Source of the DNA: Oceanicoccus sagamiensis | GTDB lineage: Bacteria; Pseudomonadota; Gammaproteobacteria; Pseudomonadales; Dasaniaceae | Direction of reading: 5' to 3' | DNA: 64,000 nt | NCBI RefSeq assembly: GCF_002117105.1 | Contig: NZ_CP019343.1 | Location: 1,426,001-1,490,000, forward strand | In this document: in pieces, positions 1-64,000 of the stretch | Layout: each line of letters begins with the position of its first letter | Position numbering within the stretch: position 1 is the first letter of the stretch | Translations under genes and position numbers: made by a program | Notes under the pieces: model-generated | Told to the model about the DNA's origin: nothing | The model's input: only the letters and a program-made list of their open reading frames with translations | Databases searched by the model: none

Positions 1-2460
1 TGTATCTACTCGTAACGGCAGTAGAAATAGTAGAATCCGTCTCATCCAGCAGATTTTCGCCAAACAACTTAAACGTGAAAGACGCCCACTGAAGACCAAG
101 CTGTCCATTGAGAATGGTTAATACTTCAGAATCATCAGTTTCAGGAAGAAGTCCAAAACCTCGAAGCGTAGTTGTAGTGGGACCCTGCACATTATAATCA
201 AGCCGGGCAAAACCGGGCAAAGACTTAGACCAATCAAATTGATAGTCGGCTGTTAATGAATAATTATACTCCGGTACATTATCCATCGGATCCCCTACAA
301 TTTTTCCGCTCACACCCGGGCTCAGGGACGTAAATTCAGAATCACTTATATTACCATTAAACCCAAGAGTGAGCTGCTCACTGGTCGCCCATCGAACCTC
401 CCATTCGATACCTTGCACTTCAGCTTCACCAGCGTTTTGTAATGAGGCCAAATTTGACATGGGGTCAAAAATCGATTCAACAAAATTAGTAAACTCACTG
501 TGATAAATCGCCACCTCTGTACTGAGGGTGCCCTCTAACCAAACCGCCTTTGCGCCCAGCTCATAGGTCAGTAACTCCTCTGGATCATAGGATTTAACAC
601 CACCATCTATCGTGTTACTGGGGGGTTAAGACCACCACTTCGAAAGCCTTCAGACGCACTAAAGTAGATATTCGCATTATCCGTAGCCGCATAGGACAGA
701 TGAATTTTGGAGCTAACATTATCAAAATCATCGTCGAGCGTCAGACCATCAGCTGCGGTAAAAATACTGCGGTCGTCCTTAAACACCCTTGTCCCAATAC
801 CGATGGTCCATTGGTCAGTAAAGGCATAAGAGATATTACCGAAAAAGGCTCCTGAGTCTGATTTGTTAACTGTGGGTGGCGTTGCGGGAGTAGCAATCAA
901 CTCCCCAGGGTTATCAGGAAAAAAAACACCGGCAGCATCGAAAGCTAAACCACCTGCATCTTCTTGGCTCAGTTCAGATTCTGCCAAAAAAACACCGACT
1001 ATCCACTCCCATGCACTGTCGCTATCAGCAGCACTGCTTAAACGAATTTCTTGCGAGGTCACCTCTGTTTCTTGCAAAAAATCTATCGTATTAAATTCAA
1101 CTACATTTTCATCAGCTACCGGCAAGCCTTGGTCTACGGTGAGAAAGACTGGAAAGTTTGCCCTTAGATTTGAAGTTTCTACACTAGATGCCACCGCAGT
1201 AAGCACTGCATTGCCGAAGTCATAAGTGGCTGTGACATTATAAATATCATGCTCATCAGTAAACCCAAAAGGTAAATACGGGTCTGCCGCTGATCGTATA
1301 AGACTCTCTGGTTGCGGGGCTCGCCCGCCACTGCTAACAATATTCGGCCCCCCAGCATTAAGCCGGTGCCGGACTACCATGGCCGTAATCGCCAGATTAT
1401 CCGTTGCCTGCCATAATCCTTTGATGCGAATATTAGAGCCTTCATTATCATTAATATCCTCCTTAATAACGGCCCCATCCCGATCTATCTTATCGATCCA
1501 GCCAGCCTTATTTTCATAGGTACTGGCAATACGAAATGCCAAGGTATCGTCCACAACAGGGATATTCAGCACACCTGTTAGCTCTTCACTGGTGCCACCC
1601 TCTTTTGTGTGATAAGCAGACACCCCCAAATGACCGCCAACACTATTAAATTCAGGGTTCTTAGTGATAAAACGAATCGTACCGCCCACAGAACCCTGCC
1701 CAAATAAAGTACCCTGAGGGCCGCGCAACACCTCCACACGCTCCAAATCAGTCGTTCGGATATCAGGTTCATTGATCGCCACCGATATAGGAACCTCATC
1801 AAAGTAGGTACCTACTGTAGCAAACGGTATATTGCTACTACCAATACCTCTCATATAATAACTTGTCACTCCGGGCCCAGGTGAAAACGCAGACAGATTA
1901 GGGACAAAATAAGTTAGATCTTCGCCGTTCTGAATCCCCCGAGCCTCAATAGCCTCCCCAGTCAACGCCACCACACTAATCGGCACATCCATCAAATTCT
2001 GTTCCCGCTTCTGCGCCGTAACCACAATTTCTTCCAACACCCATCCCTGATTATCTTCACTACTCTCCTGCGCCATCACACTCTGCGAAGCACCCCCTGC
2101 CCCCATCAAAAACCCAACCGTTGCTGCCAATAATTGTTTCTTACTGTTCATCGTCTCTTCCCCATTAATGGTATTTATCGAGACCCTGGGGTAGCGCACT
2201 ACAATTACCCCGTGGTCCGTTAAACGACCGGAAAGACCTGTGCCTTGCAGTAATATCTGCAGGGCGCCCTCAACGGTGTATGTACCGTGTACGGCAGAGG
2301 ACGTTAGGTTTTCAGCAAGCGTGGAAGACACCAGTAAACTGTGCCCGGTGGTGGTGGCGAGGCTATTCAGTGCCTCGTAGACCACCTGTGCGGGCAATGC
2401 CAGTGGATAGGTGGGCGCGGGCGGGCCGGTTGACTGGCCGCGGCGCTGAGTATCCAGCAA
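1..2460 (-). pseudogene. STN-domain TonB-dependent receptor of ECF module 1, frameshifted and running off the window
   Basis: This is an outer-membrane receptor for energised uptake that should signal to the FecR/sigma pair upstream. The first open frame (2460 to 607) holds an STN domain (about residues 17-90), an internal signal-peptide-like segment from Met104, a TonB box (EEIVVTAQKR), the plug and the first half of the barrel, ending in a stop after LNPPVTR. Reading 1-606 in another frame continues the homology without a gap (SYDPEELLTYELG, then the terminal barrel strands), so a single base is missing. A run of six C (plus strand G, 620-625) sits at the junction, and seven would restore the frame. 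The open frame starts with TTG and lacks a signal peptide. A signal-peptide-like sequence lies in the neighbouring frame just upstream (2395-2510), suggesting a second lesion. About 25 C-terminal residues lie beyond position 1. Sequencing error cannot be excluded. Confidence 0.85.
2149..2163 (-). promoter_or_regulatory. Internal ribosome-binding site and ATG inside receptor 1
   Basis: GGGGA at 2163-2159 lies exactly 7 nt before an in-frame ATG (2151-2149), which begins a full Sec signal peptide (MNSKKQ, hydrophobic core, VMAQ). The same arrangement is in all four STN receptors of the window. It could give a receptor without the STN domain. Confidence 0.5.
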
Positions 2461-2583
2461 AGCATTATCACTCCTGCAAGCTGACTGGCTACACGGTGTG
2501 CTGTGTTTCTTGCCGGTCGTGTATATAGAAAGCAGGCAGGGGTAAAAAACCCGACGTGGCGGGTGTAATTTTTTTGTAATTTT

Positions 2584-3672
2584 TTAAGGGGCGCGGTGAA
2601 CAAGGTAAACCACATCCTCTGAAATATATTCCGCGCGGATATCAAAACCCTTTTCCAGCGCATCAAATACCGAATCAATTTCGCTGACTTTAAAAAAGCC
2701 ACCGACTTTAATGGCGCGTACGGCGGGGTCGGGAATAATAATATTTAAGGGTGTATAACGATTGACTTCTGCTATCACCCGCGACAAGGGTTCACTGCGA
2801 AAAACCAACATCCCCTCACGCCAGGACAGTTTATGTTCCTCATCACCCAAGGCCTCCAGCATGACATGCTCGGCGGTATGGCGGTCATAGGTGGCCACGC
2901 CACCGGCTTTGACTCGGGCGGTGACTGGTGCCGCCGATGTGTTGGGTTCTGGTGTTTGGTTTTGTGCCAGTGTGGTTGGCTTGCTGGCTGTGGTTGTCGT
3001 TGTGGTTGTAGCTGTAGCCGCAGGCAGAATTGCAATTTCCCCTTCGGTGACGACTACTTCCACATCATCGCTTTTTAGATAGACGGTAAAGGCTGTGCCC
3101 ACCGCCCTGACTTTGCCCTGCCCGGCATGGACTTCAAAGGGGCGTTCGGGATTATGGGCCACCTCAAAATGCGCTTCGCCCTTGCTAAGGTAAATGGTGC
3201 GGCGCTGGTCGGTATAAGCCACCCGTAGTTCGGTATTGGTATTGAGTAGTACCATCGTACCATCATCGAGTTCAACCTGTTGCTGTTCACCGATCTCCGT
3301 GCGGTAGTGGTTGGGTGAGGTGTTAAATTGCAGCAGGATAACTAATAGCAGGCCCATCGCAAAAGCTACGGGGGCCGGTGTTAACCAGCGGCGCGGTGAG
3401 CGTGTTGTTTGTTGTGCCTGTTGCCGGGCGGGGGGCACCATGGTGGCCAGTATATTCATATCGCCCCACAGGGCCAGGTGCTTTTCAAATTCGCGGCGGT
3501 GTTCGGGGCTTTGTTGCAGCCAGTGTTTAAATTCACGCTTGGTGGCGGCGCTGGGCTGGTCGGCATCGAGCCGGGCTACCCATTTGGCGGCCTGGTCGGG
3601 CAGTGACTCGGCATCGGGGAAGTCCACCACGGTGGCTGCTGTGGGGGGTTCGCCCTTGTTATAGTCAGTCAT
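2584..3672 (-). CDS. FecR-type anti-sigma factor, module 1
   Basis: This is a 362-residue inner-membrane sigma regulator. In order it has: a DUF4880-like cytoplasmic N-domain (around WVARLDADQPS and FKHWLQQSPEHRREF, residues 32-68); one membrane segment near 105-118 (VAFAMGLLLVILLQF); a periplasmic FecR domain (EVAHNPERPFEVHAG, VRAVGTAFTVYL); and an STN-like C-terminal domain that probably contacts the receptor. A threonine-rich low-complexity linker, coded by ACA/ACC repeats (about 2970-3020), follows the FecR core. The start overlaps the sigma gene stop by 8 bp, so the pair is probably translationally coupled. It is followed by the broken receptor 1. Confidence 0.9.
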   Translation of the reverse strand: MTDYNKGEPPTAATVVDFPDAESLPDQAAKWVARLDADQPSAATKREFKHWLQQSPEHRREFEKHLALWGDMNILATMVPPARQQAQQTTRSPRRWLTPAPVAFAMGLLLVILLQFNTSPNHYRTEIGEQQQVELDDGTMVLLNTNTELRVAYTDQRRTIYLSKGEAHFEVAHNPERPFEVHAGQGKVRAVGTAFTVYLKSDDVEVVVTEGEIAILPAATATTTTTTTASKPTTLAQNQTPEPNTSAAPVTARVKAGGVATYDRHTAEHVMLEALGDEEHKLSWREGMLVFRSEPLSRVIAEVNRYTPLNIIIPDPAVRAIKVGGFFKVSEIDSVFDALEKGFDIRAEYISEDVVYLVHRAP

Positions 3673-4246
3673 GGCTATGCTCCTGATGTGCCGGCGGCAG
3701 GCTGCTGTCTGCGGCGGCTTCCTGTTTTTCCATATAGGTCATACATCGTCTGATACCTAAGGTCACTTGTTTTTCTACTGCGCCCACGGAGATATTTAGC
3801 TCCCGGGCAATTTCTTTATGGGACAGGGCCTGGTATTTGCGCATTAAAAATACCCGCCGGCACTGGGGTGGCAGTTCGGCAATGGCGTTGCAGTAGAGTT
3901 GGATTGTCTGTTCGGCTTGCAGGTGTTCTTCCAGCGAGCCGGGCTGGGGAGCTTCTTCGGCGGCGGCCTCTTCGAGGTAGTCGGTCATTTGGTGGGCTTT
4001 TCTGCCCAGTTCGCGCATGGCCACGGATTTGGCAACACGGAACAGGTAGGCCTTGGGAAATTCAATATCCCGCTGACGGGTGGCCCGGTAGGCCCGCAGA
4101 AAAGTTTCCTGCACCATATCGTCGATATCTTCCTGCCGGTATAAAAACCGGCCCAGATAGCGCCGCAGCGCCGACTCACTGCCTAAAAAAGCACTGTAGA
4201 CGCTGGATAATATGGACGATGTTTTATTGTTATCGGGCTTTGCCAC
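3665..4246 (-). CDS. ECF sigma factor (FecI-like), module 1
   Basis: This is a 193-residue ECF sigma factor. Region 2 is seen around residues 25-60 (YLGRFLYRQEDIDDMVQETF), and region 4 with its helix-turn-helix around 120-170 (ELPPQCRRVFLMRKYQALSH, then EIARELNISVGAVEK). It should direct RNA polymerase to its own module and possibly to other units sharing the promoter found at 4340-4368. It is first in the order sigma-FecR-receptor, and the 8 bp overlap with fecR supports co-expression. The tail after residue 180 is low complexity. Confidence 0.92.
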   Translation of the reverse strand: MAKPDNNKTSSILSSVYSAFLGSESALRRYLGRFLYRQEDIDDMVQETFLRAYRATRQRDIEFPKAYLFRVAKSVAMRELGRKAHQMTDYLEEAAAEEAPQPGSLEEHLQAEQTIQLYCNAIAELPPQCRRVFLMRKYQALSHKEIARELNISVGAVEKQVTLGIRRCMTYMEKQEAAADSSLPPAHQEHSHD

Positions 4247-4339
4247 TATGACTACTCCGCCAACTAATGCGCCAATCTATGCGCATGTGCTTCGCCGCCA
4301 CCGCACCACGGGGGATGCTGGCAGTGGCTCCCTGTAGTA

Positions 4340-4368
4340 TAGAACCCTTTAGGGGGCGTTTACCCCCC
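4340..4368 (-). promoter_or_regulatory. Island-type promoter upstream of sigma 1
   Basis: On the minus strand: GGGGGGTAAAC (4368-4358), 11 bp, then GGTTCTA (4346-4340). It is a divergent member of the shared motif, with the T-run partly replaced. The G-run and following C-run form an inverted repeat. Confidence 0.45.
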
Positions 4369-4469
4369 TATGTATTTTGATTATTTTTTGCTGGCGGTGT
4401 CAGCCCTCTTTTCGGCCCTCTTTTGGGGTTAATCGGGTGACTGAGCTTTTATGCTGTTTTTTATATTGG

Positions 4470-5642
4470 TTATTGCTTCATTAGGTGTTTGTATTGAATA
4501 TCATTAACCCTGCTCACACCCAATAATCTCATCGTGCATGCCAGTTCCTGCTGCAATATATACAGAGACTTTTCAACCCCGGCCTGGCCACCGGCCGCCA
4601 AACCATAGAGGTAGGGCCGGCCAATGGCGCAAGCATTGGCCCCCAAAGCCAAGGCTTTGACAATATGGGACCCTCGCCGAATACCGCCATCAACGATTAA
4701 CTCCAGCTGATCACCCACCGCCTGTCGTATCGGCGCAATACAATCTACCGGGGCGGGCGTCCCGTCCAATTGCCGGCCACCATGGTTGGATATCATCACG
4801 GCTGTAGCCCCCACCTGAACCGCTCGCTTGGCATCTTCCGGGGACTGAATGCCCTTGATCACAAAAGGGCCTCCCCACTGCTGCACCAACCAGGCAACAT
4901 CGTCCCAGGTAACGGTGCGATCAAATTGGCTGTTAACGTAGTCAATTAAACCCATTGCCCCTTTGCCCAGCGCATCTTCTCGATGAGCCACATTGACCAG
5001 TTTTATATCGGGCTGACGCAGCAGGTGCCATAACCAGGAGAAGCAACCGGCATAGCTCAAGGCCTGTTTAAAACGGATTTTGGGCGGCATAGTCATGCCG
5101 TTTACCCGGTCTCTTTCACGGTTGCCAGCTACGGCGGTATCAACGGTTAAACACAGGGCCTGGTAATGGCTGGCCTGACAGCGCTGCACAAATTCCCGGG
5201 TCAATTCACGGTCTTTCAGCATATAAATCTGAAACATTTTGGGGCCGGCGGTGGCAGCAGCCACATCTTCCAGACGAGTGGTGGCCATGGTAGATAAGCT
5301 ATAGAGGGTGCCAAAACGATCGGCGGCACGGCATACACCCAGTTCTTTATGGTGGTGAAACAGGCGGGACATGCCCGTCGGTGATAAAAAAAACGGCAGC
5401 TGCAGTGTGGTGCCCAGCAGGTCCGTTTTTATATCCAGTCTATCGACATTGTTGAGCTGGCTGGGTAATAAGGCGTAATCATCAAAGGCTTTGGTATTGC
5501 GACGTAAACTCCACTCATCGTCGGCGCCTCCCTCCAGATAATCAAAGATGGGGGCTGGGAGTTTAGCCCTGGCTCTATCCCTGAGCCCGGCAATATTGTG
5601 CAGGCCCTGAAGATGATTAGTGCGGCGAAAGCAGTTGTTCAA
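4470..5642 (-). CDS. FMN-dependent 2-hydroxyacid dehydrogenase/oxidase (lactate/glycolate/mandelate type)
   Basis: This 390-residue protein matches the usual length of the family, which oxidises 2-hydroxyacids to 2-oxoacids. It has the N-terminal FMN-family motif (FDYLEGGADDEW, residues 33-44) and the catalytic block SNHGGRQLDG, with His287 as base and Arg290 binding the carboxylate. It ends with the flavin-binding segments VDGGIRRG and AIGRPYLYGL. Its start lies 26 bp inside the end of the PQQ dehydrogenase gene, so the two are surely one operon. The inferred role is oxidation of a hydroxyacid produced by, or alongside, the quinoprotein. The sequence does not define the exact substrate. Confidence 0.9.
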   Translation of the reverse strand: MNNCFRRTNHLQGLHNIAGLRDRARAKLPAPIFDYLEGGADDEWSLRRNTKAFDDYALLPSQLNNVDRLDIKTDLLGTTLQLPFFLSPTGMSRLFHHHKELGVCRAADRFGTLYSLSTMATTRLEDVAAATAGPKMFQIYMLKDRELTREFVQRCQASHYQALCLTVDTAVAGNRERDRVNGMTMPPKIRFKQALSYAGCFSWLWHLLRQPDIKLVNVAHREDALGKGAMGLIDYVNSQFDRTVTWDDVAWLVQQWGGPFVIKGIQSPEDAKRAVQVGATAVMISNHGGRQLDGTPAPVDCIAPIRQAVGDQLELIVDGGIRRGSHIVKALALGANACAIGRPYLYGLAAGGQAGVEKSLYILQQELACTMRLLGVSRVNDIQYKHLMKQ

Positions 5643-7812
5643 GTGTTGCCCCCTGCAGCAGTTTTTGCTGCTCGGTTATCAAGTAGGCCTGAATATTGCG
5701 CACATCGGTGGCGCTCAGGACATCATTAAACGCGGCCATACCACCGGCACTGAATAGCCCCTCCAGCACAATGTTTTCAAACAGGGCATGTATAGCTGGC
5801 TGCAGGGTATAGAGGTTGGGATAGGCGGAGCGCACCTGGCCATTGGCCCCGTGACAGGCGACACAGTACTGCCCGAATAATGCCTGGCCCTGTTGAATAT
5901 CGGCCTGCTCAAAGCCCGGCCATTTTTCCGGCAGGGGGGGTATCTCTAGTGGCGTTACCGGCGGTGGCAGGGAGACTGAACCGCCATCCAATTTAAACAC
6001 CAGCAGGCGCCCCTGGTTCTGGTAGTGGTAGGCCGCGGCTCCTTCGGGAAAGGCCCGGGACATTGCTCCACCATAGCCAGCCATTACTGCAATATATTGC
6101 TCACCTTGAATAGCAAAGCTCATGGGGGCAGCCATAATGCCAGTACCAATGGTGATGGTTTTCAGGATTGCCCCGCTATTGGCTTCATAAAAACGCAGCT
6201 CACCGGTGGCGGTACCCTGTATAACCAAGCCCCCGGCGGTAGCAAGGACACCGCCGTTCATTCCCCCTTTTAACGGCTGCTGCCAAACCAGCTTTTGGTT
6301 AACAGGGTCCCAGGCTTTTAGGTATTCCTGCACTTTAATCCCCCCCTCTACCAGCTGGTGGAATGGCTCGGGCACCGGCGGCCAATAAGGCAGGTACTGT
6401 ATAGAGCCGGTATTAAATCCCGAGGGGTTAAACTGGTATTGCGGGCTATTGATATACACACCCGGGTTGTCGATGGCGGGGATATAGACCAAACCGGTAT
6501 CCGGGCTCATCGCCATAGGCATCCAGTTATGGCCACCGGGTGAGCCGGGAAAAACCACTTTCGGCTTATGTTGGTAGTTTCCCTGACCCGTTAATACCGG
6601 GCGACCTGTTGCCTTATCAATATGGCTGGCCCAGTTGACGCGCACATAGGGCTCGGCAGAGAGCAGCTCGCCGGTGGCTCGATCCAGCATATAGAAGAAG
6701 CCATTTTTGGGGGCCTGCATTAATACTTGCCGCAGCTGCCCATCGATCTCGACCTCGGCCAGCACCATATGCTGGGTTGCGGTGTAATCCCAGATTTCTC
6801 CCGGTGTGGTTTGGTAATGCCACACTAAGCGACCGGTATCTGGGTTAATCGCCAGAATGGAGGCTAAAAAGAGGTTATCACCGCCACCGGGGCTTCGGTA
6901 CCAGATGGGGTAAGGTGAGGCATTGCCGGTCCCCACATACAGCAGGTTTAAGGTTGGGTCGTAGGCCATATGGCCCCATACCGTACCCCCGCCCCCACTT
7001 TGCCAGCTGGAGTCCGCTGACCAGGTCTTGGCTGCCATGGCCATTTCAGGGTGTTCTATACCCTTTGCTGGATCACCCGGCACAGTGTAAAAACGCCAAG
7101 CCAGTTCACCGCTATGGACGTCGTAGGCACTGATATACCCCCTGACACCCCGCTCTCCCCCGGAGTTTCCAATAATCACTTTGTCTCCGGCAATCCAGGG
7201 GGCACTGGTTATACTGTAGTGCCGGTCCCGGTTTACAAAGGTATCCACTGTCCAGATTTCTTTTCCAGTATCCGCGGACAGTGCTACCAGGTAGCCATCC
7301 AGTGTCCCCACAAACACCTGCCGTTGCCAAAGTGCCACGCCGCGGTTAACCACACCACAGCAGATACGCCTGGCCCAGCTGCCGTCAACCGGGGGGTCGT
7401 AGCGCCAGTGTTCTTTGCCAGTTGCGGCGTCCAGCGCATAGACCGTGCCCCAGGGGCCTGAGGTGTACATAAGCCCGTCCACAACCAACGGGGTTGCCTC
7501 AAGGCCATGCTGGACCCGGCCCCGATAATTAACCGGGTATTCCCAGGCCAGCCCGAGGCGCTGAACCGTTTGGCGGTTGATCTGCTTTAATGGCGAGAAG
7601 TGTTGCTGCCTGAAGGTACGCCCTGAGGTCAGCCACTGACCGGGTTCACGCCCTGCCTGGCGCAGACGGTTAGCGTCAACCAAGGGCGTTGCCGAAGCAG
7701 AATGGGGGCTGGCGTTGCTGATGTCCGCAGTAGGCGCCTTTTCATTGCAGGCAACCAAAGGCAGCAACAATGCCACGCAAAAACTCAACTGCCATCGCCT
7801 TAGCACTGACAT
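5617..7812 (-). CDS. PQQ-dependent quinohemoprotein alcohol dehydrogenase, lipoprotein
   Basis: This 731-residue periplasmic dehydrogenase carries PQQ and a fused cytochrome c domain. It begins with a lipoprotein signal whose lipobox ends at Cys22 (PLVAC), so it is probably membrane-anchored. The propeller has the vicinal disulphide Cys151-Cys152 (ICCGVVNRG) typical of quinoprotein alcohol dehydrogenases, plus repeated WxxD/TG blade motifs. The C-terminal domain has the haem site CVACH (650-654) and a candidate axial Met in GGMAAF. Substrates of this family range from simple alcohols to lupanine-like compounds, and none can be chosen here. It sits 21 bp downstream of a TonB receptor gene and overlaps the 2-hydroxyacid oxidoreductase, so uptake and periplasmic oxidation look coupled. 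Confidence 0.9.
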   Translation of the reverse strand: MSVLRRWQLSFCVALLLPLVACNEKAPTADISNASPHSASATPLVDANRLRQAGREPGQWLTSGRTFRQQHFSPLKQINRQTVQRLGLAWEYPVNYRGRVQHGLEATPLVVDGLMYTSGPWGTVYALDAATGKEHWRYDPPVDGSWARRICCGVVNRGVALWQRQVFVGTLDGYLVALSADTGKEIWTVDTFVNRDRHYSITSAPWIAGDKVIIGNSGGERGVRGYISAYDVHSGELAWRFYTVPGDPAKGIEHPEMAMAAKTWSADSSWQSGGGGTVWGHMAYDPTLNLLYVGTGNASPYPIWYRSPGGGDNLFLASILAINPDTGRLVWHYQTTPGEIWDYTATQHMVLAEVEIDGQLRQVLMQAPKNGFFYMLDRATGELLSAEPYVRVNWASHIDKATGRPVLTGQGNYQHKPKVVFPGSPGGHNWMPMAMSPDTGLVYIPAIDNPGVYINSPQYQFNPSGFNTGSIQYLPYWPPVPEPFHQLVEGGIKVQEYLKAWDPVNQKLVWQQPLKGGMNGGVLATAGGLVIQGTATGELRFYEANSGAILKTITIGTGIMAAPMSFAIQGEQYIAVMAGYGGAMSRAFPEGAAAYHYQNQGRLLVFKLDGGSVSLPPPVTPLEIPPLPEKWPGFEQADIQQGQALFGQYCVACHGANGQVRSAYPNLYTLQPAIHALFENIVLEGLFSAGGMAAFNDVLSATDVRNIQAYLITEQQKLLQGATLEQLLSPH

Positions 7813-7833
7813 CCTGTTCCCTCAAATAACGCA

Positions 7834-10110
7834 TTAAAAGTTGTATCGCATATTGATACCCAGGGTACGAGGGCGCTGGCGCTGAACCCGACCATCCCCA
7901 ACCTGTGTATCGATCCACAAGAGTTCATCGGAGCCGGTTACGTTGTTAACAAAAAGCTTCAGGTCCAATTGCTCAATGGTGACCCCGAAGCTGGCATCCA
8001 ACTGGTGGTAGTCCCCCGCCGCTGGCCCTTGTTCTTTGAGGTTGTTGTAATACTCATCGACATAGGCCCAGTCGGCGCGAATATACGCATCATAAGTCGC
8101 CAGGTTAAAGCCATACTCAGACCCCATATTGACTGTAAAGCCAGGGGTGCCCGGTAGAGTGTCACCGCTGCTGCCAAGGCCGGGGGTATCTTCCGCCAGC
8201 GCCGCATCGGTATAAGCCGTACCAAAGGTGAAAATCCAGTGACTACTCAGTAAGAAGGTGCCTTCAATTTCTGCGCCTTTAATTTCTGCTTCACCGGCAT
8301 TTTCTGTGATCAGGAACGCACAGGGCGGGTTGCGGGAAACGGGAATATCATCCCAGCTAATGTAGTAGGCGGCAGACCTCAACTCCAAGCGCCCCTCCAT
8401 CAGGGTGAACTTGGAACCCAATTCGTAGCTGATCAATGTATCGGAATCGATGACGTCAGGGATCGGTGTATCGAGGCTATCCACCAGGCCATCGTTATCT
8501 ACATCACAAGTGCTGGGTACCGCGATATGCGGGCGACCTAAACGAAAGCCCTCTTGCACTTGCACATAGTAGAGTTGGTCATTATCGGTGGTATAGCTGA
8601 TATTCAGTTTGAGGGTGGTGTCGTCTTCTTGATTTTCAGGGTTAGAAACAATTCTGACATTGCCATTAAACACACCATCCGTAATACGCGTTTCATCCCG
8701 TTCATAATCGAAATAACGCCAGCCAAAGGTGGCTTTTAACTGCTCTGACAACTCATAGGAAAATTCACCAAACAGGGCCTGCTGCTGCAAGCCCGCCTCA
8801 GTATGGGAAGTGAATAAGGTCGCGCCGCCAAAAATATCACTGTCCGGGTCGCCTGCCCAGGCAGCAAATTGCGTGGTGGTAATATCGATATCCTGATAGA
8901 AGGCGCCCACTAGCATTTGAAAGGCACCATCAAAATTAGACGTAAACCGCAGCTCTTGAATAAAAGCATCATTGCCCTGACGATCTTCCAGTGCAATGGG
9001 GGTATCCCCACCCAGTGGCACCGCAAAAAATACGCCGACATCGCGGTCCTGCAGTGATTCGGTATCTACCCAGGATGAAGATGCAAACAAGTCCCCCCAA
9101 GTCAGCTCATACAGCACTTCAAGGTTGGTGACATTGATGTCCTGTTCCAGCGACTCGCTCCCCAGGCTGGTACCAAAGCGTGCTTGCTGAAAGGGTTTTA
9201 ACCGCAGCGACTCCTCAGGTAGGCCGTCCTGTTCAATATCCTGCGTAAAGTAACTGGCTTTAACACTCAAGTCATCACTTGCCTGCCACAGCAATGAGAC
9301 TCTACCACCGGTGTATTTATCGCTGCCGATATCTTCTTCGTCGACTAAAACAGCACCCAGTGTGGCGCCCAGACTGGTTGATTTTACGGGATCACTGGCC
9401 GCAATATTTTCATAAGTACCGCTGTTATCATATTGATAGGCGGTAGCACGCAAGGCCAACCTATCTTCAATCAGCGGCAGGTTAAGCGTGCCCTGTGCCA
9501 TGGTATTGTCACCGCCTTTTTCCTCGGTATTGGAATAGGTCGCGGCCACATTGCCATGCAGGCTATTGAGCTCAGGGGCCTTGGGAATAATTCGCACGGT
9601 GCCACCCAGTGAGCCGTCGCCGTAGAGGGTGCCTTGCGGCCCCCGAAGTATTTCGACCCGGTCAATATCGACTAATTTAATATCCGGGTTGCCCCCGCCA
9701 AAGGAACCAAAATCGGTTAACGGGGTTTCGCCATAATAAATACCCGTTGGGGTGGGCAGCTCGGTGGCCTGGGGTGAGGTTGATACCCCCCGAATAATAA
9801 TTGTGTTGCGCCCTGCGCCCCGGTCGAGGCTGTTTAAACCCGGCAGCGTGCGAAGGTAATCATCCATCCCGACCAGGCCGCGTTTATCAATGGTTTCGCT
9901 ATCGACAGCCGCAACACTTAAGGCGGTGTCTTGCAGGCTTTGTGATCGTTTAGTCGCCGTGATCACTATTTCTTCAAGTACATAGTGTTCTTGTTGTGCC
10001 GATGCTAACAGCGGTAGCAACGCTGCTGTGAGCACACTCAGCCTACAGGTTGCTGCTATATATTTTGCGTATTTTGCCTTATGTGGCGCTTGCTTTATGG
10101 TAAGTACCAT
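7834..10110 (-). CDS. TonB-dependent receptor without STN domain
   Basis: This is a 758-residue outer-membrane receptor: signal peptide (about 1-38, ending LLASAQ), TonB box EEIVITATKR (46-55), plug with RVEILRGPQGTLYG (151-164), and a 22-strand-type barrel ending in the terminal Phe of YNF. Unlike the other receptors it has no STN signalling domain and no sigma/FecR pair. Control more likely comes from the AraC-type gene just upstream. A loop near residues 535-548 holds Cys followed by DVDNDGLVDSLD, resembling calcium-binding DxDxDG repeats. It lies 21 bp upstream of the PQQ dehydrogenase, which probably acts on the imported compound. Confidence 0.93.
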   Translation of the reverse strand: MVLTIKQAPHKAKYAKYIAATCRLSVLTAALLPLLASAQQEHYVLEEIVITATKRSQSLQDTALSVAAVDSETIDKRGLVGMDDYLRTLPGLNSLDRGAGRNTIIIRGVSTSPQATELPTPTGIYYGETPLTDFGSFGGGNPDIKLVDIDRVEILRGPQGTLYGDGSLGGTVRIIPKAPELNSLHGNVAATYSNTEEKGGDNTMAQGTLNLPLIEDRLALRATAYQYDNSGTYENIAASDPVKSTSLGATLGAVLVDEEDIGSDKYTGGRVSLLWQASDDLSVKASYFTQDIEQDGLPEESLRLKPFQQARFGTSLGSESLEQDINVTNLEVLYELTWGDLFASSSWVDTESLQDRDVGVFFAVPLGGDTPIALEDRQGNDAFIQELRFTSNFDGAFQMLVGAFYQDIDITTTQFAAWAGDPDSDIFGGATLFTSHTEAGLQQQALFGEFSYELSEQLKATFGWRYFDYERDETRITDGVFNGNVRIVSNPENQEDDTTLKLNISYTTDNDQLYYVQVQEGFRLGRPHIAVPSTCDVDNDGLVDSLDTPIPDVIDSDTLISYELGSKFTLMEGRLELRSAAYYISWDDIPVSRNPPCAFLITENAGEAEIKGAEIEGTFLLSSHWIFTFGTAYTDAALAEDTPGLGSSGDTLPGTPGFTVNMGSEYGFNLATYDAYIRADWAYVDEYYNNLKEQGPAAGDYHQLDASFGVTIEQLDLKLFVNNVTGSDELLWIDTQVGDGRVQRQRPRTLGINMRYNF

Positions 10111-10241
10111 ATCCCCCTCCCACTTGCTTTTAAAATCATGCTGTACTGGTCGTTTAGCTATCTGGTATTTTTATAAGGGGACATTAAAGGATTAAAAAAA
10201 CCAAAACGCTTCCAATCGGCACTTAAACTCGTCAGACAGGC

Positions 10242-10271
10242 ACTTTCTATACTTTCTATATTACTTTCTAT
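10242..10271. repeat. Three direct copies of ACTTTCTAT
   Basis: Copies are at 10242-10250, 10251-10259 and 10263-10271. They lie between the end of the AraC-type gene and the receptor gene, the last one overlapping the araC stop. AraC proteins bind direct repeats, so these may be operator half-sites, but the role is unproven. Confidence 0.45.
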
Positions 10272-11356
10272 AACAACTGACGACTTTCTTTAGGGGTGGT
10301 ACCAAAATACCGCTTAAAGGCCTTACCAAAACTGCTCGAACCGGTGTAACCAACCTGTTCAGACACTTCGCTCACCGCTGCACCTTCACGCAATAACAGA
10401 CGGGCGTTAGTCATTCGCTGGCTAAGCAAGTACTCGTTCACCGTCACACCGTAAAGGGCTTTAAAACCCTCTGTGAGCTTGCGCCGGTTAAAACCTACCC
10501 ACCGGCTAAGGTCGTCCAATGTAAATGATTCGGCATAGTCGCTGTGCAAACGCGCCTTTAGCGCTTCCAGTTTTTGGATATCCCGCTGATTTAAACGCAC
10601 ACTGCCAACGCTAGACAGGTTATCGACATACAGAGAACGAATCGCCTGGGTTAATAACTCAAGGCTGCGGCTTTCTGTATGGAAGTGATAAAACGGGTTA
10701 TCGCTTGTCAGGTCGAGAATTTCGCGGGCCAAACGATAAATATCAGCGGTTAAAGGCACCACCAGCAGATGGTCTTGAAGTTTATGGGCGTCCGCATTGG
10801 TGGCTAATAACTGGATATAGTGCCGGTGTGCCGGCGCCACAAACCGTGCAAGCTGCTCTGGCTTAAACACCAGGTGGACGCTGGAGTGATTTCCAAGGTC
10901 AACCATATCGTAGGTGTAGCGCAGGCCCTGACCAAAATTCAGAAAAGTACATTGAGCGGCGCAATCAAAGGGCAAGGACTCATTAAAAGACTCCTTGGGT
11001 TTACCCTGCATAAAAACCCGCAGTGAAATCCATTGCTCCGAATAATAACTGCCCCGCATCAATGCCGGCCTGACATCCCTAAACAGCTGGAGAATAAAAC
11101 CGTTTGAGAGAAAATGAAATTCTTCCTCGTGGTCAGGCAGGCAGAAACGCACCGCAGAGGAAATATCGCCCTGCGCGACTAAACGTCGAAGATCGTAAAA
11201 AAATTCACTGGGGTCAACCGCGCCCTGGCTTTCATAGCCAAATAGATGGTGGCATTCAGGGGCGTTGGGCACCAGTCGCGTGACAGCGCCCTGTTGTGAG
11301 GCTGTAAAGTTATTTAAGGTAAAGGATGTGCGAGCTTGCTTATATATTTTCCCCAT
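10268..11356 (-). CDS. AraC-family transcriptional regulator
   Basis: The regulator is about 362 residues, with an effector-binding N-domain and a C-terminal pair of helix-turn-helix motifs (around FTLDDLSRWVGFNRRKLTEG and EVSEQVGYTGSSSFGKAFKR, closing FGTTPKESRQLL). A GTG start at 11371 is possible. The ATG at 11356 is preferred because GTG 11371 abuts the -10 element of the promoter at 11364-11392. That placement would make the mRNA leaderless or nearly so. It is inferred to control the adjacent receptor-PQQ dehydrogenase-hydroxyacid dehydrogenase operon. Confidence 0.9.
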   Translation of the reverse strand: MGKIYKQARTSFTLNNFTASQQGAVTRLVPNAPECHHLFGYESQGAVDPSEFFYDLRRLVAQGDISSAVRFCLPDHEEEFHFLSNGFILQLFRDVRPALMRGSYYSEQWISLRVFMQGKPKESFNESLPFDCAAQCTFLNFGQGLRYTYDMVDLGNHSSVHLVFKPEQLARFVAPAHRHYIQLLATNADAHKLQDHLLVVPLTADIYRLAREILDLTSDNPFYHFHTESRSLELLTQAIRSLYVDNLSSVGSVRLNQRDIQKLEALKARLHSDYAESFTLDDLSRWVGFNRRKLTEGFKALYGVTVNEYLLSQRMTNARLLLREGAAVSEVSEQVGYTGSSSFGKAFKRYFGTTPKESRQLL

Positions 11357-11363
11357 AAGGGTA

Positions 11364-11392
11364 TAAGACACTTAAGTGGGTAAAAACCCCAC
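11364..11392 (-). promoter_or_regulatory. Island-type promoter upstream of araC
   Basis: On the minus strand: GTGGGGTTTTT (11392-11382), 11 bp, TGTCTTA (11370-11364). It is a near-perfect copy of the shared motif. A start 6-8 nt downstream would fall on or next to the ATG at 11356. Confidence 0.65.
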
Positions 11393-11430
11393 CTATACAT
11401 AGCTGAAAGATAACAGGCTGAAGCAGGCTG

Positions 11431-11696
11431 TCATCCATAGTCTCTCATGGCTTCTATCGTCTGGAGGGCATTGCCTTTGCAGTCTAAAAGAACCGTAACG
11501 GGGGCCGTGTCTACTTGGGATGGCGTGACAATATAATCACCTGTTGGTGATATGCCGTTCACATCAGGACTATCAATAGATAAGCCATAGCTTTATTTAA
11601 CCAGTGATATCCATACTGGTTAGCGACTGCCCCTTTAGGGCTTGTTGCAGTGTTTTATGGGCCGCCGTTATATCCTGCGCCGCATTACCCAGTGAC
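11431..11696 (-). pseudogene. Possible remnants of protein-coding sequence between SGNH hydrolase and araC
   Basis: Two short minus-strand stretches read like protein without a start: one ends VTVLLDCKGNALQTIEAM plus RDYG at 11431, the other ends LQQALKGQSLTSMDITG at 11597. Neither was assigned to a family. They could be degraded ends of a lost gene or chance open frames. Otherwise this 300 bp stretch holds nothing recognised. Confidence 0.25.
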
Positions 11697-12908
11697 TTAT
11701 AAAGAGTGGTTGCTACTCAACGCCCACCGCCCAAACCGGGAACCGGATTGGCGATAAGCTGACCTAAAGCTGTGTATATGGCCGGTTAGTTTATTGTTGT
11801 GGAAAACCCCATAAAAATAACTGCCTGTCAGGCTATCGCCCCAATAAAAATGGCCGTTGTCTTGCCAGGCTACAGGGTAAGTGGCTTGTAGGGTGTCGCC
11901 ATTGTTAAAAACGATTTTCTGTTTTACGGACCACTGTTTGCCCTGTGGGTAAAAGCTAAGTGTTAGCGTGGCGGGCCGAGCCATAAAGTAAGCTAGCTGC
12001 CCTGACCACTGCCCGAGGATACTGGCCTTTGGGCTATCGCCAGAGGGTAAGGCCGGGGCTTGCCGGTGTTGTGGTGGATGCTTTAAGGCGTGCTGTAGTA
12101 ATGCGGGCAGTGTGTTAACGCTATCGACCGCCAGGGTTTGAATCAGTGCCGCGTGATGGTCGGCCAGGGTGACCAGTGGCCTTGGGGTAGTGCTTTTGTG
12201 GGTGCCAGTATGATCAAAGCGCGGGGCCATTACTGTTGCTGATTGCCCCAAGATACTATCACCCAGCAGGTGCGCATATAGAACGCTGGCCGCCACATAA
12301 GTGCCGGCGGCGGCCGGGTGTAAACCATCATCAAGGTATAAGGCCAGGCCGGGGGCTTGTTGGCGAACCTGCTGCCAGACCGGCCCTACCGGAATTAATT
12401 GGGCATCCAGCGCTGTGGCCAGTTGTGCATAGGCATGGTTAAGTACTGCTTGGTCACCGGTTTTTTGCTGCCTGGCCCAGGTGAGCATTAGCGCCGTTTG
12501 CGCTCCGGTTTTTTGAATGGCGTTGTGGAATAAGGTGGCAAAGGCATAAAAGGTTTCAGGGTTGGCGAGTACGGCGTTGCCATTGACGATGGTGGGGCCC
12601 AGTGCACTGTACTCCTGTAAAATTACGTAGTCCCAGCCGCCCTGTTGTATTGCCGCCAGTGCCCTGCCCGCAAACCAGTGTTGCGCCAGGGCTGCCCCGC
12701 CGATGGTTACCATACTGACCTGCACTTTGTTGGTGCCATCGCTGTTGGCCATGGCTTCCAGCATACTTGGCAGGCTATTGCCGTAGGTCAGGCTATTGCC
12801 AATAAAGAGCAGTTTGATGGGACGCTCAGCCGTGGCGGCGCTGTTGCCCGCTAAGAGTAATATCAGCAGGCAGCAAGATAGCCCTTGAATAAACTTCTCT
12901 TTGTTCAT
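11697..12908 (-). CDS. Secreted SGNH/GDSL-like hydrolase
   Basis: This 403-residue protein has a signal peptide (1-27). The SGNH core opens with FIGNSLTYG (Ser39 as the likely nucleophile, GNSL replacing GDSL). The acidic/His pair sits in LYLDDGLHP (Asp193/194, His197). Such enzymes cleave esters or acetyl groups in the periplasm. About 160 extra residues follow the catalytic core and form an unassigned beta-rich domain. It is the last gene of the minus-strand operon starting with the aldehyde dehydrogenase at 20049. The permease precedes it, separated by a tandem repeat. Confidence 0.8.
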   Translation of the reverse strand: MNKEKFIQGLSCCLLILLLAGNSAATAERPIKLLFIGNSLTYGNSLPSMLEAMANSDGTNKVQVSMVTIGGAALAQHWFAGRALAAIQQGGWDYVILQEYSALGPTIVNGNAVLANPETFYAFATLFHNAIQKTGAQTALMLTWARQQKTGDQAVLNHAYAQLATALDAQLIPVGPVWQQVRQQAPGLALYLDDGLHPAAAGTYVAASVLYAHLLGDSILGQSATVMAPRFDHTGTHKSTTPRPLVTLADHHAALIQTLAVDSVNTLPALLQHALKHPPQHRQAPALPSGDSPKASILGQWSGQLAYFMARPATLTLSFYPQGKQWSVKQKIVFNNGDTLQATYPVAWQDNGHFYWGDSLTGSYFYGVFHNNKLTGHIHSFRSAYRQSGSRFGRWALSSNHSL

Positions 12909-12909
12909 G

Positions 12910-12977
12910 TAGTTAAGCTCGTCATTTAGTTAAGCTCGTCTCTTAGTTAAGCCCGCCATATAGTTAAGCTCGCCCTT
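12910..12977. repeat. Four tandem copies of a 17-bp unit
   Basis: Units start at 12910, 12927, 12944 and 12961, each beginning TAGTTAAGC and differing at a few positions. The last unit contains the stop codon of the frame-corrected permease. The array seems to be an expansion of the permease gene's end and lies just before the SGNH hydrolase start. Confidence 0.85.
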
Positions 12978-13039
12978 GATAATGTTTTAGTAAAAATAAC
13001 ACCGCCCCCAAAACCACCCAAGCAAAGACCATCACCCAC

Positions 13040-14320
13040 TCATAGGGCCAGACTAATGCAGCGCTGCCACCGGGCAGGTACAGGCAAGCCAGACCGATGG
13101 CAGAGAGTAACGATTAGCCGGCCGCCATAGACTCGGTACGGCCTTGGCATATCGGGCTCGCGGGCGCGTAATACCAAGAAGGATAAGGCCACCAGACCGT
13201 AGGCAATCACCACGCTAAAGCTGCCGGCATCCACCAGCCACACCAGCATGGTTCGGCCAAAAAACGGGGCCAGGCAACATAGCGCCCCGATCAGTAAAAT
13301 GGCATTGGCCGGGGTGTTGTATTTGGGGTGTAGCCAGCCCAGCGCGGCGGGCAGTTGCCCGGCTTTGGCCATCACATAGATTGCCCGTGAGCCCCCGACT
13401 AAAAAGGCATTCCAGCTGGTAAAGATACCCGCGATACCCGCCAGCAAAATCCCTTGCCCTGCCAGAGGTGTGCCCCATACGCTGCTGGCCGCTGCGGCGG
13501 GGGCCAGTTCAACGGTGGCCAACTGGCTGGCGGGCAGGGCTAGCCCCACCGCCAGACAAATCAGGCTATACCAGGCAATGGCCATCAGTACCGCGACGAT
13601 TATCAGCAGCCCGATTTTGCGCTGGGGCAGGTTAATTTCTTCCGCCATTTGCGGTATTACATCAAAGCCCACAAATAGAAAGGGCACTACGCTCAGTACC
13701 CAGAGAAAGCCGCTTAGGTCGTTTTTAAATAGCGCTGGCATGGGGTTTGTCTGGGGGTTAAGCGACGCTCCGGTCAGCAGTAAAGCACCGGCCAGTAGTA
13801 AGATCAGCGTGACTAGTAGCTGCATTTTTGCCGCGGTTTTGATGCCCATTATATTGACCCAGGTCACCGCCACTGAGGCGGCTATGCCTACCAGTACCCA
13901 GTTAAGGTAAACATCGTAGCCTGCGACGGACCAGAGTTTGTGTGCGTTGATAGCGGGAATTAGCTGCGCCAGTACGGTTGGCAGGGCCACGGCTTCAAAG
14001 GCCGAGACGCTGATATAGGCCAGGGCAATGGACCAGGTGCAGACAAAGGCCCAACCGGCCCCCAGTGCGCGGTGGCTATAGACATGTTCACCGCCTACCA
14101 GTGGCATGGCTGAGGCCAGTTCGGCGTAGGTCAGGCCGATCACTATCATCATTACACCGCCGACGATAAAGGCCGACACTGAGCCGCCGATTCCGGCCGC
14201 CCCCACCCAGCCACCGGCCAGTGCTACCCAGCCCCAGCCCACCATGGCACCAAAGGCCATGGCCAGTGTTTCCAGTTGGTTGAGGCTGCGTTTTAGGGTT
14301 TTATCGGCGGGCTTAGTCAT
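13040..14320 (-). CDS. APC-family amino acid permease, frameshifted near its end
   Basis: This is a polytopic inner-membrane permease of the amino acid-polyamine-organocation superfamily. The glycine-rich first helix (AFGAMVGWGWVALAGGWVG) and about eleven hydrophobic segments are visible. The open frame ends with an unlikely tail (CHRSGLPVPARWQRCISLAL). A one-base shift near 13110 restores a last helix pair (AIGLACLYLPGGSAALVWPY, later VVLGAVLFLLKHYQGRA) and a stop at 12964, giving about 450 residues. It overlaps the start-side S15 gene end by 8 bp, so the operon is tight. The inferred role is to take up amino acids or small amides released by the hydrolases encoded upstream. The lesion may be real or a read error. 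Confidence 0.8.
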   Translation of the reverse strand: MTKPADKTLKRSLNQLETLAMAFGAMVGWGWVALAGGWVGAAGIGGSVSAFIVGGVMMIVIGLTYAELASAMPLVGGEHVYSHRALGAGWAFVCTWSIALAYISVSAFEAVALPTVLAQLIPAINAHKLWSVAGYDVYLNWVLVGIAASVAVTWVNIMGIKTAAKMQLLVTLILLLAGALLLTGASLNPQTNPMPALFKNDLSGFLWVLSVVPFLFVGFDVIPQMAEEINLPQRKIGLLIIVAVLMAIAWYSLICLAVGLALPASQLATVELAPAAAASSVWGTPLAGQGILLAGIAGIFTSWNAFLVGGSRAIYVMAKAGQLPAALGWLHPKYNTPANAILLIGALCCLAPFFGRTMLVWLVDAGSFSVVIAYGLVALSFLVLRAREPDMPRPYRVYGGRLIVTLCHRSGLPVPARWQRCISLAL

Positions 14321-16265
14321 CTTGGTTCACCTGGGGTTTGATCACCGGGAGGGTGATATGGGAGGGGTATGGCTGCCCGTGGTATAGCGTATTGTTGGCC
14401 ACTACCCCCTGCACTTCGTCGTAGTTACGGCCACCGGTATTGAGGTTGCGGCTATAGCGCGGGAAATTACTGCTGGAAACTTCAACCCGGATTGTATGGC
14501 CGCGGTGAAAACGGTAGGCGGTGGCATGCAGGCTGAGTGATAGTTGGTAGATGCGCTCTGCTTGCAGGCTTTGCGGCCGATCAAAGCCCTGCCAGTAACG
14601 GGCGCGCAAGATGCCTTCTTGTATCAGATAGGCACGGCCATCGGGGTGTTGGTCCAAAAGCCTGACGGTAAAGTCGGTGTCTTTGGCGGATGAGGCGATA
14701 TAGAGTTCGGCACTGATTTCACCGACGATATCCAGCTGATGGTTTAGGGGTGCCGAGTGATAGACCAGCACATCCTGCCGTGTTTGGCTTGGCGGTTTAT
14801 CGCAGTCGCCGCTGGGGCAAGGTTCCAGTGCATAAAAGCCGCCACTGGAAGGCACCGGGTCGGCGGGGTCGTAACGGTAGTTATCCTGCCCGGTTTGTTC
14901 TGCCGGGGAGTCGATCAGTTGGCCATGGTTATCGCCGCGGTTGGCAGCGCCCTGGCTGGTCAAAAAATACGGCTGGTAATGGGTTTTTGCCAAGGGCCAG
15001 CTGGTGGCTTCTGCCCATTGGTTGGCGCCCATTAAGTAGTAGCTAACCCGGGGCATTGTCAGTACGGCGTTATCTTCGCCTTTTAACCAGTAGTTAAACC
15101 AGCGCAGATAAAGCGCCAGATAATCTTTGGACGGGTCACCCAGTTGTAGCCCTGCCACTTGGTAATCCGGGCCGGCCGCCGCTGAGCCGCAGTGGGTGGT
15201 GGGTGAAATAATCACAAACTGATTATCCCGGGCCGTGGCGGTGTCGCTTTGACGACGGAACAGGTTAAATAATTTTAGGGTTTCGTTGGCGGAGCCGTCG
15301 TACCAGGAATTAATATGTAGAGCGGGTATATTAAAACGGTCCTGGTCGGTGACGTAGTTTAGGCTGTCCCAATAGGGGGCAGCGGGTGGCTGTGCGATAT
15401 AGTTATCGTATTCATTGGGCAAGGGGTTGCCGTTGGCTCTTAAGCTATCAATAACCGGCAAGGTCCATACGGCTTTGTTGATATCCAACGCTGGCAGTGT
15501 TGGGGCGGTGGTATAAAAACCGGCGAACTGTTGAAACTGTGAATCGGTCAATGCGGCGGGGAGTTGCAGTGGGTATTGATTACCCGCACCCCAAAACCAG
15601 CCCAGACTATTGGCTAATTCCGGCACCCCACCCTCCCGGTACATAAAGGGACGGTAGGTGCCCAGATAGGCGCCACCGGCGGATTCGGCTATGGCGGTGG
15701 TGTGGTTGGGGTGGCGGGTGGCCGCCAGTTGCATTTGGTTTTCACCGCTATAGGAGCAGCCAAAGGTGCCTATTTTTCCGCTGGCCCAGGGCTGGCTGGC
15801 TAACCAGTTTAGGGTGTCGTAGCCGTCATCGCGGTCATCGGCGGAGATCCGGTAGCGCCCTTCTGATTCAAATTTGCCACGGATATCCTGCACTGCCACA
15901 ACATAACCTTGTGCGGCAAAAAAATAGGCGATGGAGTGTGTTTTGCGGTAATGGTTTTTGTTATAGGCAAAGCGAATTAAAATTATCGGCCGCTTTTTTT
16001 TCTCGCCCTGCGGAAAATAAAAATCGGTTGCCAGCCGCACACCGTCGCGCATGGGAATGCGCACGGATTGTTCCAGCCGTACGGTGGGGTAAAGGGCTTT
16101 TGGGGGGTTATCGCTGTGGTAGCCCTCTACCTCTATTGTGGAGCCCAGCGTGGTTAGTGACGCCTTGGCCGATAAGATAGCTCCGCTGTCCTGTGGTTGG
16201 GCTGGTAGCAAAGGGGCGACTATTAAAGTACTTGCTGCCAGTATGCTGTTTAAGTATTTATTCAT
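14313..16265 (-). CDS. S15-family / CocE-NonD hydrolase
   Basis: This 650-residue hydrolase has a signal peptide (about 1-22). The alpha/beta-hydrolase core starts at IPMRDGVRLATD, and the nucleophile Ser171 lies in FGCSYSGENQ. The Asp and His are likely in WYDGSANE and SPTTHCG. A C-terminal jelly-roll domain follows (residues about 520-640, ending YPSHITLPVI). Relatives are X-Pro dipeptidyl-peptidases, cocaine esterase and glutaryl-7-ACA acylases, so esters, amides or peptides are all possible. It lies between the M55 and permease genes in the operon. A second homologue is at 55385-57427. Confidence 0.87.
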   Translation of the reverse strand: MNKYLNSILAASTLIVAPLLPAQPQDSGAILSAKASLTTLGSTIEVEGYHSDNPPKALYPTVRLEQSVRIPMRDGVRLATDFYFPQGEKKKRPIILIRFAYNKNHYRKTHSIAYFFAAQGYVVAVQDIRGKFESEGRYRISADDRDDGYDTLNWLASQPWASGKIGTFGCSYSGENQMQLAATRHPNHTTAIAESAGGAYLGTYRPFMYREGGVPELANSLGWFWGAGNQYPLQLPAALTDSQFQQFAGFYTTAPTLPALDINKAVWTLPVIDSLRANGNPLPNEYDNYIAQPPAAPYWDSLNYVTDQDRFNIPALHINSWYDGSANETLKLFNLFRRQSDTATARDNQFVIISPTTHCGSAAAGPDYQVAGLQLGDPSKDYLALYLRWFNYWLKGEDNAVLTMPRVSYYLMGANQWAEATSWPLAKTHYQPYFLTSQGAANRGDNHGQLIDSPAEQTGQDNYRYDPADPVPSSGGFYALEPCPSGDCDKPPSQTRQDVLVYHSAPLNHQLDIVGEISAELYIASSAKDTDFTVRLLDQHPDGRAYLIQEGILRARYWQGFDRPQSLQAERIYQLSLSLHATAYRFHRGHTIRVEVSSSNFPRYSRNLNTGGRNYDEVQGVVANNTLYHGQPYPSHITLPVIKPQVNQDD

Positions 16266-16292
16266 CAGGGTTTGTTTTAAACCTATTTATGC

Positions 16293-17129
16293 TCAAGGTG
16301 TTAACGCGCCACTGGCTGTTAAAAACTGCAACACCTTGGAAACCTCCACCATATCTTTACCGACAAAACGGATGGTGTGGGAGTCCACCCGTTCTATCAT
16401 CGGTAAATAGCTGCACAGTTCAGCACCAGTGCGGCGCAGGCAGCGAATATCTACGGTAACGGGGTATTTAACCGGGGTGGGTTTGATGGTATCCCGCCGG
16501 GTAAGTGCTTTAACGGTGGCCTCGGCAATATGTTGTTCGACCTGACGGGGTAATAGCATGCGGGCACTGGTGGCGGAGTGGGCCCATTTGGTGATGACGG
16601 TTTCTGCGTCGGGCAAAACGGTTTGTACATGGCGGCTATAGCTGTCGTCGCCGGAGGCCATAATCACCGGCACATTAAAGTGTGCGGCGGTGGCGGCGCT
16701 GATAACGGTTTCTGAGGCGACCTGGTTATTCAGGCGCACTTCGGCAATGGCACCGCCGTGCAGGGTATGGGCCAGTACACCGTCTACACTGCTGCCACCG
16801 CTGTGGTAGCCAATTAGCAGGGCACCCAGATAGTCACCAATATCGATGCCTTCCATCATACATAAGGGTCTGGGCCATGAGCGCACTACTTGTACGTTGT
16901 TGGGCATTTTGTCCAGCAGCAGGTTCTGGCCATTGTTGTGGGAATCACTGACAACCACTTCGTCAATCCCCCATTCAAACGCTGCATTGCAGGCGGCCAC
17001 GACTTCGGCGGTCATCCATTCGCGGGCTTGTTGGTACTCAAAACCTTTGGGAGTTAGTTGTTCACCGCTGACAACGCCAGCGGTGCCTTCTATATCGGCG
17101 GAAATATATAAACGTTTTTGGGCTGACAT
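16293..17129 (-). CDS. dppA: M55-family D-aminopeptidase (DppA-like)
   Basis: This is a 278-residue cytosolic zinc peptidase of the DppA type. Its metal and catalytic motifs fit the family: SADIEG (Asp12, Glu14), SDSHNNG (His64), YHSGG (His109) and LAHTLHG (His121), followed by AIAEVRLN (Glu130). Family members release N-terminal D-residues such as D-Ala from short peptides. It has no signal peptide, so its substrate must be imported. It stands between an S12 serine hydrolase and an S15 hydrolase in one operon. This is the strongest hint that the operon handles D-amino-acid-containing or otherwise unusual peptides. The symbol reflects family, not proven function. Confidence 0.88.
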   Translation of the reverse strand: MSAQKRLYISADIEGTAGVVSGEQLTPKGFEYQQAREWMTAEVVAACNAAFEWGIDEVVVSDSHNNGQNLLLDKMPNNVQVVRSWPRPLCMMEGIDIGDYLGALLIGYHSGGSSVDGVLAHTLHGGAIAEVRLNNQVASETVISAATAAHFNVPVIMASGDDSYSRHVQTVLPDAETVITKWAHSATSARMLLPRQVEQHIAEATVKALTRRDTIKPTPVKYPVTVDIRCLRRTGAELCSYLPMIERVDSHTIRFVGKDMVEVSKVLQFLTASGALTP

Positions 17130-17138
17130 AAAAACACC

Positions 17139-18521
17139 TTAGCTATTGGCCACTCTGGGGTTTTGCCGGGCGCCATTAAATAGATACTGCGGCACGCCCT
17201 GTTCGCCTGGTTTTAGAAAAACCATATTGGGGCAGCGATGCCCTGCGGCGGAATAAACGGCAAAGCAGCCGTCTTTGACATGGCGCAGGTCGGCCTGTAA
17301 TGGTGGCAGCGGATCGACTTTATAAACTATCGTGGCTTTTAATTGTTCCTGTTCACGCACAACAGTGATATGGGTATCCATGGATTCATACTGGCCGGTA
17401 ATCAACTCCAGTTTATCCAGAGTGGAGGTGCTGTCGGGTTCAGGTTGGGTAAGGTCCAGATTAAAAACGGCTCGGTTTAATTCGGTATTCAATGCCTGAT
17501 AAGCCGATGGGCGGCAGCCATTAATACAAAAAGCCAAGGCTTTATTGTCTGCGGGTAGCATTAATAGCTGCGATAGAAACCCATTGGTGGCACCGGAGTG
17601 ACCCACCGACCATATATCCCCGTTGGTATAATGACCCATCCCCCAACCCAGGCCCCAATGGCTATCGTGAATCATTGAGGCTTTAGGTAATTCTATCTGT
17701 GACTGTTGCATTTGCTGAACGGAGTCAGCCGATAACCATCGTTCGCCCTGTTCATTAAGCCCGCCTTCCAAATGCCCACGAGCAAAGCGGATCAGGTTTT
17801 CCGGTGTCATGGCAGGGGTTGAGCCGACGGGTGCCTGACCCAGTGTTAAATAGGTTTTTTTAGGTAATACCCAACGGTCGGTATTGCTGCCATCAAAGAT
17901 ATGCCCCATGGCACAGCGGTAGCGCAGTACATCGGAGGGGTGTGCTATGGCATGCTGCATACCCAAGGGTTTAAACAAATAATCCGACATAGCCTGATAC
18001 CAGCTAATGCCGCGCACCACTTCAATCAGTCGGCCCGCAACACAAAAGGCCGCATTGGAATAGGAAAACATTTCACCGACTGGATGCACTAAAGGCAGCA
18101 GGCTACAACGGTCAACATAGCGGGCAATTAAATTACCCTCATGGCCATAGTCGTTGGGAAAATAATCCCCGGCCATACCACTGGTATGGTTTAACAATTG
18201 GCGGACGGTAATGCTTTCTGTGGCCTGGGCATCGGCAATCATAAAATCGTGCAGATACTGTTTGACCGGTGCATCCAACTCTACCCTGCCCTCATCCACT
18301 AATTGCATCACCAGACAAGCGGTCATCACTTTGGTGATAGAACCAATCTGAAAAATACTATCGGTGGTGGCGCTAACGCCGGTGGATAAATTTAAACAGC
18401 CGGCGGCGGCGGTTTGCAGTTGGCCATCTTGCCAGGTGGCAATGGAGATGGCGGGGATATTATGTTTTTCTATAAAGGCTTCGGCGAAGCCTTGTAAATT
18501 ACTGGTGATACAATCGTACAT
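17139..18521 (-). CDS. S12-family serine hydrolase (class C beta-lactamase fold)
   Basis: This 460-residue protein has all three active-site motifs of the serine beta-lactamase/DD-peptidase fold: Ser61-x-x-Lys64 (SITK), Tyr154-Ser-Asn156 and His308-Ser-Gly310. No signal peptide is visible, so it is likely cytosolic like esterase EstB or D-aminopeptidase DAP rather than a resistance enzyme. A C-terminal domain of about 120 residues follows. It lies 9 bp from the M55 gene, so a joint role on D-residue peptides or amides is a reasonable inference. Ester hydrolysis remains possible. Confidence 0.85.
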   Translation of the reverse strand: MYDCITSNLQGFAEAFIEKHNIPAISIATWQDGQLQTAAAGCLNLSTGVSATTDSIFQIGSITKVMTACLVMQLVDEGRVELDAPVKQYLHDFMIADAQATESITVRQLLNHTSGMAGDYFPNDYGHEGNLIARYVDRCSLLPLVHPVGEMFSYSNAAFCVAGRLIEVVRGISWYQAMSDYLFKPLGMQHAIAHPSDVLRYRCAMGHIFDGSNTDRWVLPKKTYLTLGQAPVGSTPAMTPENLIRFARGHLEGGLNEQGERWLSADSVQQMQQSQIELPKASMIHDSHWGLGWGMGHYTNGDIWSVGHSGATNGFLSQLLMLPADNKALAFCINGCRPSAYQALNTELNRAVFNLDLTQPEPDSTSTLDKLELITGQYESMDTHITVVREQEQLKATIVYKVDPLPPLQADLRHVKDGCFAVYSAAGHRCPNMVFLKPGEQGVPQYLFNGARQNPRVANS

Positions 18522-18555
18522 TGTTCTATTCTCGCTAATGGGTTAAACGATTTAA

Positions 18556-20049
18556 TTAACAAAACATATGCACAGCAGAGGCAACGCTATAAGCTTCCAA
18601 GCCTTTGCGCCCACCTTCAAACCCCATACCAGATTCTTTTTGCGGCTCTGAGCCAAGGTCAACAAAGCCTGATATGGGCTGGGTGCTGCCCGAAATTAAT
18701 ACCACGCCCGCATCCAGTTGCTGGCCCATACGATGCGCGCGGCCAAGGTCACGGGTACTAACATGGGCGGCCAAAGCAAAGCGGCTATTATTGGCGATGG
18801 CCACGGCTTCTTCTTCTTGCTCAAAACTAAACACCGATAGCACCGGCCCAAATATTTCTTCACGGGCAATACAATGCGCCGGGGCCACCTGATCAAAAAT
18901 AGTGGGCTCAATATAAAAGCCACCGGAGCTTTGATTAACGCGATGGCCACCGCACAATAAACGGGCACCCTCTTGATGGCCACTATCGATATAGCCCAGT
19001 ACTTTATGCATATGGGCTTCGTTCATAATGGCGCCAAAGGTGCAGTCGGGGTTAAGTGGGTCGGTGGGGGTAATGGCCTGACTCAGGGCAATCACTTTTT
19101 CCATAAGTGGCGCTTTGATACTGTCTTGCACCAGTAAGCGGGAGCCGGTAATGCATAAAGCGCCCTGATTGGGGAAGGCCATATCCACTACTGACTGGGC
19201 AACCAAGTCCAAATCCGGCAGGCAGTCTTCAAAAATTATATTGGCAGACTTGCCACCACATTCCAGATGCACCCGTTTCATATTGGACTGCCCCGCCGCT
19301 ACCATAATGGCTTTGCCGGTGGCGCTGCTGCCGGTAAAGGTCAGCATATCCACATCGTTATGGGCTGATAGGGCGGCACCGACGGTGGCACCGGCACCGT
19401 GGACTACGTTAAATACGCCCGGTGGTATACCAGCTTCCAGTGCCAGTTCGGCCAGACGGCTGGCGGAGAGTGAGGTGAACTCTGAAGGTTTAAGCACCAG
19501 AGTATTACCCATGGCTAGCGCTGGGCCAGCTTTACTGGCGGCCAATGCCAGGGGATAGTTCCAACCAACAATAGCCCCTACTACACCAATCGGTTTACGA
19601 AACTGGTAGGCGGTATCGTTGCCGCTAACACCACTGGGAAGCAGTAAATTGCTTAACCCTGACGCCGCCGTTCGCAACGGCCATAGGCAGCGACTAATAT
19701 CATCAACCAGTGCAGCACTTATGGGCTTACCTACATCCAGTGATTCGAGTAACGCAAATTCTTCTCGGTTAGCTTCAACTAAATCGGTCCATTTATTTAA
19801 TAGGGATACCCGTTCATCCACGGTTTTATTCCGCCAGCGGCCATCTTCAAAAGCAGCCCGTGCCGCCGCCACGGCGCGGTCAACTTCAGCAGCAGTTCCT
19901 TCGCCAAATTCATAGAGCAGTGAGCCGTTATAGGCGGCGAATTTGCTAATCAGTGTATCGCCCTGCGGCTCAACCAGATCGCCGTTAATCATGTTACGAA
20001 TAGAAAATATGGTGTCTTTGGCACGCTGGTGCCAGTCAATAGTGGTCAT
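18556..20049 (-). CDS. NAD(P)-dependent aldehyde dehydrogenase
   Basis: This 497-residue protein is full length for the family. It has the cofactor motif FTGSSATGK (238-246), general base Glu263 in LECGGK and catalytic Cys299 in NQGALCITGSR. It resembles enzymes oxidising gamma-glutamyl-aminobutyraldehyde, betaine aldehyde or similar amino-aldehydes, but specificity is not readable. It is the first gene of a six-gene minus-strand operon. A strong copy of the island promoter lies about 65 bp upstream of its start. Confidence 0.9.
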   Translation of the reverse strand: MTTIDWHQRAKDTIFSIRNMINGDLVEPQGDTLISKFAAYNGSLLYEFGEGTAAEVDRAVAAARAAFEDGRWRNKTVDERVSLLNKWTDLVEANREEFALLESLDVGKPISAALVDDISRCLWPLRTAASGLSNLLLPSGVSGNDTAYQFRKPIGVVGAIVGWNYPLALAASKAGPALAMGNTLVLKPSEFTSLSASRLAELALEAGIPPGVFNVVHGAGATVGAALSAHNDVDMLTFTGSSATGKAIMVAAGQSNMKRVHLECGGKSANIIFEDCLPDLDLVAQSVVDMAFPNQGALCITGSRLLVQDSIKAPLMEKVIALSQAITPTDPLNPDCTFGAIMNEAHMHKVLGYIDSGHQEGARLLCGGHRVNQSSGGFYIEPTIFDQVAPAHCIAREEIFGPVLSVFSFEQEEEAVAIANNSRFALAAHVSTRDLGRAHRMGQQLDAGVVLISGSTQPISGFVDLGSEPQKESGMGFEGGRKGLEAYSVASAVHMFC

Positions 20050-20114
20050 AGGATTCCCTTAGATGCTGTCGATAGATAATTTACAGACGAAGAAGCGCCT
20101 GCATATACATCTAC

Positions 20115-20143
20115 TAAGACACATTGGGAAACAAAAACCCCAC
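20115..20143 (-). promoter_or_regulatory. Island-type promoter of the hydrolase operon
   Basis: On the minus strand: GTGGGGTTTTT (20143-20133), 11 bp, TGTCTTA (20121-20115). Both boxes are identical to those upstream of araC, and the spacing is the same. Confidence 0.7.
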
Positions 20144-20149
20144 CTCAGT

Positions 20150-20890
20150 AAGGCAGTTTTTTGTACTAGGCGTTCTTTCAGGGTAGATCACAAGTTTTCA
20201 TACTCTCAAACTCCCTACATGGTTCGCTCCTTGCAAATACTCCACAAGTCAATCAAAGCCATGACTCTGGGCATGGCAGGAATTTTCACGACCACCTTTG
20301 AGCATTAACGATAAATCAAAATTCTTATCAGCGTAAATCTATGCCCTAGACTGATCGCCAACGCCTTCATACAGCTCCCTAACCATCTAGATACAAACCA
20401 CGCATCACATAAACAAACACCGCCGAACATAAAAGAATCTATTGCTACCACAACGTTGGAGCAATACCAGCCGGGCCAAGAACCTATCAGAGGGTCGGCA
20501 ACAACAGCTAAAGTACAGGCCCTAAAACATGCTGAACAGCGACTGTCCAAAGCTTTTGCGTCAATAATCTGGTGTACCGTTATAGAGCTGGCCGGCAGAG
20601 CTGCCGACTATATAGACAAGAGGTGGGATAGTTCCATAAAAACCTATTAGTTGAACAGGCACATTTCATCGCAATAAAATAACAATAATTTGAAGAATAT
20701 ATAATCATTAAAAGCAATTGAATGCTTCAATACTAATGAAAGGGGGGCAATACTGCTCACCCTCCCCCCATACTAACTCCAAATATAAGCTAAAGAACCC
20801 AGACTTAAAAACTAGAATCACTTATAGCAAGGCTAGGCTATGATACGGACTGACATTCTGATCGTCCGGTAGCAAAATCAATGGCTGGAA
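20150..20890. other. Non-coding or degraded interval upstream of the hydrolase operon
   Basis: No gene was recognised in about 740 bp. Short open frames on both strands (20305-20550, 20456-20650) have no recognisable motif. A G6/C6 pair at about 20740-20770 could form a weak hairpin. The region separates the S9-A gene end from the aldehyde dehydrogenase promoter. Confidence 0.4.
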
Positions 20891-23254
20891 TTAATTGCTC
20901 GGAGCCTCCCCCAACAAATGGGTCACAAAATAATCCCAAGTGCGACGAAGGATATAGGCGTTACTGTCATGCCCAACATTTGGCATCAATAACATATCAA
21001 AATCCTTATCTGCTTTTTGCAAAGCTTCGACTAAACGAAAAGTACTGGCTGGAGGAATACACCAGTCCAGCATGCCATGTATAAGCAAGAGCTTCCCCTT
21101 TAGTGCTTCTATGCGAGCCTCTGCTGGCAAATAACCTTCCATGCCAGGAAAACCTTCGTATTTTTCACTCATCATTGGGGCTGACATCATTCGCCAGTCA
21201 TGCACACAGCTGCTTACGCCTACTTTAAAAAAATCAGGATAACGCAGCATACCCTCTATACAACCTGACCCCCCTGATGTATGAGCCGAAATGCCCACAC
21301 GATTAAGGTCCATATAAGCATAACGCTCAGCAAGCTGCCGAATACCGGTAACATGGTCATCTATATTACTAGCAGTCTGAAAAGCTCCATAGCTCTCATC
21401 ATGGAAAGCCTTATGGCGAAGAGTTGTCCCTCTCCCATCAATCTTCACCACAATAAAACCCAGCTCCGCCAGCGCCATTGCATCCATCGTTGGCCAGCCG
21501 CCAGCAATGTCGTTAGTAAAAGCCCCTTTGCCAACCCAAGGAATTTCTGGGTTGTTAAACCCCAAAGAGATCACGGGATAAACTTGATCCGCAGAAAAAT
21601 AGCTGGGTCTGAAAACCAGACCATATATGTCTGTTTGGCCATCCGCAGCCAACAATTTAACCGGCTCTGGCCACTGCCAATTGAGGGGTAGCGCACTCGT
21701 ATCAGTTACCTCCAATGTCATGATCTGTTCACCATTACGATCAACCAGAAAACTAACGGGGATTTGATCAGCACGCGAGCGGGTAACCACTGCGAAATCA
21801 CCATTGGGCTGAATACCAGATGACGCTTTAACGTCTTTGGAAAGACGAGCAATCCCTACACTAAATTCAGTTGGGACAATAGTGACATTATCATGATTGC
21901 TAACCACCAAAGGCGTGAGTTCAGCATTATCCATATTAATGCGAACCAAGTCCCGGTAGTAAGGGTCAACCATTTTATCGCGACCTGCCGTTTGCACGAA
22001 CACTTCACGACGCTTGAGGTCAACACCCGCAATATTGCGTACTAGCCAGTCTCCAGCTGTCAGAGTATTCTTTAAATCACCTGTATTTAAGTCGTATAAA
22101 TAGATATGCCCCCAGCCTGTTCTCTCTGAAAACCATAGAAGTTCCTGGCTTTCCGGCAGAGGCAGCAATGTTGGATGGTCATCCCCTCCCAGCATTAAAT
22201 TGATTTGAGTGGTCGAATGCTCTTCAATAAGTATCCGGGTAGCACCAGTATGAGTATCAAATTCAACAACTCGAACGGCTTTATAGTCTCGCGCCATATC
22301 TACAAAATAAGCGTGGCGACTATTGTTGCCCCACCACCCTAATTTTGATGTAAAAAAACCATAGCCGTTTCGAGTTGAAGGGATTTGTGGGTAGTCTGCA
22401 GCCTGAATATCACCGGTTTCAAGATTAATAGCCAGCAACCGCAACTCTTCAGTATGATCATCCCCCGGATAAGCCACCTTAATTTCTTCCAGCTGAGGAC
22501 GAATGCTGCCATCAGCAGGTACATGATGAACAATCGGCAAAGATTTTACCCGACGAGTATCTCTCTGCAGAGTAAATACTGTATTGGAATCCGGCGACCA
22601 GCAGACTTGTAAACTGCAAATATCATTGACAACGCCCCAAGCTGTGGACATTGCGCCATAGGCATAGGTTGCTTCGCCATCATGAGTCAGTTGCCGTTCT
22701 TTTTTTGTCACTAGGTCACTAACCCAGAGATTGTCTTTCCTAACAAAGACAGCTTGAGTCCCATCTGGCGAGACTTCCCAGCCCCCCGGGAGTACCTGTT
22801 GTTCTTTACACACACCGGTTGACTCGTTATAAATCCAGTGCAACCCAAACGCAGAAAACTGAATACTATCAACCATCTGAACATGCTCTGATGAAGAGTG
22901 GGTTAACTCCATCGAAATAGTTGATATTGGAAGATTACCAGCATCGACTTGCTCATCAGACACACCCGCCAATGCTTGCGCCAACCGCTCATGATCAAAA
23001 GCAGGCCTATTGGTCACCAATGCCGCATCGACCAAGCGGTATTGTTTTATCAACTTGCTGTCGTTATCGCCTGTAGGCGAGACAGCCCAACACATTCGCT
23101 CATACCAAAAGCAATCACTATCCTCTATCCAGACTGGATAAAGCGTTGCATTAAGCGCTATATGATTGTGACTCAAGCCCTGAAGCAGATATTTCGCATT
23201 TTGATAGCGAAGACTCATTTCAGTACTATTGAGGATAGATTGTTGTTCGACCAT
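20891..23254 (-). CDS. S9-family (DPP IV-like) peptidase, paralogue A
   Basis: This protein is about 787 residues. An N-terminal eight-bladed propeller (about 1-520) is followed by an alpha/beta-hydrolase domain. The ATG at 23254 is chosen over an upstream one at 23419 because it has AAGGA before it and matches the N-termini of the paralogues. Catalytic Asp is in HGMLD and His in PNVGHDS. The nucleophile elbow is unusual: GISAHTSGGSG in place of the normal GWSYGG, probably with one inserted residue and Ser in TSGG. No signal peptide is seen, so it may be cytosolic. It is monocistronic under the promoter at 23495-23523. Family members remove dipeptides from peptide N-termini. Confidence 0.87.
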   Translation of the reverse strand: MVEQQSILNSTEMSLRYQNAKYLLQGLSHNHIALNATLYPVWIEDSDCFWYERMCWAVSPTGDNDSKLIKQYRLVDAALVTNRPAFDHERLAQALAGVSDEQVDAGNLPISTISMELTHSSSEHVQMVDSIQFSAFGLHWIYNESTGVCKEQQVLPGGWEVSPDGTQAVFVRKDNLWVSDLVTKKERQLTHDGEATYAYGAMSTAWGVVNDICSLQVCWSPDSNTVFTLQRDTRRVKSLPIVHHVPADGSIRPQLEEIKVAYPGDDHTEELRLLAINLETGDIQAADYPQIPSTRNGYGFFTSKLGWWGNNSRHAYFVDMARDYKAVRVVEFDTHTGATRILIEEHSTTQINLMLGGDDHPTLLPLPESQELLWFSERTGWGHIYLYDLNTGDLKNTLTAGDWLVRNIAGVDLKRREVFVQTAGRDKMVDPYYRDLVRINMDNAELTPLVVSNHDNVTIVPTEFSVGIARLSKDVKASSGIQPNGDFAVVTRSRADQIPVSFLVDRNGEQIMTLEVTDTSALPLNWQWPEPVKLLAADGQTDIYGLVFRPSYFSADQVYPVISLGFNNPEIPWVGKGAFTNDIAGGWPTMDAMALAELGFIVVKIDGRGTTLRHKAFHDESYGAFQTASNIDDHVTGIRQLAERYAYMDLNRVGISAHTSGGSGCIEGMLRYPDFFKVGVSSCVHDWRMMSAPMMSEKYEGFPGMEGYLPAEARIEALKGKLLLIHGMLDWCIPPASTFRLVEALQKADKDFDMLLMPNVGHDSNAYILRRTWDYFVTHLLGEAPSN

Positions 23255-23494
23255 TACTCTTAATCCTTTTATATATTTGATATCAAATGTTATTGAGTGT
23301 TTGAGAATGCTACTGTCAGGTTTTGCAAAAGGACGGTCGTACTTACAGAACACGAGAGTAAACCTTGCACCTTCACTACCGAAGCCCGATGGTTTTTTGG
23401 GTTTCGAGCTTAATGCCAAACCATAACCAGCATTGGATAGTGCACTAATTACTTGCAGAACCCTGTATTAAGCTGTTTTGACAAACCCGCTATC

Positions 23495-23523
23495 TAAGAG
23501 TCTTTTCAGCGGTAAACCCCTAC
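23495..23523 (-). promoter_or_regulatory. Island-type promoter of S9-A
   Basis: On the minus strand: GTAGGGGTTTA (23523-23513), 11 bp, ACTCTTA (23501-23495). It is a good match to the shared motif, giving a leader of about 235 nt before the S9-A start. Confidence 0.55.
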
Positions 23524-23548
23524 CCCGGTTTGTGAAAAAAGTCGTAAC

Positions 23549-23575
23549 CAAGCCTATAAATATTGCCAACCCAAT
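23549..23575. repeat. 27-bp direct repeat, copy 1
   Basis: The 27 bp from CAAGCCTATAAA to CCAACCCAAT recur exactly at 32072-32098 with unrelated flanks. Copy 1 lies upstream of the S9-A promoter, inside an open frame of about 75 codons that ends at 23471. That frame has a helix-like hydrophobic stretch (IGLAIFIGLVTTFF), perhaps the remnant of a carrier. Confidence 0.8.
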
Positions 23576-23667
23576 TGAAAGACTGACAAATCCAATTCCG
23601 GACACGGCCCCACCAGTTGATACTATGCATAGAAAGGCTTTAAAAAGGAGAGATTGAACAAAGTTAT

Positions 23668-23694
23668 AAAGGGTCGGAGTAATACCGACCCTTT
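23668..23694 (-). terminator. Hairpin terminator downstream of receptor 2
   Basis: A perfect 10-bp stem (AAAGGGTCGG / CCGACCCTTT) with a 7-nt loop lies about 120 bp after the receptor 2 stop. No long U-tract follows on the minus strand, so it may be a weak or bidirectional terminator. Confidence 0.6.
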
Positions 23695-23815
23695 AGAGTA
23701 TTTAAGGTTACTGTGGCACCAGGGCATCACGTACATACAGTCACACCAATCAACGCACATATTGAAAATATCAGCTATGTTACGCTGCTTTTTGACCAAC
23801 AATAACCAAACAGCA

Positions 23816-26374
23816 CTAGAAGTCGTAACCTACTTTCAACCCAAAGGAACGACTTCGGAGCACACTATCCCTACCAGTAACTGCAAAATTTGCAGTACCT
23901 TCATCTTCATCTAACAGATTATTACCAAAGAGTTCTACATCCACAGAAGCCCACCGCATACCAACATGAGCATTTAGGAATGTTACAGCCTCTGATTTAC
24001 CAACCTCTGGTATAACCCCGGAATTGCGTATCAGAAGAAACGCAGGGCCCTGCCTGTTATAATCAAAGCGAGCATAACCTGGCATATCACGCGCCCAATT
24101 AAACTGGTAATCTGCAGTTAATGAATAACTATACTCAGGCGAGTTATCAACAGGGTCTCCCACGACTTTATCCTCCACCCCTTCCTTCAACGACGTAAAT
24201 TCAGTGTCGGTAACATTGCCATTAAACCCTATCGTAAGATAAGGTGTTGCCAACCAACGAACATCCCACTCAACGCCTTCTATTTCTGCTTCTCCCGCGT
24301 TCTGTAGCGATGAATCACCTGAATCATCGGCTGCCAGAACACCGCTTAAAAAATCCGTATACTCACTAAAATAGAATGCCAGGTTGGTCGCCAATCTATT
24401 CTCAAACCAGGACGCCTTGAGCCCTAACTCATAGGTCAACAACTCCTCTGGATCATAGCTAAGATTTGCACCAGCGAATGTTGTACTTGGAGGATTAAAA
24501 CCACCACTTCTAAACCCCTCAGACATACTGAAATATAAATTAGTATTTTCCGCAGCTAAAAAAGAAACGTAGACTTTAGAGCTAACCTTATCAAACGTTT
24601 CTTCTAGCTTACCATCCAGATCACTGACAAAGCTCCGATCATCCTTAAAAAAACGCGACCCAGCACCAATAGTCCAACGCTCATCAATGGCGTAAGAAAC
24701 ATCACCAAAAAAAGCCAAGGAGTCTGAGCCAATCTTTTCTGGTAATGTAGGGCCATCTTCCACTACAAAGAACCCAAAAATATCCGTTAAACTGTTCCCT
24801 GTTTTCTCTGTAATTTCCGAGTCACTCATAAAAACACCCAAAACCCAGTCTATTTTATAATCATTATCTGGCAAGCTACTCAAACGAACTTCCTGTGAGC
24901 TTGTTTTAGTTTCTCTATGACGGTCAATATCCGCAATACCTAAAACCCCCTCATCCGGTACCGTTAAAAAGATACTCTCATTTTTCGAAAGATTACTGGT
25001 TTCTATTTCAGAGGCAACTGCGGTTAGCAGCATAGAACCAAAATCATATGTAGCAGTTATATTATATATATCATGCTCATCATCCAAGCCAAAAGGCAGT
25101 GTAGGGTCTGCTGCCGAGCGCATAACTCGATCTGGCGCAGAGAAGCTACCATCTGGTGAGTTTAACGCCAAATTCACACCATCCGATTTATTATGATGCT
25201 TAACAACCATAGAGGAAAATGCTAGATTATCGGATGCCTGCCACAACCCTTTTAGTCTTAGATTAGAAAGCTCATTACTATTGAAATTTTCTTCGATAAT
25301 AGCTCCATCATCATCTATTTGATTGATCCACCCCTCATTATTTTCGTAGGACGCTACCAAGCGGAAGGCTAGAGTATCATCAACAACCGGAATATTAAGA
25401 ACACCTGTCAACCCTTCACTCCAGCCGCTACCTTTAGATTTATAAGCCGACAAATCAATGGAACCTCCAAAACCATTAAAGTCGGGATCTCTAGTTATAA
25501 AACGCACAGTCCCGCCCACAGAGCCTTGCCCAAATAAAGTGCCTTGAGGCCCTCTTAATACTTCAACCTGTTCTAGATCAGTAGCTCTTATATCAGGGTG
25601 ATCACCGACACCAACGGAGACGGGCACCTCGTCAAAATAAATACCTACAATAGGACTGTCGCCGTTACTACCGCCAACCCCCCTTATAAAATAAAATGAC
25701 CGACCAGGCCCATTAGATGTTGCTGATAGATTTGGTACCGCAAAAGATAAATCATCAATAGTTTGAATCCCTCTATTTTCTATATCCTCACCAGAGAAGG
25801 CGGCCACACTGATGGGCACATCCATTAGATTTTTGTCACCACGCTTAGTCGCCGTTACCACAATTTCTTCCAAAACCCAGCCCTGATTATCTGCACTATT
25901 CTCCTGCGCCAACACACTCTGCGACGCACCCCCTGCCCCGATCAAAAACCCTACCGTTGCTGCTAATAATTGTTTCTTACTGTTCATCGTCTTATCCCCA
26001 TAATTGGCATCTGAGTTATTACCGCGTGGGGAAATAACAATAACCCCACTGTCGGTATAGTCAGCGATAAGACCTGTGCCGTTGAGAATAAACTCTAAGG
26101 CTTGTTGTAAGCTGTAATGCCCTTTTAGGGCATTGCTGGTAAACGCATCCACCGAACGGTGAGAAAATAACAACTGCTTGCTGGTTTGCCGGGCCAGAGC
26201 CTGTAATGCCTGCTCAGTACTGGCGCGGGGGATATCTAGCTGGTAACGCTGTGCCATCGCGGTTTTGGCGGCGGGGCTTTGGTAGCGGCCCGGTTCGGCC
26301 CATGCCCCGTGTGCAAAACTGATCACACTGATTAGCAGTAAATATAAACACCCTGCTTGCATACGTTTTCTCAC
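23816..26374 (-). CDS. STN-domain TonB-dependent receptor, ECF module 2
   Basis: This is an 852-residue signalling receptor. It has a signal peptide 1-26 (ending GAWA), an STN domain about 42-117 (YQLDIPRASTEQALQALARQ to VIVISP), then a second signal-peptide-like segment starting at Met130. The TonB box is EEIVVTATKR, the plug contains VEVLRGPQGTLFGQGSVGGT, and the barrel ends VGYDF. The STN domain should relay ligand binding to FecR2. An inverted repeat at 26417-26465 separates the gene from fecR2. It is the closest intact model for the broken receptor 1. Confidence 0.94.
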   Translation of the reverse strand: MRKRMQAGCLYLLLISVISFAHGAWAEPGRYQSPAAKTAMAQRYQLDIPRASTEQALQALARQTSKQLLFSHRSVDAFTSNALKGHYSLQQALEFILNGTGLIADYTDSGVIVISPRGNNSDANYGDKTMNSKKQLLAATVGFLIGAGGASQSVLAQENSADNQGWVLEEIVVTATKRGDKNLMDVPISVAAFSGEDIENRGIQTIDDLSFAVPNLSATSNGPGRSFYFIRGVGGSNGDSPIVGIYFDEVPVSVGVGDHPDIRATDLEQVEVLRGPQGTLFGQGSVGGTVRFITRDPDFNGFGGSIDLSAYKSKGSGWSEGLTGVLNIPVVDDTLAFRLVASYENNEGWINQIDDDGAIIEENFNSNELSNLRLKGLWQASDNLAFSSMVVKHHNKSDGVNLALNSPDGSFSAPDRVMRSAADPTLPFGLDDEHDIYNITATYDFGSMLLTAVASEIETSNLSKNESIFLTVPDEGVLGIADIDRHRETKTSSQEVRLSSLPDNDYKIDWVLGVFMSDSEITEKTGNSLTDIFGFFVVEDGPTLPEKIGSDSLAFFGDVSYAIDERWTIGAGSRFFKDDRSFVSDLDGKLEETFDKVSSKVYVSFLAAENTNLYFSMSEGFRSGGFNPPSTTFAGANLSYDPEELLTYELGLKASWFENRLATNLAFYFSEYTDFLSGVLAADDSGDSSLQNAGEAEIEGVEWDVRWLATPYLTIGFNGNVTDTEFTSLKEGVEDKVVGDPVDNSPEYSYSLTADYQFNWARDMPGYARFDYNRQGPAFLLIRNSGVIPEVGKSEAVTFLNAHVGMRWASVDVELFGNNLLDEDEGTANFAVTGRDSVLRSRSFGLKVGYDF
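25985..25999 (-). promoter_or_regulatory. Internal ribosome-binding site and ATG inside receptor 2
   Basis: GGGGA (25999-25995), 7 nt, then in-frame ATG (25987-25985, residue 130) beginning a complete signal peptide (MNSKKQ to VLAQ). Same spacing as in the other three STN receptors. Confidence 0.5.
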
Positions 26375-26416
26375 TGTTGGCGTGGCGTTGCCTGATTATT
26401 ATCAGGGCTATGTCTC

Positions 26417-26465
26417 GCCGACCTGTTACCTAGGAGCAATAAGTGTTGTGATTCCTCAGGTCGGC
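26417..26465. repeat. Inverted repeat between fecR2 and receptor 2
   Basis: Nine-bp arms GCCGACCTG (26417-26425) and CAGGTCGGC (26457-26465) are separated by 31 bp. It may be an attenuator or mRNA-processing hairpin that lowers receptor expression relative to the regulators, or an operator. Confidence 0.5.
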
Positions 26466-26493
26466 AGTTAAATTTTTTTATTTTTTTTGCTAT

Positions 26494-27599
26494 TTATTTT
26501 TTTGCGGCTTGTTTTTTCTCTGGTAGCTTGCGTGTTTTTTCCGGCTTGGTGCTATTGCCTGAGGATAAATACACCAGTTGTTGATCAATGCGGTTAACGT
26601 CAATACCAAAACCTAAAGCCAGAGCATCCAGCACGGCGTCGGTATTGCCCACTTCAAATACACCCCCACCCGCAGGGTGCGCAGGGCATTGTCGGTAATC
26701 ACAATACGGGTGGAGGTATAGCGGCTGACTTCATCCACCAGTGCCTGCAAGGGCTCTTGCCTGAATACCAGAGTGCCGCTGCGCCAGGCTAGTTGTTTGT
26801 CGACCTCTACGCTGCTTTCCATGGCCACTTGCAACGGCTGGTGGTGGGCAAAGGTGGCGCGGCTGCCTGCGGTGATACGGGGCCGTTCTGGTAGCGGCTT
26901 GGTGGCCACTGTTGGGGCTTCGATAGCGGGGGCCGTTTGGGGCGTGGGAATATTATCCACTTCTACCACCCCTTCATTGACCAGCACTTCAATCTGTTGG
27001 TGGTTAAGGTAAACGCTAAAGGCGGTGCCTATGGCCCTGACCACTCCGGCGCCGCTATAAACTTCAAAGGGCCGGCCGGGGTTATGGGCCACTTCAAAAT
27101 AGGCTTCGCCCTGAAGTAGATGAATGCCCCGGCGCTGTTCGCTGTAGTCGATTTTCAGGCGGGTATTGGTATTGAGTTGGATACGGCTGTTATCGCTAAG
27201 CACTACGGTTTTTTGTTCGCCTATGCCGGTGGCATAGAGTTGCGAGGTGTTGCCGGTAAACAGGGTGATGACCACCAGCACTACTGCGGCCATGGCCACT
27301 GCCCCGCCCTGCCAGCGGCCAAACCAGGGGGCGGCTGGGTGGATGGCGTCGCTGCTTTGTTCGCTGGGTACGGTAAGTTGCGTTAGTTGATTAAGGGACT
27401 GCCAGCGTTGGGCCAGCCGTTCAAATTCGGCGGCATGTTCCGGTGCGGCATTCACCCACTGGCGAAAGGCTGCCAGTGTTTCGTCGCTGACCGGGTCGGC
27501 ATCCAGCGCGGCAATCCAGCCGGCGGCCTGATCGCTAAGCGCGTTACCCTGGGGCATTTCGATCACCTTGCCCCCGGGTTTGTGATTGGCGGTAGTCAT
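26494..27599 (-). CDS. FecR-type anti-sigma factor, module 2, C-terminal frameshift
   Basis: It has a DUF4880-like N-domain (AAGWIAALDADPVSDETLAA), a membrane segment (VAMAAVVLVVITLF, about 100-115) and a FecR domain (FEVAHNPGRPFEVYSGAG). The uninterrupted frame ends at 26613 with an unlikely tail (KWAIPTPCWMLWL). One added G in a five-G run near 26665 restores the expected C-terminal domain (GVFEVGNTDAVLDALALGFG) and a stop at 26494. As read, the receptor-sensing end is lost, which in FecR proteins can lock the sigma factor on or off. The start overlaps the sigma stop by 4 bp (ATGA). Confidence 0.82.
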
Positions 27600-28261
27600 T
27601 GTTGCTCCTTGGGCAGCGGGCTGCCGGTTGTAGGGCCGACACCGGCTTGCGGTGGTATTTGGCCTTCCTGCGATAACATATAGGCATCGAATTTTTTGAC
27701 CCCCAGGGCAATATGTTTTTCGACGGCGCTAACGCTGATATTCAGGCTGGCGGCTATTTCCCGGTGGCTTTTGGCCTGTACCTTTCGCAGGATAAACACT
27801 TTGCGGCACTGGGGCGGCAGGCTGGCAATGGCATTGCAGTAACCGGCCAGGGTTTGCTGGGCCATCACTTCGCTTTCCAGGGTGGCATTGCCTTCTATGA
27901 GCTCGGCGTTTTGGGCCAGGGCATCTTCGAGGTAGTCGGTCATTTTGGTGGATTTGCGGGTTAGTTCCCGCAGGGCAATATTTTTTGCCACTTTAAACAG
28001 GTAGGCCTTGGGGGAGTGAACGGTGCGTTTGCTATTGGCATTGTAGGCCACCAGAAAGGTTTCCTGGGTAATCTCGTCAACATCTTCGGGGCGATAGAGC
28101 AGGCGCGCCAAAAAGCGTTTAATCGCCAGTTCGCAGCTGAGAAAGGTTTCCACCATCCCCCGCTCCGGGCCGGCCTTGGCGGCTGGCGTTTCCCGTTCTG
28201 GCGGGCGGTTGTTATTGCTGTGTTGGCCCATAGTTTTTCCGGCTAGCGGGCATGGCGGCAC
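27596..28261 (-). CDS. ECF sigma factor (FecI-like), module 2
   Basis: This ECF sigma factor has up to 221 residues. A start at the second Met (28231) would give 211 and match its relatives better. Region 2 is FLARLLYRPEDVDEITQETF, region 4 IASLPPQCRKVFILRKVQAK plus HREIAASLNISVSAVEK. It is coupled to fecR2 by a 4 bp overlap. The proline-rich tail (GQIPPQAGVGPTTGSPLP) is variable between the four sigma factors. Confidence 0.91.
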   Translation of the reverse strand: MPPCPLAGKTMGQHSNNNRPPERETPAAKAGPERGMVETFLSCELAIKRFLARLLYRPEDVDEITQETFLVAYNANSKRTVHSPKAYLFKVAKNIALRELTRKSTKMTDYLEDALAQNAELIEGNATLESEVMAQQTLAGYCNAIASLPPQCRKVFILRKVQAKSHREIAASLNISVSAVEKHIALGVKKFDAYMLSQEGQIPPQAGVGPTTGSPLPKEQQ

Positions 28262-28309
28262 TGGGGTGCGGCGGGCCTGCTGGTTGCTAATGAAGTTTAT
28301 GTCATTAAC

Positions 28310-28338
28310 TACAGAGAAACTAGCGGGGAAAACCTCAG
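28310..28338 (-). promoter_or_regulatory. Weak island-type promoter upstream of sigma 2
   Basis: On the minus strand: CTGAGGTTTTC (28338-28328), 11 bp, CTCTGTA (28316-28310). It is the most divergent member of the set, supported mainly by position and spacing. Confidence 0.35.
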
Positions 28339-28488
28339 GTGGGTGGGTATATTTTTTTGGAATAAATACTTAGGTTGAGGGAGTGTTTTAATTGACGCTG
28401 AAATAAGATCCTGCCCGAGACGTACCCCCTCAAGGTAAAATAATTTCTGCTAGTAACAGGCAGGGGATGTAAAATGGAAGATCATCAA

Positions 28489-30799
28489 CTACCCAAACGA
28501 TGACTCCAGCTTAAATCCCTTCGGTGGCTCTTCGCCCAATAAATGCCTGACTACATACTCCCAGGAGCGCTGTATGGTATAGCTGCTGCAGCTGTGACCA
28601 AGATTAGGCAACAGCAACATATCAAAGGATTTATTCGCTTGTTGTAAGGCCTCGACCAAACGAAAACACATCGCCGGTGGTATCACATCTTCCAACATAC
28701 CATGAATCAATAGTAATTTGCCCTCTAGTCTGTCGGCAAAATCTGCTAATTCTGGGTAGCCTTCATCCTGGGTGCCAATAGAGGCAAAGAGTCGCGAGTC
28801 CAGTTGGGCGTTAATACTGACACCTACAGAGTAAAATTCTGGGTAGAGCAACAGCCCAGCTACAGCTGTAGGAATGCTGCAAAATTCAACAACTCCCACT
28901 CTCTGGAGATCAATATAACTATGGCGGGCCGCCAGTTGCTCGATGCCAGCAACACAGTCTTCTTTGTTAAAACGAAAACGCATGGGCTCCAAGGGTAAAA
29001 CAGGGTCTTGGTAGCTATTAAACGCCGTATCTCTGAGGCCTTCGTTGCCACGATTGAAGATCTGAACCGCAATAAAACCTAGTTCAGCGTAAGCCCATGG
29101 CGAAAGGTAATGCCAATTGCCTATAGTTGTTGTTGGTGAAAGACCCGACATTCGCGGCGTAGTTATAAGTACAGTCCAGTACCGGGTAAGAGCGGCCCGG
29201 GTCAAAATTTGACGGCCGATAGATAATGCCATAGATATCTGTTTCACCATCAGCAGCTTTGAGCATAACGGGTTCTGGCCAATGACAGTTTTCAGGCAAA
29301 CCTGACACATCCGCAGTCTCCAGGCTCTGCAGCTGATTGCCATCACGGTCCAGTAAAATACTCACGGGTACTTCATCAACTCGCGAACTGGTGGTCACCA
29401 CATACTTTCCGCTGGGCGATACCCCGGCAGCTTGTTGATATCGGTAAGTAATTCGGCTGCGCTGGTCGCAAACGATATATTCATGCTCTGTAGATATTAT
29501 TTCGGTCAGTTCTCCCGTGTCGATATTGACCCGGCAGATATCACAGTAGTAAGGGTTACGTTCAGGTACCCGGCCTGCAGTCTGGATATAAAGTGTCCGG
29601 CTGCTCGGGTCAAAATGCAGGGTGTTACGTACCTGCCAACGCCCCTGGGTGATGGCATTTTTCAAATGACCGGTTGTCAGGTCGTAAAGGTAAAGATGTG
29701 CATGGCCACTGCGTTCAGAGTACCAGATCAGTTCGCCAGTGCCTGGCAGGGGCATCATGGGCATATGGATATGGGTGATAGGTATCAGGTTAACGCTAAA
29801 GTCGGAGGTCTCTTTGATCAGCGGACGAGCGGTGCCGGTTTGACTGTCGGCTTGCAGCAGGTGGGCCGTTTTACCTCCCCGTTTTTGGTCGATCAGGTAG
29901 TAGTGGCGGCTGTCCTGGTCCCACCAGCCCCGGCGGCTAGTTAAGAAGCCAATATAAGGCGGGCGGCAAACGGGACAAGGGGGATGATCAAGCCATTGGG
30001 GCTCGCCAGTTTCTACTTTAATTGTAAGAAAACGGTAGGCCTCTACCTGATCATCGCCTGTAAAAGCCATACGACGATCCGGGCGAATGGTTTTAGGGCG
30101 CAGGCTACCATCAGCAGGAACATGCTCTACGATCAAGGGGGCAACCGGGACATTGCGGCTATCCAGCACCTGAGTAAGTACCTGAGTGGAATCGGGCGAC
30201 CAAAGCGCCTCCAGAGTGATGAGTTCCTGGCGGCCATAAACACTGGGCGTACTCGCATAACGATAAAAGGGGCCGCCATCTATGGTCAGTGGTGTTTCGG
30301 CACCTGTATCCAGATTTTTATGCCAAAGGTTGTGATCCCGGATATAAAGGGCCTGCCGGCCGTCCGGGGATCGCAACCACTGAGAGGGCAATGCCGACGT
30401 CGCTTCACAGAGTTGAGAAGCATAGGTGTAACACCATTGCTGGTCATAGGCGCTAAAACTCAGGCTGTCAGGCTGTGTAAAATCCAGATCAGTAATGGGT
30501 AATTGATCTGCAAGTATAGTTTCACCGCTGGCAGCTGATAAGGCTGTCGCCAGCAACTGATGATCGAAAGCTTCTTTATTAGAACCAGAAGCGGCATCCA
30601 CTAAGCGAAAAGTATGGCCATGACGAGATTCCCGTAAATACCAAAAGCTGTCACTCTGCCCAATCCAGTGAGGGTATAGCGTGGTGTTGAACGCGATATT
30701 TTTAGTGAAGACACCCTGCTCAATTTGTTGAGCTCGCTGGTAACGGGCAGCAATACTAGCTTCCGCGTCCAAGCAGTGGTCGGTGGCAACTGTTTTCAT
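28489..30799 (-). pseudogene. S9-family (DPP IV-like) peptidase, paralogue B, frameshifted
   Basis: The N-terminal frame (30799 to 29084, 571 residues, preceded by AAGGAC) covers the propeller and the start of the hydrolase domain. Near 29090-29110 one extra G (GGG for GG) moves the reading into a second frame that runs to 28489 (AYAELGFIAVQ to PPKGF). With one base removed it gives a full protein of about 770 residues. Even when repaired, two catalytic positions differ: the nucleophile elbow reads EFCSIP (Cys where Ser is expected), and the acid motif is HGMLED (Glu for Asp). The His (PNLGHSC) is kept. It may be a dead gene or a thiol-type variant. It follows an esterase stub and a truncated transporter. 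Confidence 0.85.
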
Positions 30800-30838
30800 A
30801 GTAGGTCCTTGTTATAACAGGTGACGGATAAAGAATAC

Positions 30839-31092
30839 TCAGGCGGACTTGCCGAGCTGGCGCGCAAAAAACTGTACGATCAGTTGATGCAATTCGCGAG
30901 CATCTGGCAGTGCCGGATTGTAGTGAAAAACATGATCCAGCCCTTCCCAGATATGCAGGTCTGCCTCTACACCCAGCCGGGTGAGTTGGCGGTGGGTCGC
31001 AACAACCGAGCTGAGGAGATAGTCACGGGTTGAGGAAATCAGCAGTGACGGCGGGAAGGCTGACATGGCGGTATCGGAGAGAGAGGGGGTGA
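30839..31092 (-). pseudogene. C-terminal stub of an HSL-family esterase
   Basis: The reading VTPSLSDTAMSAFPPSLLIS to ARQLGKSA matches the last 80 or so residues of the intact esterase at 41903-42931, including the catalytic Asp (SSTRD) and His (WEGLDHVFHY). The upstream three quarters are missing. The join to the transporter's C-terminus is out of frame, so a deletion fused the two genes. Confidence 0.85.
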
Positions 31093-32064
31093 CTCGGTAA
31101 TACCCACCCGCTCAACCAGAATCACAACCAACAATGACAAAAGTGCAGGAACTATAGACATGCAAATAACCAGAGCCCAAAAGGCTTGTTCACCCTGCTC
31201 GGCTAGCGCAGGGTCAAAACCCATAAGACCGGCCAGCGCTATCGACAGAGAGATACCAATAGCCAAGGCTGTTTTCCCCGCCAGGGATTGCAAGGAAAAA
31301 CACATTGCAGAGCGATCCACCCCGGTTTTCAAGGTGCCATAATCCGCCACATCCGATAGCAGTGAGAAAATCGCTACATTGCCAATCGCGCTGGAGAATG
31401 ACCAGATAATATTAAACAGGGCAAACAGGACTAGTGTTGCGGCGTTATTTAATAACACCAATGACAGGCTGGCGAAGGCTGCTAGCGACAAAATACCCCA
31501 GATTTTTATGGCCCGCAGCTTGCCTACAGCAGCAATTACTCGCATCGCAGGCTTAATGGCTAGAGCCGCTACCACAAGATGGAACAACAAAAAATGCACG
31601 TAATATTGGCCCTGACCCAAGTAGGCATCCATCATCATAAATTTCAAACCGATATAAAAAGCGCCGGCGACACTATTAAGCACCATGACCCCAACAAACC
31701 AGACAAGCGGTATGTTATGCCTTAACGCCAACAGACTTTTATAGGGATTCTCTGCTGCCTCAGTTTTAGGTATACCTTGCTGTTCACTGGCCGGCACATA
31801 ACGCATTAAACAATACAAGGTTGGCAGCACTAACACCGCAGCCACTACCACCAAATAACGCATGGTTTCTGGTGTCACTTTAGTACCCTCACTAAAAGGC
31901 AATATCGGAACCAGGGCAAATAAAATCATCCCGCCATAGCCAGCATAATTTCGAAAGCCATATACGGTATTTTTTTGCTCAGACACAGAGGTAATCTCTC
32001 CGCCCCAGGTTAAATGAGGAATATTGAATAACGTTATGGCCAGATAAAACAATAAATACCACAC
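31039..32064 (-). pseudogene. GPH-family (MFS) transporter, truncated at both ends
   Basis: This is homologous throughout to the intact transporter at 44159-45586, but the first 115 or so residues (three helices) are absent. Homology begins at WYLLFYLAITLF, just after copy 2 of a 27-bp repeat. The remaining helices and the LLSDVADYGTLKTGVDRSA loop are well kept. After GITE the frame runs into esterase sequence (SPPLSPIPPCQPSRRHC). Without helices 1-3 it should not transport. GPH carriers move sugars or glycosides with cations, and this subgroup's substrate is unknown. Confidence 0.83.
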
Positions 32065-32071
32065 CAGAAAA

Positions 32072-32098
32072 CAAGCCTATAAATATTGCCAACCCAAT
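32072..32098. repeat. 27-bp direct repeat, copy 2
   Basis: Exact copy of 23549-23575. It sits at the 5' breakpoint of the truncated GPH transporter, so it marks a recombination or insertion junction. Confidence 0.8.
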
Positions 32099-32348
32099 AG
32101 CACTTAAGTATGTTTATCGAGTAGACAATATTTCTGGTTCGAATAGCCGTGGCTATGTGGTAGATCGCTGACAAGCCTTGTGCTATCAGGGCTATAGGGA
32201 GACTGCTGCTTTAAACTAGTAGAGATGGATAGAGGGTGCGCTTTAATAGGCCACCACTCCAGCGCGAAGTAAAAAGTTGAGTGTTTTTTACTACCGCCCT
32301 TTTATCTTCGCTTGGAACACATCTATTATCCCAAGCTTGTCTTTGGCC

Positions 32349-32408
32349 TTAAAAGTCGCAACTCCAATTGATACCGACGGTGCGGAGGGGGGGCGGCAAC
32401 GATTTTCC
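32349..32408 (-). pseudogene. C-terminal remnant of a TonB-dependent receptor
   Basis: A minus-strand frame ends LPPPLRTVGINWSCDF and stop at 32349, resembling the last barrel strand of receptors (compare RPRTLGINMRYNF at 7834). Upstream of it the frame closes at once. The rest of 32100-32500 holds no recognised gene. It suggests that a fifth receptor module once lay here. Confidence 0.45.
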
Positions 32409-32501
32409 TAGCCGACATCAAACCCTGCAGGTTGTTGGGCTTAAAGCAGTATTTAATCAAGTTTGCATTATTCAGAAAGTTTTACCCTTGTCAGTAATGG
32501 C

Positions 32502-34613
32502 CTATCTCAGACAGCGACCCTGTTCAGCCAAGCGCAAAAGCTTATCGTATTTTTTGTTCACCTTTAACACCCGCTGTTGCAATTGCTGTTTATTGCCAGG
32601 CCAGTATTGTTGTTGCGGCGCCAATGAACCATATGCACCATGCTGCTCATCCTTATGCTCGACAGCCAAATAAGATGCCAACCGGGACTTTTGCTGTGCT
32701 ACAAGGTTGGGCACCAGCGATGGCTGACAATGACCGCTACCATTAACACTGATATAAACCGGAGCGCTGACGGCAACGACCTCTACAGCCAAGCCTTGCT
32801 TTTTCCCCGCCGCCTTAATCACAAACCAACTACCTTCCCCGGCGGTAAGTTGATGGTTTAACACCAGAAATGAACTATCCCCGCCAGAACGAACCGTCTT
32901 GATCAGTTGCCCACCCTGATAGAGCTCCAGACGATCTAATCGATCAATATCAGGGTTTAATGCCGCGCTTGCCGCGATGTTAATATTTTCACCGCGATTA
33001 AGCTTCACCGTATCCCCCATCATATAGCCGTTGATATTCAGGTTTAGCATGGGCCCGTTAGTGACATAGGTATGGCCGGCTTTTAAACCATCAAACCAGG
33101 CCTTTACCGAAAATGGCCCAGCAAGTTTTACATAGCTACGGACATCACCCATAGCACCGGGGGCCAGTGGCGCATAATCAGTGCCTGCAGCTGGCGATAA
33201 TCTATAACCCAAATTTAAAAAATCAAACCAGATACCCAAGTCCAGTTTGGCAAATTGCAAGACTTCTACTAAATCCACCAACCCATAAGGTACGTCCAAT
33301 GCCAAACCAAAACGCGCACCATAGTTAAACTTTTCACGTACATGGGCATAGCCCGTCAAACCGCCCTGTTGATGGGTTGCTTTAAATATCTCATGGTATA
33401 AATGATAGCGGACCGGATCATAATCAGATTCCAGAATATTTAATTGGAGGGTATGACCGCGACTGCTACGAGGCCCCTCTCTACCCGGCAGTAGATAATA
33501 AGAACCCTTGCCATAATGGGCAGCCTCTCCCCAATTATACTGATAATAATCGGTGTGCCCGATGCTATCCATTTGTAAAAGATTGGCGACATGAAGATCT
33601 TCGGCCTGAGTTTGCAAAAGAATTATGCGCTCTTGTTCCGAGTTGCCACGGCCATAGTGAATATGAACATCGCCAGAATACCAACCTTCTTCTGGTTTAT
33701 CTGCCCAGCGAGACAGTGGCACCTCAAGACGGGTTTCACTATCCGCTTTAATATCAAAGGACCGTCTGGCAAATTGATACTCCAGCCCGCGGGCGATAAC
33801 CAGTTCGTATTGCCCAACCGGCAAACGGGCCTGATAGTGGCCATCTATATAAAAAGCATGGCGGTTAGTATGAGGCCATCCCAGCCCCGTAAACTCAGGC
33901 AAAGTCACGACACGTGAACTAATGGAGTGATAACTTAACGGGATAGCTTCAACTGATGGGAGCGGCATACTGCCGACTTTATCATAGATACCAATGCGAG
34001 CAGGCGCTGGATTCCCATTATGCATTACGGTTAAATCTAGTTGGCCATAGTGCTTAGGTTGAGAAGTCTTGTTGCTGCGAGTAAGTTTAATATCGCAAAT
34101 AGTCACTTCAGATTCAAAGATATGCTGGCCAGCAACTTGAGCTCTAATCGCAAAATCTCCACTATGGTTATGCATGATAATGGAACGACCTGAAAAGCGG
34201 GCGCGCTCTAACGTAAAGCTATGCCGGTACCAACGCTCAGTTTTTAGCTGGGATAGGTCAATCGTTTCTGCCCCTAGCACTGTACCGTTTTTATCGTAGT
34301 TTAAGTGGAGGCTATCGGGTTTGTTTTTTAGATCAAACTCCATTTCTACGATCACGGTTTCATCTATATTGAATGCATAGCTATCACGAACATCAAAATT
34401 CAAAAAGGCACCTTGCAGGCAGCTCTTACCGTTTATAGTTTTAACTTTAGGGTGATCAGCTGCCGATAAATACGGGGAGGTTGAGTACACTTGGGCAATT
34501 TTATCAGTATGCCAAGCTAGATTGTGGCGACTGATAAAGTTTGTTCCATGGGCCAGAAGCACTATACTATGTAGACTCAACGTCAGGAAAATCACCAAGG
34601 TAATAGGTTTCAT
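32502..34613 (-). CDS. CehA/McbA-like metallohydrolase (PHP-type domain), secreted
   Basis: This protein is about 703 residues from the ATG at 34613, chosen over a TTG at 34649 because it opens a clean signal peptide (MKPITLVIFLTLSLHSIVLL). A beta-rich N-terminal region precedes a metal-dependent hydrolase domain. That domain has GDVHIHYGRG, a DSIGHTDYYQ segment, TGYAHVRE and a late GTDYAPL, all with metal-ligand-type His and Asp. CehA and McbA are known for hydrolysing carbaryl-type esters/amides, and the natural substrates of most relatives are unknown. It carries a strong island promoter and sits between the decayed cassette and S9-D. Confidence 0.75.
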   Translation of the reverse strand: MKPITLVIFLTLSLHSIVLLAHGTNFISRHNLAWHTDKIAQVYSTSPYLSAADHPKVKTINGKSCLQGAFLNFDVRDSYAFNIDETVIVEMEFDLKNKPDSLHLNYDKNGTVLGAETIDLSQLKTERWYRHSFTLERARFSGRSIIMHNHSGDFAIRAQVAGQHIFESEVTICDIKLTRSNKTSQPKHYGQLDLTVMHNGNPAPARIGIYDKVGSMPLPSVEAIPLSYHSISSRVVTLPEFTGLGWPHTNRHAFYIDGHYQARLPVGQYELVIARGLEYQFARRSFDIKADSETRLEVPLSRWADKPEEGWYSGDVHIHYGRGNSEQERIILLQTQAEDLHVANLLQMDSIGHTDYYQYNWGEAAHYGKGSYYLLPGREGPRSSRGHTLQLNILESDYDPVRYHLYHEIFKATHQQGGLTGYAHVREKFNYGARFGLALDVPYGLVDLVEVLQFAKLDLGIWFDFLNLGYRLSPAAGTDYAPLAPGAMGDVRSYVKLAGPFSVKAWFDGLKAGHTYVTNGPMLNLNINGYMMGDTVKLNRGENINIAASAALNPDIDRLDRLELYQGGQLIKTVRSGGDSSFLVLNHQLTAGEGSWFVIKAAGKKQGLAVEVVAVSAPVYISVNGSGHCQPSLVPNLVAQQKSRLASYLAVEHKDEQHGAYGSLAPQQQYWPGNKQQLQQRVLKVNKKYDKLLRLAEQGRCLR

Positions 34614-34671
34614 AAAGACTCTTAGACGCTCGCAGAAAATGGCTTTCAAAAAAAACCGTGCGTATAAGCAC

Positions 34672-34700
34672 TAAGATACCCAAGGGGGGAAAAACCCCAC
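34672..34700 (-). promoter_or_regulatory. Island-type promoter of the metallohydrolase
   Basis: On the minus strand: GTGGGGTTTTT (34700-34690), 11 bp, TATCTTA (34678-34672). One of the best copies of the motif. Confidence 0.7.
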
Positions 34701-34746
34701 CCCTGAGTTAAAATAATAGCAGACGAGTAAAGATAAAGGACATGCC

Positions 34747-37119
34747 CTAGCCATCGACAGTAAGCCCTGTCCCATCAATCGGAGAGTCTAATGTAAACTC
34801 CTTGGGCGGCTCGACTCCCTGGAGGTGACGCACCAGAAAATCCCAGCTGCGTCTTAATACATAGCCCGACCAGGTATGACCAAGGTTAGGTAATAACAGC
34901 ATATCAAAGTCTTTGTTGGCCTTTTGCAACGCCTCGACCAAACGCAGCATCCCCGCTACAGGAAATACACCATCCAACATACCATGGCTAAGCAGAAGTT
35001 TTCCTTTGAAGTTTTCGACCTGATATTCAGCCTGTCTTGAGTCTTCACCAGCAGGCAGCTTACCGTCAAACTGATTGGTCCATTGTGCACGAGCCAATCG
35101 GGCGTCGGGAATAGCGTGAGCCACCGCAACTTTGAAAAAATCCGCATGGTTTAGCAAACCATAAACGGGGCCCACAGAGCTACTGATACCTGCCAAGCCA
35201 ACCCGCTCTATATCCATGTATGAATAACGCTCAGCCAACTGCCGAATGCCCGCAATATGGTCAGGGAGGTAACTGCTGTTAGCAGACCAGCCGTAACTGT
35301 AGTCATGAAATTTTTTCTCCCGTAGGGCTGTACCCCTGCCATCGATAACCACAACAATAAACCCCAGTTCAGCATAGGAGGCCGCCATCAGGTATGTGAT
35401 TCCACCAAAGCCGTTATTGGTAAAGGAGCCTTTAGCCACCCAAGGCATTTCCGGCAAGCTATCAATAAAGTCGATAACAGGATAAGACTGATCCGGCGAA
35501 AAATCAGAGGGCCTGAACACAAGGCCATAAAGATCTGTTTCTCCGTCCTCGCCAATCAGCTTGACCGGCTCCGGCCACTGCCACCCTGCTGGCAAGCCTG
35601 ACACATCCGCCACCTCCAGGGTCATTTGCTCCCTGCCCTGCCGGTCCAACAACAGGGACTCCGGCACCTGATCAGCTCGGGATCGAGTAGTCACGATATA
35701 GCTGCCACAAGGGGATACACCCTGAACATCAGGGCCGCTGCCCGGTATGACTGACTGGGGACCCAGCACAACATACTCTAGGTCAGCCGCTGCGACAGTC
35801 GTCAGCTTTCCGGTATCAATATTGACCCGTGCAATATCCTGATAATAGGGGTCACGTTCTTCCACATGCTGTCCATCGGGCAACGCCTTACGTCCTCCGG
35901 TCTGAATCCAGAGCTCACGCCGCTCTTCATCATAGTGCAACAGCTCACGAACTAACCACTCACCCTGCGTAATCGGTTGTTTTAATTCACCAGTTTCAAG
36001 GTCATAAAGATACAGGTGAGCCCAACCGCTGCGCTCAGAATACCAGATCAGTTCATTACTGGCAGGCAAAGGCCAGAATCGGGGGGGATCAATTACTGGC
36101 AAGCTCAACCGAAAGTAAGTATCAACGGTTTCTTCAAACAGAACCTGAGTCCTACCTGTCTCGGTATCCCAACTAACCAAACGGGCCGCTCTGGAACCCT
36201 GAGTCAGATCTATAAAATAGGCCTGGCTGGCATCTTCGGACCACCAGGCTAGCTTCTCAGGATTAAAAAAACCGTTTAACAATCGAGTGAGACTTAAAGG
36301 CGAGTAGTCCGCAGGAGTAATCCTGCCACTCGGAATATGGAGGCTGAACAAACGGTAGCCTGGCTGGATCTCATCATTGTGAAGGGGCATTTTATGATGG
36401 CAAACAAAGGGGCGAATACCGCCATCAGTAGGCACATGGTGAACATAGGGCATGGTTTGCACCCCGCTAGTATCTAGCCTGACGGTTAACAAGGTCTGGC
36501 TATCGGGGGACCACAGCACCTGAACCTCGTAATTGGCAGGGGTAAAAGCGATACGCGGTGTTGGGTTGGCGCCATAGGCAAAATCGGCTTCGCCATCTTC
36601 GGTTAAAGGTCGCTCGGAACCGTTGCCCATATCGTTTAGCCAAAGATTATGATCACGGATAAACACCGCTTGCAGACCGTCTGGCGAAATCTTGGCTCCC
36701 GGAGGCAACCCCGGTTTAGTCCGTTTTATACACCGGTGATTACCCGGGCTGTATTGCCAGTGTTGGCCCAGCGCTGAGAACTGCAGCCGTCTGGGTGAAC
36801 TTTCTATTTTCAGCTCCTCCAAAACCAGTGCGGCTGCATCCACCGTTTCACCACTGCTTTTTGCCAAGGCAGCGGCTAATGCTTCATGATCAAAGGCCAG
36901 AGTATTGCTGGAGGTTTCGGCATTGACCCAGCGAAACTCCTTAGCAGTTGCGGTCTGCCGCTCATACCAAAAACAAGCGGTACCGGCAATCCAGTGAGGC
37001 GCAATCGTTGTATTGCGCGCGACACGGCTTGAAAAGATACCTGCATCCAGTGAACGAGCGCGCTGATAACGCTTGGCTACCACATCTGGGTCAATAAGGC
37101 AGGATGGTTTATTCATCAT
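34747..37119 (-). CDS. S9-family (DPP IV-like) peptidase, paralogue D
   Basis: This is an intact 790-residue paralogue with an N-terminal propeller domain and a C-terminal hydrolase domain. The nucleophile elbow reads AGISSSVG, so Ser occupies the expected position although the following Gly is replaced. Catalytic Asp (HGMLDG) and His (PNLGHTW) are present. With S9-A it is one of the two members most likely to be active. No signal peptide is visible. A weak, badly spaced promoter-like stretch (GGGGTTAC to TGTCTTA) lies at about 37190-37220. It is probably monocistronic and precedes the promoter of the metallohydrolase. Confidence 0.88.
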   Translation of the reverse strand: MMNKPSCLIDPDVVAKRYQRARSLDAGIFSSRVARNTTIAPHWIAGTACFWYERQTATAKEFRWVNAETSSNTLAFDHEALAAALAKSSGETVDAAALVLEELKIESSPRRLQFSALGQHWQYSPGNHRCIKRTKPGLPPGAKISPDGLQAVFIRDHNLWLNDMGNGSERPLTEDGEADFAYGANPTPRIAFTPANYEVQVLWSPDSQTLLTVRLDTSGVQTMPYVHHVPTDGGIRPFVCHHKMPLHNDEIQPGYRLFSLHIPSGRITPADYSPLSLTRLLNGFFNPEKLAWWSEDASQAYFIDLTQGSRAARLVSWDTETGRTQVLFEETVDTYFRLSLPVIDPPRFWPLPASNELIWYSERSGWAHLYLYDLETGELKQPITQGEWLVRELLHYDEERRELWIQTGGRKALPDGQHVEERDPYYQDIARVNIDTGKLTTVAAADLEYVVLGPQSVIPGSGPDVQGVSPCGSYIVTTRSRADQVPESLLLDRQGREQMTLEVADVSGLPAGWQWPEPVKLIGEDGETDLYGLVFRPSDFSPDQSYPVIDFIDSLPEMPWVAKGSFTNNGFGGITYLMAASYAELGFIVVVIDGRGTALREKKFHDYSYGWSANSSYLPDHIAGIRQLAERYSYMDIERVGLAGISSSVGPVYGLLNHADFFKVAVAHAIPDARLARAQWTNQFDGKLPAGEDSRQAEYQVENFKGKLLLSHGMLDGVFPVAGMLRLVEALQKANKDFDMLLLPNLGHTWSGYVLRRSWDFLVRHLQGVEPPKEFTLDSPIDGTGLTVDG

Positions 37120-37378
37120 TGATTACTCATAGGTTGTTAGCCAAAGGGGTTACATCACTTCAGGCCTGAAGGTGTACTGTAGTACTCACAGCATAAGACA
37201 ACAGCCCCTGTAACCCCTGTTTCATAACCAAAACCGGACTGCTTTTGCGGCTCGAAGATCAGTTCATACTGCCCACCACACTGACGGGCTTATGCATCTG
37301 GCAACCTGATCAGCCACCCTCGACACCACAGGCGGCCAACTCGGCTGTATTTTTAAAAGCACTAATAGTGAATTTTAA

Positions 37379-40024
37379 CTAGAAATCATAAACAAATTTA
37401 ACACCGTAAGACTGGCGGCGACGTTGAGTACTTATTCCCGTTATTTCAGAGTTGAATGTAACATCAGCTTCATCCAGTAAATTATTACCAAAGAGTTCAA
37501 TATTTATCATGCCGACCTGAGCACCCACATACACATTAAGAACCGTCAATATTTCGCTCTCTGCAACTTCAGGAATAAAACCCAGATTTCGAAAAACCGA
37601 AGTACTGGGCCCTTGAGTATGGTAATCAGCCCGAATATAGCCAGAAGTCGAAGCCGACCAGTGAAATTGATAGTCCGCCGTGAATGAATAGCTGTACTCC
37701 GCAACTAAATTTAGCGGATCACCAACGACTTTATCGGTCACACCAGAGTTTAATGAGGTGAATTCTGCATCGGTAATATTGCCATTAAACCCCACCGTAA
37801 GATCAGGATTCATTGCCCAGCGTACGTCCCATTCTATGCCCTGAATTTCAGCTGTCCCTGAATTCTGTAATAGCACCAGGGTTAAATCGTCCGGATCAAA
37901 AGCATCAGATTGGAAATCATCATACTCACTGAAGTAGATCGCAAACTCTGTTGTTAACCTATCATCCAACCACGCAGCTTTTGTACCCAATTCATAAGTC
38001 AGGAGTTCCTCAGGGCCATAAGATACGCTGCCGCTAGATTCAGGGGGATTGAAACCACCACTACGAAAACCCTCTGCAATACTGAAGTAAACATTCATAT
38101 CGTCGGAAGCTGCATATGACAGATGGATTTTTGAACTCACCTTTTCAAAATCATCTTCACCTGAGAAACCATTTTCCGCGGTGAATATACTACGATCGTC
38201 TTTAAAGACCCGTGTGCCAAACCCTAGCGTCCACAGATTATTAAAAGCGTAGGTGATATCGCCGAAAATAGCTGTCGCATCTGAGCTGCTGACCGTAGGC
38301 AAGGTTGGGTTACCGCCTGCAACATCTATATCATCCACACCGAAAGCTCTGAAATCAAAAAAATCCTCAGCGGTTTGATCAGATGCTTCTGTGTCTGCAT
38401 GAAAAACACCCAGTGTCCATTCAAGCGCCCCGTCAGAAGTACTACTTAAACGAATTTCCTGTGAAGTAATTTCCGATTCCGCCAACACTCCGTGACTCTC
38501 TATGGCAATCATATCTTCAGAGGGCAAAGTTAAAAATATGCTTGAGTTGTCATTCAAGCGGGAAATATCTACCTTCGAAGCGGTCGCTATTAATACCGCA
38601 TAACCCAAATCATAAGTAGCTGTAATATTGTAAATATCATGTTCATCATCAAAGCCAAAAGGCGTGTTTCGATCAACACTTGACATCAATACACTGTCTG
38701 AAGACTCAAACTCACCACTGGGTAAAAACTGTGTTAAATTAGGGCCACCAGCATTAATGCGATGGCGAACCACCCCCGCCAATACCTCCAAATTATCCGT
38801 GGCCTGCCACAGGCCTTTAATGCGAATATTAGACCCCTCATTACTATTAATATTTTCTCGAATAATATGGCGATCGTCATCAATCTGATCTATCCAGCCG
38901 GCCTTGTTTTCATAAGTTGCTGAAATACGAAAAGCCAAGGTATCATCAATAACAGGGATATTAAGCACCCCCTGTAACTCCTCACTCCAGTCGCCACCTT
39001 TGGTATCATAGGTTGTAAAACCGAACTGACCACCAGAGCTATTAAGTTCTGGTTTTTTGGTAATAAGACGGATGGTTCCACCCACTGAACCCTGACCAAA
39101 TAAAGTCCCTTGTGGGCCGCGCAATACTTCCACACGCTCTAAGTCATGAGCACGAACATCAAGGAACAGCCGAGCAACAGAAAGCGGGGTCTCGTCAAGA
39201 TACATACCGACTAATGGACTACTACCAGCGGTATTGCCAATTCCTCTTAGCACATAAGTCGTATCCCCCGGACCAGTGGAAGATTCCGATAAATTTGGTA
39301 TCAAATAAGATAAATCACTAACCGTCTGAATACCTCGAGAATCTATAGTTTCTCCAGACAGTGCAACAATGCTAATAGGTACATCCGCTAAATCCTGTTC
39401 TCTCTTGGTCGCTGTCACCACGATCTCTTCTAGCACCCAAGCTTTTTCCTCCTGCTTATCCGCCATATCCTGAGCCAATACCGAACTCCCCCCTGCCCCC
39501 ATCAAAAACCCTACCGTTGCTGCCAATAATTGTTTCTTACTGCCTGAGTAATTAATCCCCATTTTTCGATCCCCATCTATCAAATTATGCTCGGTTACGA
39601 TCAGATGGTCGCGGCTGCTGAATGTGTAATTCAGTGTGGTGCCAGCGAGTAGCAGTTCAACGGCCCGGGGGGTTTGGTAACGCCCCTGCAGCGCGTTGGC
39701 CTGGTGCTTGCTGATTGCATCGTAGTCAAAGGCGACGGTAATGTCGGCTTGAGCTGCGAGTGCGGTTAGCGCGCCATCTGCACTTTGCTGCGGGATATTA
39801 AAAACGGTGCCGTGGTCACTGGCGGTGGCCAGTGAGGTTAGCAGGATAAGAATCAATACAACGTACTTTTTTTGTTGTTTGGGTGTGGCTTTTTTCAGGC
39901 TTAACCGTTGTTGTAAAAAGTGTTTTACTCTTATCACGCTCGTTTTTACGCAGCGGGCGGTAACGGCGGTGGCGTTGTTATTGGCCGTTGTCGTTATCGC
40001 GTATTGATAAGATCGATAAGTCAT
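37379..40024 (-). CDS. STN-domain TonB-dependent receptor, ECF module 3
   Basis: This 881-residue receptor has an unusually long N-terminal leader; the hydrophobic signal core is only at about 53-68 (KYVVLILILLTSLATA). The STN domain follows (about 73-145), then an internal signal-peptide-like segment from Met155, TonB box EEIVVTATKR, the plug and a barrel ending FVYDF. A later true start is possible, since the first 45 residues are atypical. The 225 bp around the internal signal peptide and TonB box are almost identical to receptor 4, while the rest diverges. It lies 55 bp after fecR3. Confidence 0.93.
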   Translation of the reverse strand: MTYRSYQYAITTTANNNATAVTARCVKTSVIRVKHFLQQRLSLKKATPKQQKKYVVLILILLTSLATASDHGTVFNIPQQSADGALTALAAQADITVAFDYDAISKHQANALQGRYQTPRAVELLLAGTTLNYTFSSRDHLIVTEHNLIDGDRKMGINYSGSKKQLLAATVGFLMGAGGSSVLAQDMADKQEEKAWVLEEIVVTATKREQDLADVPISIVALSGETIDSRGIQTVSDLSYLIPNLSESSTGPGDTTYVLRGIGNTAGSSPLVGMYLDETPLSVARLFLDVRAHDLERVEVLRGPQGTLFGQGSVGGTIRLITKKPELNSSGGQFGFTTYDTKGGDWSEELQGVLNIPVIDDTLAFRISATYENKAGWIDQIDDDRHIIRENINSNEGSNIRIKGLWQATDNLEVLAGVVRHRINAGGPNLTQFLPSGEFESSDSVLMSSVDRNTPFGFDDEHDIYNITATYDLGYAVLIATASKVDISRLNDNSSIFLTLPSEDMIAIESHGVLAESEITSQEIRLSSTSDGALEWTLGVFHADTEASDQTAEDFFDFRAFGVDDIDVAGGNPTLPTVSSSDATAIFGDITYAFNNLWTLGFGTRVFKDDRSIFTAENGFSGEDDFEKVSSKIHLSYAASDDMNVYFSIAEGFRSGGFNPPESSGSVSYGPEELLTYELGTKAAWLDDRLTTEFAIYFSEYDDFQSDAFDPDDLTLVLLQNSGTAEIQGIEWDVRWAMNPDLTVGFNGNITDAEFTSLNSGVTDKVVGDPLNLVAEYSYSFTADYQFHWSASTSGYIRADYHTQGPSTSVFRNLGFIPEVAESEILTVLNVYVGAQVGMINIELFGNNLLDEADVTFNSEITGISTQRRRQSYGVKFVYDF
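39560..39574 (-). promoter_or_regulatory. Internal ribosome-binding site and ATG inside receptor 3
   Basis: GGGGA (39574-39570), 7 nt, then in-frame ATG (39562-39560, residue 155), followed by GINYSGSKKQLLAATV and a VLAQ cleavage site. The peptide start differs from the other receptors, but the spacing is the same. Confidence 0.5.
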
Positions 40025-40079
40025 GAAAAACCCTTCAAACTTTTTTTCATTTTTTCATTTTTTCTTTTTATTGATTTTT

Positions 40080-41117
40080 TTATGGTTGCTGCCTGGCCGA
40101 CAATAGCAGTTGGCGGCCCTGCCCCGGTTCGATATGCAGGTCCAGACTTTTGGCCAGTGAGGCTAGCAGGGCGTTGATATCGTCGGTTTTAAAGCGGCCA
40201 CCGACCCGGGCGGTTTTGATGCTGGGGTCGACGATAATCAGTTCCCGGTCGGTATAGCGAGCTATTTCGTGGATGGCCTGTTCCAGGGTTTCACCTTCGA
40301 ATAGCAGCACCCCCAGTTGCCAGGCGAGTTTTTTATCCAGCGAGGCCGGTGGCAGGGTTTGTTTGCTGACTATGCGGTCTTGGTATTGGGCGGCTTGCCC
40401 GGCGACCAATAAGGTATCGCGGGGGTTGTTTTCCGGGGGGCTGGTGGTGAGGGCCGGTGGTGTTTGGGCCTCACCGATACCTGAAAATACTTTGACTTTG
40501 CCTTCGGTCACGATGACATCAACAGCCTGCTGGCTGTAGCTAACATTAAAGGCGGTGCCCACAGCCCAGACCATACCTTTGCCGGCATAGACGACAAAGG
40601 GGCGCTGCGGGTTTTTGGCTACATCAAAGCTGGCTTCGCCTTTGACCAGTGTTACGGCACGGCGGTTATCGCTGTAGTCGAGGGTGACCTGGCTATTGGT
40701 GTTAAGGGTGAGGATGCTGCCATCGTCGAGGGTGTAGCTGGCTTGTTGGCCAATGCCGGTGCTGTAGTGATTGCTGGGCAGTGCCAGTAGCACTAGCAGC
40801 GTGATCATCACGAGGCTGGCGGCGGTGGCCCAACCCTGCCAGGGGCGGTAGCCGGTGGCCGGTGCCGGGGTGGGTTCTTGCAGGGGCATGATATCGGCCA
40901 GGTCTTCGAGTACGGCCATGGCATCCCAGCCGGCCAGTGCGGTGATAAAGCTGTCGCGGTGCTGGTCGCTTTGCGACAGCCAGCGGCGCAGTTCGGCGGC
41001 CATGGCCGGGGGGATGCCCTGCCCGGTTTTGTAGCTTTGGCCGTGCAGTTTGACGACCCAGTGGGCGGCCTCGTCTTTGATTTGGTTGCTGTCGGGAAAT
41101 GTCATCACGTTTTCCAT
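40080..41117 (-). CDS. FecR-type anti-sigma factor, module 3
   Basis: The protein is about 345 residues from the ATG at 41117, which has GGAG ahead of it and begins MENVMTFPDSNQ. An upstream ATG at 41195 would add 26 residues overlapping the sigma gene and lacks support. It has a DUF4880-like N-domain (HWVVKLHGQSYK, LRRWLSQSDQHRDSF), a membrane segment (TAASLVMITLLVLLAL) and a FecR domain (ASFDVAKNPQRPFVVYAG). The C-terminal STN-like domain is GGRFKTDDINALLASLAKSL. It follows sigma 3 and precedes receptor 3. Confidence 0.9.
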   Translation of the reverse strand: MENVMTFPDSNQIKDEAAHWVVKLHGQSYKTGQGIPPAMAAELRRWLSQSDQHRDSFITALAGWDAMAVLEDLADIMPLQEPTPAPATGYRPWQGWATAASLVMITLLVLLALPSNHYSTGIGQQASYTLDDGSILTLNTNSQVTLDYSDNRRAVTLVKGEASFDVAKNPQRPFVVYAGKGMVWAVGTAFNVSYSQQAVDVIVTEGKVKVFSGIGEAQTPPALTTSPPENNPRDTLLVAGQAAQYQDRIVSKQTLPPASLDKKLAWQLGVLLFEGETLEQAIHEIARYTDRELIIVDPSIKTARVGGRFKTDDINALLASLAKSLDLHIEPGQGRQLLLSARQQP

Positions 41118-41118
41118 C

Positions 41119-41658
41119 TTACCACTCCTGCCGGGCATGTTGCCGGGCGCGCTGTCTGGCGTTGCGCCCGGATTGCTCGGCTTCCATATAGTCAATACAG
41201 CGCCGGGTGGCCCGGGTCAGGTGACCTTCAACGGCACTGAGGGTGATACCCATACGGCTGGCGACTTCTTTTTGGCTAAAGCCATAGACCCGGCACAGAA
41301 CAAAGGCCCGCCGGCATTTAAGGGGCAGTACCCGTATCGCCTGACAGAAGATTTCAAAATTTTCCCGGGCTTCAAATTGTTCTTCCAGGGTTTTGCTGGC
41401 CATCAGTTCGCTGTCGGTCAGTAAGTCGCCGAGGTCGTCGGTCAGTTTGTAGCTGCTTTTGCTGATCTGTTGCAGGGACAGGTTGCGGGCGGTGCGAAAC
41501 AGGTAGCTTTTGGGGGACTGGATATCCCGCTCCCGCTGGGCCTGTATCACTTTAACAAAGGTTTCCTGCACCACATCTTCGGCCTCCTGGGAGCGCCTGA
41601 AGTAGCGGGACACATAGCGTGTCAGGGAGGCCCGGATTTCCAGATAGAGCCGTTCCAT
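41119..41658 (-). CDS. ECF sigma factor (FecI-like), module 3
   Basis: This ECF sigma factor has 179 residues. Region 2 is YVSRYFRRSQEAEDVVQETF (residues 15-34), and region 4 spans VLPLKCRRAFVLCRVYGFSQ then KEVASRMGITLSAVEGHLTR. It is the most divergent of the four sigma factors and lacks their N-terminal extension. A short out-of-frame reading from an ATG near 41711 overlaps its start and might affect translation. The leader is about 160 nt if the promoter at 41821-41849 is used. Confidence 0.91.
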   Translation of the reverse strand: MERLYLEIRASLTRYVSRYFRRSQEAEDVVQETFVKVIQAQRERDIQSPKSYLFRTARNLSLQQISKSSYKLTDDLGDLLTDSELMASKTLEEQFEARENFEIFCQAIRVLPLKCRRAFVLCRVYGFSQKEVASRMGITLSAVEGHLTRATRRCIDYMEAEQSGRNARQRARQHARQEW

Positions 41659-41820
41659 ATCACTGCCCCGTGCCGCTGGGCGGGGGCGCTGTCAGGGGTG
41701 GTTTTGTTCATGGCAAACCACTAGTGGCCGTTGCCGGCGGTTATGGGCTGTGGCGTTTTTGGCCACGGCTGTTTATTCAGTGTAGTCATTGTCCAGGCTC
41801 TGGGTTGGGTTGTCTCTTTA

Positions 41821-41849
41821 TAGGATCGATCAGGGAGGGAAAACCCCAC
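41821..41849 (-). promoter_or_regulatory. Island-type promoter upstream of sigma 3
   Basis: On the minus strand: GTGGGGTTTTC (41849-41839), 11 bp, GATCCTA (41827-41821). Confidence 0.55.
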
Positions 41850-41902
41850 AGGTTATTTTTGGTTTTTTGGGGGCGTGAGGGTCGCCCCCACTGGGAGGGT
41901 CA

Positions 41903-42931
41903 TTACTCGAGGTGCTGATTAAAAAACCTTACCACCTCCCGGTGTAGCTCATCGGTTTCTGGCAGGTCCGGGTTGTAGTGGAAGACATGGTCCAGGCCTT
42001 CCCAGATATGGAGTTCGGCGGGGACGCCGAGCTTTAGTAAGTGGCGATGGGTTGTGATGGTCTGGCTCAGGGCAAAATCCCGGGTAGAGCTGGCGAGCAA
42101 AGTAGGCGGGAAAGCGCTTAGCAGTGCATCGGATTGGCACGGGGTGACTTCGGGGCTGGCGAGGTCTACCCCTTGGTAGTAGCGCAGTTGTTGTATAGCT
42201 TCTTTAACACCAAAGCCTAACGAGGCCTGTGACAGTGCATCGCCAATGGTGAGAGAATCGCCAATATCGATATAGGTAGCACCCTCGGCCAGCAGGCCTA
42301 TAGCTGCGGGTAATGGTTGTTTACGCTGCTGCAATCTGACTAGAGTCTGAGCGGTTAATATAGCACCAGCAGAAGCTCCATAAATACCTATGTGCTCAGG
42401 CTTATAGTCCGCAAGCAAGGCGGTATAAACCGCTTCCACATCATCGGTAGCGGCAGGGAAACGATGCTCCGGAGCTTTGCGGTAGTCAATGCTGATTACC
42501 TTTATTTTGCCCAGAGCGGCAACCGGCAATGACTCCAATACGCTGTTAGTGTGAGTACCATTTTCAAAAGAGCCCCCATGAAGGTTAATCAGTACCCGAT
42601 TGGTGTTGGCTTGGGCAATACCTTCTGCGGGCAAAAACACTTCGCACTCAACACCGGCCAGTGTTTCGGTGGTGGCGGTGGCAGCGTAGCGAGCGATAAG
42701 GGAAGCGTATAGCGGGCCCTGATAAAAGAGCTGATGAGCCTGATGCCGAAAGGCGACCGGGTCGCTGGGCATTGTGGCGGCAGTAGATATCAATTGGCGC
42801 TGGTAATCACGGTAGCGTTGTATCGCCTCGCGAGATTGGGCCGGGAGCAGTGTGGAGTCTTCCAGTGTAAAGGCCGGGATTTGGAGGGAGGTGGTGTTAT
42901 CAGTTGGTTTAGTCATGGTTATTCTCTTCAT
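41903..42931 (-). CDS. HSL-family alpha/beta-hydrolase (esterase)
   Basis: This is an intact esterase of 342 residues (337 if ATG 42916, with AGAG ahead, is used). The oxyanion-hole motif is LINLHGGSF, the nucleophile lies in GASAG, and the catalytic Asp and His are in SSTRD and WEGLDHVFHY. There is no signal peptide, so it is cytosolic. It lies 30 bp after the ruined S9-E gene and belongs to the repeated GPH-esterase-S9 gene set. Homologues are a C-terminal stub (30839-31092) and a frameshifted copy (57674-58752). HSL enzymes cleave short-chain esters and some amides. Confidence 0.9.
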   Translation of the reverse strand: MKRITMTKPTDNTTSLQIPAFTLEDSTLLPAQSREAIQRYRDYQRQLISTAATMPSDPVAFRHQAHQLFYQGPLYASLIARYAATATTETLAGVECEVFLPAEGIAQANTNRVLINLHGGSFENGTHTNSVLESLPVAALGKIKVISIDYRKAPEHRFPAATDDVEAVYTALLADYKPEHIGIYGASAGAILTAQTLVRLQQRKQPLPAAIGLLAEGATYIDIGDSLTIGDALSQASLGFGVKEAIQQLRYYQGVDLASPEVTPCQSDALLSAFPPTLLASSTRDFALSQTITTHRHLLKLGVPAELHIWEGLDHVFHYNPDLPETDELHREVVRFFNQHLE

Positions 42932-42961
42932 GCAGCTGCATCATCAGATTCAGGGTGGCGG

Positions 42962-44039
42962 TTAATGAAAGTCTTGCAGGGGCTGCTCACGGCGTAGATG
43001 ATGTAACAGATAGTCCCAGCTGCGGTGCTGGGAATAGCCAGGGGCTGTATGCCCAGTATTGGGAGCAGTAACATACGAAGTTTTTATTGGCTTTTTGCAG
43101 GGTCTCTACCACTCTAAAGGTTATGCTAGCGGGGATCACATCGTCCAGCATACAGGCTATTAATAGCAGCTTGCCTTGCAAGCGGCCGACCAGTCGCTCA
43201 AAGGGGCTCGGTTCTGTTTCGTGGTTCATGGCGCACAATATTTGGCTATCAATCATGGGGTTGTTGGATACGTCTACGCGATAAAACTGCGGATGCACCA
43301 ATAAACCAGCCAGAGCATGGGGCTGGGGCCCAAACTCGGCCACCCCTACCCGCTCGAAATCCCTATAGGGATTTGGAACACATTGCGCTGATGGTACGAT
43401 TGTACTAATACTGTATATATCGATCAGGTGGGCTGCAATACGGCAGAAATCGGCAGACCAGAGCAAGTCAAGCAAAGGGGCTTCATCGTGGCCGTAGACT
43501 GTGAGGGCAGGTGCGTAACGGCGAAAGGGCTCACCATCATCCGTTAAAGCTTTCTCTTCACCACTCTCAAGGTCATAAAGCCATAGATTGTAATCACGGG
43601 AGAAGAGGGCTTTTTTACCATCGGGTGATTGCTTCCAGCCTGCGGGTAACGCTTCAATTTGCTTACATGTTTGGGTGGCGCTGCTGTAAGCCCAGTGCTT
43701 GCCAAAAGCTTCAAAGCAAATCGTCTCCGGGGCCTGAAGCAGGTCAAGGTTGTCCAGGGGGAGGTTATCAGCCTGAACGTCTTCACCACTGGCCTGTGTT
43801 AGCGCTATAGCCAGTAAGTTATGATCAAAGGCGTCTTCGTTAGTACTGGCTTTTGCATCAACTTTGCGAAATACCTGCCCATCACGGGTTTCACGTTTAT
43901 ACCAAAAGCAATGGCTCTCACCCACCCAATGGGGATACACCGTGGTGTTAAAAGCAATGCTTTTACTAAACGCGCCTTGCTCTAAAGTTTCGGCCCGACG
44001 GTAACGCGCCAACAGCTCTTCTGAATATAGTGTCTTCAT
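42962..44039 (-). pseudogene. S9-family paralogue E, internal deletion and frameshifts
   Basis: The first 210 or so residues match the propeller of the paralogues. The reading then jumps in frame (near LIDIYSISTIVPSAQ) to the hydrolase domain at FERVGVAEFGPQPHALAG, losing about 400 residues. The elbow has no Ser (EFGPQP). Two further one-base deletions follow KANKNF near 43060-43080. Correcting them gives PNTGHTAPGYSQHRSWDYLL and a stop at 42962, instead of the meaningless tail to 42987. HG before the acid is also lost (IACMLDD). This is a clear pseudogene lying between the intact GPH transporter and esterase. Confidence 0.88.
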
Positions 44040-44158
44040 AAATTTATTACCTTCGTGCTATAGATTATCTGAACAATACTTATCTGTAACGGCAACAGGC
44101 ACAGCAAGCTATAAATACTTACCCACTAAAAAACCTGTTAACGACTAATGCAAGGCCC

Positions 44159-45586
44159 TCACTTTAAGGCTGGAACAGCATCACCAGACAGCGGCTGTGA
44201 CTGTGACTGAACAACATACTGGCTTGCCCGCTCTGCTCTGGCATCTAAACGCCTGCGAATAACTGCGTGACGCTTTTCTGTGATGGCAATACCCGGGACA
44301 CACAAAGCCGCCACAAAAGACAACAACATAGGGATTACGCCAATACTCAACACCAACCCCCAGTACGCCCCTTCCGGCTGGGATGTTTTCGCTGGATCAA
44401 ACCCCCACCACCCTGCCAAGGCAATCGATAAGGCAATACCCATCGCGGTCATAGATTTCATCACCAAAGATTGCAAAGAAAAACAACTCGCCGAACGGTC
44501 AATACCCAATTTGAAGGTGTTGTAATCAGACACATCGGACAACAATGAGAATAATGCAATATTGCCAAGCGCACTCGCAGTAGCATAAAGCATTTGGAAT
44601 ATGGCACAGAGATGAAGACTGTAAGGCAGCTTGAGCAAAATCACCGGGAACAAAGAATAAGAGATAAGACATACGATGATTGATAAGCGTAGCGCTTTGA
44701 TTTTCCCTAAGCGAGTAATTATTTTCATGGCTGGAGCCACCGCCAAACTGGCGACAACCAAATGCAGTAAAGACAAATAAACATAATAGTCACCCATGTC
44801 CAACCAAGTATCCATTACCATAAAAAACAAGCCGATATAGGCTCCCTGAGCCAAAACATAAGCAATACTCACCGCCAAAAACCATAACAATGGCCGGCTA
44901 TGCATTAAAGCGTGTATTGCCTGAAAAGGGTTCTCTGTTGTTTTGAGACTTTCTGAATAATGCGCGCCAGTGGGCACATAACGCAGCAATACAAAAAGGG
45001 TTGGCATAACTAACAACCCGGCAGCCACCACTAAATAACGCATAGTCTCTGGTGTTACTTCAGAACCTTCAGTAAAGGGCAACATCGGTATAATCATAAA
45101 GACCATCATGCCCATATACCCACCCAAATTACGGTAGCCGTAGACTTTGTTTTTTTGCTCGGATATCGGCGATATTTCTCCCCCCCAGGTAAGGTGAGGA
45201 ATTTGAAACAACGTAATAGACAGGTAAAACAATAAATACCACAGCAGAAAATAGGCAATGGTTACGCTCTCTCCTGGGTTCAGTAAAAACCATGCACAGG
45301 GGATTAACAGCAAGGCGCCGCCAATCACAAAGGGGCGTCGACTGCCGGTGCGGGCATGATAACGATCTGAGAAATAGCCAATAGCAGGGTCAGTGACTGC
45401 ATCAAATAACCCAGCCACCAGCATGACGATGGAAATCGATGCCAGCGACAAACCATGATGCTTGGCATAAATACCTGACAGGACGTTATTAGAACTCATT
45501 AATAACAAGACAGGCACTACTGGCAAGGCGTAAGCGATACCGATTAGTGGCGTAATGGTGGTGCTGGTTTTTTTTGGTAAACTCAT
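44159..45586 (-). CDS. GPH-family (glycoside-pentoside-hexuronide type) MFS transporter
   Basis: This 475-residue inner-membrane carrier has about twelve helices. The GPH features are an N-terminal FDAVTDPAIGYFSDR motif and a loop-rich LLSDVSDYNTFKLGIDRSAS segment. It shares the HLTWGGEISPISEQKNKVYG block with the truncated copy at 31039. Family members use cation symport for sugars and glycosides, so a non-peptide part of the substrate is possible. It is divergent from S9-C, with separate promoters at 45632-45659 and 45991-46019, and leads the S9-E/esterase genes. Confidence 0.88.
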   Translation of the reverse strand: MSLPKKTSTTITPLIGIAYALPVVPVLLLMSSNNVLSGIYAKHHGLSLASISIVMLVAGLFDAVTDPAIGYFSDRYHARTGSRRPFVIGGALLLIPCAWFLLNPGESVTIAYFLLWYLLFYLSITLFQIPHLTWGGEISPISEQKNKVYGYRNLGGYMGMMVFMIIPMLPFTEGSEVTPETMRYLVVAAGLLVMPTLFVLLRYVPTGAHYSESLKTTENPFQAIHALMHSRPLLWFLAVSIAYVLAQGAYIGLFFMVMDTWLDMGDYYVYLSLLHLVVASLAVAPAMKIITRLGKIKALRLSIIVCLISYSLFPVILLKLPYSLHLCAIFQMLYATASALGNIALFSLLSDVSDYNTFKLGIDRSASCFSLQSLVMKSMTAMGIALSIALAGWWGFDPAKTSQPEGAYWGLVLSIGVIPMLLSFVAALCVPGIAITEKRHAVIRRRLDARAERASQYVVQSQSQPLSGDAVPALK

Positions 45587-45631
45587 CTATTTATCCATAG
45601 CGGGATATTGCCGTTTTAAAGACGCTATAAG

Positions 45632-45659
45632 TAAGATGCATTTATGGCGAAAACCCCCC
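45632..45659 (-). promoter_or_regulatory. Island-type promoter of the GPH transporter
   Basis: On the minus strand: GGGGGGTTTTC (45659-45649), 10 bp, CATCTTA (45638-45632). The spacing is one base shorter than usual. Confidence 0.55.
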
Positions 45660-45990
45660 ATCGATGCGAAAAAATAAGTGCTAATGACTAGAAAATCGGC
45701 AGGCAATTATATTATGTTGGCTCGACTGACACCGCGGCTCGATAGAAATAGCATCCTTCGACAAAGACCCCATTAATGCCCCCCACAAAGAGATCAACAT
45801 TGAAATAAGATGAAGTCATTATCTGAGATAAGCTGATCGCTGACTGCCATGCCCAAAATCATAAAAAAGCAATCGGTAAGCACTGCCATCATTTGTGACG
45901 ACACTATCCCAAGTGCAGGTTTTCACCACTGAGTCTTCCCCAGCATTAATATTTCTTATTGAGATACCTACAAAAAATTTTATTTAGGGC

Positions 45991-46019
45991 TGGGGGTTTT
46001 CTTCGCTGAACGTATCTTA
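45991..46019 (+). promoter_or_regulatory. Island-type promoter of S9-C
   Basis: TGGGGGTTTTC (45991-46001), 11 bp, TATCTTA (46013-46019). A plus-strand copy, which shows the motif tracks gene direction. Confidence 0.65.
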
Positions 46020-46025
46020 GTAAGA

Positions 46026-46208
46026 GCAAATACGCCAAGCGAAGCTGGCGCTACCCGGTAGGTGAAAGTCCTGGCCAAGTCAATTTTGACTTATATTACA
46101 ATTACATAAGTTGATTGCAACAATGCTTGACGGAGAACCTTACGCGCTGTGCGGAGGGGCCCGTTAAGCCCCAAACAAGTAATTAATTTTTATATTAGGA
46201 GGCGATTA
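46026..46208 (+). other. Long, structured-looking 5' leader of S9-C
   Basis: This leader of about 180 nt has CGCCAAGCGAAGCTGGCG (a short inverted repeat), a GGTGAAAGTCC stretch, the palindrome AAGTCAATTTTGACTT (46077-46092) and a GGGGC/GCCCC hairpin (46156-46172). A strong AGGAGG then precedes the ATG. It could be a regulatory RNA or intron remnant, but no known class was recognised. Confidence 0.3.
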
Positions 46209-48557
46209 ATGAACAGCGATCAGATAGTGATATCCGCTACTAGAAAAGAATGTGCTGGAGAAGAGACAGATTTACCTGCTGATATGGGGGATCGCTATGA
46301 TAGAGCACAATTTATGTGGCAGTTAATGATGGGCCAGAAAAAAGCTAGCTGGAACACTACTGTCTACCCCCATTGGATTGGAAACAGTGATAACTTTTGG
46401 TACAAACGAGAAACAAAACACGGGATAGAGTATCGGCTAGTTAATGCAATAAACAAAAGCAATCATCTTGCATTTCAGCACAAAATACTTGCAAGCACAT
46501 TGTCGAAAGCTTCCGGGGAAACGGTGGACTCTAGTAACCTACCCCTAGAAAATGAGCAGATAAGCCTCAACCCTTTGAAAGTCAATTTTGTGGCTTACGA
46601 TCAATACTGGCAGTACGACGAAGCAAGCAGAAGCTGTGTGCCACTAGCGCGATATCATGGTGATTGGATAGTATCCCCCGATGGCAGCAAAGCCGTTTTC
46701 TCCCGTGACTACAATTTATGGTTGGTAAACTTAATAAACGGACAGGAGTGCGCTTTAACGAATGATGGTTCACGCCATTATGCCTATGCCACTACAGCAA
46801 GCACCTATGGCCGGCAGGAATTTCTTACACTGGAAACACTCTGGTCACCAGATAGCAGACAACTGTTCACCCATGTGAGGGATACCCGGCAAGTAAAAGC
46901 TGGCCCTCCTCTTATACAATATGTCCCCACTGATGGAACCTTCAGGCCGAAAGATATTGGCGATAATCGTCATGTTGGTTTTTCTCAGGACAAGCATGCA
47001 GAAACCTATCAGTTTCTGGCCATTGATGTGACAAGTGGCCAGCTAACAAAGGCTAACCTTAGACCTAGCCTGACACTCTGGCCACCCTATGTTGGTTTTT
47101 TCACCGCCCAGAACGGTTGGTGGGGCCAAGACAGCCGGCGAGCCTACTTTACTGATATAAGCCATGATGATCATACTGGTAGGTTAATCGAGTTCGATAC
47201 CCACACCGGATTAACAAAGGTGTTAATTGAAGACACTAATGAAGGTTACTTTAGTTTTGTGCCTTACTCTCACCTTCGCCCTCTTCTTACGGTATTACCC
47301 GAAACGGATGAGTTGATCTGGTACTCAGTACGCAACGGCTGGCCTCATCTATATCTTTATGATCTGAACAGCGGTAACTTGAAGCATCAGATAACCGAAG
47401 GCGACTGGTCAGTACGCAATATCATCCATGTAGATCTATCACGCCGGGAGCTGCTGATCCAAACGGCTGAGCGAATAAAGGGTAAGAACCCTTATTACTG
47501 TGATATCTGCCGCGTCAATATCGACAATGGGGAAATAACGACTCTGCTGTCGACTGACCATGAATACGTGGTATTGGATGGGCGTAGCCGGGTGTCTTCG
47601 TTTGATGCGAAGTCCAGAGGCGCCTCTTGCACGGGTAATTATATAGTTACAACACGCTCAAGAGCTGACGAGTTACCGGTTAGTTTGTTACTGGACCGGC
47701 AGGGCGAGCCCCTAATGGAACTAGAGCAAGCCACTCTGTCAGGAATGCCAAAAGATTGGAGCTTACCAGAACCTGTGATGCTAAAAGGTGCCGATGACGA
47801 AACAGATATCTACGCTGTTATCTTTCGCCCTTCGAATTTTTCAGCCGACAATTCTTACCCAGTTGTAGATATCACCTATCCCGGCCTGACCACACCAGCT
47901 GGCTCATTTAGTAATGCTACCGGTGGTGGGGTAGGTATGTATATTGGAGCTAGTATAGCAGAGCTTGGGTTTATTGCCGTCTCTATGGAAACACGTGGGG
48001 GTGTGCTTAGAAACGAAACTTTTATGACCTATCAAGACCCCAAAATCCCGATTGGAAATTTCGATTATTACAATCATCTGGATCAAATTGCGGGACTAAA
48101 ACAGATGGCGACACGCTATCCTTATATGGACCTTAATAGAGTGGGGGTTTGCACTATCGGTACTGTACCCAGCGCCCTAACAGGCCTAATGGCCTACCCA
48201 GACTTCTTCAAGGTTGGCGTTAGTGTTAATGCTTTATCAGATATGCGGCTGTTTGGTATGTTCGCGGGATTCTCTGGAAGGAGAAACCTAAAGGGCAATA
48301 TTGAAGAACTGTTTGATGGCTTGCAAGGCAAACTATTGATTATGCATGGCATGCTGGACGATGTTGTACCCGTAGCTGTCCCTTTACGCCTCGCTGAAAC
48401 ACTTTTCAAGGCAGGCAAACCCATCGATATGCTGCTATTGCCCAATGAAGGCCACACCATGTCAGCCCAAGCCATGACCTATGCCTGGGATTATATGGTC
48501 AAACACTTAATGGGGGTTACGCCACCACGAGAGCGTAAGGATTCATATCAAAGATGA
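46209..48557 (+). CDS. S9-family (DPP IV-like) protein, paralogue C, without nucleophile serine
   Basis: The protein is 782 residues from the ATG at 46209, chosen because AGGAGG lies 7 nt upstream; the longer frame from 46149 lacks a site. It has a propeller domain followed by an alpha/beta-hydrolase domain. The expected nucleophile elbow reads TIGTVPS, with Gly where Ser should be. The Asp (HGMLDD) and His (PNEGHTM) are intact. It is otherwise complete and well kept, so it may be a binding or regulatory pseudoenzyme rather than a dying gene. It is the only S9 copy on the plus strand that is full length, with its own promoter. Confidence 0.87.
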   Translation: MNSDQIVISATRKECAGEETDLPADMGDRYDRAQFMWQLMMGQKKASWNTTVYPHWIGNSDNFWYKRETKHGIEYRLVNAINKSNHLAFQHKILASTLSKASGETVDSSNLPLENEQISLNPLKVNFVAYDQYWQYDEASRSCVPLARYHGDWIVSPDGSKAVFSRDYNLWLVNLINGQECALTNDGSRHYAYATTASTYGRQEFLTLETLWSPDSRQLFTHVRDTRQVKAGPPLIQYVPTDGTFRPKDIGDNRHVGFSQDKHAETYQFLAIDVTSGQLTKANLRPSLTLWPPYVGFFTAQNGWWGQDSRRAYFTDISHDDHTGRLIEFDTHTGLTKVLIEDTNEGYFSFVPYSHLRPLLTVLPETDELIWYSVRNGWPHLYLYDLNSGNLKHQITEGDWSVRNIIHVDLSRRELLIQTAERIKGKNPYYCDICRVNIDNGEITTLLSTDHEYVVLDGRSRVSSFDAKSRGASCTGNYIVTTRSRADELPVSLLLDRQGEPLMELEQATLSGMPKDWSLPEPVMLKGADDETDIYAVIFRPSNFSADNSYPVVDITYPGLTTPAGSFSNATGGGVGMYIGASIAELGFIAVSMETRGGVLRNETFMTYQDPKIPIGNFDYYNHLDQIAGLKQMATRYPYMDLNRVGVCTIGTVPSALTGLMAYPDFFKVGVSVNALSDMRLFGMFAGFSGRRNLKGNIEELFDGLQGKLLIMHGMLDDVVPVAVPLRLAETLFKAGKPIDMLLLPNEGHTMSAQAMTYAWDYMVKHLMGVTPPRERKDSYQR

Positions 48558-49050
48558 TTAAAATCACAGCACAAACTGTTATTACAAATAGAGTGATACA
48601 GCCGGAGCCTGTATTGGGGCCCCGGTCGATCAAGCCTAGGCGGTTTAACCGACTTGGAACGTATTTCTGAATGGCCCGGGGTGGTGGTTTCGGCTTCGGG
48701 CCCGGTTAGCCGTGGGGGCGGCCGAACGTAAATGTGTGTTGAGTAATACTGTGTATTAAGGAGCGCATTGTTGCGTTGGTCGCTTGAATCTTTAGCGGCT
48801 TTTTTAGAATGTCACACTGCTCGCTCGGTGACACGCTTAAGCCCTTTCCCGAGTCGCCGGTCTCGGCCTGTTCGTCAGGCTTGGCTTGATGCTCGAAAGC
48901 TTGGCGAGCATAGGCAACTGTCTGGTTTAGTTGTTCACTTTTTTTCTACACCAAACTTATAAAGAACACTGCCATCACGTAGAGAAAGCTTGGTAATAAT
49001 CTGATCATCATCATAAAAAAGCCTTATAGAAACAGAGCAACTAGATAATT
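48558..49050. other. Intergenic stretch after S9-C
   Basis: No gene was recognised in about 490 bp. A minus-strand frame between about 48720 and 48950 (SEQLNQTVAYARQAFEHQAK and onward) has no start codon or known motif. The segment 48600-48730 is GC-rich, unlike its flanks, and could be foreign. Confidence 0.35.
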
Positions 49051-49052
49051 AA

Positions 49053-49078
49053 AGGGGCAAACTATATAATTTGCCCCT
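49053..49078 (-). terminator. Hairpin terminator of receptor 4
   Basis: Perfect 9-bp arms AGGGGCAAA and TTTGCCCCT with an 8-nt loop lie 33 bp after the receptor 4 stop. On the minus strand a short T-rich stretch (TTTAATTAT) follows. Confidence 0.7.
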
Positions 49079-49110
49079 AAGTTTGACAAAAGAATTATGT
49101 GCATTTTCAA

Positions 49111-51669
49111 TTAAAAATCGTAATCGAATTTGACACCATATGAACGACGCCGATACTGTGTTTCTCTACCAACAAATGCCCAATTTGATAGACCATCATC
49201 CTCATCCAAAAGGTTATTGCCAAATAATTCAATTGAGAAAGATGTCCAATTCACACCAACATGCCCATTAAGAATAGTTAATACCTTGGACTCACCCACC
49301 TCTGGAATAATACCCGCATTATGCACAGTAACAGTGTTCGGCCCCTGAGTATTGTAATCGACGCGAACAAAGCCACGTGCTGAATCAAACCAGTCATACT
49401 GATAATCGGCAGCCAAGGTATAACTGTATTCGGGAATATTGTCTAATGAACTACCAACCCTTTTTTGTTGAACAGTTCCCTGAGGTATTGAAGTAAACTC
49501 CCCATCTGTAAAATTACCGTTTAACATAAAAGTGATATTCTCATTCATCGCCCATCGAAGATCCCATTCAAAACCTTTTATTTCAGCTTCACCGGAATTT
49601 TTAAATGCAGTCAACGACGTTGAAGGATCCAGGACAGCTCCCTGAAAATTAGTAAACTCACTATAATAAAAAGCAACTTCTGTAATAAACGTGTTATTCA
49701 GCCAAGAAGCCTTTGTACCCAACTCATAAGTCAACAGTTCCTCTGGCTCATAAGAGGGGGGGGCACCTGCCGCAGAGTCACTTGGTGGATTAAACCCACC
49801 ACTACGAAAGCCTTCAGATACACTAAAATGAATATTGGCATTATCTGTAGCTGCGAAGGAAAGGTAAACTTTGGAGCTTACATTATCAAACTCCTCTTCT
49901 AGCATAAGGCCATCATCCATAGTCAGTATACTTCGGTCATCTCTAAATACTCTAGAACCCATTCCTACCGTCCATTTGTCATTAATACCATAAGACACAT
50001 CGCCAAAAAGCGCTATGGTGTCCGAACTGTTGATTTCAGGTAATTTTGGTCCTCCTTCGAGAACACCAAGTCCAAATATGCTAAAATCCCGGAATACATT
50101 GGCATGCTGGTTCTTAAGCTCCGAATCGGCAAGAAATACACCAACGGTCCATTCCAATGTAGTAGCTTCATCAGCTGCACTGCTTAAACGGATTTCCTGA
50201 GAGACAATTTCAGTTTCATCTACCACACCTATACGCGCTACCTCCAGCACTCCCCCGTCAGGCACCGTCAAAAATATTGTTTCATTATCTGACAGATTAT
50301 AGGTATCTACCTTTGATGCTATAGCAGTCAAAACAGAATATCCAAAGTCATAAGTGGCGGTGATATTGAAAATATCGTGTTCATCATCATACCCAAAGGG
50401 CATGTTCGGATCAGCAGCAGATCGCATAACCCCGTCTTCTGCTGTAAAGCGCCCATCTGCGGAATGTAGGACAAAATTAGGACCGCCTGATTTATTACGG
50501 TGTCGAACTACCATGGCAGAAACTCTCATTTTATCAGTTACCTGCCATAAGCCTTTGATACGAGTATTTGAACCCTCACTGCTATTAATATCTTCTGCGA
50601 GAATAACATCAGATTTGTCTATTTGATCTATCCAACCTGACTTATTTTCATAACTAGTTGCTATACGAAATGCTAATGTATCATCAATAACAGGAATATT
50701 AAGCACCCCTGTTACCTCCTCACTCCAATCGCCTTTTTTTGTGTTATATGTTGATAAGCCGAAATGACCACTTATATTATTAAATTCAGGATTTTTAGTA
50801 ATAAAGCGAATCGTACCACCTACAGAGCCTTGGCCAAATAATGTACCTTGAGGTCCTCGTAGTACTTCCACACGCTCTAGGTCAATCGTCCGTATATCAG
50901 GTTGAGCACCTGTCACAGAAACAGGGACTTCATCAAAATAAGTACCAACCAGTGGTGCAACACCATTGCCATTACCAACTCCTCTCATGTAATAAAATCT
51001 ATTGCCTCCTCCAGCTGAAGTAACTGATAGATTAGGCACAGCTAAGGATAGGTCACTAACCGTCTGCATACCTCGAGAATCTATAGTTTCTCCAGACAGT
51101 GCAACAATGCTGATAGGTACATCCGCTAAATCCTGTTCTCTCTTGGTCGCTGTCACCAGGATCTCTTCCAGCACCCAAGCTTTTTCCTCCTGCTTATCCG
51201 CCATATCCTGAGCCAATACCGAACTCCCCCCTGCCCCCATCAAAAACCCTACCGTTGCTGCTAATAATTTTTTCTTACTGTTCATTGCATTATCCCCTCG
51301 TTCGAAGTCACTACTTTTTTGGCGGGGCGTAATTAAAATAACCCCTTCGCTAGTGAGCTCTCCGGAGAGATCTGTGCCGTCCAGAATAATCGCTAAAGCC
51401 TCGTGCAAGGTGTAGCGACCTACCAGTGTAATGGTGGCCCTGGTTTCTATCTGGTCGTAAGGAAATAACAATTGCTTGCTGCTGACACTGGCCAGTGAAC
51501 GTAACGACTGTTCTACGGTTTGCGATCGAATGCTCAGGGTGTAACGCCGGGCATTTTTTTCGGCACCGTGGCCTTGGTCATTGTCGGCATACAGCGGGGT
51601 GACGGTTAGCGGCAACAGTACAACAAATACGATCATCCACCAGCGGGATGCTTTGCCTTTCATAGTCAC
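49111..51669 (-). CDS. STN-domain TonB-dependent receptor, ECF module 4
   Basis: This is an 852-residue signalling receptor. It has a signal peptide about 1-28 (ending PLYA), an STN domain about 42-115, then an internal signal-peptide-like segment from Met129. The TonB box is EEILVTATKR, the plug contains VEVLRGPQGTLFGQGS, and the barrel ends FDYDF. It has a promoter-like element of its own at 51721-51751, between it and fecR4, so receptor expression may be boosted separately. A 225-bp tract is shared with receptor 3. Confidence 0.94.
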   Translation of the reverse strand: MTMKGKASRWWMIVFVVLLPLTVTPLYADNDQGHGAEKNARRYTLSIRSQTVEQSLRSLASVSSKQLLFPYDQIETRATITLVGRYTLHEALAIILDGTDLSGELTSEGVILITPRQKSSDFERGDNAMNSKKKLLAATVGFLMGAGGSSVLAQDMADKQEEKAWVLEEILVTATKREQDLADVPISIVALSGETIDSRGMQTVSDLSLAVPNLSVTSAGGGNRFYYMRGVGNGNGVAPLVGTYFDEVPVSVTGAQPDIRTIDLERVEVLRGPQGTLFGQGSVGGTIRFITKNPEFNNISGHFGLSTYNTKKGDWSEEVTGVLNIPVIDDTLAFRIATSYENKSGWIDQIDKSDVILAEDINSSEGSNTRIKGLWQVTDKMRVSAMVVRHRNKSGGPNFVLHSADGRFTAEDGVMRSAADPNMPFGYDDEHDIFNITATYDFGYSVLTAIASKVDTYNLSDNETIFLTVPDGGVLEVARIGVVDETEIVSQEIRLSSAADEATTLEWTVGVFLADSELKNQHANVFRDFSIFGLGVLEGGPKLPEINSSDTIALFGDVSYGINDKWTVGMGSRVFRDDRSILTMDDGLMLEEEFDNVSSKVYLSFAATDNANIHFSVSEGFRSGGFNPPSDSAAGAPPSYEPEELLTYELGTKASWLNNTFITEVAFYYSEFTNFQGAVLDPSTSLTAFKNSGEAEIKGFEWDLRWAMNENITFMLNGNFTDGEFTSIPQGTVQQKRVGSSLDNIPEYSYTLAADYQYDWFDSARGFVRVDYNTQGPNTVTVHNAGIIPEVGESKVLTILNGHVGVNWTSFSIELFGNNLLDEDDGLSNWAFVGRETQYRRRSYGVKFDYDF
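51283..51297 (-). promoter_or_regulatory. Internal ribosome-binding site and ATG inside receptor 4
   Basis: GGGGA (51297-51293), 7 nt, then in-frame ATG (51285-51283, residue 129), opening MNSKKKLLAATVGFLMG and a VLAQ cleavage site. Confidence 0.5.
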
Positions 51670-51720
51670 TCCTTGCCTGTGCAGAAGATGGTTACTGCCT
51701 CTCCATATAACTCACATCTA

Positions 51721-51751
51721 TAAAGAGACAACGCGTTGAAAAACTCCCCAC
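51721..51751 (-). promoter_or_regulatory. Island-type promoter variant upstream of receptor 4
   Basis: On the minus strand: GTGGGGAGTTTTT (51751-51739), then TGTCTCTTTA (51730-51721). It has two extra bases in the -35 part, so it is a less certain member. It would serve the receptor alone. Confidence 0.4.
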
Positions 51752-51758
51752 TGGCCGG

Positions 51759-52877
51759 TTAATTATTTTTTTCCAGGCGGCGGGAAGTGGCTTCCCGGTA
51801 GGAGATATAAATCAGTTTTGGGGTTACATAGTCCGCCTGTAAATTAAAACCCTGTTCCAGCGCGGTAATAATAGCTTGAGTATCGCCTACCTGAAATTGC
51901 CCGCCAATACGCAGCTGCCCGGCCTGGGCTGATTTCAGGATAATGCGGGTATCGGTATAGCGGCTGATTTCTACCAGTACCTGTTGCAGGGGCTCACCAC
52001 TAAACACCAGCAGGCCCTGCTGCCAGGATAAACGGCGGCGCAGTTCGGCGGCGGCGACGGTTTCTATTTGCTGGACGGCGGCTTGATTCAGCGTGGCGGC
52101 TTCGCCAGCTTTAAGGCGCTGGGCCTTGCCTGCGGGTGTTGCTGGCGCGGCGGGTGCGGCGCTGGCCTCGGCGGTTATGGGTGCTATCAGTTCGGGTTCG
52201 ATTTCTACAACACCTTCAGCCACCAGCACATCAATATCACCCCCGGCCGGCGCCAGTGCCACGGAGAAGGCGGTGCCAATAGCGCGCACGCGGCTGGTGG
52301 CTACATACACATCAAAGGGCCGGGCCGGGTCTTTGACAACCTCGAAGTGGGCTTCGCCCTGATGCAAATAAATGGCCCGGGCCTGCTCGCTATAGCTAAT
52401 ATCCACCCGGCTTTGGGTATTCAATTGCAGCACACTGCCATCGGGCAGGCTAACGGTTTTTTGTTCGCCCACGGCGGTGGTATAGCTGTTGGCGGGGCCA
52501 AATAAGCCGCTGCTTTGCCAGCCGAGGATAAGCACAATACAGACTGTGGCAGCCAGCGCCCAGTAGGCGGACAAGGGTCGCCACACCATGGCGGCCGCAG
52601 AGCCATGGCCGCCGGGCATGGTGCTGCCTGCATGGGCGCGGCGCTGCTGGTTTAGTACAGGCAGGTGCGCCAATATATTGAGGTCACCCCAGGCTTTGGC
52701 CACATCTTCAAAGGCGGTGATATGTGCCGGGCTTTGTTTGACCCAGTGCCGAAAGTCCTGCAAGTCTTTTTCACTGGGGTCGCCGCCATCGAGTTTGGCC
52801 AGCCAGGCCGAGGCCTGTGCCTGCACGCTGGCGCGCTCCTCCAGATTGATTACGTTGTTGTCCATGCTGTCAGTCAT
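51759..52877 (-). CDS. FecR-type anti-sigma factor, module 4
   Basis: The protein is 372 residues from the ATG at 52877 (MTDSMDNN). This start gives the same 8 bp overlap with the sigma stop as in module 1; the upstream ATG at 52958 does not. It has a DUF4880-like N-domain (ASAWLAKLDGGDPSEKDLQD), a membrane segment (YWALAATVCIVLILGW) and a FecR domain (AHFEVVKDPARPFDVYVA). An Ala/Pro-rich linker (EASAAPAAPATPAGKA) and an intact C-terminal STN-like domain (GGQFQVGDTQAIITALEQGF) follow. Confidence 0.92.
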   Translation of the reverse strand: MTDSMDNNVINLEERASVQAQASAWLAKLDGGDPSEKDLQDFRHWVKQSPAHITAFEDVAKAWGDLNILAHLPVLNQQRRAHAGSTMPGGHGSAAAMVWRPLSAYWALAATVCIVLILGWQSSGLFGPANSYTTAVGEQKTVSLPDGSVLQLNTQSRVDISYSEQARAIYLHQGEAHFEVVKDPARPFDVYVATSRVRAIGTAFSVALAPAGGDIDVLVAEGVVEIEPELIAPITAEASAAPAAPATPAGKAQRLKAGEAATLNQAAVQQIETVAAAELRRRLSWQQGLLVFSGEPLQQVLVEISRYTDTRIILKSAQAGQLRIGGQFQVGDTQAIITALEQGFNLQADYVTPKLIYISYREATSRRLEKNN

Positions 52878-53493
52878 TGTGGTTTCCCGGATGCTGTGTG
52901 CTGGTGCTGTGTGCTGGCTGGCTATCGCGGTGATCAGGCGCCTGCTGACGATCGGCAAGTTCCTGATTGTTTATATAATCGGTATAGCGATCAACCCCTT
53001 TGGCAATATGTTTTTCTACGGTTTTAACGGAGATATCCAGCTCCCGCGCAATCTCTTTATGGGATAGCGCATGAACTTTGCGCAGCAAAAATACTCGCCG
53101 GCACTGCTCTGGCAATTCGGCCACGGCGGCGCAGCACAGTTGCAGTTTTTGCTGGGCTATCAGGTCTTCTTCTACGGAGGCACCGCCACCCAGGATTGAG
53201 TCATCGACGGCCTCTTCCAGATAGTCGGTAAGCTGGCGGCTGTTTTTGCCCAGCTCTCTAAGGGCTATATTGCGCGCCACCCGAAACAGATAGGCACGGG
53301 GTGATTTGATCGGCTCGCTGCTCTCGGCCCTAAAGGCCCGCAAAAAGGCCTCCTGCGCCAGATCATCAATATCTTCCGGGCGATTGGAAAAACGGTATAA
53401 AAACCGTTTTAGCGGTATTTCGCAGGCGAGAAAAACATCCAGTAATCTGGCATTACGCTTTTTACGCTGCGCTGTGCCCGGCGGTTTTGACAT
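52870..53493 (-). CDS. ECF sigma factor (FecI-like), module 4
   Basis: This ECF sigma factor has 207 residues. Region 2 is FLYRFSNRPEDIDDLAQEAF and region 4 is ELPEQCRRVFLLRKVHALSH followed by KEIARELDISVKTVEKHIAK. The basic N-terminus (AQRKKRNAR) and His-rich tail are peculiar to this copy. It is closest to sigma 1 and sigma 2 in the visible motifs. It is coupled to fecR4. Confidence 0.92.
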   Translation of the reverse strand: MSKPPGTAQRKKRNARLLDVFLACEIPLKRFLYRFSNRPEDIDDLAQEAFLRAFRAESSEPIKSPRAYLFRVARNIALRELGKNSRQLTDYLEEAVDDSILGGGASVEEDLIAQQKLQLCCAAVAELPEQCRRVFLLRKVHALSHKEIARELDISVKTVEKHIAKGVDRYTDYINNQELADRQQAPDHRDSQPAHSTSTQHPGNHND

Positions 53494-53543
53494 AGTGCTC
53501 TCTTGGCTTTCCTGTGGAAAGAAGTTAAGGCTTTGTAAGTATA

Positions 53544-53572
53544 GTAGAGACCGCCGGAGCTAAAATCCCCCA
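53544..53572 (-). promoter_or_regulatory. Island-type promoter upstream of sigma 4
   Basis: On the minus strand: TGGGGGATTTT (53572-53562), 11 bp, TCTCTAC (53550-53544). The G-run is part of a CCCCCA/TGGGGG inverted repeat. Confidence 0.45.
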
Positions 53573-53748
53573 TTGTGGGGGTTGTTTTTGAGGTTTTGCT
53601 GGTGGGATGGCGATGCAGATGGGAACTTTAGGGCCATAAGTGTCTTATTAAAGGAAGATTACTGATCCTACTCCTACCTACCACTCTTCTTTCCCGCCTG
53701 TTGAACTTAAGGGTGAAACATCGCCAAAAAACTATTTTTTTATGGGAG

Positions 53749-53777
53749 GTGGGGTTTTTCCGCCCAAATGTGTCATA
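53749..53777 (+). promoter_or_regulatory. Island-type promoter of the NSS symporter operon
   Basis: GTGGGGTTTTT (53749-53759), 11 bp, TGTCATA (53771-53777). The -35 part is identical to the best minus-strand copies. The leader is about 190 nt. Confidence 0.65.
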
Positions 53778-53975
53778 TACATTGGATGTGATAATTCATT
53801 CGGCGCGAGCCACAAGCTGTTTGCCATCAATGAGGTAGCGGCTAATACCTTTGTATTAGTTTTGTGGTCCATCGTTCGCGCATCAATTAATCCCATGGAA
53901 TTATATTGAGCGCATCAAAGAAAACTGACATGTGCTGGATTCAATAAAAAGGCTTATCGAGTGATTGATTAAACA

Positions 53976-55388
53976 ATGCAGATAACGACCGCACAGGCAT
54001 TAAACGCCAAGACCAATGAGACCAATGCTCAGTCGCCTGAGCATTGGCGCTCCCGCTTCACCTTTTTAATGGCATCGGTAGGCTTTGCGGTGGGTCTGGG
54101 GAATATCTGGAAATTTCCGTACATCACCGGTGAAAACGGTGGTGGTGCCTTTGTGCTGATCTACCTGCTCTGTGCCTTTGGGATTGGGGTGCCGATTTTG
54201 ATGGCCGAGATTTTAATTGGCCGGCGGGGGAAACACAGCCCCAATGTCAGTATGGCAAAGGTCGCTCAACAGGAAGGCGCTTCACCCCACTGGCATTGGC
54301 TGGGTGCAATGACCCTACTCACCGCCTTTCTGATTTTAATTATCTACTGCGTGATTGCCGGTTGGGTGTTGCAATACCTTGCAGTCGCAGTGATGGACGG
54401 ATTTATAGGGTTTAATCGAGGCAATAGCACTGCATTATTTGCACAGGTGTTAGCCGACCCTGGCGGTATGGTGTTTTGGACTGCACTGGCCTTGGGGTTA
54501 ACTGCATTGATCGTCAGTGCCGGATTGCAAAACGGGATTGAACGCGCTGTGACTATTTTGATGCCGATTTTGTTTATGTTACTGGTGGTGATGGTGGCTT
54601 ACGCGGCTTATGCCGGTGCCTTTTCGCAAGCGTTAAACTTTCTCTTTAACCCCGACTTTTCCAAAATCAGCGCGGGTACCGTACTGATCGCTGTGGGGCA
54701 AGCCTTTTTTTCCATCGGTGTGGCGATGGCGGCCATGATGACCTATGGTGCTTATCTGCCTAAACAGGTCTCTATTGGCCGCTCTGCATTCATCATTGTC
54801 ATCGCTGATACCTTGGTGGCTTTGTTAGCGGGTCTGGCCATTTTTCCTTTAGTCTTTCAGCACGGCATTGATCCATAGGGTGGCCCAGGCCTAATTTTTG
54901 AAGCCTTACCACTGGCTTTTGCGCATATGCCCGCTGGCCATCTGTTTTCAATCGTCTTTTTCACATTACTTTCCGTCGCCGCCATTACCTCAATGGTGGG
55001 TTTATTGGAACCGTTAGTGGCTTGGGCTGAGGCGCACAAAAGCATGAGTCGTCGTAAAGGTGCCTGGGGTAGTTGTGTTGTTATCTTATTACTTAGCATC
55101 TTCAGCATTTTATCCTACAACCAATGGTCAGCCGTGGCGCCTTTGGCTTGGCTGCCGGGTTTTGCCGATAAAACGACCACTGATGTGATCGGTTTTGTGA
55201 CCGATCAGTTAACGCTCCCGATCGGCGGATTACTCATTGCCTTTTTTGCCGGTTGGATCATGCATCGCTCATCAACCGATGAAGAACTGGCACTAAGCCC
55301 AAGCGTTTATGGGATTTGGCGATTTTTAATTCGGTATATCGCACCGGTAGCCGTGTTATTGGTTTTAGTGTTGGGAGTGGCAGGATGA
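53976..55388 (+). pseudogene. Neurotransmitter:sodium symporter (NSS) family transporter with internal amber stop
   Basis: The first frame (300 residues) has the NSS hallmark in helix 1 (GFAVGLGNIWKFPYITGENG) and about seven helices. It ends at TAG 54876-54878 after FQHGIDP. The same frame continues without a break (GGPGLIFEALPLAFAHMP and on) to TGA at 55388, so a single base change creates the stop. The whole gene would code for about 470 residues. NSS proteins import amino acids with sodium. The stop lies within a strongly conserved GPGLIF segment. It is either inactive, read through, or a sequence error. The end overlaps the next gene (ATGA). Confidence 0.87.
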
Positions 55389-57427
55389 GTGTCACCACAA
55401 ACAGCGTCAATAAAATATTGTACGTAGAACATGACACCCCTTCTGCTCGGAGTTATCCGCGAGTACCTGAATCCGGCAGATGCTATATAGCAATAAAAAA
55501 ATTAGTCATTTTTTTATTGCTAGTAACTACGATGCACAAAAGCTATGGACTGGGCATAAAATATGGCGCTGATCCGCGTGTGGCAAAAATTGAAATTGAG
55601 CAATTTGATAAAGAGGAGAAAGTGTACATTCCTATGCGGGATGGAATAAATCTCTCTGCCGATATATTTTTCCCGAAGAGTGAAAGAAAAAATCTCCCGA
55701 CCATCCTTATTCGGACGCCTTATGATTTTGAATTGTCCTGGAATGCAGTGCTTTATTCTCACTGGTTAAAAAACGGTTACCTTGTGATATTTCAGTATGA
55801 ACGAGGAACACACTGGTCTGAAGGAAGATACGATGAATTTCTTCCAGAAGCAAAAAAGGATGGCTATGACACCCTGGAATGGATTGCCAAACAACCCTGG
55901 TCGAACGGTCATATAGGAACCTTCGGTTGCTCCTCCGCAGCTGAAAATCAATTGGGCCTGGCTACCTTAGACCACCCTGCACACAAAGCCATGATTCCTG
56001 TGGCTCCCGGCGTAGGCGTTGGTCAGATAGGCCCGTTTTATGAGCAGGGGAATTTCTATCGAGGCGGTGCTCTGCAATCCATCCTGCTTGGGTGGTATAA
56101 AGATCATGGCCACCAACATCGTCCACAATTCTCTGGCAATCTTTCACAGCAAGAGCGAATCAACCTGGCGGAAAAATACCGTTTGCAACCACAACAACCC
56201 GAACCCGAAAAAGCCATCAATCTTGATGATAGCTTCGAGAGCTTACCGGTGAGTGGCATTATGAAAAGCATCGGTAGTCCAGAGACCCCCATCGATCGCT
56301 ATATACAACGTACACCCGCTGACCCTGAGTGGGAAAACCTAGACTTGGCTAGAGAAGGTGACCGTTTCGGAGTCCCTGCTTTATGGGTTTTCTCTTGGTA
56401 CGATACGACGGTAGCGCCCAATATTGCGCTATATAATTACGTCCAGAATAATGCATTTGACTCAAAAACCGTTAACAATCAGTTTATGCTTATTGCACCC
56501 GGTATGCACTGTACTCAGGGCTTAGAAACAGAGCAGACGACGGTCGGTGATCGTGATTTAGGTGATGCCCGTTTTGATTACTTAAAGCTGTATACCGACT
56601 GGTTTGATTATTGGCTTAAAGGTACGAACAATAAGATTACAAAACGCAAAAAGGTCCAACTCTACACAATGGGTGATAACCAGTGGCGCTCTTTTGATCA
56701 GTGGCCCGTTAAAAACCTTCACTATCGTCGTTATTACCTGAACAGTGATGGCCGTGCCAATAGTCGTTATGGCACAGGAAAATTACAACTGACCCCAGTT
56801 CCAGAAACCGGTAGTAACGCTAAAAGCGATCAATTTGTTTATGACCCTGCTAATCCGGTTCGATCCAGACTCCGATTTGGCGCTGGCGGTATGATGGCCG
56901 TGGGTGGCTACGGCCCCTTTAATCAGGCTGAAGTGGAATCCCGTTACGATGTCTTAGTCTATTCCTCAGAGCCCTTAAATGACGATGTCAATATCACAGG
57001 CCCGATTGAAGCTGAGCTATACGTTTCTTCCGATGTCCTCGATACTGACATTACACTTAAGTTGGTTGACGTCGCGCCAGATGGAACGGCCTATCAGCTT
57101 GACGATAGCATCCAGCGACTTCGTTATCGAGAGGGCTATGACAAGGCCGTGTTTATGGAAAAAGACAAAGTCTATAAAGTAAAAATTGGCCCCATGGCCA
57201 CCAGCAATGTATTTAAAGCCGGGCACCAAATTCGAATTGAAATTACGGGTAGCAATTTCCCCAAATATTTTCGAAATCTCAATACAGGTGGCGATAACGT
57301 TAACGAAAGTCAGTGGCGAATCGCGCGCACTCGTATTTACCATTCAGAGAAATACCCCTCTCATATTACGCTCCCTGTTCTGAAAAGTAGAGGACTTTCA
57401 GTCCTCGATAATTATATACCCAATTAA
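55385..57427 (+). CDS. S15-family / CocE-NonD hydrolase, second copy
   Basis: The protein is about 680 residues from the ATG at 55385, which overlaps the symporter stop (ATGA). A frame open from 55316 lies inside the symporter and is not credible. A hydrophobic stretch KKLVIFLLLVTT about 40 residues in suggests a late signal peptide or anchor, or an even later start. The catalytic Ser is in FGCSSAAENQ (the other copy has FGCSYSGENQ), with Asp probably in WYDTTVAPN and His in APGMHCTQ. The C-terminal jelly roll ends YPSHITLPVL, just as in the copy at 14313. Confidence 0.87.
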   Translation: MSVTTNSVNKILYVEHDTPSARSYPRVPESGRCYIAIKKLVIFLLLVTTMHKSYGLGIKYGADPRVAKIEIEQFDKEEKVYIPMRDGINLSADIFFPKSERKNLPTILIRTPYDFELSWNAVLYSHWLKNGYLVIFQYERGTHWSEGRYDEFLPEAKKDGYDTLEWIAKQPWSNGHIGTFGCSSAAENQLGLATLDHPAHKAMIPVAPGVGVGQIGPFYEQGNFYRGGALQSILLGWYKDHGHQHRPQFSGNLSQQERINLAEKYRLQPQQPEPEKAINLDDSFESLPVSGIMKSIGSPETPIDRYIQRTPADPEWENLDLAREGDRFGVPALWVFSWYDTTVAPNIALYNYVQNNAFDSKTVNNQFMLIAPGMHCTQGLETEQTTVGDRDLGDARFDYLKLYTDWFDYWLKGTNNKITKRKKVQLYTMGDNQWRSFDQWPVKNLHYRRYYLNSDGRANSRYGTGKLQLTPVPETGSNAKSDQFVYDPANPVRSRLRFGAGGMMAVGGYGPFNQAEVESRYDVLVYSSEPLNDDVNITGPIEAELYVSSDVLDTDITLKLVDVAPDGTAYQLDDSIQRLRYREGYDKAVFMEKDKVYKVKIGPMATSNVFKAGHQIRIEITGSNFPKYFRNLNTGGDNVNESQWRIARTRIYHSEKYPSHITLPVLKSRGLSVLDNYIPN

Positions 57428-57673
57428 TGAGAGGACGCTTAAAAGGATGGTCCTGAATTTAAGTAGGAGATAACTCTAGTGGGAAAAATATCTGCAAGCA
57501 AAAGAATACAGATTATTAATGACTCTTGGACCGATTACAACAGTATGGGTGGGAGGTATGCAAACTGTGACGGCGAGGACCTTTCCAAAAATTGCGACCC
57601 GCTATACATTCCTGCTACATACTAAAACAATAGCCAATCAAAGCCTTTTTAATGAAGGTTAACTTTTACGATA

Positions 57674-58752
57674 ATGACTGAGGATAAATCGATCATGTCC
57701 AACACCGAATTAACCAGTGTTAGCAATACAGAGTCAAGTTCTGCAATGCATAGTAATAAAGGTAACGATAAAAGTGTGATTTCAGTACCTCCATTTGAAC
57801 TTCCAGCGTCAGATTTATTGAGCCCCAATACAAAAAAAGAACTTATTGATTATAAAGATCGTATTGATAGTTTTGTGAAAAAAGTTAACCAGCACTGCGA
57901 ACAGTTTAGTTCGAAATCTTACGACCCAGCTGAGATGTTTTATTCCTCATCACTTTATACAAGTATGACTAAGCTTTACCAAGTATCTGTGAAGCAAGAG
58001 TATATTGGTGGAGTACTAACTGACATTTTCGAGCCTATGGATGGCATTATCGCAAAAAAAAAAAAAATAGGGTGCTCATCAATCTTCATGGAGGGGGGTT
58101 TACGTCTGGCTCTCGTACTAATAGCCAAATTGAGTCTATTCCAATTTCCGCTGTGGGTAGAACAAAAGTCATTAGTGTGGACTATCGATTAGCACCAGAA
58201 CACACATATCCTGCTGCAACTGAAGATGTTGTTAATGTTTATAAAGAGCTATTAAGCCAGTATGATAGCAACTGCATCGGTATTTATGGTAGCTCAGCGG
58301 GTGGTATTTTAACTTCACAAGTTGTTGCCCATTTGCTGGCTGAAAAGCTGCCTTTACCTGGCGCTATTGGTATGTTTTTCGCAGCAGCATACTATTGGAA
58401 TGCAGGGGACTCAGGCTACTTCGCTGAAGCGATTGTTAACGACCCTCATGAATCACCGCAAGAAAACCCGTATTTTGAAAAAATATCAAAGAATGATCTC
58501 ACTCCATTTCCTGGTTATTCGTTAGAAACGCTTACACAATTCCCACCTTCACTTCTCATAAGCTCAACCAGAGATGAAGCCCTAAGCTCCGTAGTTCATA
58601 CCCACTCGCGATTAAGGCAACTTGGTGTACAAGCTGACCTTAATGTTTGGGAGGGCCTAAACCATGTATTTCTTTATAATTCTAATTTTTCAGAATCCAG
58701 AGAAGCATACCAAATTATTGTTGATCACTTTCATAAACATTTAGGTGAATAA
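57674..58752 (+). pseudogene. HSL-family esterase frameshifted at a 14-A run
   Basis: The first frame (57674-58192) carries the N-domain up to FEPMDGIIAKKKK. A run of 14 A at 58053-58066 then shifts the frame. The second frame (to 58752) resumes with LINLHGGGF, GSSAG, SSTRD and WEGLNHVFLY, that is, a complete catalytic domain. The homologue at 41903 is continuous here. Changing the run by -2 or +1 A restores one protein of about 350 residues. Such long A runs cause polymerase slippage, so a functional protein may still be made at low level. Confidence 0.85.
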
Positions 58753-58913
58753 GTATTTATACATGGCACTCTATAGCTAGACACTATATGTTTGTAATGT
58801 TTTTTTCGATTTTGTTAAGACTATAATTATCAAATTAATCATTATCAAAGCTCAATTATTATTTATTGGCTTTGATTTATTGAGAACTGAAAAAATTGGA
58901 AGGAGAACCTTGT

Positions 58914-59140
58914 ATGCAGCATACGGAAAACCAATACTTTGACGAGGCCGCTATCAGAGTTCTCTATGAAAGAGCTGAGTCCTTAGAGAAAGGGATCCTC
59001 AACGAAAAGTTGGCATTGAATGCTACAATCTATCCTCATTGGATAAAAGGTGATAACGCTTTTTGGTATGTAAGAAAAACGGCAGCTGGGACTATGTAGT
59101 TAAACATTTGTTGAAAGCCAAACCGCCGAGCGAGACGTAA
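58914..59140 (+). pseudogene. S9-family paralogue F reduced to its two ends
   Basis: The ATG at 58914, behind AAGGAGA, opens a clear S9 N-terminus (LALNATIYPHWIKGDNAFWY, compare the other paralogues). After RKTA the next bases, in another frame, read SWDYVVKHLLKAKPPSET and stop at 59140, which matches the extreme C-terminus of the family (SWDYLL, WDYMVKHLMGVTPP). The roughly 700 codons between have been removed, with the break at about 59084. It follows esterase copy 3, mirroring the esterase-S9 order at 28.5-31 kb. Confidence 0.85.
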
Positions 59141-59688
59141 GCTAATTCTGAGGAGTGGGTAAACTGTAGTAGTTTAACTGACAATACAGTTAAACAATGA
59201 AACTAGACCTTTAAGTTACACACTGTGTGCCTAACTTCCCGGAACAGCAGTTGGGACACTGTTGGGAAAACTCTCTATTTCATCATCCAAACATATTAGA
59301 TTAATCCTGAAAGTCTTGCTGGAAACTCTTCCCTTCCTCATTAAAAAAGCCCAGTAAGCTAAGTCTATACATATCTTACCGGGAGATCATGAAATTGCTT
59401 AAGGCTTTCTGCACAATTCTTCGAGATAACCAATCATGGTGCCCATGCCTGAATATACTATTTCGCCAATCTCGTTTTGATGATACTTGGGGTGCTTTTT
59501 CTAAAATGCAGGTGTGGGAAAAGGATAAGCTAAATACACTACAATCAGGACTGAATGTATTCAAATTACATTATTTATATTGGGCAAGAGGGAGGCGTCC
59601 GAGGAAAGCAACAAGGGCGGGCGATGGTTGGGTTCGAGGGATTGCGGGGGCATGGGAGAAAACTTGGGCTTAATTAAGTGCCATTCAT
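59141..59688. other. Intergenic stretch with a perfect inverted repeat
   Basis: No gene was recognised. The open frame 59389-59673 has no familiar motif. At 59172-59195, GTTTAACTG, 6 nt, CAGTTAAAC forms a perfect 9-bp inverted repeat that could be an operator or hairpin. Two convergent gene blocks end here (plus-strand S9-F stub, minus-strand Lrp). Confidence 0.5.
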
Positions 59689-60186
59689 TTATATTCCACT
59701 TTCCTTTTCCGCTAGTTGTTTTAAAGGTCCAGGACGGCGCTTCACTATGGGTTTCATCACCACATAGCTAAAGTATTTGTTGACCTTCATATCTGAATTC
59801 AGAATTTTTTGAATAACTCGCTGGTAATCCTGAATGCTTTTGCACATAAAATGGGTCAGATAGTCGTAGCCACCAGAGACCTGAAAACACTCGATGACCT
59901 GAGGTATCTTGGCAATCTCAACATCGAAGTGTTGGTGATCAGCCGGAGTGTGCTCGGAAATTGTGATCTCTGTAAAGATATCCACCGTATTGGTAATTTT
60001 ATTGATATCGATTTCTGCACCGTAGTGCAGAATATAGCCCAGCTGCTCAAGTCGTTTAACCCGCTGTAAACAAGGGCTTGGGGAAAGATTGACTTTATCG
60101 GCCAAGACCAAATTTTTGATACGTCCATTGGTCTGTAATACAGCAAGGATATGAATGTCGATGTGGTCGAGTTTATTATTTAACAT
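59689..60186 (-). CDS. Lrp/AsnC-family transcriptional regulator
   Basis: This 165-residue regulator has an N-terminal helix-turn-helix (LDHIDIHILAVLQTNGRIKN, then LADKVNLSPSPCLQRVKRLE) and a C-terminal ligand-sensing RAM domain (about 70-150, with VSGGYDYL). It is full length for the family. It lies 115 bp downstream of an aminotransferase and a semialdehyde dehydrogenase gene on the same strand. The inference is that it controls that amine/amino acid catabolic set in response to an amino acid. Confidence 0.92.
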   Translation of the reverse strand: MLNNKLDHIDIHILAVLQTNGRIKNLVLADKVNLSPSPCLQRVKRLEQLGYILHYGAEIDINKITNTVDIFTEITISEHTPADHQHFDVEIAKIPQVIECFQVSGGYDYLTHFMCKSIQDYQRVIQKILNSDMKVNKYFSYVVMKPIVKRRPGPLKQLAEKESGI

Positions 60187-60300
60187 ACTTTGCTCACTTT
60201 GCCAGCTCTTTTGGTTTTGTCCAAATTCTAGCCTGTGTTAGTGAGTATAAAAAGGAGTATTACAAAGACCCCAAGGTCTGCGGACGAGTAGAGATTGGGT

Positions 60301-61650
60301 TTATTCGGAAAGTAGTCTTTCTTTCACAATAAAATCCAGTATCTCATTCAGGGACTTACTAAACTTCCCTATCATTTCATCTATTTGACGTTTGGTAATT
60401 ATCAGTGGTGGACAAAAGGCGATGGAGGAGCCAGCTACGGCACGTACAATCAGACCATTATTTTGGCAGGCCTGCTGAGCGAAGGCACCTATGCCCCCTC
60501 CCTCAAAAGCCTGTCGGGACGTTTTGTTGGCGACAAGCTCTACGGCGGCAAGTAGGCCTTTGCCTCGCACTTCACCCACTAGCGGGTGCTGCTCCAGCTC
60601 ACGCAGGCGGTTCTGGAAATATTCACCGACTTGGGCTGCCCGTTCAAAGATGTTGTCGCGCTCATAAATCTCCAGAGTCTTTAGTGCAACCGCGCAAGCT
60701 ACCGGGTGACCTGAGTAGGTGTAGCCATGACCGAATACGCCCATCTTAGCACTTTGCTCAACCATTGCTTCATAGAGGTCGCCGCGAATGACAGAAGCAC
60801 TGATAGGTACATAGGCCGATGAAAGTTGCTTGGCCAGAGTCATCATATCGGGCTTGATACCCATTGTATTGGAGCCAAAGTCCTGACCAGTGCGACCGAA
60901 GCCGTTGATCACCTCGTCAGCCCAGAAGAAAATATTGTACTTATTTAGTACGTCTTCTACCTTCTGATAATATCCATCTGGAGGAACGATGACACCGCTA
61001 GCACCAGTAATGGGTTCAGCAATAAATGCCGCAATAGTATCTGGGCCTTCCTTGAGTATTAGTTGTTCTAGGTTGTTGACAATACGTGAAACAAAATCCG
61101 ATTCGGTCTCGCCGATCTGAGCCCCTCGGTAGTAGTGTGGCGCATCGGTGCGTAGTACTCCTAAGGCATCAATGGGTAAATCGAAACCAATTTGGTTGAC
61201 TGACAAACCCGTCAGGGAAGCTGAGGCAATTGTCACACCGTGGTAAGAACGTTCACGGGCGATAATCTTGCGCTTCTCAGGCATGCCAATAGCGTCGAAG
61301 TAATAATGTATCAGTTTCATTTGGGTGTCATTGGCATCACTGCCGGAGTTGCCGAAAAATACCTTGGCATCTTCTACCGGTAGCATTGCGGTGAGTTTTT
61401 CCGCCAGGTCAATAGCTACCTGATGAGTCTTGCCACCAAACATATGCGTGTAGGCTAGTTTGGACATCTGCTCACTGGCAGTATCAATCAACTCCCTGTT
61501 GCCGTAGCCCAAGGAGGTACACCAGAGACCGGCGAGGCCTTCGATATACTTATTGCCTTTGTTGTCGAACACATAAACGCCTTCACCTCGCTCAATAAAG
61601 AATTGCTCGGTGGCTTTAAAGTTTGTGGTGGGGTAGATAATAGAGGTCAT
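60301..61650 (-). CDS. Class III PLP-dependent aminotransferase
   Basis: This 449-residue omega-aminotransferase-type enzyme has the cofactor Asp246 in WADEVINGFGRTG and the Schiff-base Lys274 in TLAKQLSSAYVP. NSGSDANDTQ is the phosphate-binding segment. Relatives transfer amino groups from putrescine, beta-alanine, GABA or similar omega-amines to pyruvate or 2-oxoglutarate. Together with the succinate-semialdehyde-type dehydrogenase 63 bp upstream it would turn an omega-amino acid into a dicarboxylate. The amine donor cannot be decided. Confidence 0.92.
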   Translation of the reverse strand: MTSIIYPTTNFKATEQFFIERGEGVYVFDNKGNKYIEGLAGLWCTSLGYGNRELIDTASEQMSKLAYTHMFGGKTHQVAIDLAEKLTAMLPVEDAKVFFGNSGSDANDTQMKLIHYYFDAIGMPEKRKIIARERSYHGVTIASASLTGLSVNQIGFDLPIDALGVLRTDAPHYYRGAQIGETESDFVSRIVNNLEQLILKEGPDTIAAFIAEPITGASGVIVPPDGYYQKVEDVLNKYNIFFWADEVINGFGRTGQDFGSNTMGIKPDMMTLAKQLSSAYVPISASVIRGDLYEAMVEQSAKMGVFGHGYTYSGHPVACAVALKTLEIYERDNIFERAAQVGEYFQNRLRELEQHPLVGEVRGKGLLAAVELVANKTSRQAFEGGGIGAFAQQACQNNGLIVRAVAGSSIAFCPPLIITKRQIDEMIGKFSKSLNEILDFIVKERLLSE

Positions 61651-61713
61651 TAATCAGTCTCCATATTTAAAATATTTGGGCCGGTGGGTTTACCTTATAA
61701 TTGAATTTTTGGA

Positions 61714-63180
61714 TCAGGCATGTAAATCGCCCATACAGATATATTTTATTTCAAGATAATCATCGAGGCCGTACTTGGAACCTTCGCGCCCTTGGCCAGA
61801 CTCCTTAATACCGCCGAAGGGAATCACTTCCGAAGTGATTGCAGTTTCGTTGACGCCGACCATGCCACATTCGATAGCCTCGGATACACGCCACACGCGG
61901 CCCTGATCGCGTGTATAAATATAGGAGGCCAGACCAAATTCAGTGTCGTTGGCCATAGCGATGGCTTCTTGCTCGGAGCTGAAACTAAAAATAGGGGCTA
62001 CCGGGCCGAATATCTCCTCGCGGAATACGCGCATACTATCAGAGACATGGGTGAGTATCGTGGGCTCGTAGAAGTAACCGTCCTGGTCGCTGGGTTTGCC
62101 GCCAACAATAGCAACTGCACCTTTTTCCAATGCCTCATCCACTAAGACCTGGATATCTCCAATGGCAGTTTTGTTAACCACTGGGCCATGAGTGCTGCTC
62201 TTGTCTAGACCATTACCAATCTTGTAGGTTTTGACTAGAGCGGCGAATTTCTCCACAAAGGCATCGTAAATCGTGTCCTGCACTAGAATACGGTTGATAC
62301 AAATACAAGTCTGCCCAGAGTTTCGATACTTGGAAGCCGCCGCTCCAGCGACCGCTTTGTCTAAGTCTGCATCGTCGAAAATGATCACTGGCGCATTGCC
62401 ACCCAACTCCATAGACGTGCGTTTGACAGTATCTGAGCATCGTTTCATCAAGGCTTTTCCCACCGGGGTAGAACCGGTAAACGAAAGTTTTTTGACGAAG
62501 GGATTACCCGTCATTTCTGCGCCTATCTCACGTGAGTTTTTGCTGGGCAGAATGTTTAATAGCCCGGCGGGAAGACCAGCGCATTGGGCCAGCTTGGCTA
62601 AAGCCAGAGCTGACAGTGGTGTTTCTTCGGCAGGTTTAATCACGATAGCACAACCTGCCGCCAAGGCTGGACCCACCTTACGAGTGATCATGGCATTGGG
62701 GAAATTCCAGGGGGTAATTGCGGCTACTACACCTACGGGCTGTTTGATCACAATAGCGCGGTTGTCGGTTTGTGGTGTAGGGATCACATCGCCGTAAACA
62801 CGCTTGGCTTCTTCCGCGAACCATTCAATAAAGGAAGCACCGTAAGCCACTTCCCCACGGGATTCAGCCAACACTTTACCTTGTTCAGACGTCATAATTA
62901 CAGCTAGATCTTCCTGATTGGTAATAATCAGATTGTACCAATGGCGTAGTACAGTCGAGCGTTCTTTAGCGGATTTTTTTTGCCATTCTTTCATAGCTGC
63001 TTTCGCCGCATCGATGGCACGACGTGTGTCGATGGTCCCCATATTGGCTACTCGGGTAATTTCTTCACCTGTAGCAGGGTTGAAGACTGGAAAGGTGTCA
63101 CCGCTATCGCCATTGACCCATTCGCCATTGAGGTAGCCTTGGTTTTTTAACAAGCTGGGATCGTTCAGTGGTAAATTCAT
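61714..63180 (-). CDS. gabD: Succinate-semialdehyde dehydrogenase (GabD-type aldehyde dehydrogenase)
   Basis: This 488-residue protein is full length. Glu258 (MELGGNAP) and Cys292 (SGQTCIC) are the catalytic pair, FTGSTPVGK the cofactor-binding motif, and KESGQGREGSKYG the C-terminal signature. The CICxNR form of the cysteine block is typical of GabD. Glutarate semialdehyde is an alternative substrate. It pairs with the aminotransferase downstream. The symbol is by family resemblance. Confidence 0.88.
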   Translation of the reverse strand: MNLPLNDPSLLKNQGYLNGEWVNGDSGDTFPVFNPATGEEITRVANMGTIDTRRAIDAAKAAMKEWQKKSAKERSTVLRHWYNLIITNQEDLAVIMTSEQGKVLAESRGEVAYGASFIEWFAEEAKRVYGDVIPTPQTDNRAIVIKQPVGVVAAITPWNFPNAMITRKVGPALAAGCAIVIKPAEETPLSALALAKLAQCAGLPAGLLNILPSKNSREIGAEMTGNPFVKKLSFTGSTPVGKALMKRCSDTVKRTSMELGGNAPVIIFDDADLDKAVAGAAASKYRNSGQTCICINRILVQDTIYDAFVEKFAALVKTYKIGNGLDKSSTHGPVVNKTAIGDIQVLVDEALEKGAVAIVGGKPSDQDGYFYEPTILTHVSDSMRVFREEIFGPVAPIFSFSSEQEAIAMANDTEFGLASYIYTRDQGRVWRVSEAIECGMVGVNETAITSEVIPFGGIKESGQGREGSKYGLDDYLEIKYICMGDLHA

Positions 63181-63240
63181 GTGCTAACTCCATGTGGCTG
63201 ATGATCTCGACAAGGGCATCGCCGCGTACAGTGATAATGC

Positions 63241-63507
63241 TTAAAAGTTGACTTTAAACTTAAAGGCCTCTAAATCCGATTCGCACGGGGTCCCACCGTA
63301 AAATGGTGTTCGTGATAACAATTTGCTCAGATATTCATCAGCATTCAGGGATTTTGTTGTGATGCTGTTCAGGCCCAAATTACCGAGATCAGTGTGCCAG
63401 TTTTTGACAAGCTCATTGATTAAGGGTTTGGCAGTTTCGCCATAGATGCGGCCACGTTCTCGTGGCGTGCCATTGAGTCCGATAACGGGTACATTGGATG
63501 TTTCCAT
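63241..63507 (-). pseudogene. N-terminal fragment of a C45-type acyltransferase/hydrolase
   Basis: The 88 residues begin METSNVPVIGLNGTPRERGR followed by IYGE, like the N-termini of C45 family autoproteolytic acyltransferases (isopenicillin N acyltransferase-like proteins), which are normally 330-400 residues. The frame then ends after FKFKVNF. No Cys nucleophile region follows before the gabD gene. It is probably a truncated gene; an unrelated small protein is possible. Confidence 0.5.
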
Positions 63508-63589
63508 GCATTAAACCTGTTATTTATGGTAAATAGATTTTATTTTCAGCTCGAAAAAAATAAGCTCTTATTAACAATTCTCTGATTTC

Positions 63590-64000
63590 CTAAATAATCG
63601 CTCTTGCTACTGCTCGACCTAATTCCTGAGTGCTAGCCTGGCCCCCCATATCGCAAGTTAGATTTCTACTTTCACTCAAGACTTCTTCAATAGCAGCCAT
63701 AATGGTGTTATACGCCTGATGGTGTCCCAGATGCTGTAGCATCATGGCTCCGGCCCATACGGCACCAATGGGGTTGGCAATGTTTTGCCCAGCGATATCA
63801 GGTGCAGAACCGTGTACCGGCTCAAACATTGAAGGGAAATTTTTCTCGGGATTAATGTTCGCTGACGGTGCTATAGCTATGGTTCCGGTAATAGCAGGAC
63901 CCAAGTCGGAGAGGATATCGCCGAATAGGTTGGAGCCCACAACTACATCGTAGTGCTCTGGTTTAAGCACAAAGTTAGCAGTCATAATATCGATGTGGTA
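63590..64000 (-). CDS. C-terminal part of an isocitrate/isopropylmalate-type dehydrogenase (tartrate/D-malate subgroup)
   Basis: The frame is open to the end of the window and holds about the last 136 residues. Motifs DVVVGSNLFGDILSDLGPA, GTIAIAPSANINPEK and FEPVHGSAPDIAG are typical of the NAD-dependent beta-decarboxylating dehydrogenases. FEPVHGSAPDIAG, with IANPIGAVWAGAMML after it, resembles the tartrate/D-malate dehydrogenase subgroup more than leuB. The gene's start lies outside. It probably belongs with the aminotransferase/gabD set. Confidence 0.85.
   Translation of the reverse strand, partial: YHIDIMTANFVLKPEHYDVVVGSNLFGDILSDLGPAITGTIAIAPSANINPEKNFPSMFEPVHGSAPDIAGQNIANPIGAVWAGAMMLQHLGHHQAYNTIMAAIEEVLSESRNLTCDMGGQASTQELGRAVARAII

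Follow-up and report, generated by a model that had tools for sequence, protein, structure and literature searches.

A clade-limited promoter-like motif in Oceanicoccus and a divergent sigma70-family protein as its putative reader

The stretch of DNA analyzed here (the window; 64,000 nucleotides of the Oceanicoccus sagamiensis genome, referred to as G000) holds four sets of FecI-type sigma factor, FecR and receptor genes (Pfam was run on one of each), and the four FecR genes of G000 are all located there. An earlier note on this DNA had listed twelve sites at which a promoter-like motif precedes a gene, among them the four sigma genes and receptor 4, had proposed one or more of the local sigma factors as its reader, and had regarded the island as one regulon. 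The motif sequences listed were present at their coordinates, and GTGGGGTTTTT-N11 was common to the copies upstream of araC, the hydrolase operon, the CehA-like gene and the NSS operon. Using the pattern of that note with up to three mismatches, seven matches were obtained in the window, compared with 0.11 on average, and never more than 2, in 100 shuffles.

The sites were scored with a weight matrix constructed from 53 training sites, all outside the window, from G000 and a second Oceanicoccus genome (G002). The training pool comprised 57 matches, namely those of G000 outside the window (42) and those of G002 (15), and the 13 matches of a third genome (G006) were not used. Four of the 57 were dropped, two of them as weak matches with three mismatches (genome positions 1399357 and 4407332), one as an identical 31-mer and one as a duplicate at a contig end. 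The best score over 40 dinucleotide shuffles (15.4) served as the noise reference, and the weakest training site scored 18.9.

Six window sites were recovered by the matrix, five of which belonged to the twelve listed. The copy upstream of the araC-type regulator (10268-11371) is located at 11364..11394 on the minus strand; it is an exact match, ranked first in the window (42.1), and the first in-frame ATG of the ORF starts 8 nt past it. Also on the minus strand, an exact match at 20115..20145 (36.2) precedes the aldehyde dehydrogenase/hydrolase operon (first ORF 18556-20049; Aldedh PF00171 lies downstream of the copy), and a copy at 34672..34702 (30.1), exact to the earlier pattern, precedes the CehA-like ORF (32502-34649), which matched no Pfam family and owes its name to the earlier note. 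A weaker copy at 23495..23525 (minus strand) precedes S9 peptidase A (20891-23419; Peptidase_S9); it was absent from the matches to the refined motif (see below) with up to three mismatches, and its score of 20.8 exceeds both the shuffle best and the weakest training site. The NSS symporter operon (from 53976 on; SNF PF00209) is preceded by two copies on the plus strand, one at 53747..53777 (35.5; one mismatch to the earlier pattern) and a second, missing from the earlier list, at 53617..53647 (23.7; three mismatches to the refined motif). The remaining seven listed sites scored from 2.8 down to -26.5 and were for this reason not counted as members of the motif; none of those before the four sigma genes and receptor 4 scored by the matrix.

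Two of the seven are weak, uncertain copies. The first, upstream of S9-C (46149-48557) at 45989..46019 on the plus strand, scored 2.8 (rank 9), on a scale where shuffles yield 3.3 sites scoring at least 0 per window. The second, upstream of the GPH transporter gene (44159-45586) at 45632..45662 on the minus strand, is one base short and scored 1.0; beyond the window, a gene for a similar transporter has a 29-bp version with the same downstream sequence (genome position 1423177). Six of the 15 sites at matrix ranks 7-21 in the window were intergenic, against an expected 13% (P = 0.009, post hoc), as were nine of the 34 at ranks 7-40 (P = 0.03), and the weak window sites may thus not be pure noise.

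The upstream regions of the FecI-type genes contain a G-run and a layout resembling the motif, and candidate FecI-type promoters, all on the minus strand, were compared between each sigma gene and its receptor gene. For sigma 1 (3665-4246) the candidate is at 4340..4368 (matrix -2.0), and TTCTATA upstream of this gene, the significance of which is not established, also occurs upstream of receptor 1. The region upstream of sigma 2 (27596-28261) holds no motif copy at 28310..28338 (minus strand; -26.5, rank 2133) and has ACCTGAGG in common with that of receptor 2. The candidate of sigma 3 (41119-41658) is at 41821..41849 (-2.5) and that of receptor 3 (37379-40024) at 40008..40036, where it overlaps the annotated start; the two upstream regions have GGGTTTTyC...ATCGATCyTAT in common and 24/32 identities, a count equally reached by the A-rich, non-cognate pair of receptors 2 and 3. 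For sigma 4 (52870-53493) and receptor 4 (49111-51669) the candidates are at 53544..53572 (-2.5) and 51721..51751 (-5.2), with TGGGG-N16-GTCTCT common to both upstream regions. The best shared segment was that with the own receptor for sigma 1, sigma 2 and sigma 3 (the last with 11.8, the next being 11.4). A cognate pairing of sigma and receptor promoters is suggestive at most, because sigma 4 did not follow it and because the cognate diagonal sum, first among 24 assignments, was 41.3 versus 41.0. It is probable that the four FecI-type sigma factors encoded in the window act on the promoters in front of their own genes and of the receptor genes, and that these promoters form a set separate from the motif.

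The refined motif is RGGTGGGGWWW-N10-AAGTGTCTTA with fixed spacing. Up to three mismatches being allowed, it matched G000 47 times (46 unique sites; reversed control 0). A search for exact GTGGGG-N{14,20}-TGTCTTA returned 38 matches (reversed control 1), 36 of them with exactly N16. The G directly 5' of GTGGGG and the G directly 5' of TGTCTTA were invariant (46/46) and outside the search constraint, and A or G one base further upstream, at a position not set by the search, was invariant as well (46/46). The halves seldom occur apart: 30 of the 33 occurrences of RGGTGGGGWTTT in G000 (control 7) and 31 of the 39 of AAGTGTCTTA (control 2) were at known motif sites. The arrangement GTGGGG-17-GTCTTA has sigma70 geometry, with an A-tract upstream, and is non-palindromic. 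Only four of the 46 sites lie within called ORFs, though called coding sequence makes up about 89% of the window; the other 42 are outside called ORFs, and 44 of the 46 face the next gene. At four orthologous pairs the two boxes were identical at 45/48 and 36/40 positions, the spacer at 13/36 and the flanks at 74/160 and 89/160. In the inverted repeats, on which the earlier note had based a repressor site as an alternative, the C-run arm sits in this unconserved spacer, and that alternative is not favored. The genes behind the motif sites are mixed, with no single clear pathway, and nothing describing this motif was found in the open-access papers searched.

Five of the 46 unique sites are inside the window, with 0.66 expected, and 16 are within the surrounding 102 kb, with 1.05 expected (bounds picked after the sites had been seen); from these counts the local enrichment of the motif is considered real. 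The element thus resembles a promoter, follows the orientation of the genes and is concentrated locally, and to this extent the earlier interpretation was borne out. The island as a regulon was not, as 41 of the 46 unique sites lie beyond the window.

Among 115 genomes the motif was confined to three Oceanicoccus genomes. With up to three mismatches, 47 matches were found in G000, 15 in G002, 13 in G006 and none in G001, G003, G005, G008 and G009. The exact pattern matched four of the 115 genomes, the fourth (G056) by a single match that does not have the other conserved positions. The exact pattern was not found in viral contigs. The three motif-bearing genomes form one clade (support 1.0), with RpoD identity of at least 98% within the clade and 86-91% between genomes with and without the motif. 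The assemblies are 92% (G002) and 96% (G006) complete, so absences in these two genomes are not absolute.

Putative readers of the motif were surveyed among the sigma70-family proteins, of which there are 12 in G000 and seven found in each of G002 and G006. RpoD and RpoS were rejected, their DNA-contact regions being identical or near-identical in motif-free relatives in the examples aligned. Further candidates were rejected on their presence in motif-free genomes: RpoE (near-identical protein in G001, G003 and G005), RpoH (G001, G005, G008 and G009), FliA (G003) and the ChrR-linked ECF sigma factor (near-identical protein in G003). The second ECF sigma factor (L035) was rejected because it was not found in the motif-bearing G002 and G006. 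In G008 the stretch examined for RpoE held only a 26% match.

One protein has the same three-genome distribution as the motif. This divergent sigma70-family protein (sigma470; 467-470 aa) is encoded from G000:C1:3046861, 1.6 Mb away from the window. Its N-terminus was found in three of 390 genomes of the order (G000, G002 and G006) and in one of 369 of the class (its own genome). Because the three genomes form one clade, the co-occurrence of sigma470 and the motif counts as a single event. The protein belongs to the sigma70 family by its matches to PF04542 (54.3 bits, cut-off 24) and PF04545 (42.0 bits, cut-off 24.1), and its region 3 is under the cut-off (18.2 of 25.3). The helix of region 2.3-2.4, which we take to be the reader of the -10 box, is TWWIRQ in RpoS and RpoD and YNWIDAK or YNWVDAK in sigma470 of all three genomes. 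The region 4.2 helix (SRERVRQIE) is nearly that of RpoS (TRERVRQIQ), i.e., it has not been rewritten. The N-terminal part of about 220 aa matched no Pfam family, and with hhalign it showed no alignment to the RpoD and RpoS proteins from the same genomes (E values 0.28 and 0.69). No motif copy with up to three mismatches was found upstream of the sigma470 gene itself, which therefore gives no sign of autoregulation; in G002 a weak copy (three mismatches) is located two genes downstream of it. A phage or plasmid origin was rejected, no match over at least 80% of the query being found among the records of phages (50,697) and plasmids (72,556), and strict peptide patterns did not detect sigma470 in viral contigs.

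We infer that the motif acts as a promoter and that sigma470 reads it; judged from sequence, it is reasonably probable that a clade-limited, genome-wide regulon has the motif as its core promoter, with this protein recognizing it. The promoter would consist of an A-tract followed by the G-box RGGTGGGGWTTT at -35, a 17-bp spacer and the -10 element AAGTGTCTTA (hexamer GTCTTA), and the predicted start of transcription by RNA polymerase with sigma470 is about 7 nt past TTA. Activation of the target genes would then be simultaneous; a sizeable share of these genes serve the uptake and degradation of amino acids and peptides, and some encode regulators. One protein reading both halves is the simplest arrangement, given the exact spacing in 36/38 matches and the rarity of separate halves. 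Since motif and sigma470 were found only in the same three close relatives, the motif seems to belong to a private promoter system of recent origin and not to the neighboring iron-type sigma factors.

The -35 half leaves room for a second, unlikely reading. The usual -35 box is TTGACA, from which GTGGGG is far removed, so that an unrewritten region 4.2 leaves GTGGGG unexplained, and at about 12 bp the G-box exceeds a -35 hexamer. Sigma470 might hence read only the -10 half AAGTGTCTTA, while a separate clade-specific activator, or its own N-terminal domain without known family or RpoD/RpoS counterpart, takes the G-box RGGTGGGGWTTT; the one exact distance between the halves and their rare separation argue against this division. 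Still less likely, the whole 31-bp motif would be the site of a clade-specific activator or repressor, with an ordinary sigma factor starting transcription nearby. The restriction to a single clade would equally fit another clade-specific DNA-binding protein. The motif, however, is non-palindromic, its boxes are spaced as in sigma70 promoters, an A-tract lies upstream, and TATAAT-like hexamers were not enriched in the ~60 bp to either side of the sites (mean best match 4.41 versus 4.44 in shuffles downstream and 4.41 versus 4.45 upstream).

That the FecI-type ECF sigma factors of the window read the motif, with the island as one regulon, is very improbable. The -35/-10 distance would fit ECF promoters too, the upstream regions of the FecI genes have the similar layout described above, and the sites are enriched around the window. 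On the other side, no FecI-type sigma factor was found among the sigma70-family proteins of G002 and G006 (RpoE of G006 being judged by length only), and since two of the three motif genomes show none, the local sigma factors are not the general reader that the earlier note had supposed; moreover, the sites are mostly outside the window that holds all four FecR genes, and the upstream regions of the four sigma genes gained no support from the matrix. An origin of the motif in a dispersed repeat or in the end of a transposon, as suggested by similar flanks at five copies on both sides of the window, can practically be dismissed, as the 47 sites fall into 40 flank groups (median flank identity 0.27) and at orthologous genes the flanks diverge while the boxes stay conserved.

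Compared with known systems, sigma470 as the preferred reader is closest to RpoS, chains of which were its best PDB matches (residues ~226-460); RpoS was also the best NCBIfam match of the G002 protein and the third for that of G000, and the region 4.2 helix is similar. However, the scores (150.6 and 166.6 bits) are under the RpoS cut-off of 378.7, TWWIRQ is replaced, about 220 N-terminal residues are extra, the putative promoter has no TATAAT, and a true RpoS is also present in all eight genomes compared. MzaA, the sigma70-like protein of the MZA anti-phage system, ranked second (G000) and fourth (G002) with 154.6 and 155.0 bits, far under its cut-off of 800, and the match is limited to the common sigma core. 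ECF (group 4) sigma factors consist of regions 2 and 4 only and comprise about 200 aa, unlike sigma470 with its length, weak region-3 match and long N-terminal part. By description, not by sequence, sigma470 resembles RpoQ/RpoX-type proteins, reportedly extra RpoS-like sigma factors of the Vibrionaceae, in being an extra RpoS-like sigma factor of a narrow lineage. The FecI/FecR/FecA system differs in that no FecI turned up among the sigma70-family proteins of G002 and G006; in E. coli, FecI drives fecA, while transcription of fecIR depends on sigma70 and is not autoregulated (PMC9249621).

In this corrected view, the island houses four FecI systems next to one portion of a regulon that extends over the genome. 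Tentatively, a duplicated sigma factor with a changed -10 surface and a new N-terminal domain may have taken over ~13-46 promoters per genome, giving a young, nearly orthogonal system in which sites are still gained and lost between species. As neither the other Oceanicoccus genomes nor the further relatives sampled showed its code, sigma470 and the motif would be a candidate orthogonal sigma/promoter pair. A sigma factor gaining a new promoter code, with dozens of promoters following, is usually reconstructed from ancient events; here, close relatives with and without the system allow a site-by-site comparison of a change in promoter code.

The twelve sequences listed in the earlier note as copies of a two-box, promoter-like element are present in the window where they had been placed. 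With up to three mismatches, the pattern given there matched the window seven times (mean of 0.11 over 100 shuffles) and the whole genome of Oceanicoccus sagamiensis (G000; one contig of 4.47 Mb) 51 times, against 16 with a reversed control. Searching for exact GTGGGG (the core of the G-box) and TGTCTTA with the spacer left free at 14-20 returned 38 matches (control, 1), of which 36 had a spacer of exactly 16. Taken over 46 distinct contexts (G000 and its relative G002), the refined consensus is RGGTGGGGWWW-N10-AAGTGTCTTA, preceded at about 13-18 bp by A-rich sequence; a G precedes both GTGGGG and TGTCTTA in 46 of 46 contexts, at positions the search had left free. At three or fewer mismatches the refined pattern gave 47 matches in G000 and none in the control, one site being included twice because the contig apparently begins and ends with the same 7,321 bases (C1, 1-7321 and 4464759-4472079). 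All 5,000 bases compared between these ends were identical, and the record was therefore probably left untrimmed on closing.

Position relative to genes was surveyed for 46 sites (the 47 minus one without a fetched region, the contig-end duplicate counted twice) using a crude gene caller, which called 89% of the window as coding. Only 4 of the 46 lay within called ORFs, in agreement with the upstream placement claimed earlier, and in these the ORF either starts shortly upstream of the site (genome positions 12838 and 2888850) or is short (88 or 81 aa). For 44 of 46 sites the called ORF that follows is on the same strand, and for 36 of 46 it starts within 250 bp. The asparaginase ATG lies only 7 nt past the motif; with the motif so near the start codon at some genes, the message would be nearly leaderless. 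Dispersal as a repeat was rejected, since the 47 sites (46 surveyed plus S9-A, at a window peptidase gene) sort into 40 groups by flank, at a median identity of 0.27 between flanks. Of the 46 unique sites, 16 fall in the region 1.399-1.501 Mb, where 1.05 would be expected; its bounds were drawn once the sites were known. Five of the 16, on both sides of the window (C1:1408207, 1411682 (minus), 1498407, 1500034, 1500684 (plus)), have longer flanks in common: upstream identity over 60 bp is 52-88% in the 9 of 10 pairs listed, as though pieces of promoter had been duplicated.

Four orthologous genes, encoding gdhB, an AraC-type regulator, a transpeptidase-domain protein and GntR, carry a site in G000 and in the relatives G002 or G006. 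At these four, the boxes are identical at 45/48 and 36/40 positions, compared with 13/36 in the spacer and 74/160 and 89/160 in the ungapped flanks, a footprint that marks a functional two-box element. Other G002 sites were, by eye, without counterpart among the G000 matches; sites therefore come and go.

Window sites were scored with a weight matrix trained on 53 of the 57 out-of-window matches in G000 and G002. Six window positions scored 20.8 to 42.1 (best of 40 dinucleotide shuffles, 15.4). They include the listed sites at araC, the hydrolase operon, NSS, CehA-like and S9-A, and a second NSS site (53617-53647, plus strand) that had gone unlisted; the remaining seven listed sites fell between +2.8 (S9-C) and -26.5 (sigma 2) and found no support. 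Intergenic positions made up 6/15 of matrix ranks 7-21 and 9/34 of ranks 7-40, against 13% expected; among the weak copies there may thus be promoters that have decayed or are of another kind. The GPH-type transporter genes at window 44159-45586 and after genome position 1423177 are very similar and have copied promoter regions, the site at the former being one base shorter. S9 peptidase frames at window 28489-30799 and 42987-44039 overlap or are shortened and are probably broken paralogues beside intact ones.

The Pfam scan covered a subset of all targets, namely 30 proteins encoded near out-of-window sites of G000, for the most part by the first ORF and in some cases by the second, and 10 window proteins, of which five come straight after a scoring site. 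Families found after sites were asparaginase, M17 aminopeptidase (917 bp off), NAD-glutamate dehydrogenase, two sodium:neurotransmitter symporters, LysE and AzlC exporters, MR_MLE (an enolase-superfamily enzyme), aldehyde dehydrogenase and S9 peptidase; others include AraC and GntR regulators, a chemotaxis receptor, GNAT enzymes, a GspH-type pilin and a BRCT protein. Nine of the 40 had no Pfam family. The use of amino acids and peptides recurs among the targets without being a rule. Sites in G002/G006 also precede serine dehydratase-like and hfq-like genes (named by eye).

Across 115 genomes, including its own, the exact pattern occurred 36 times in G000, 11 in G002, 9 in G006 and once in G056, whose match lacks the other conserved positions; the refined pattern had no match in G001, G003, G005, G008 or G009. 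A search of eight genomes for sigma70 region 2, with sigma54-type factors outside its reach, returned 12 proteins in G000 and seven each in G002 and G006. The seven were named from their length, sequence and neighbours (G006 RpoE by length only) as RpoD, RpoS, RpoH, FliA, RpoE, an ECF factor beside a ChrR-like protein, and a divergent protein of about 470 aa (sigma470), which in G000 is encoded outside the window. No FecI-type sigma was found among the seven of either genome (assemblies 92% and 96% complete), and the window contains all four FecR genes of G000. Since both relatives have the motif and no FecI type was found there, the four FecI-type sigmas of the window, earlier proposed as recognisers, are not its general reader.

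As to what these FecI-type sigmas control, upstream regions have GGGTTTT...ATCGATCyTAT in common in sigma 3 and receptor 3, ACCTGAGG in sigma 2 and receptor 2, and TGGGG-N16-GTCTCT in sigma 4 and receptor 4. The cognate pairing set led only marginally (41.3 vs 41.0 for other pairings), and sigma 4 scored higher with receptor 2 than with receptor 4. If this reading is right, each FecI would drive its own gene and that of its receptor, unlike E. coli fecIR, which is not autoregulated (PMC9249621). Receptors 1, 2 and 4 (window 2151, 25987, 51285, minus strand) and receptor 3 (near 39547; STN below the Pfam cut-off) have an internal Met after an STN-like N-terminal part, followed, as judged by eye, by a second signal-peptide-like stretch, MNSKKxLLAATVGFLxGAGG...AQ. 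GGGGA lies 7 nt before the internal ATG in three of the four, and an internal start could yield a second product that lacks the signalling domain.

The other shared sigmas were rejected as specific readers: RpoH (G001, G005, G008, G009), FliA (G003) and the ChrR-linked ECF factor (G003) are present in motif-free relatives, RpoE occurs with matching regions in the motif-free G001, G003 and G005, and in the examples aligned the -10 and -35 helices of RpoD and RpoS are identical in motif-free relatives. Among shared sigmas only sigma470 matches the motif distribution. Its N-terminus was found in 3/390 genomes of the order, namely those that have the motif, and in 1/369 of the class, the own genome. 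These three form one clade with full support, and the match therefore counts as one event.

Sigma470 of G000 is 69-70% identical to those of G002 and G006. Regions 2 and 4 pass Pfam cut-offs, with region 3 below; among the best 25 of 51 NCBIfam matches per protein only the sigma70-ECF superfamily cut-off is passed. RpoS chains are its best solved relatives, and a tree of 29 sigma proteins gives it a long branch of its own (placement support 0.16). The first 222 residues matched no Pfam family, and the N-terminus did not align to RpoD or RpoS of these genomes. Gene neighbourhoods differ between G000 (L124:1362-2774) and G002 (L125:1015-2418), which suggests that the gene or its neighbours have moved. 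A motif copy with three mismatches lies two genes downstream in G002; upstream of the sigma470 gene itself the motif search at the same threshold found no copy, and so no sign of autoregulation.

The -10 box is read in sigma70 by the helix region TWWIRQ, which the alignment of sigma470 with RpoS and RpoD shows replaced by YNWIDAK or YNWVDAK; the region 4.2 helix differs little from that of RpoS. Because this -35 helix is unchanged, the G-box is left unexplained, and it may be read by a separate activator or by the N-terminal domain of sigma470. GTGGGG-17-GTCTTA has the box spacing usual for sigma70, and TATAAT-like sequence was not enriched within about 60 bp either side of sites. The halves are rarely alone: outside sites of either pattern lay 3/33 G-boxes and 8/39 -10 boxes in G000, and totals in G001, G003 and G005 were 4, 4 and 5 G-boxes and 4, 2 and 5 -10 boxes. 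The motif is real and of greater interest than in the version of the earlier note, for a different reason; it may be a clade-private promoter code, with sigma470 as one good, if unproven, candidate for its reader.
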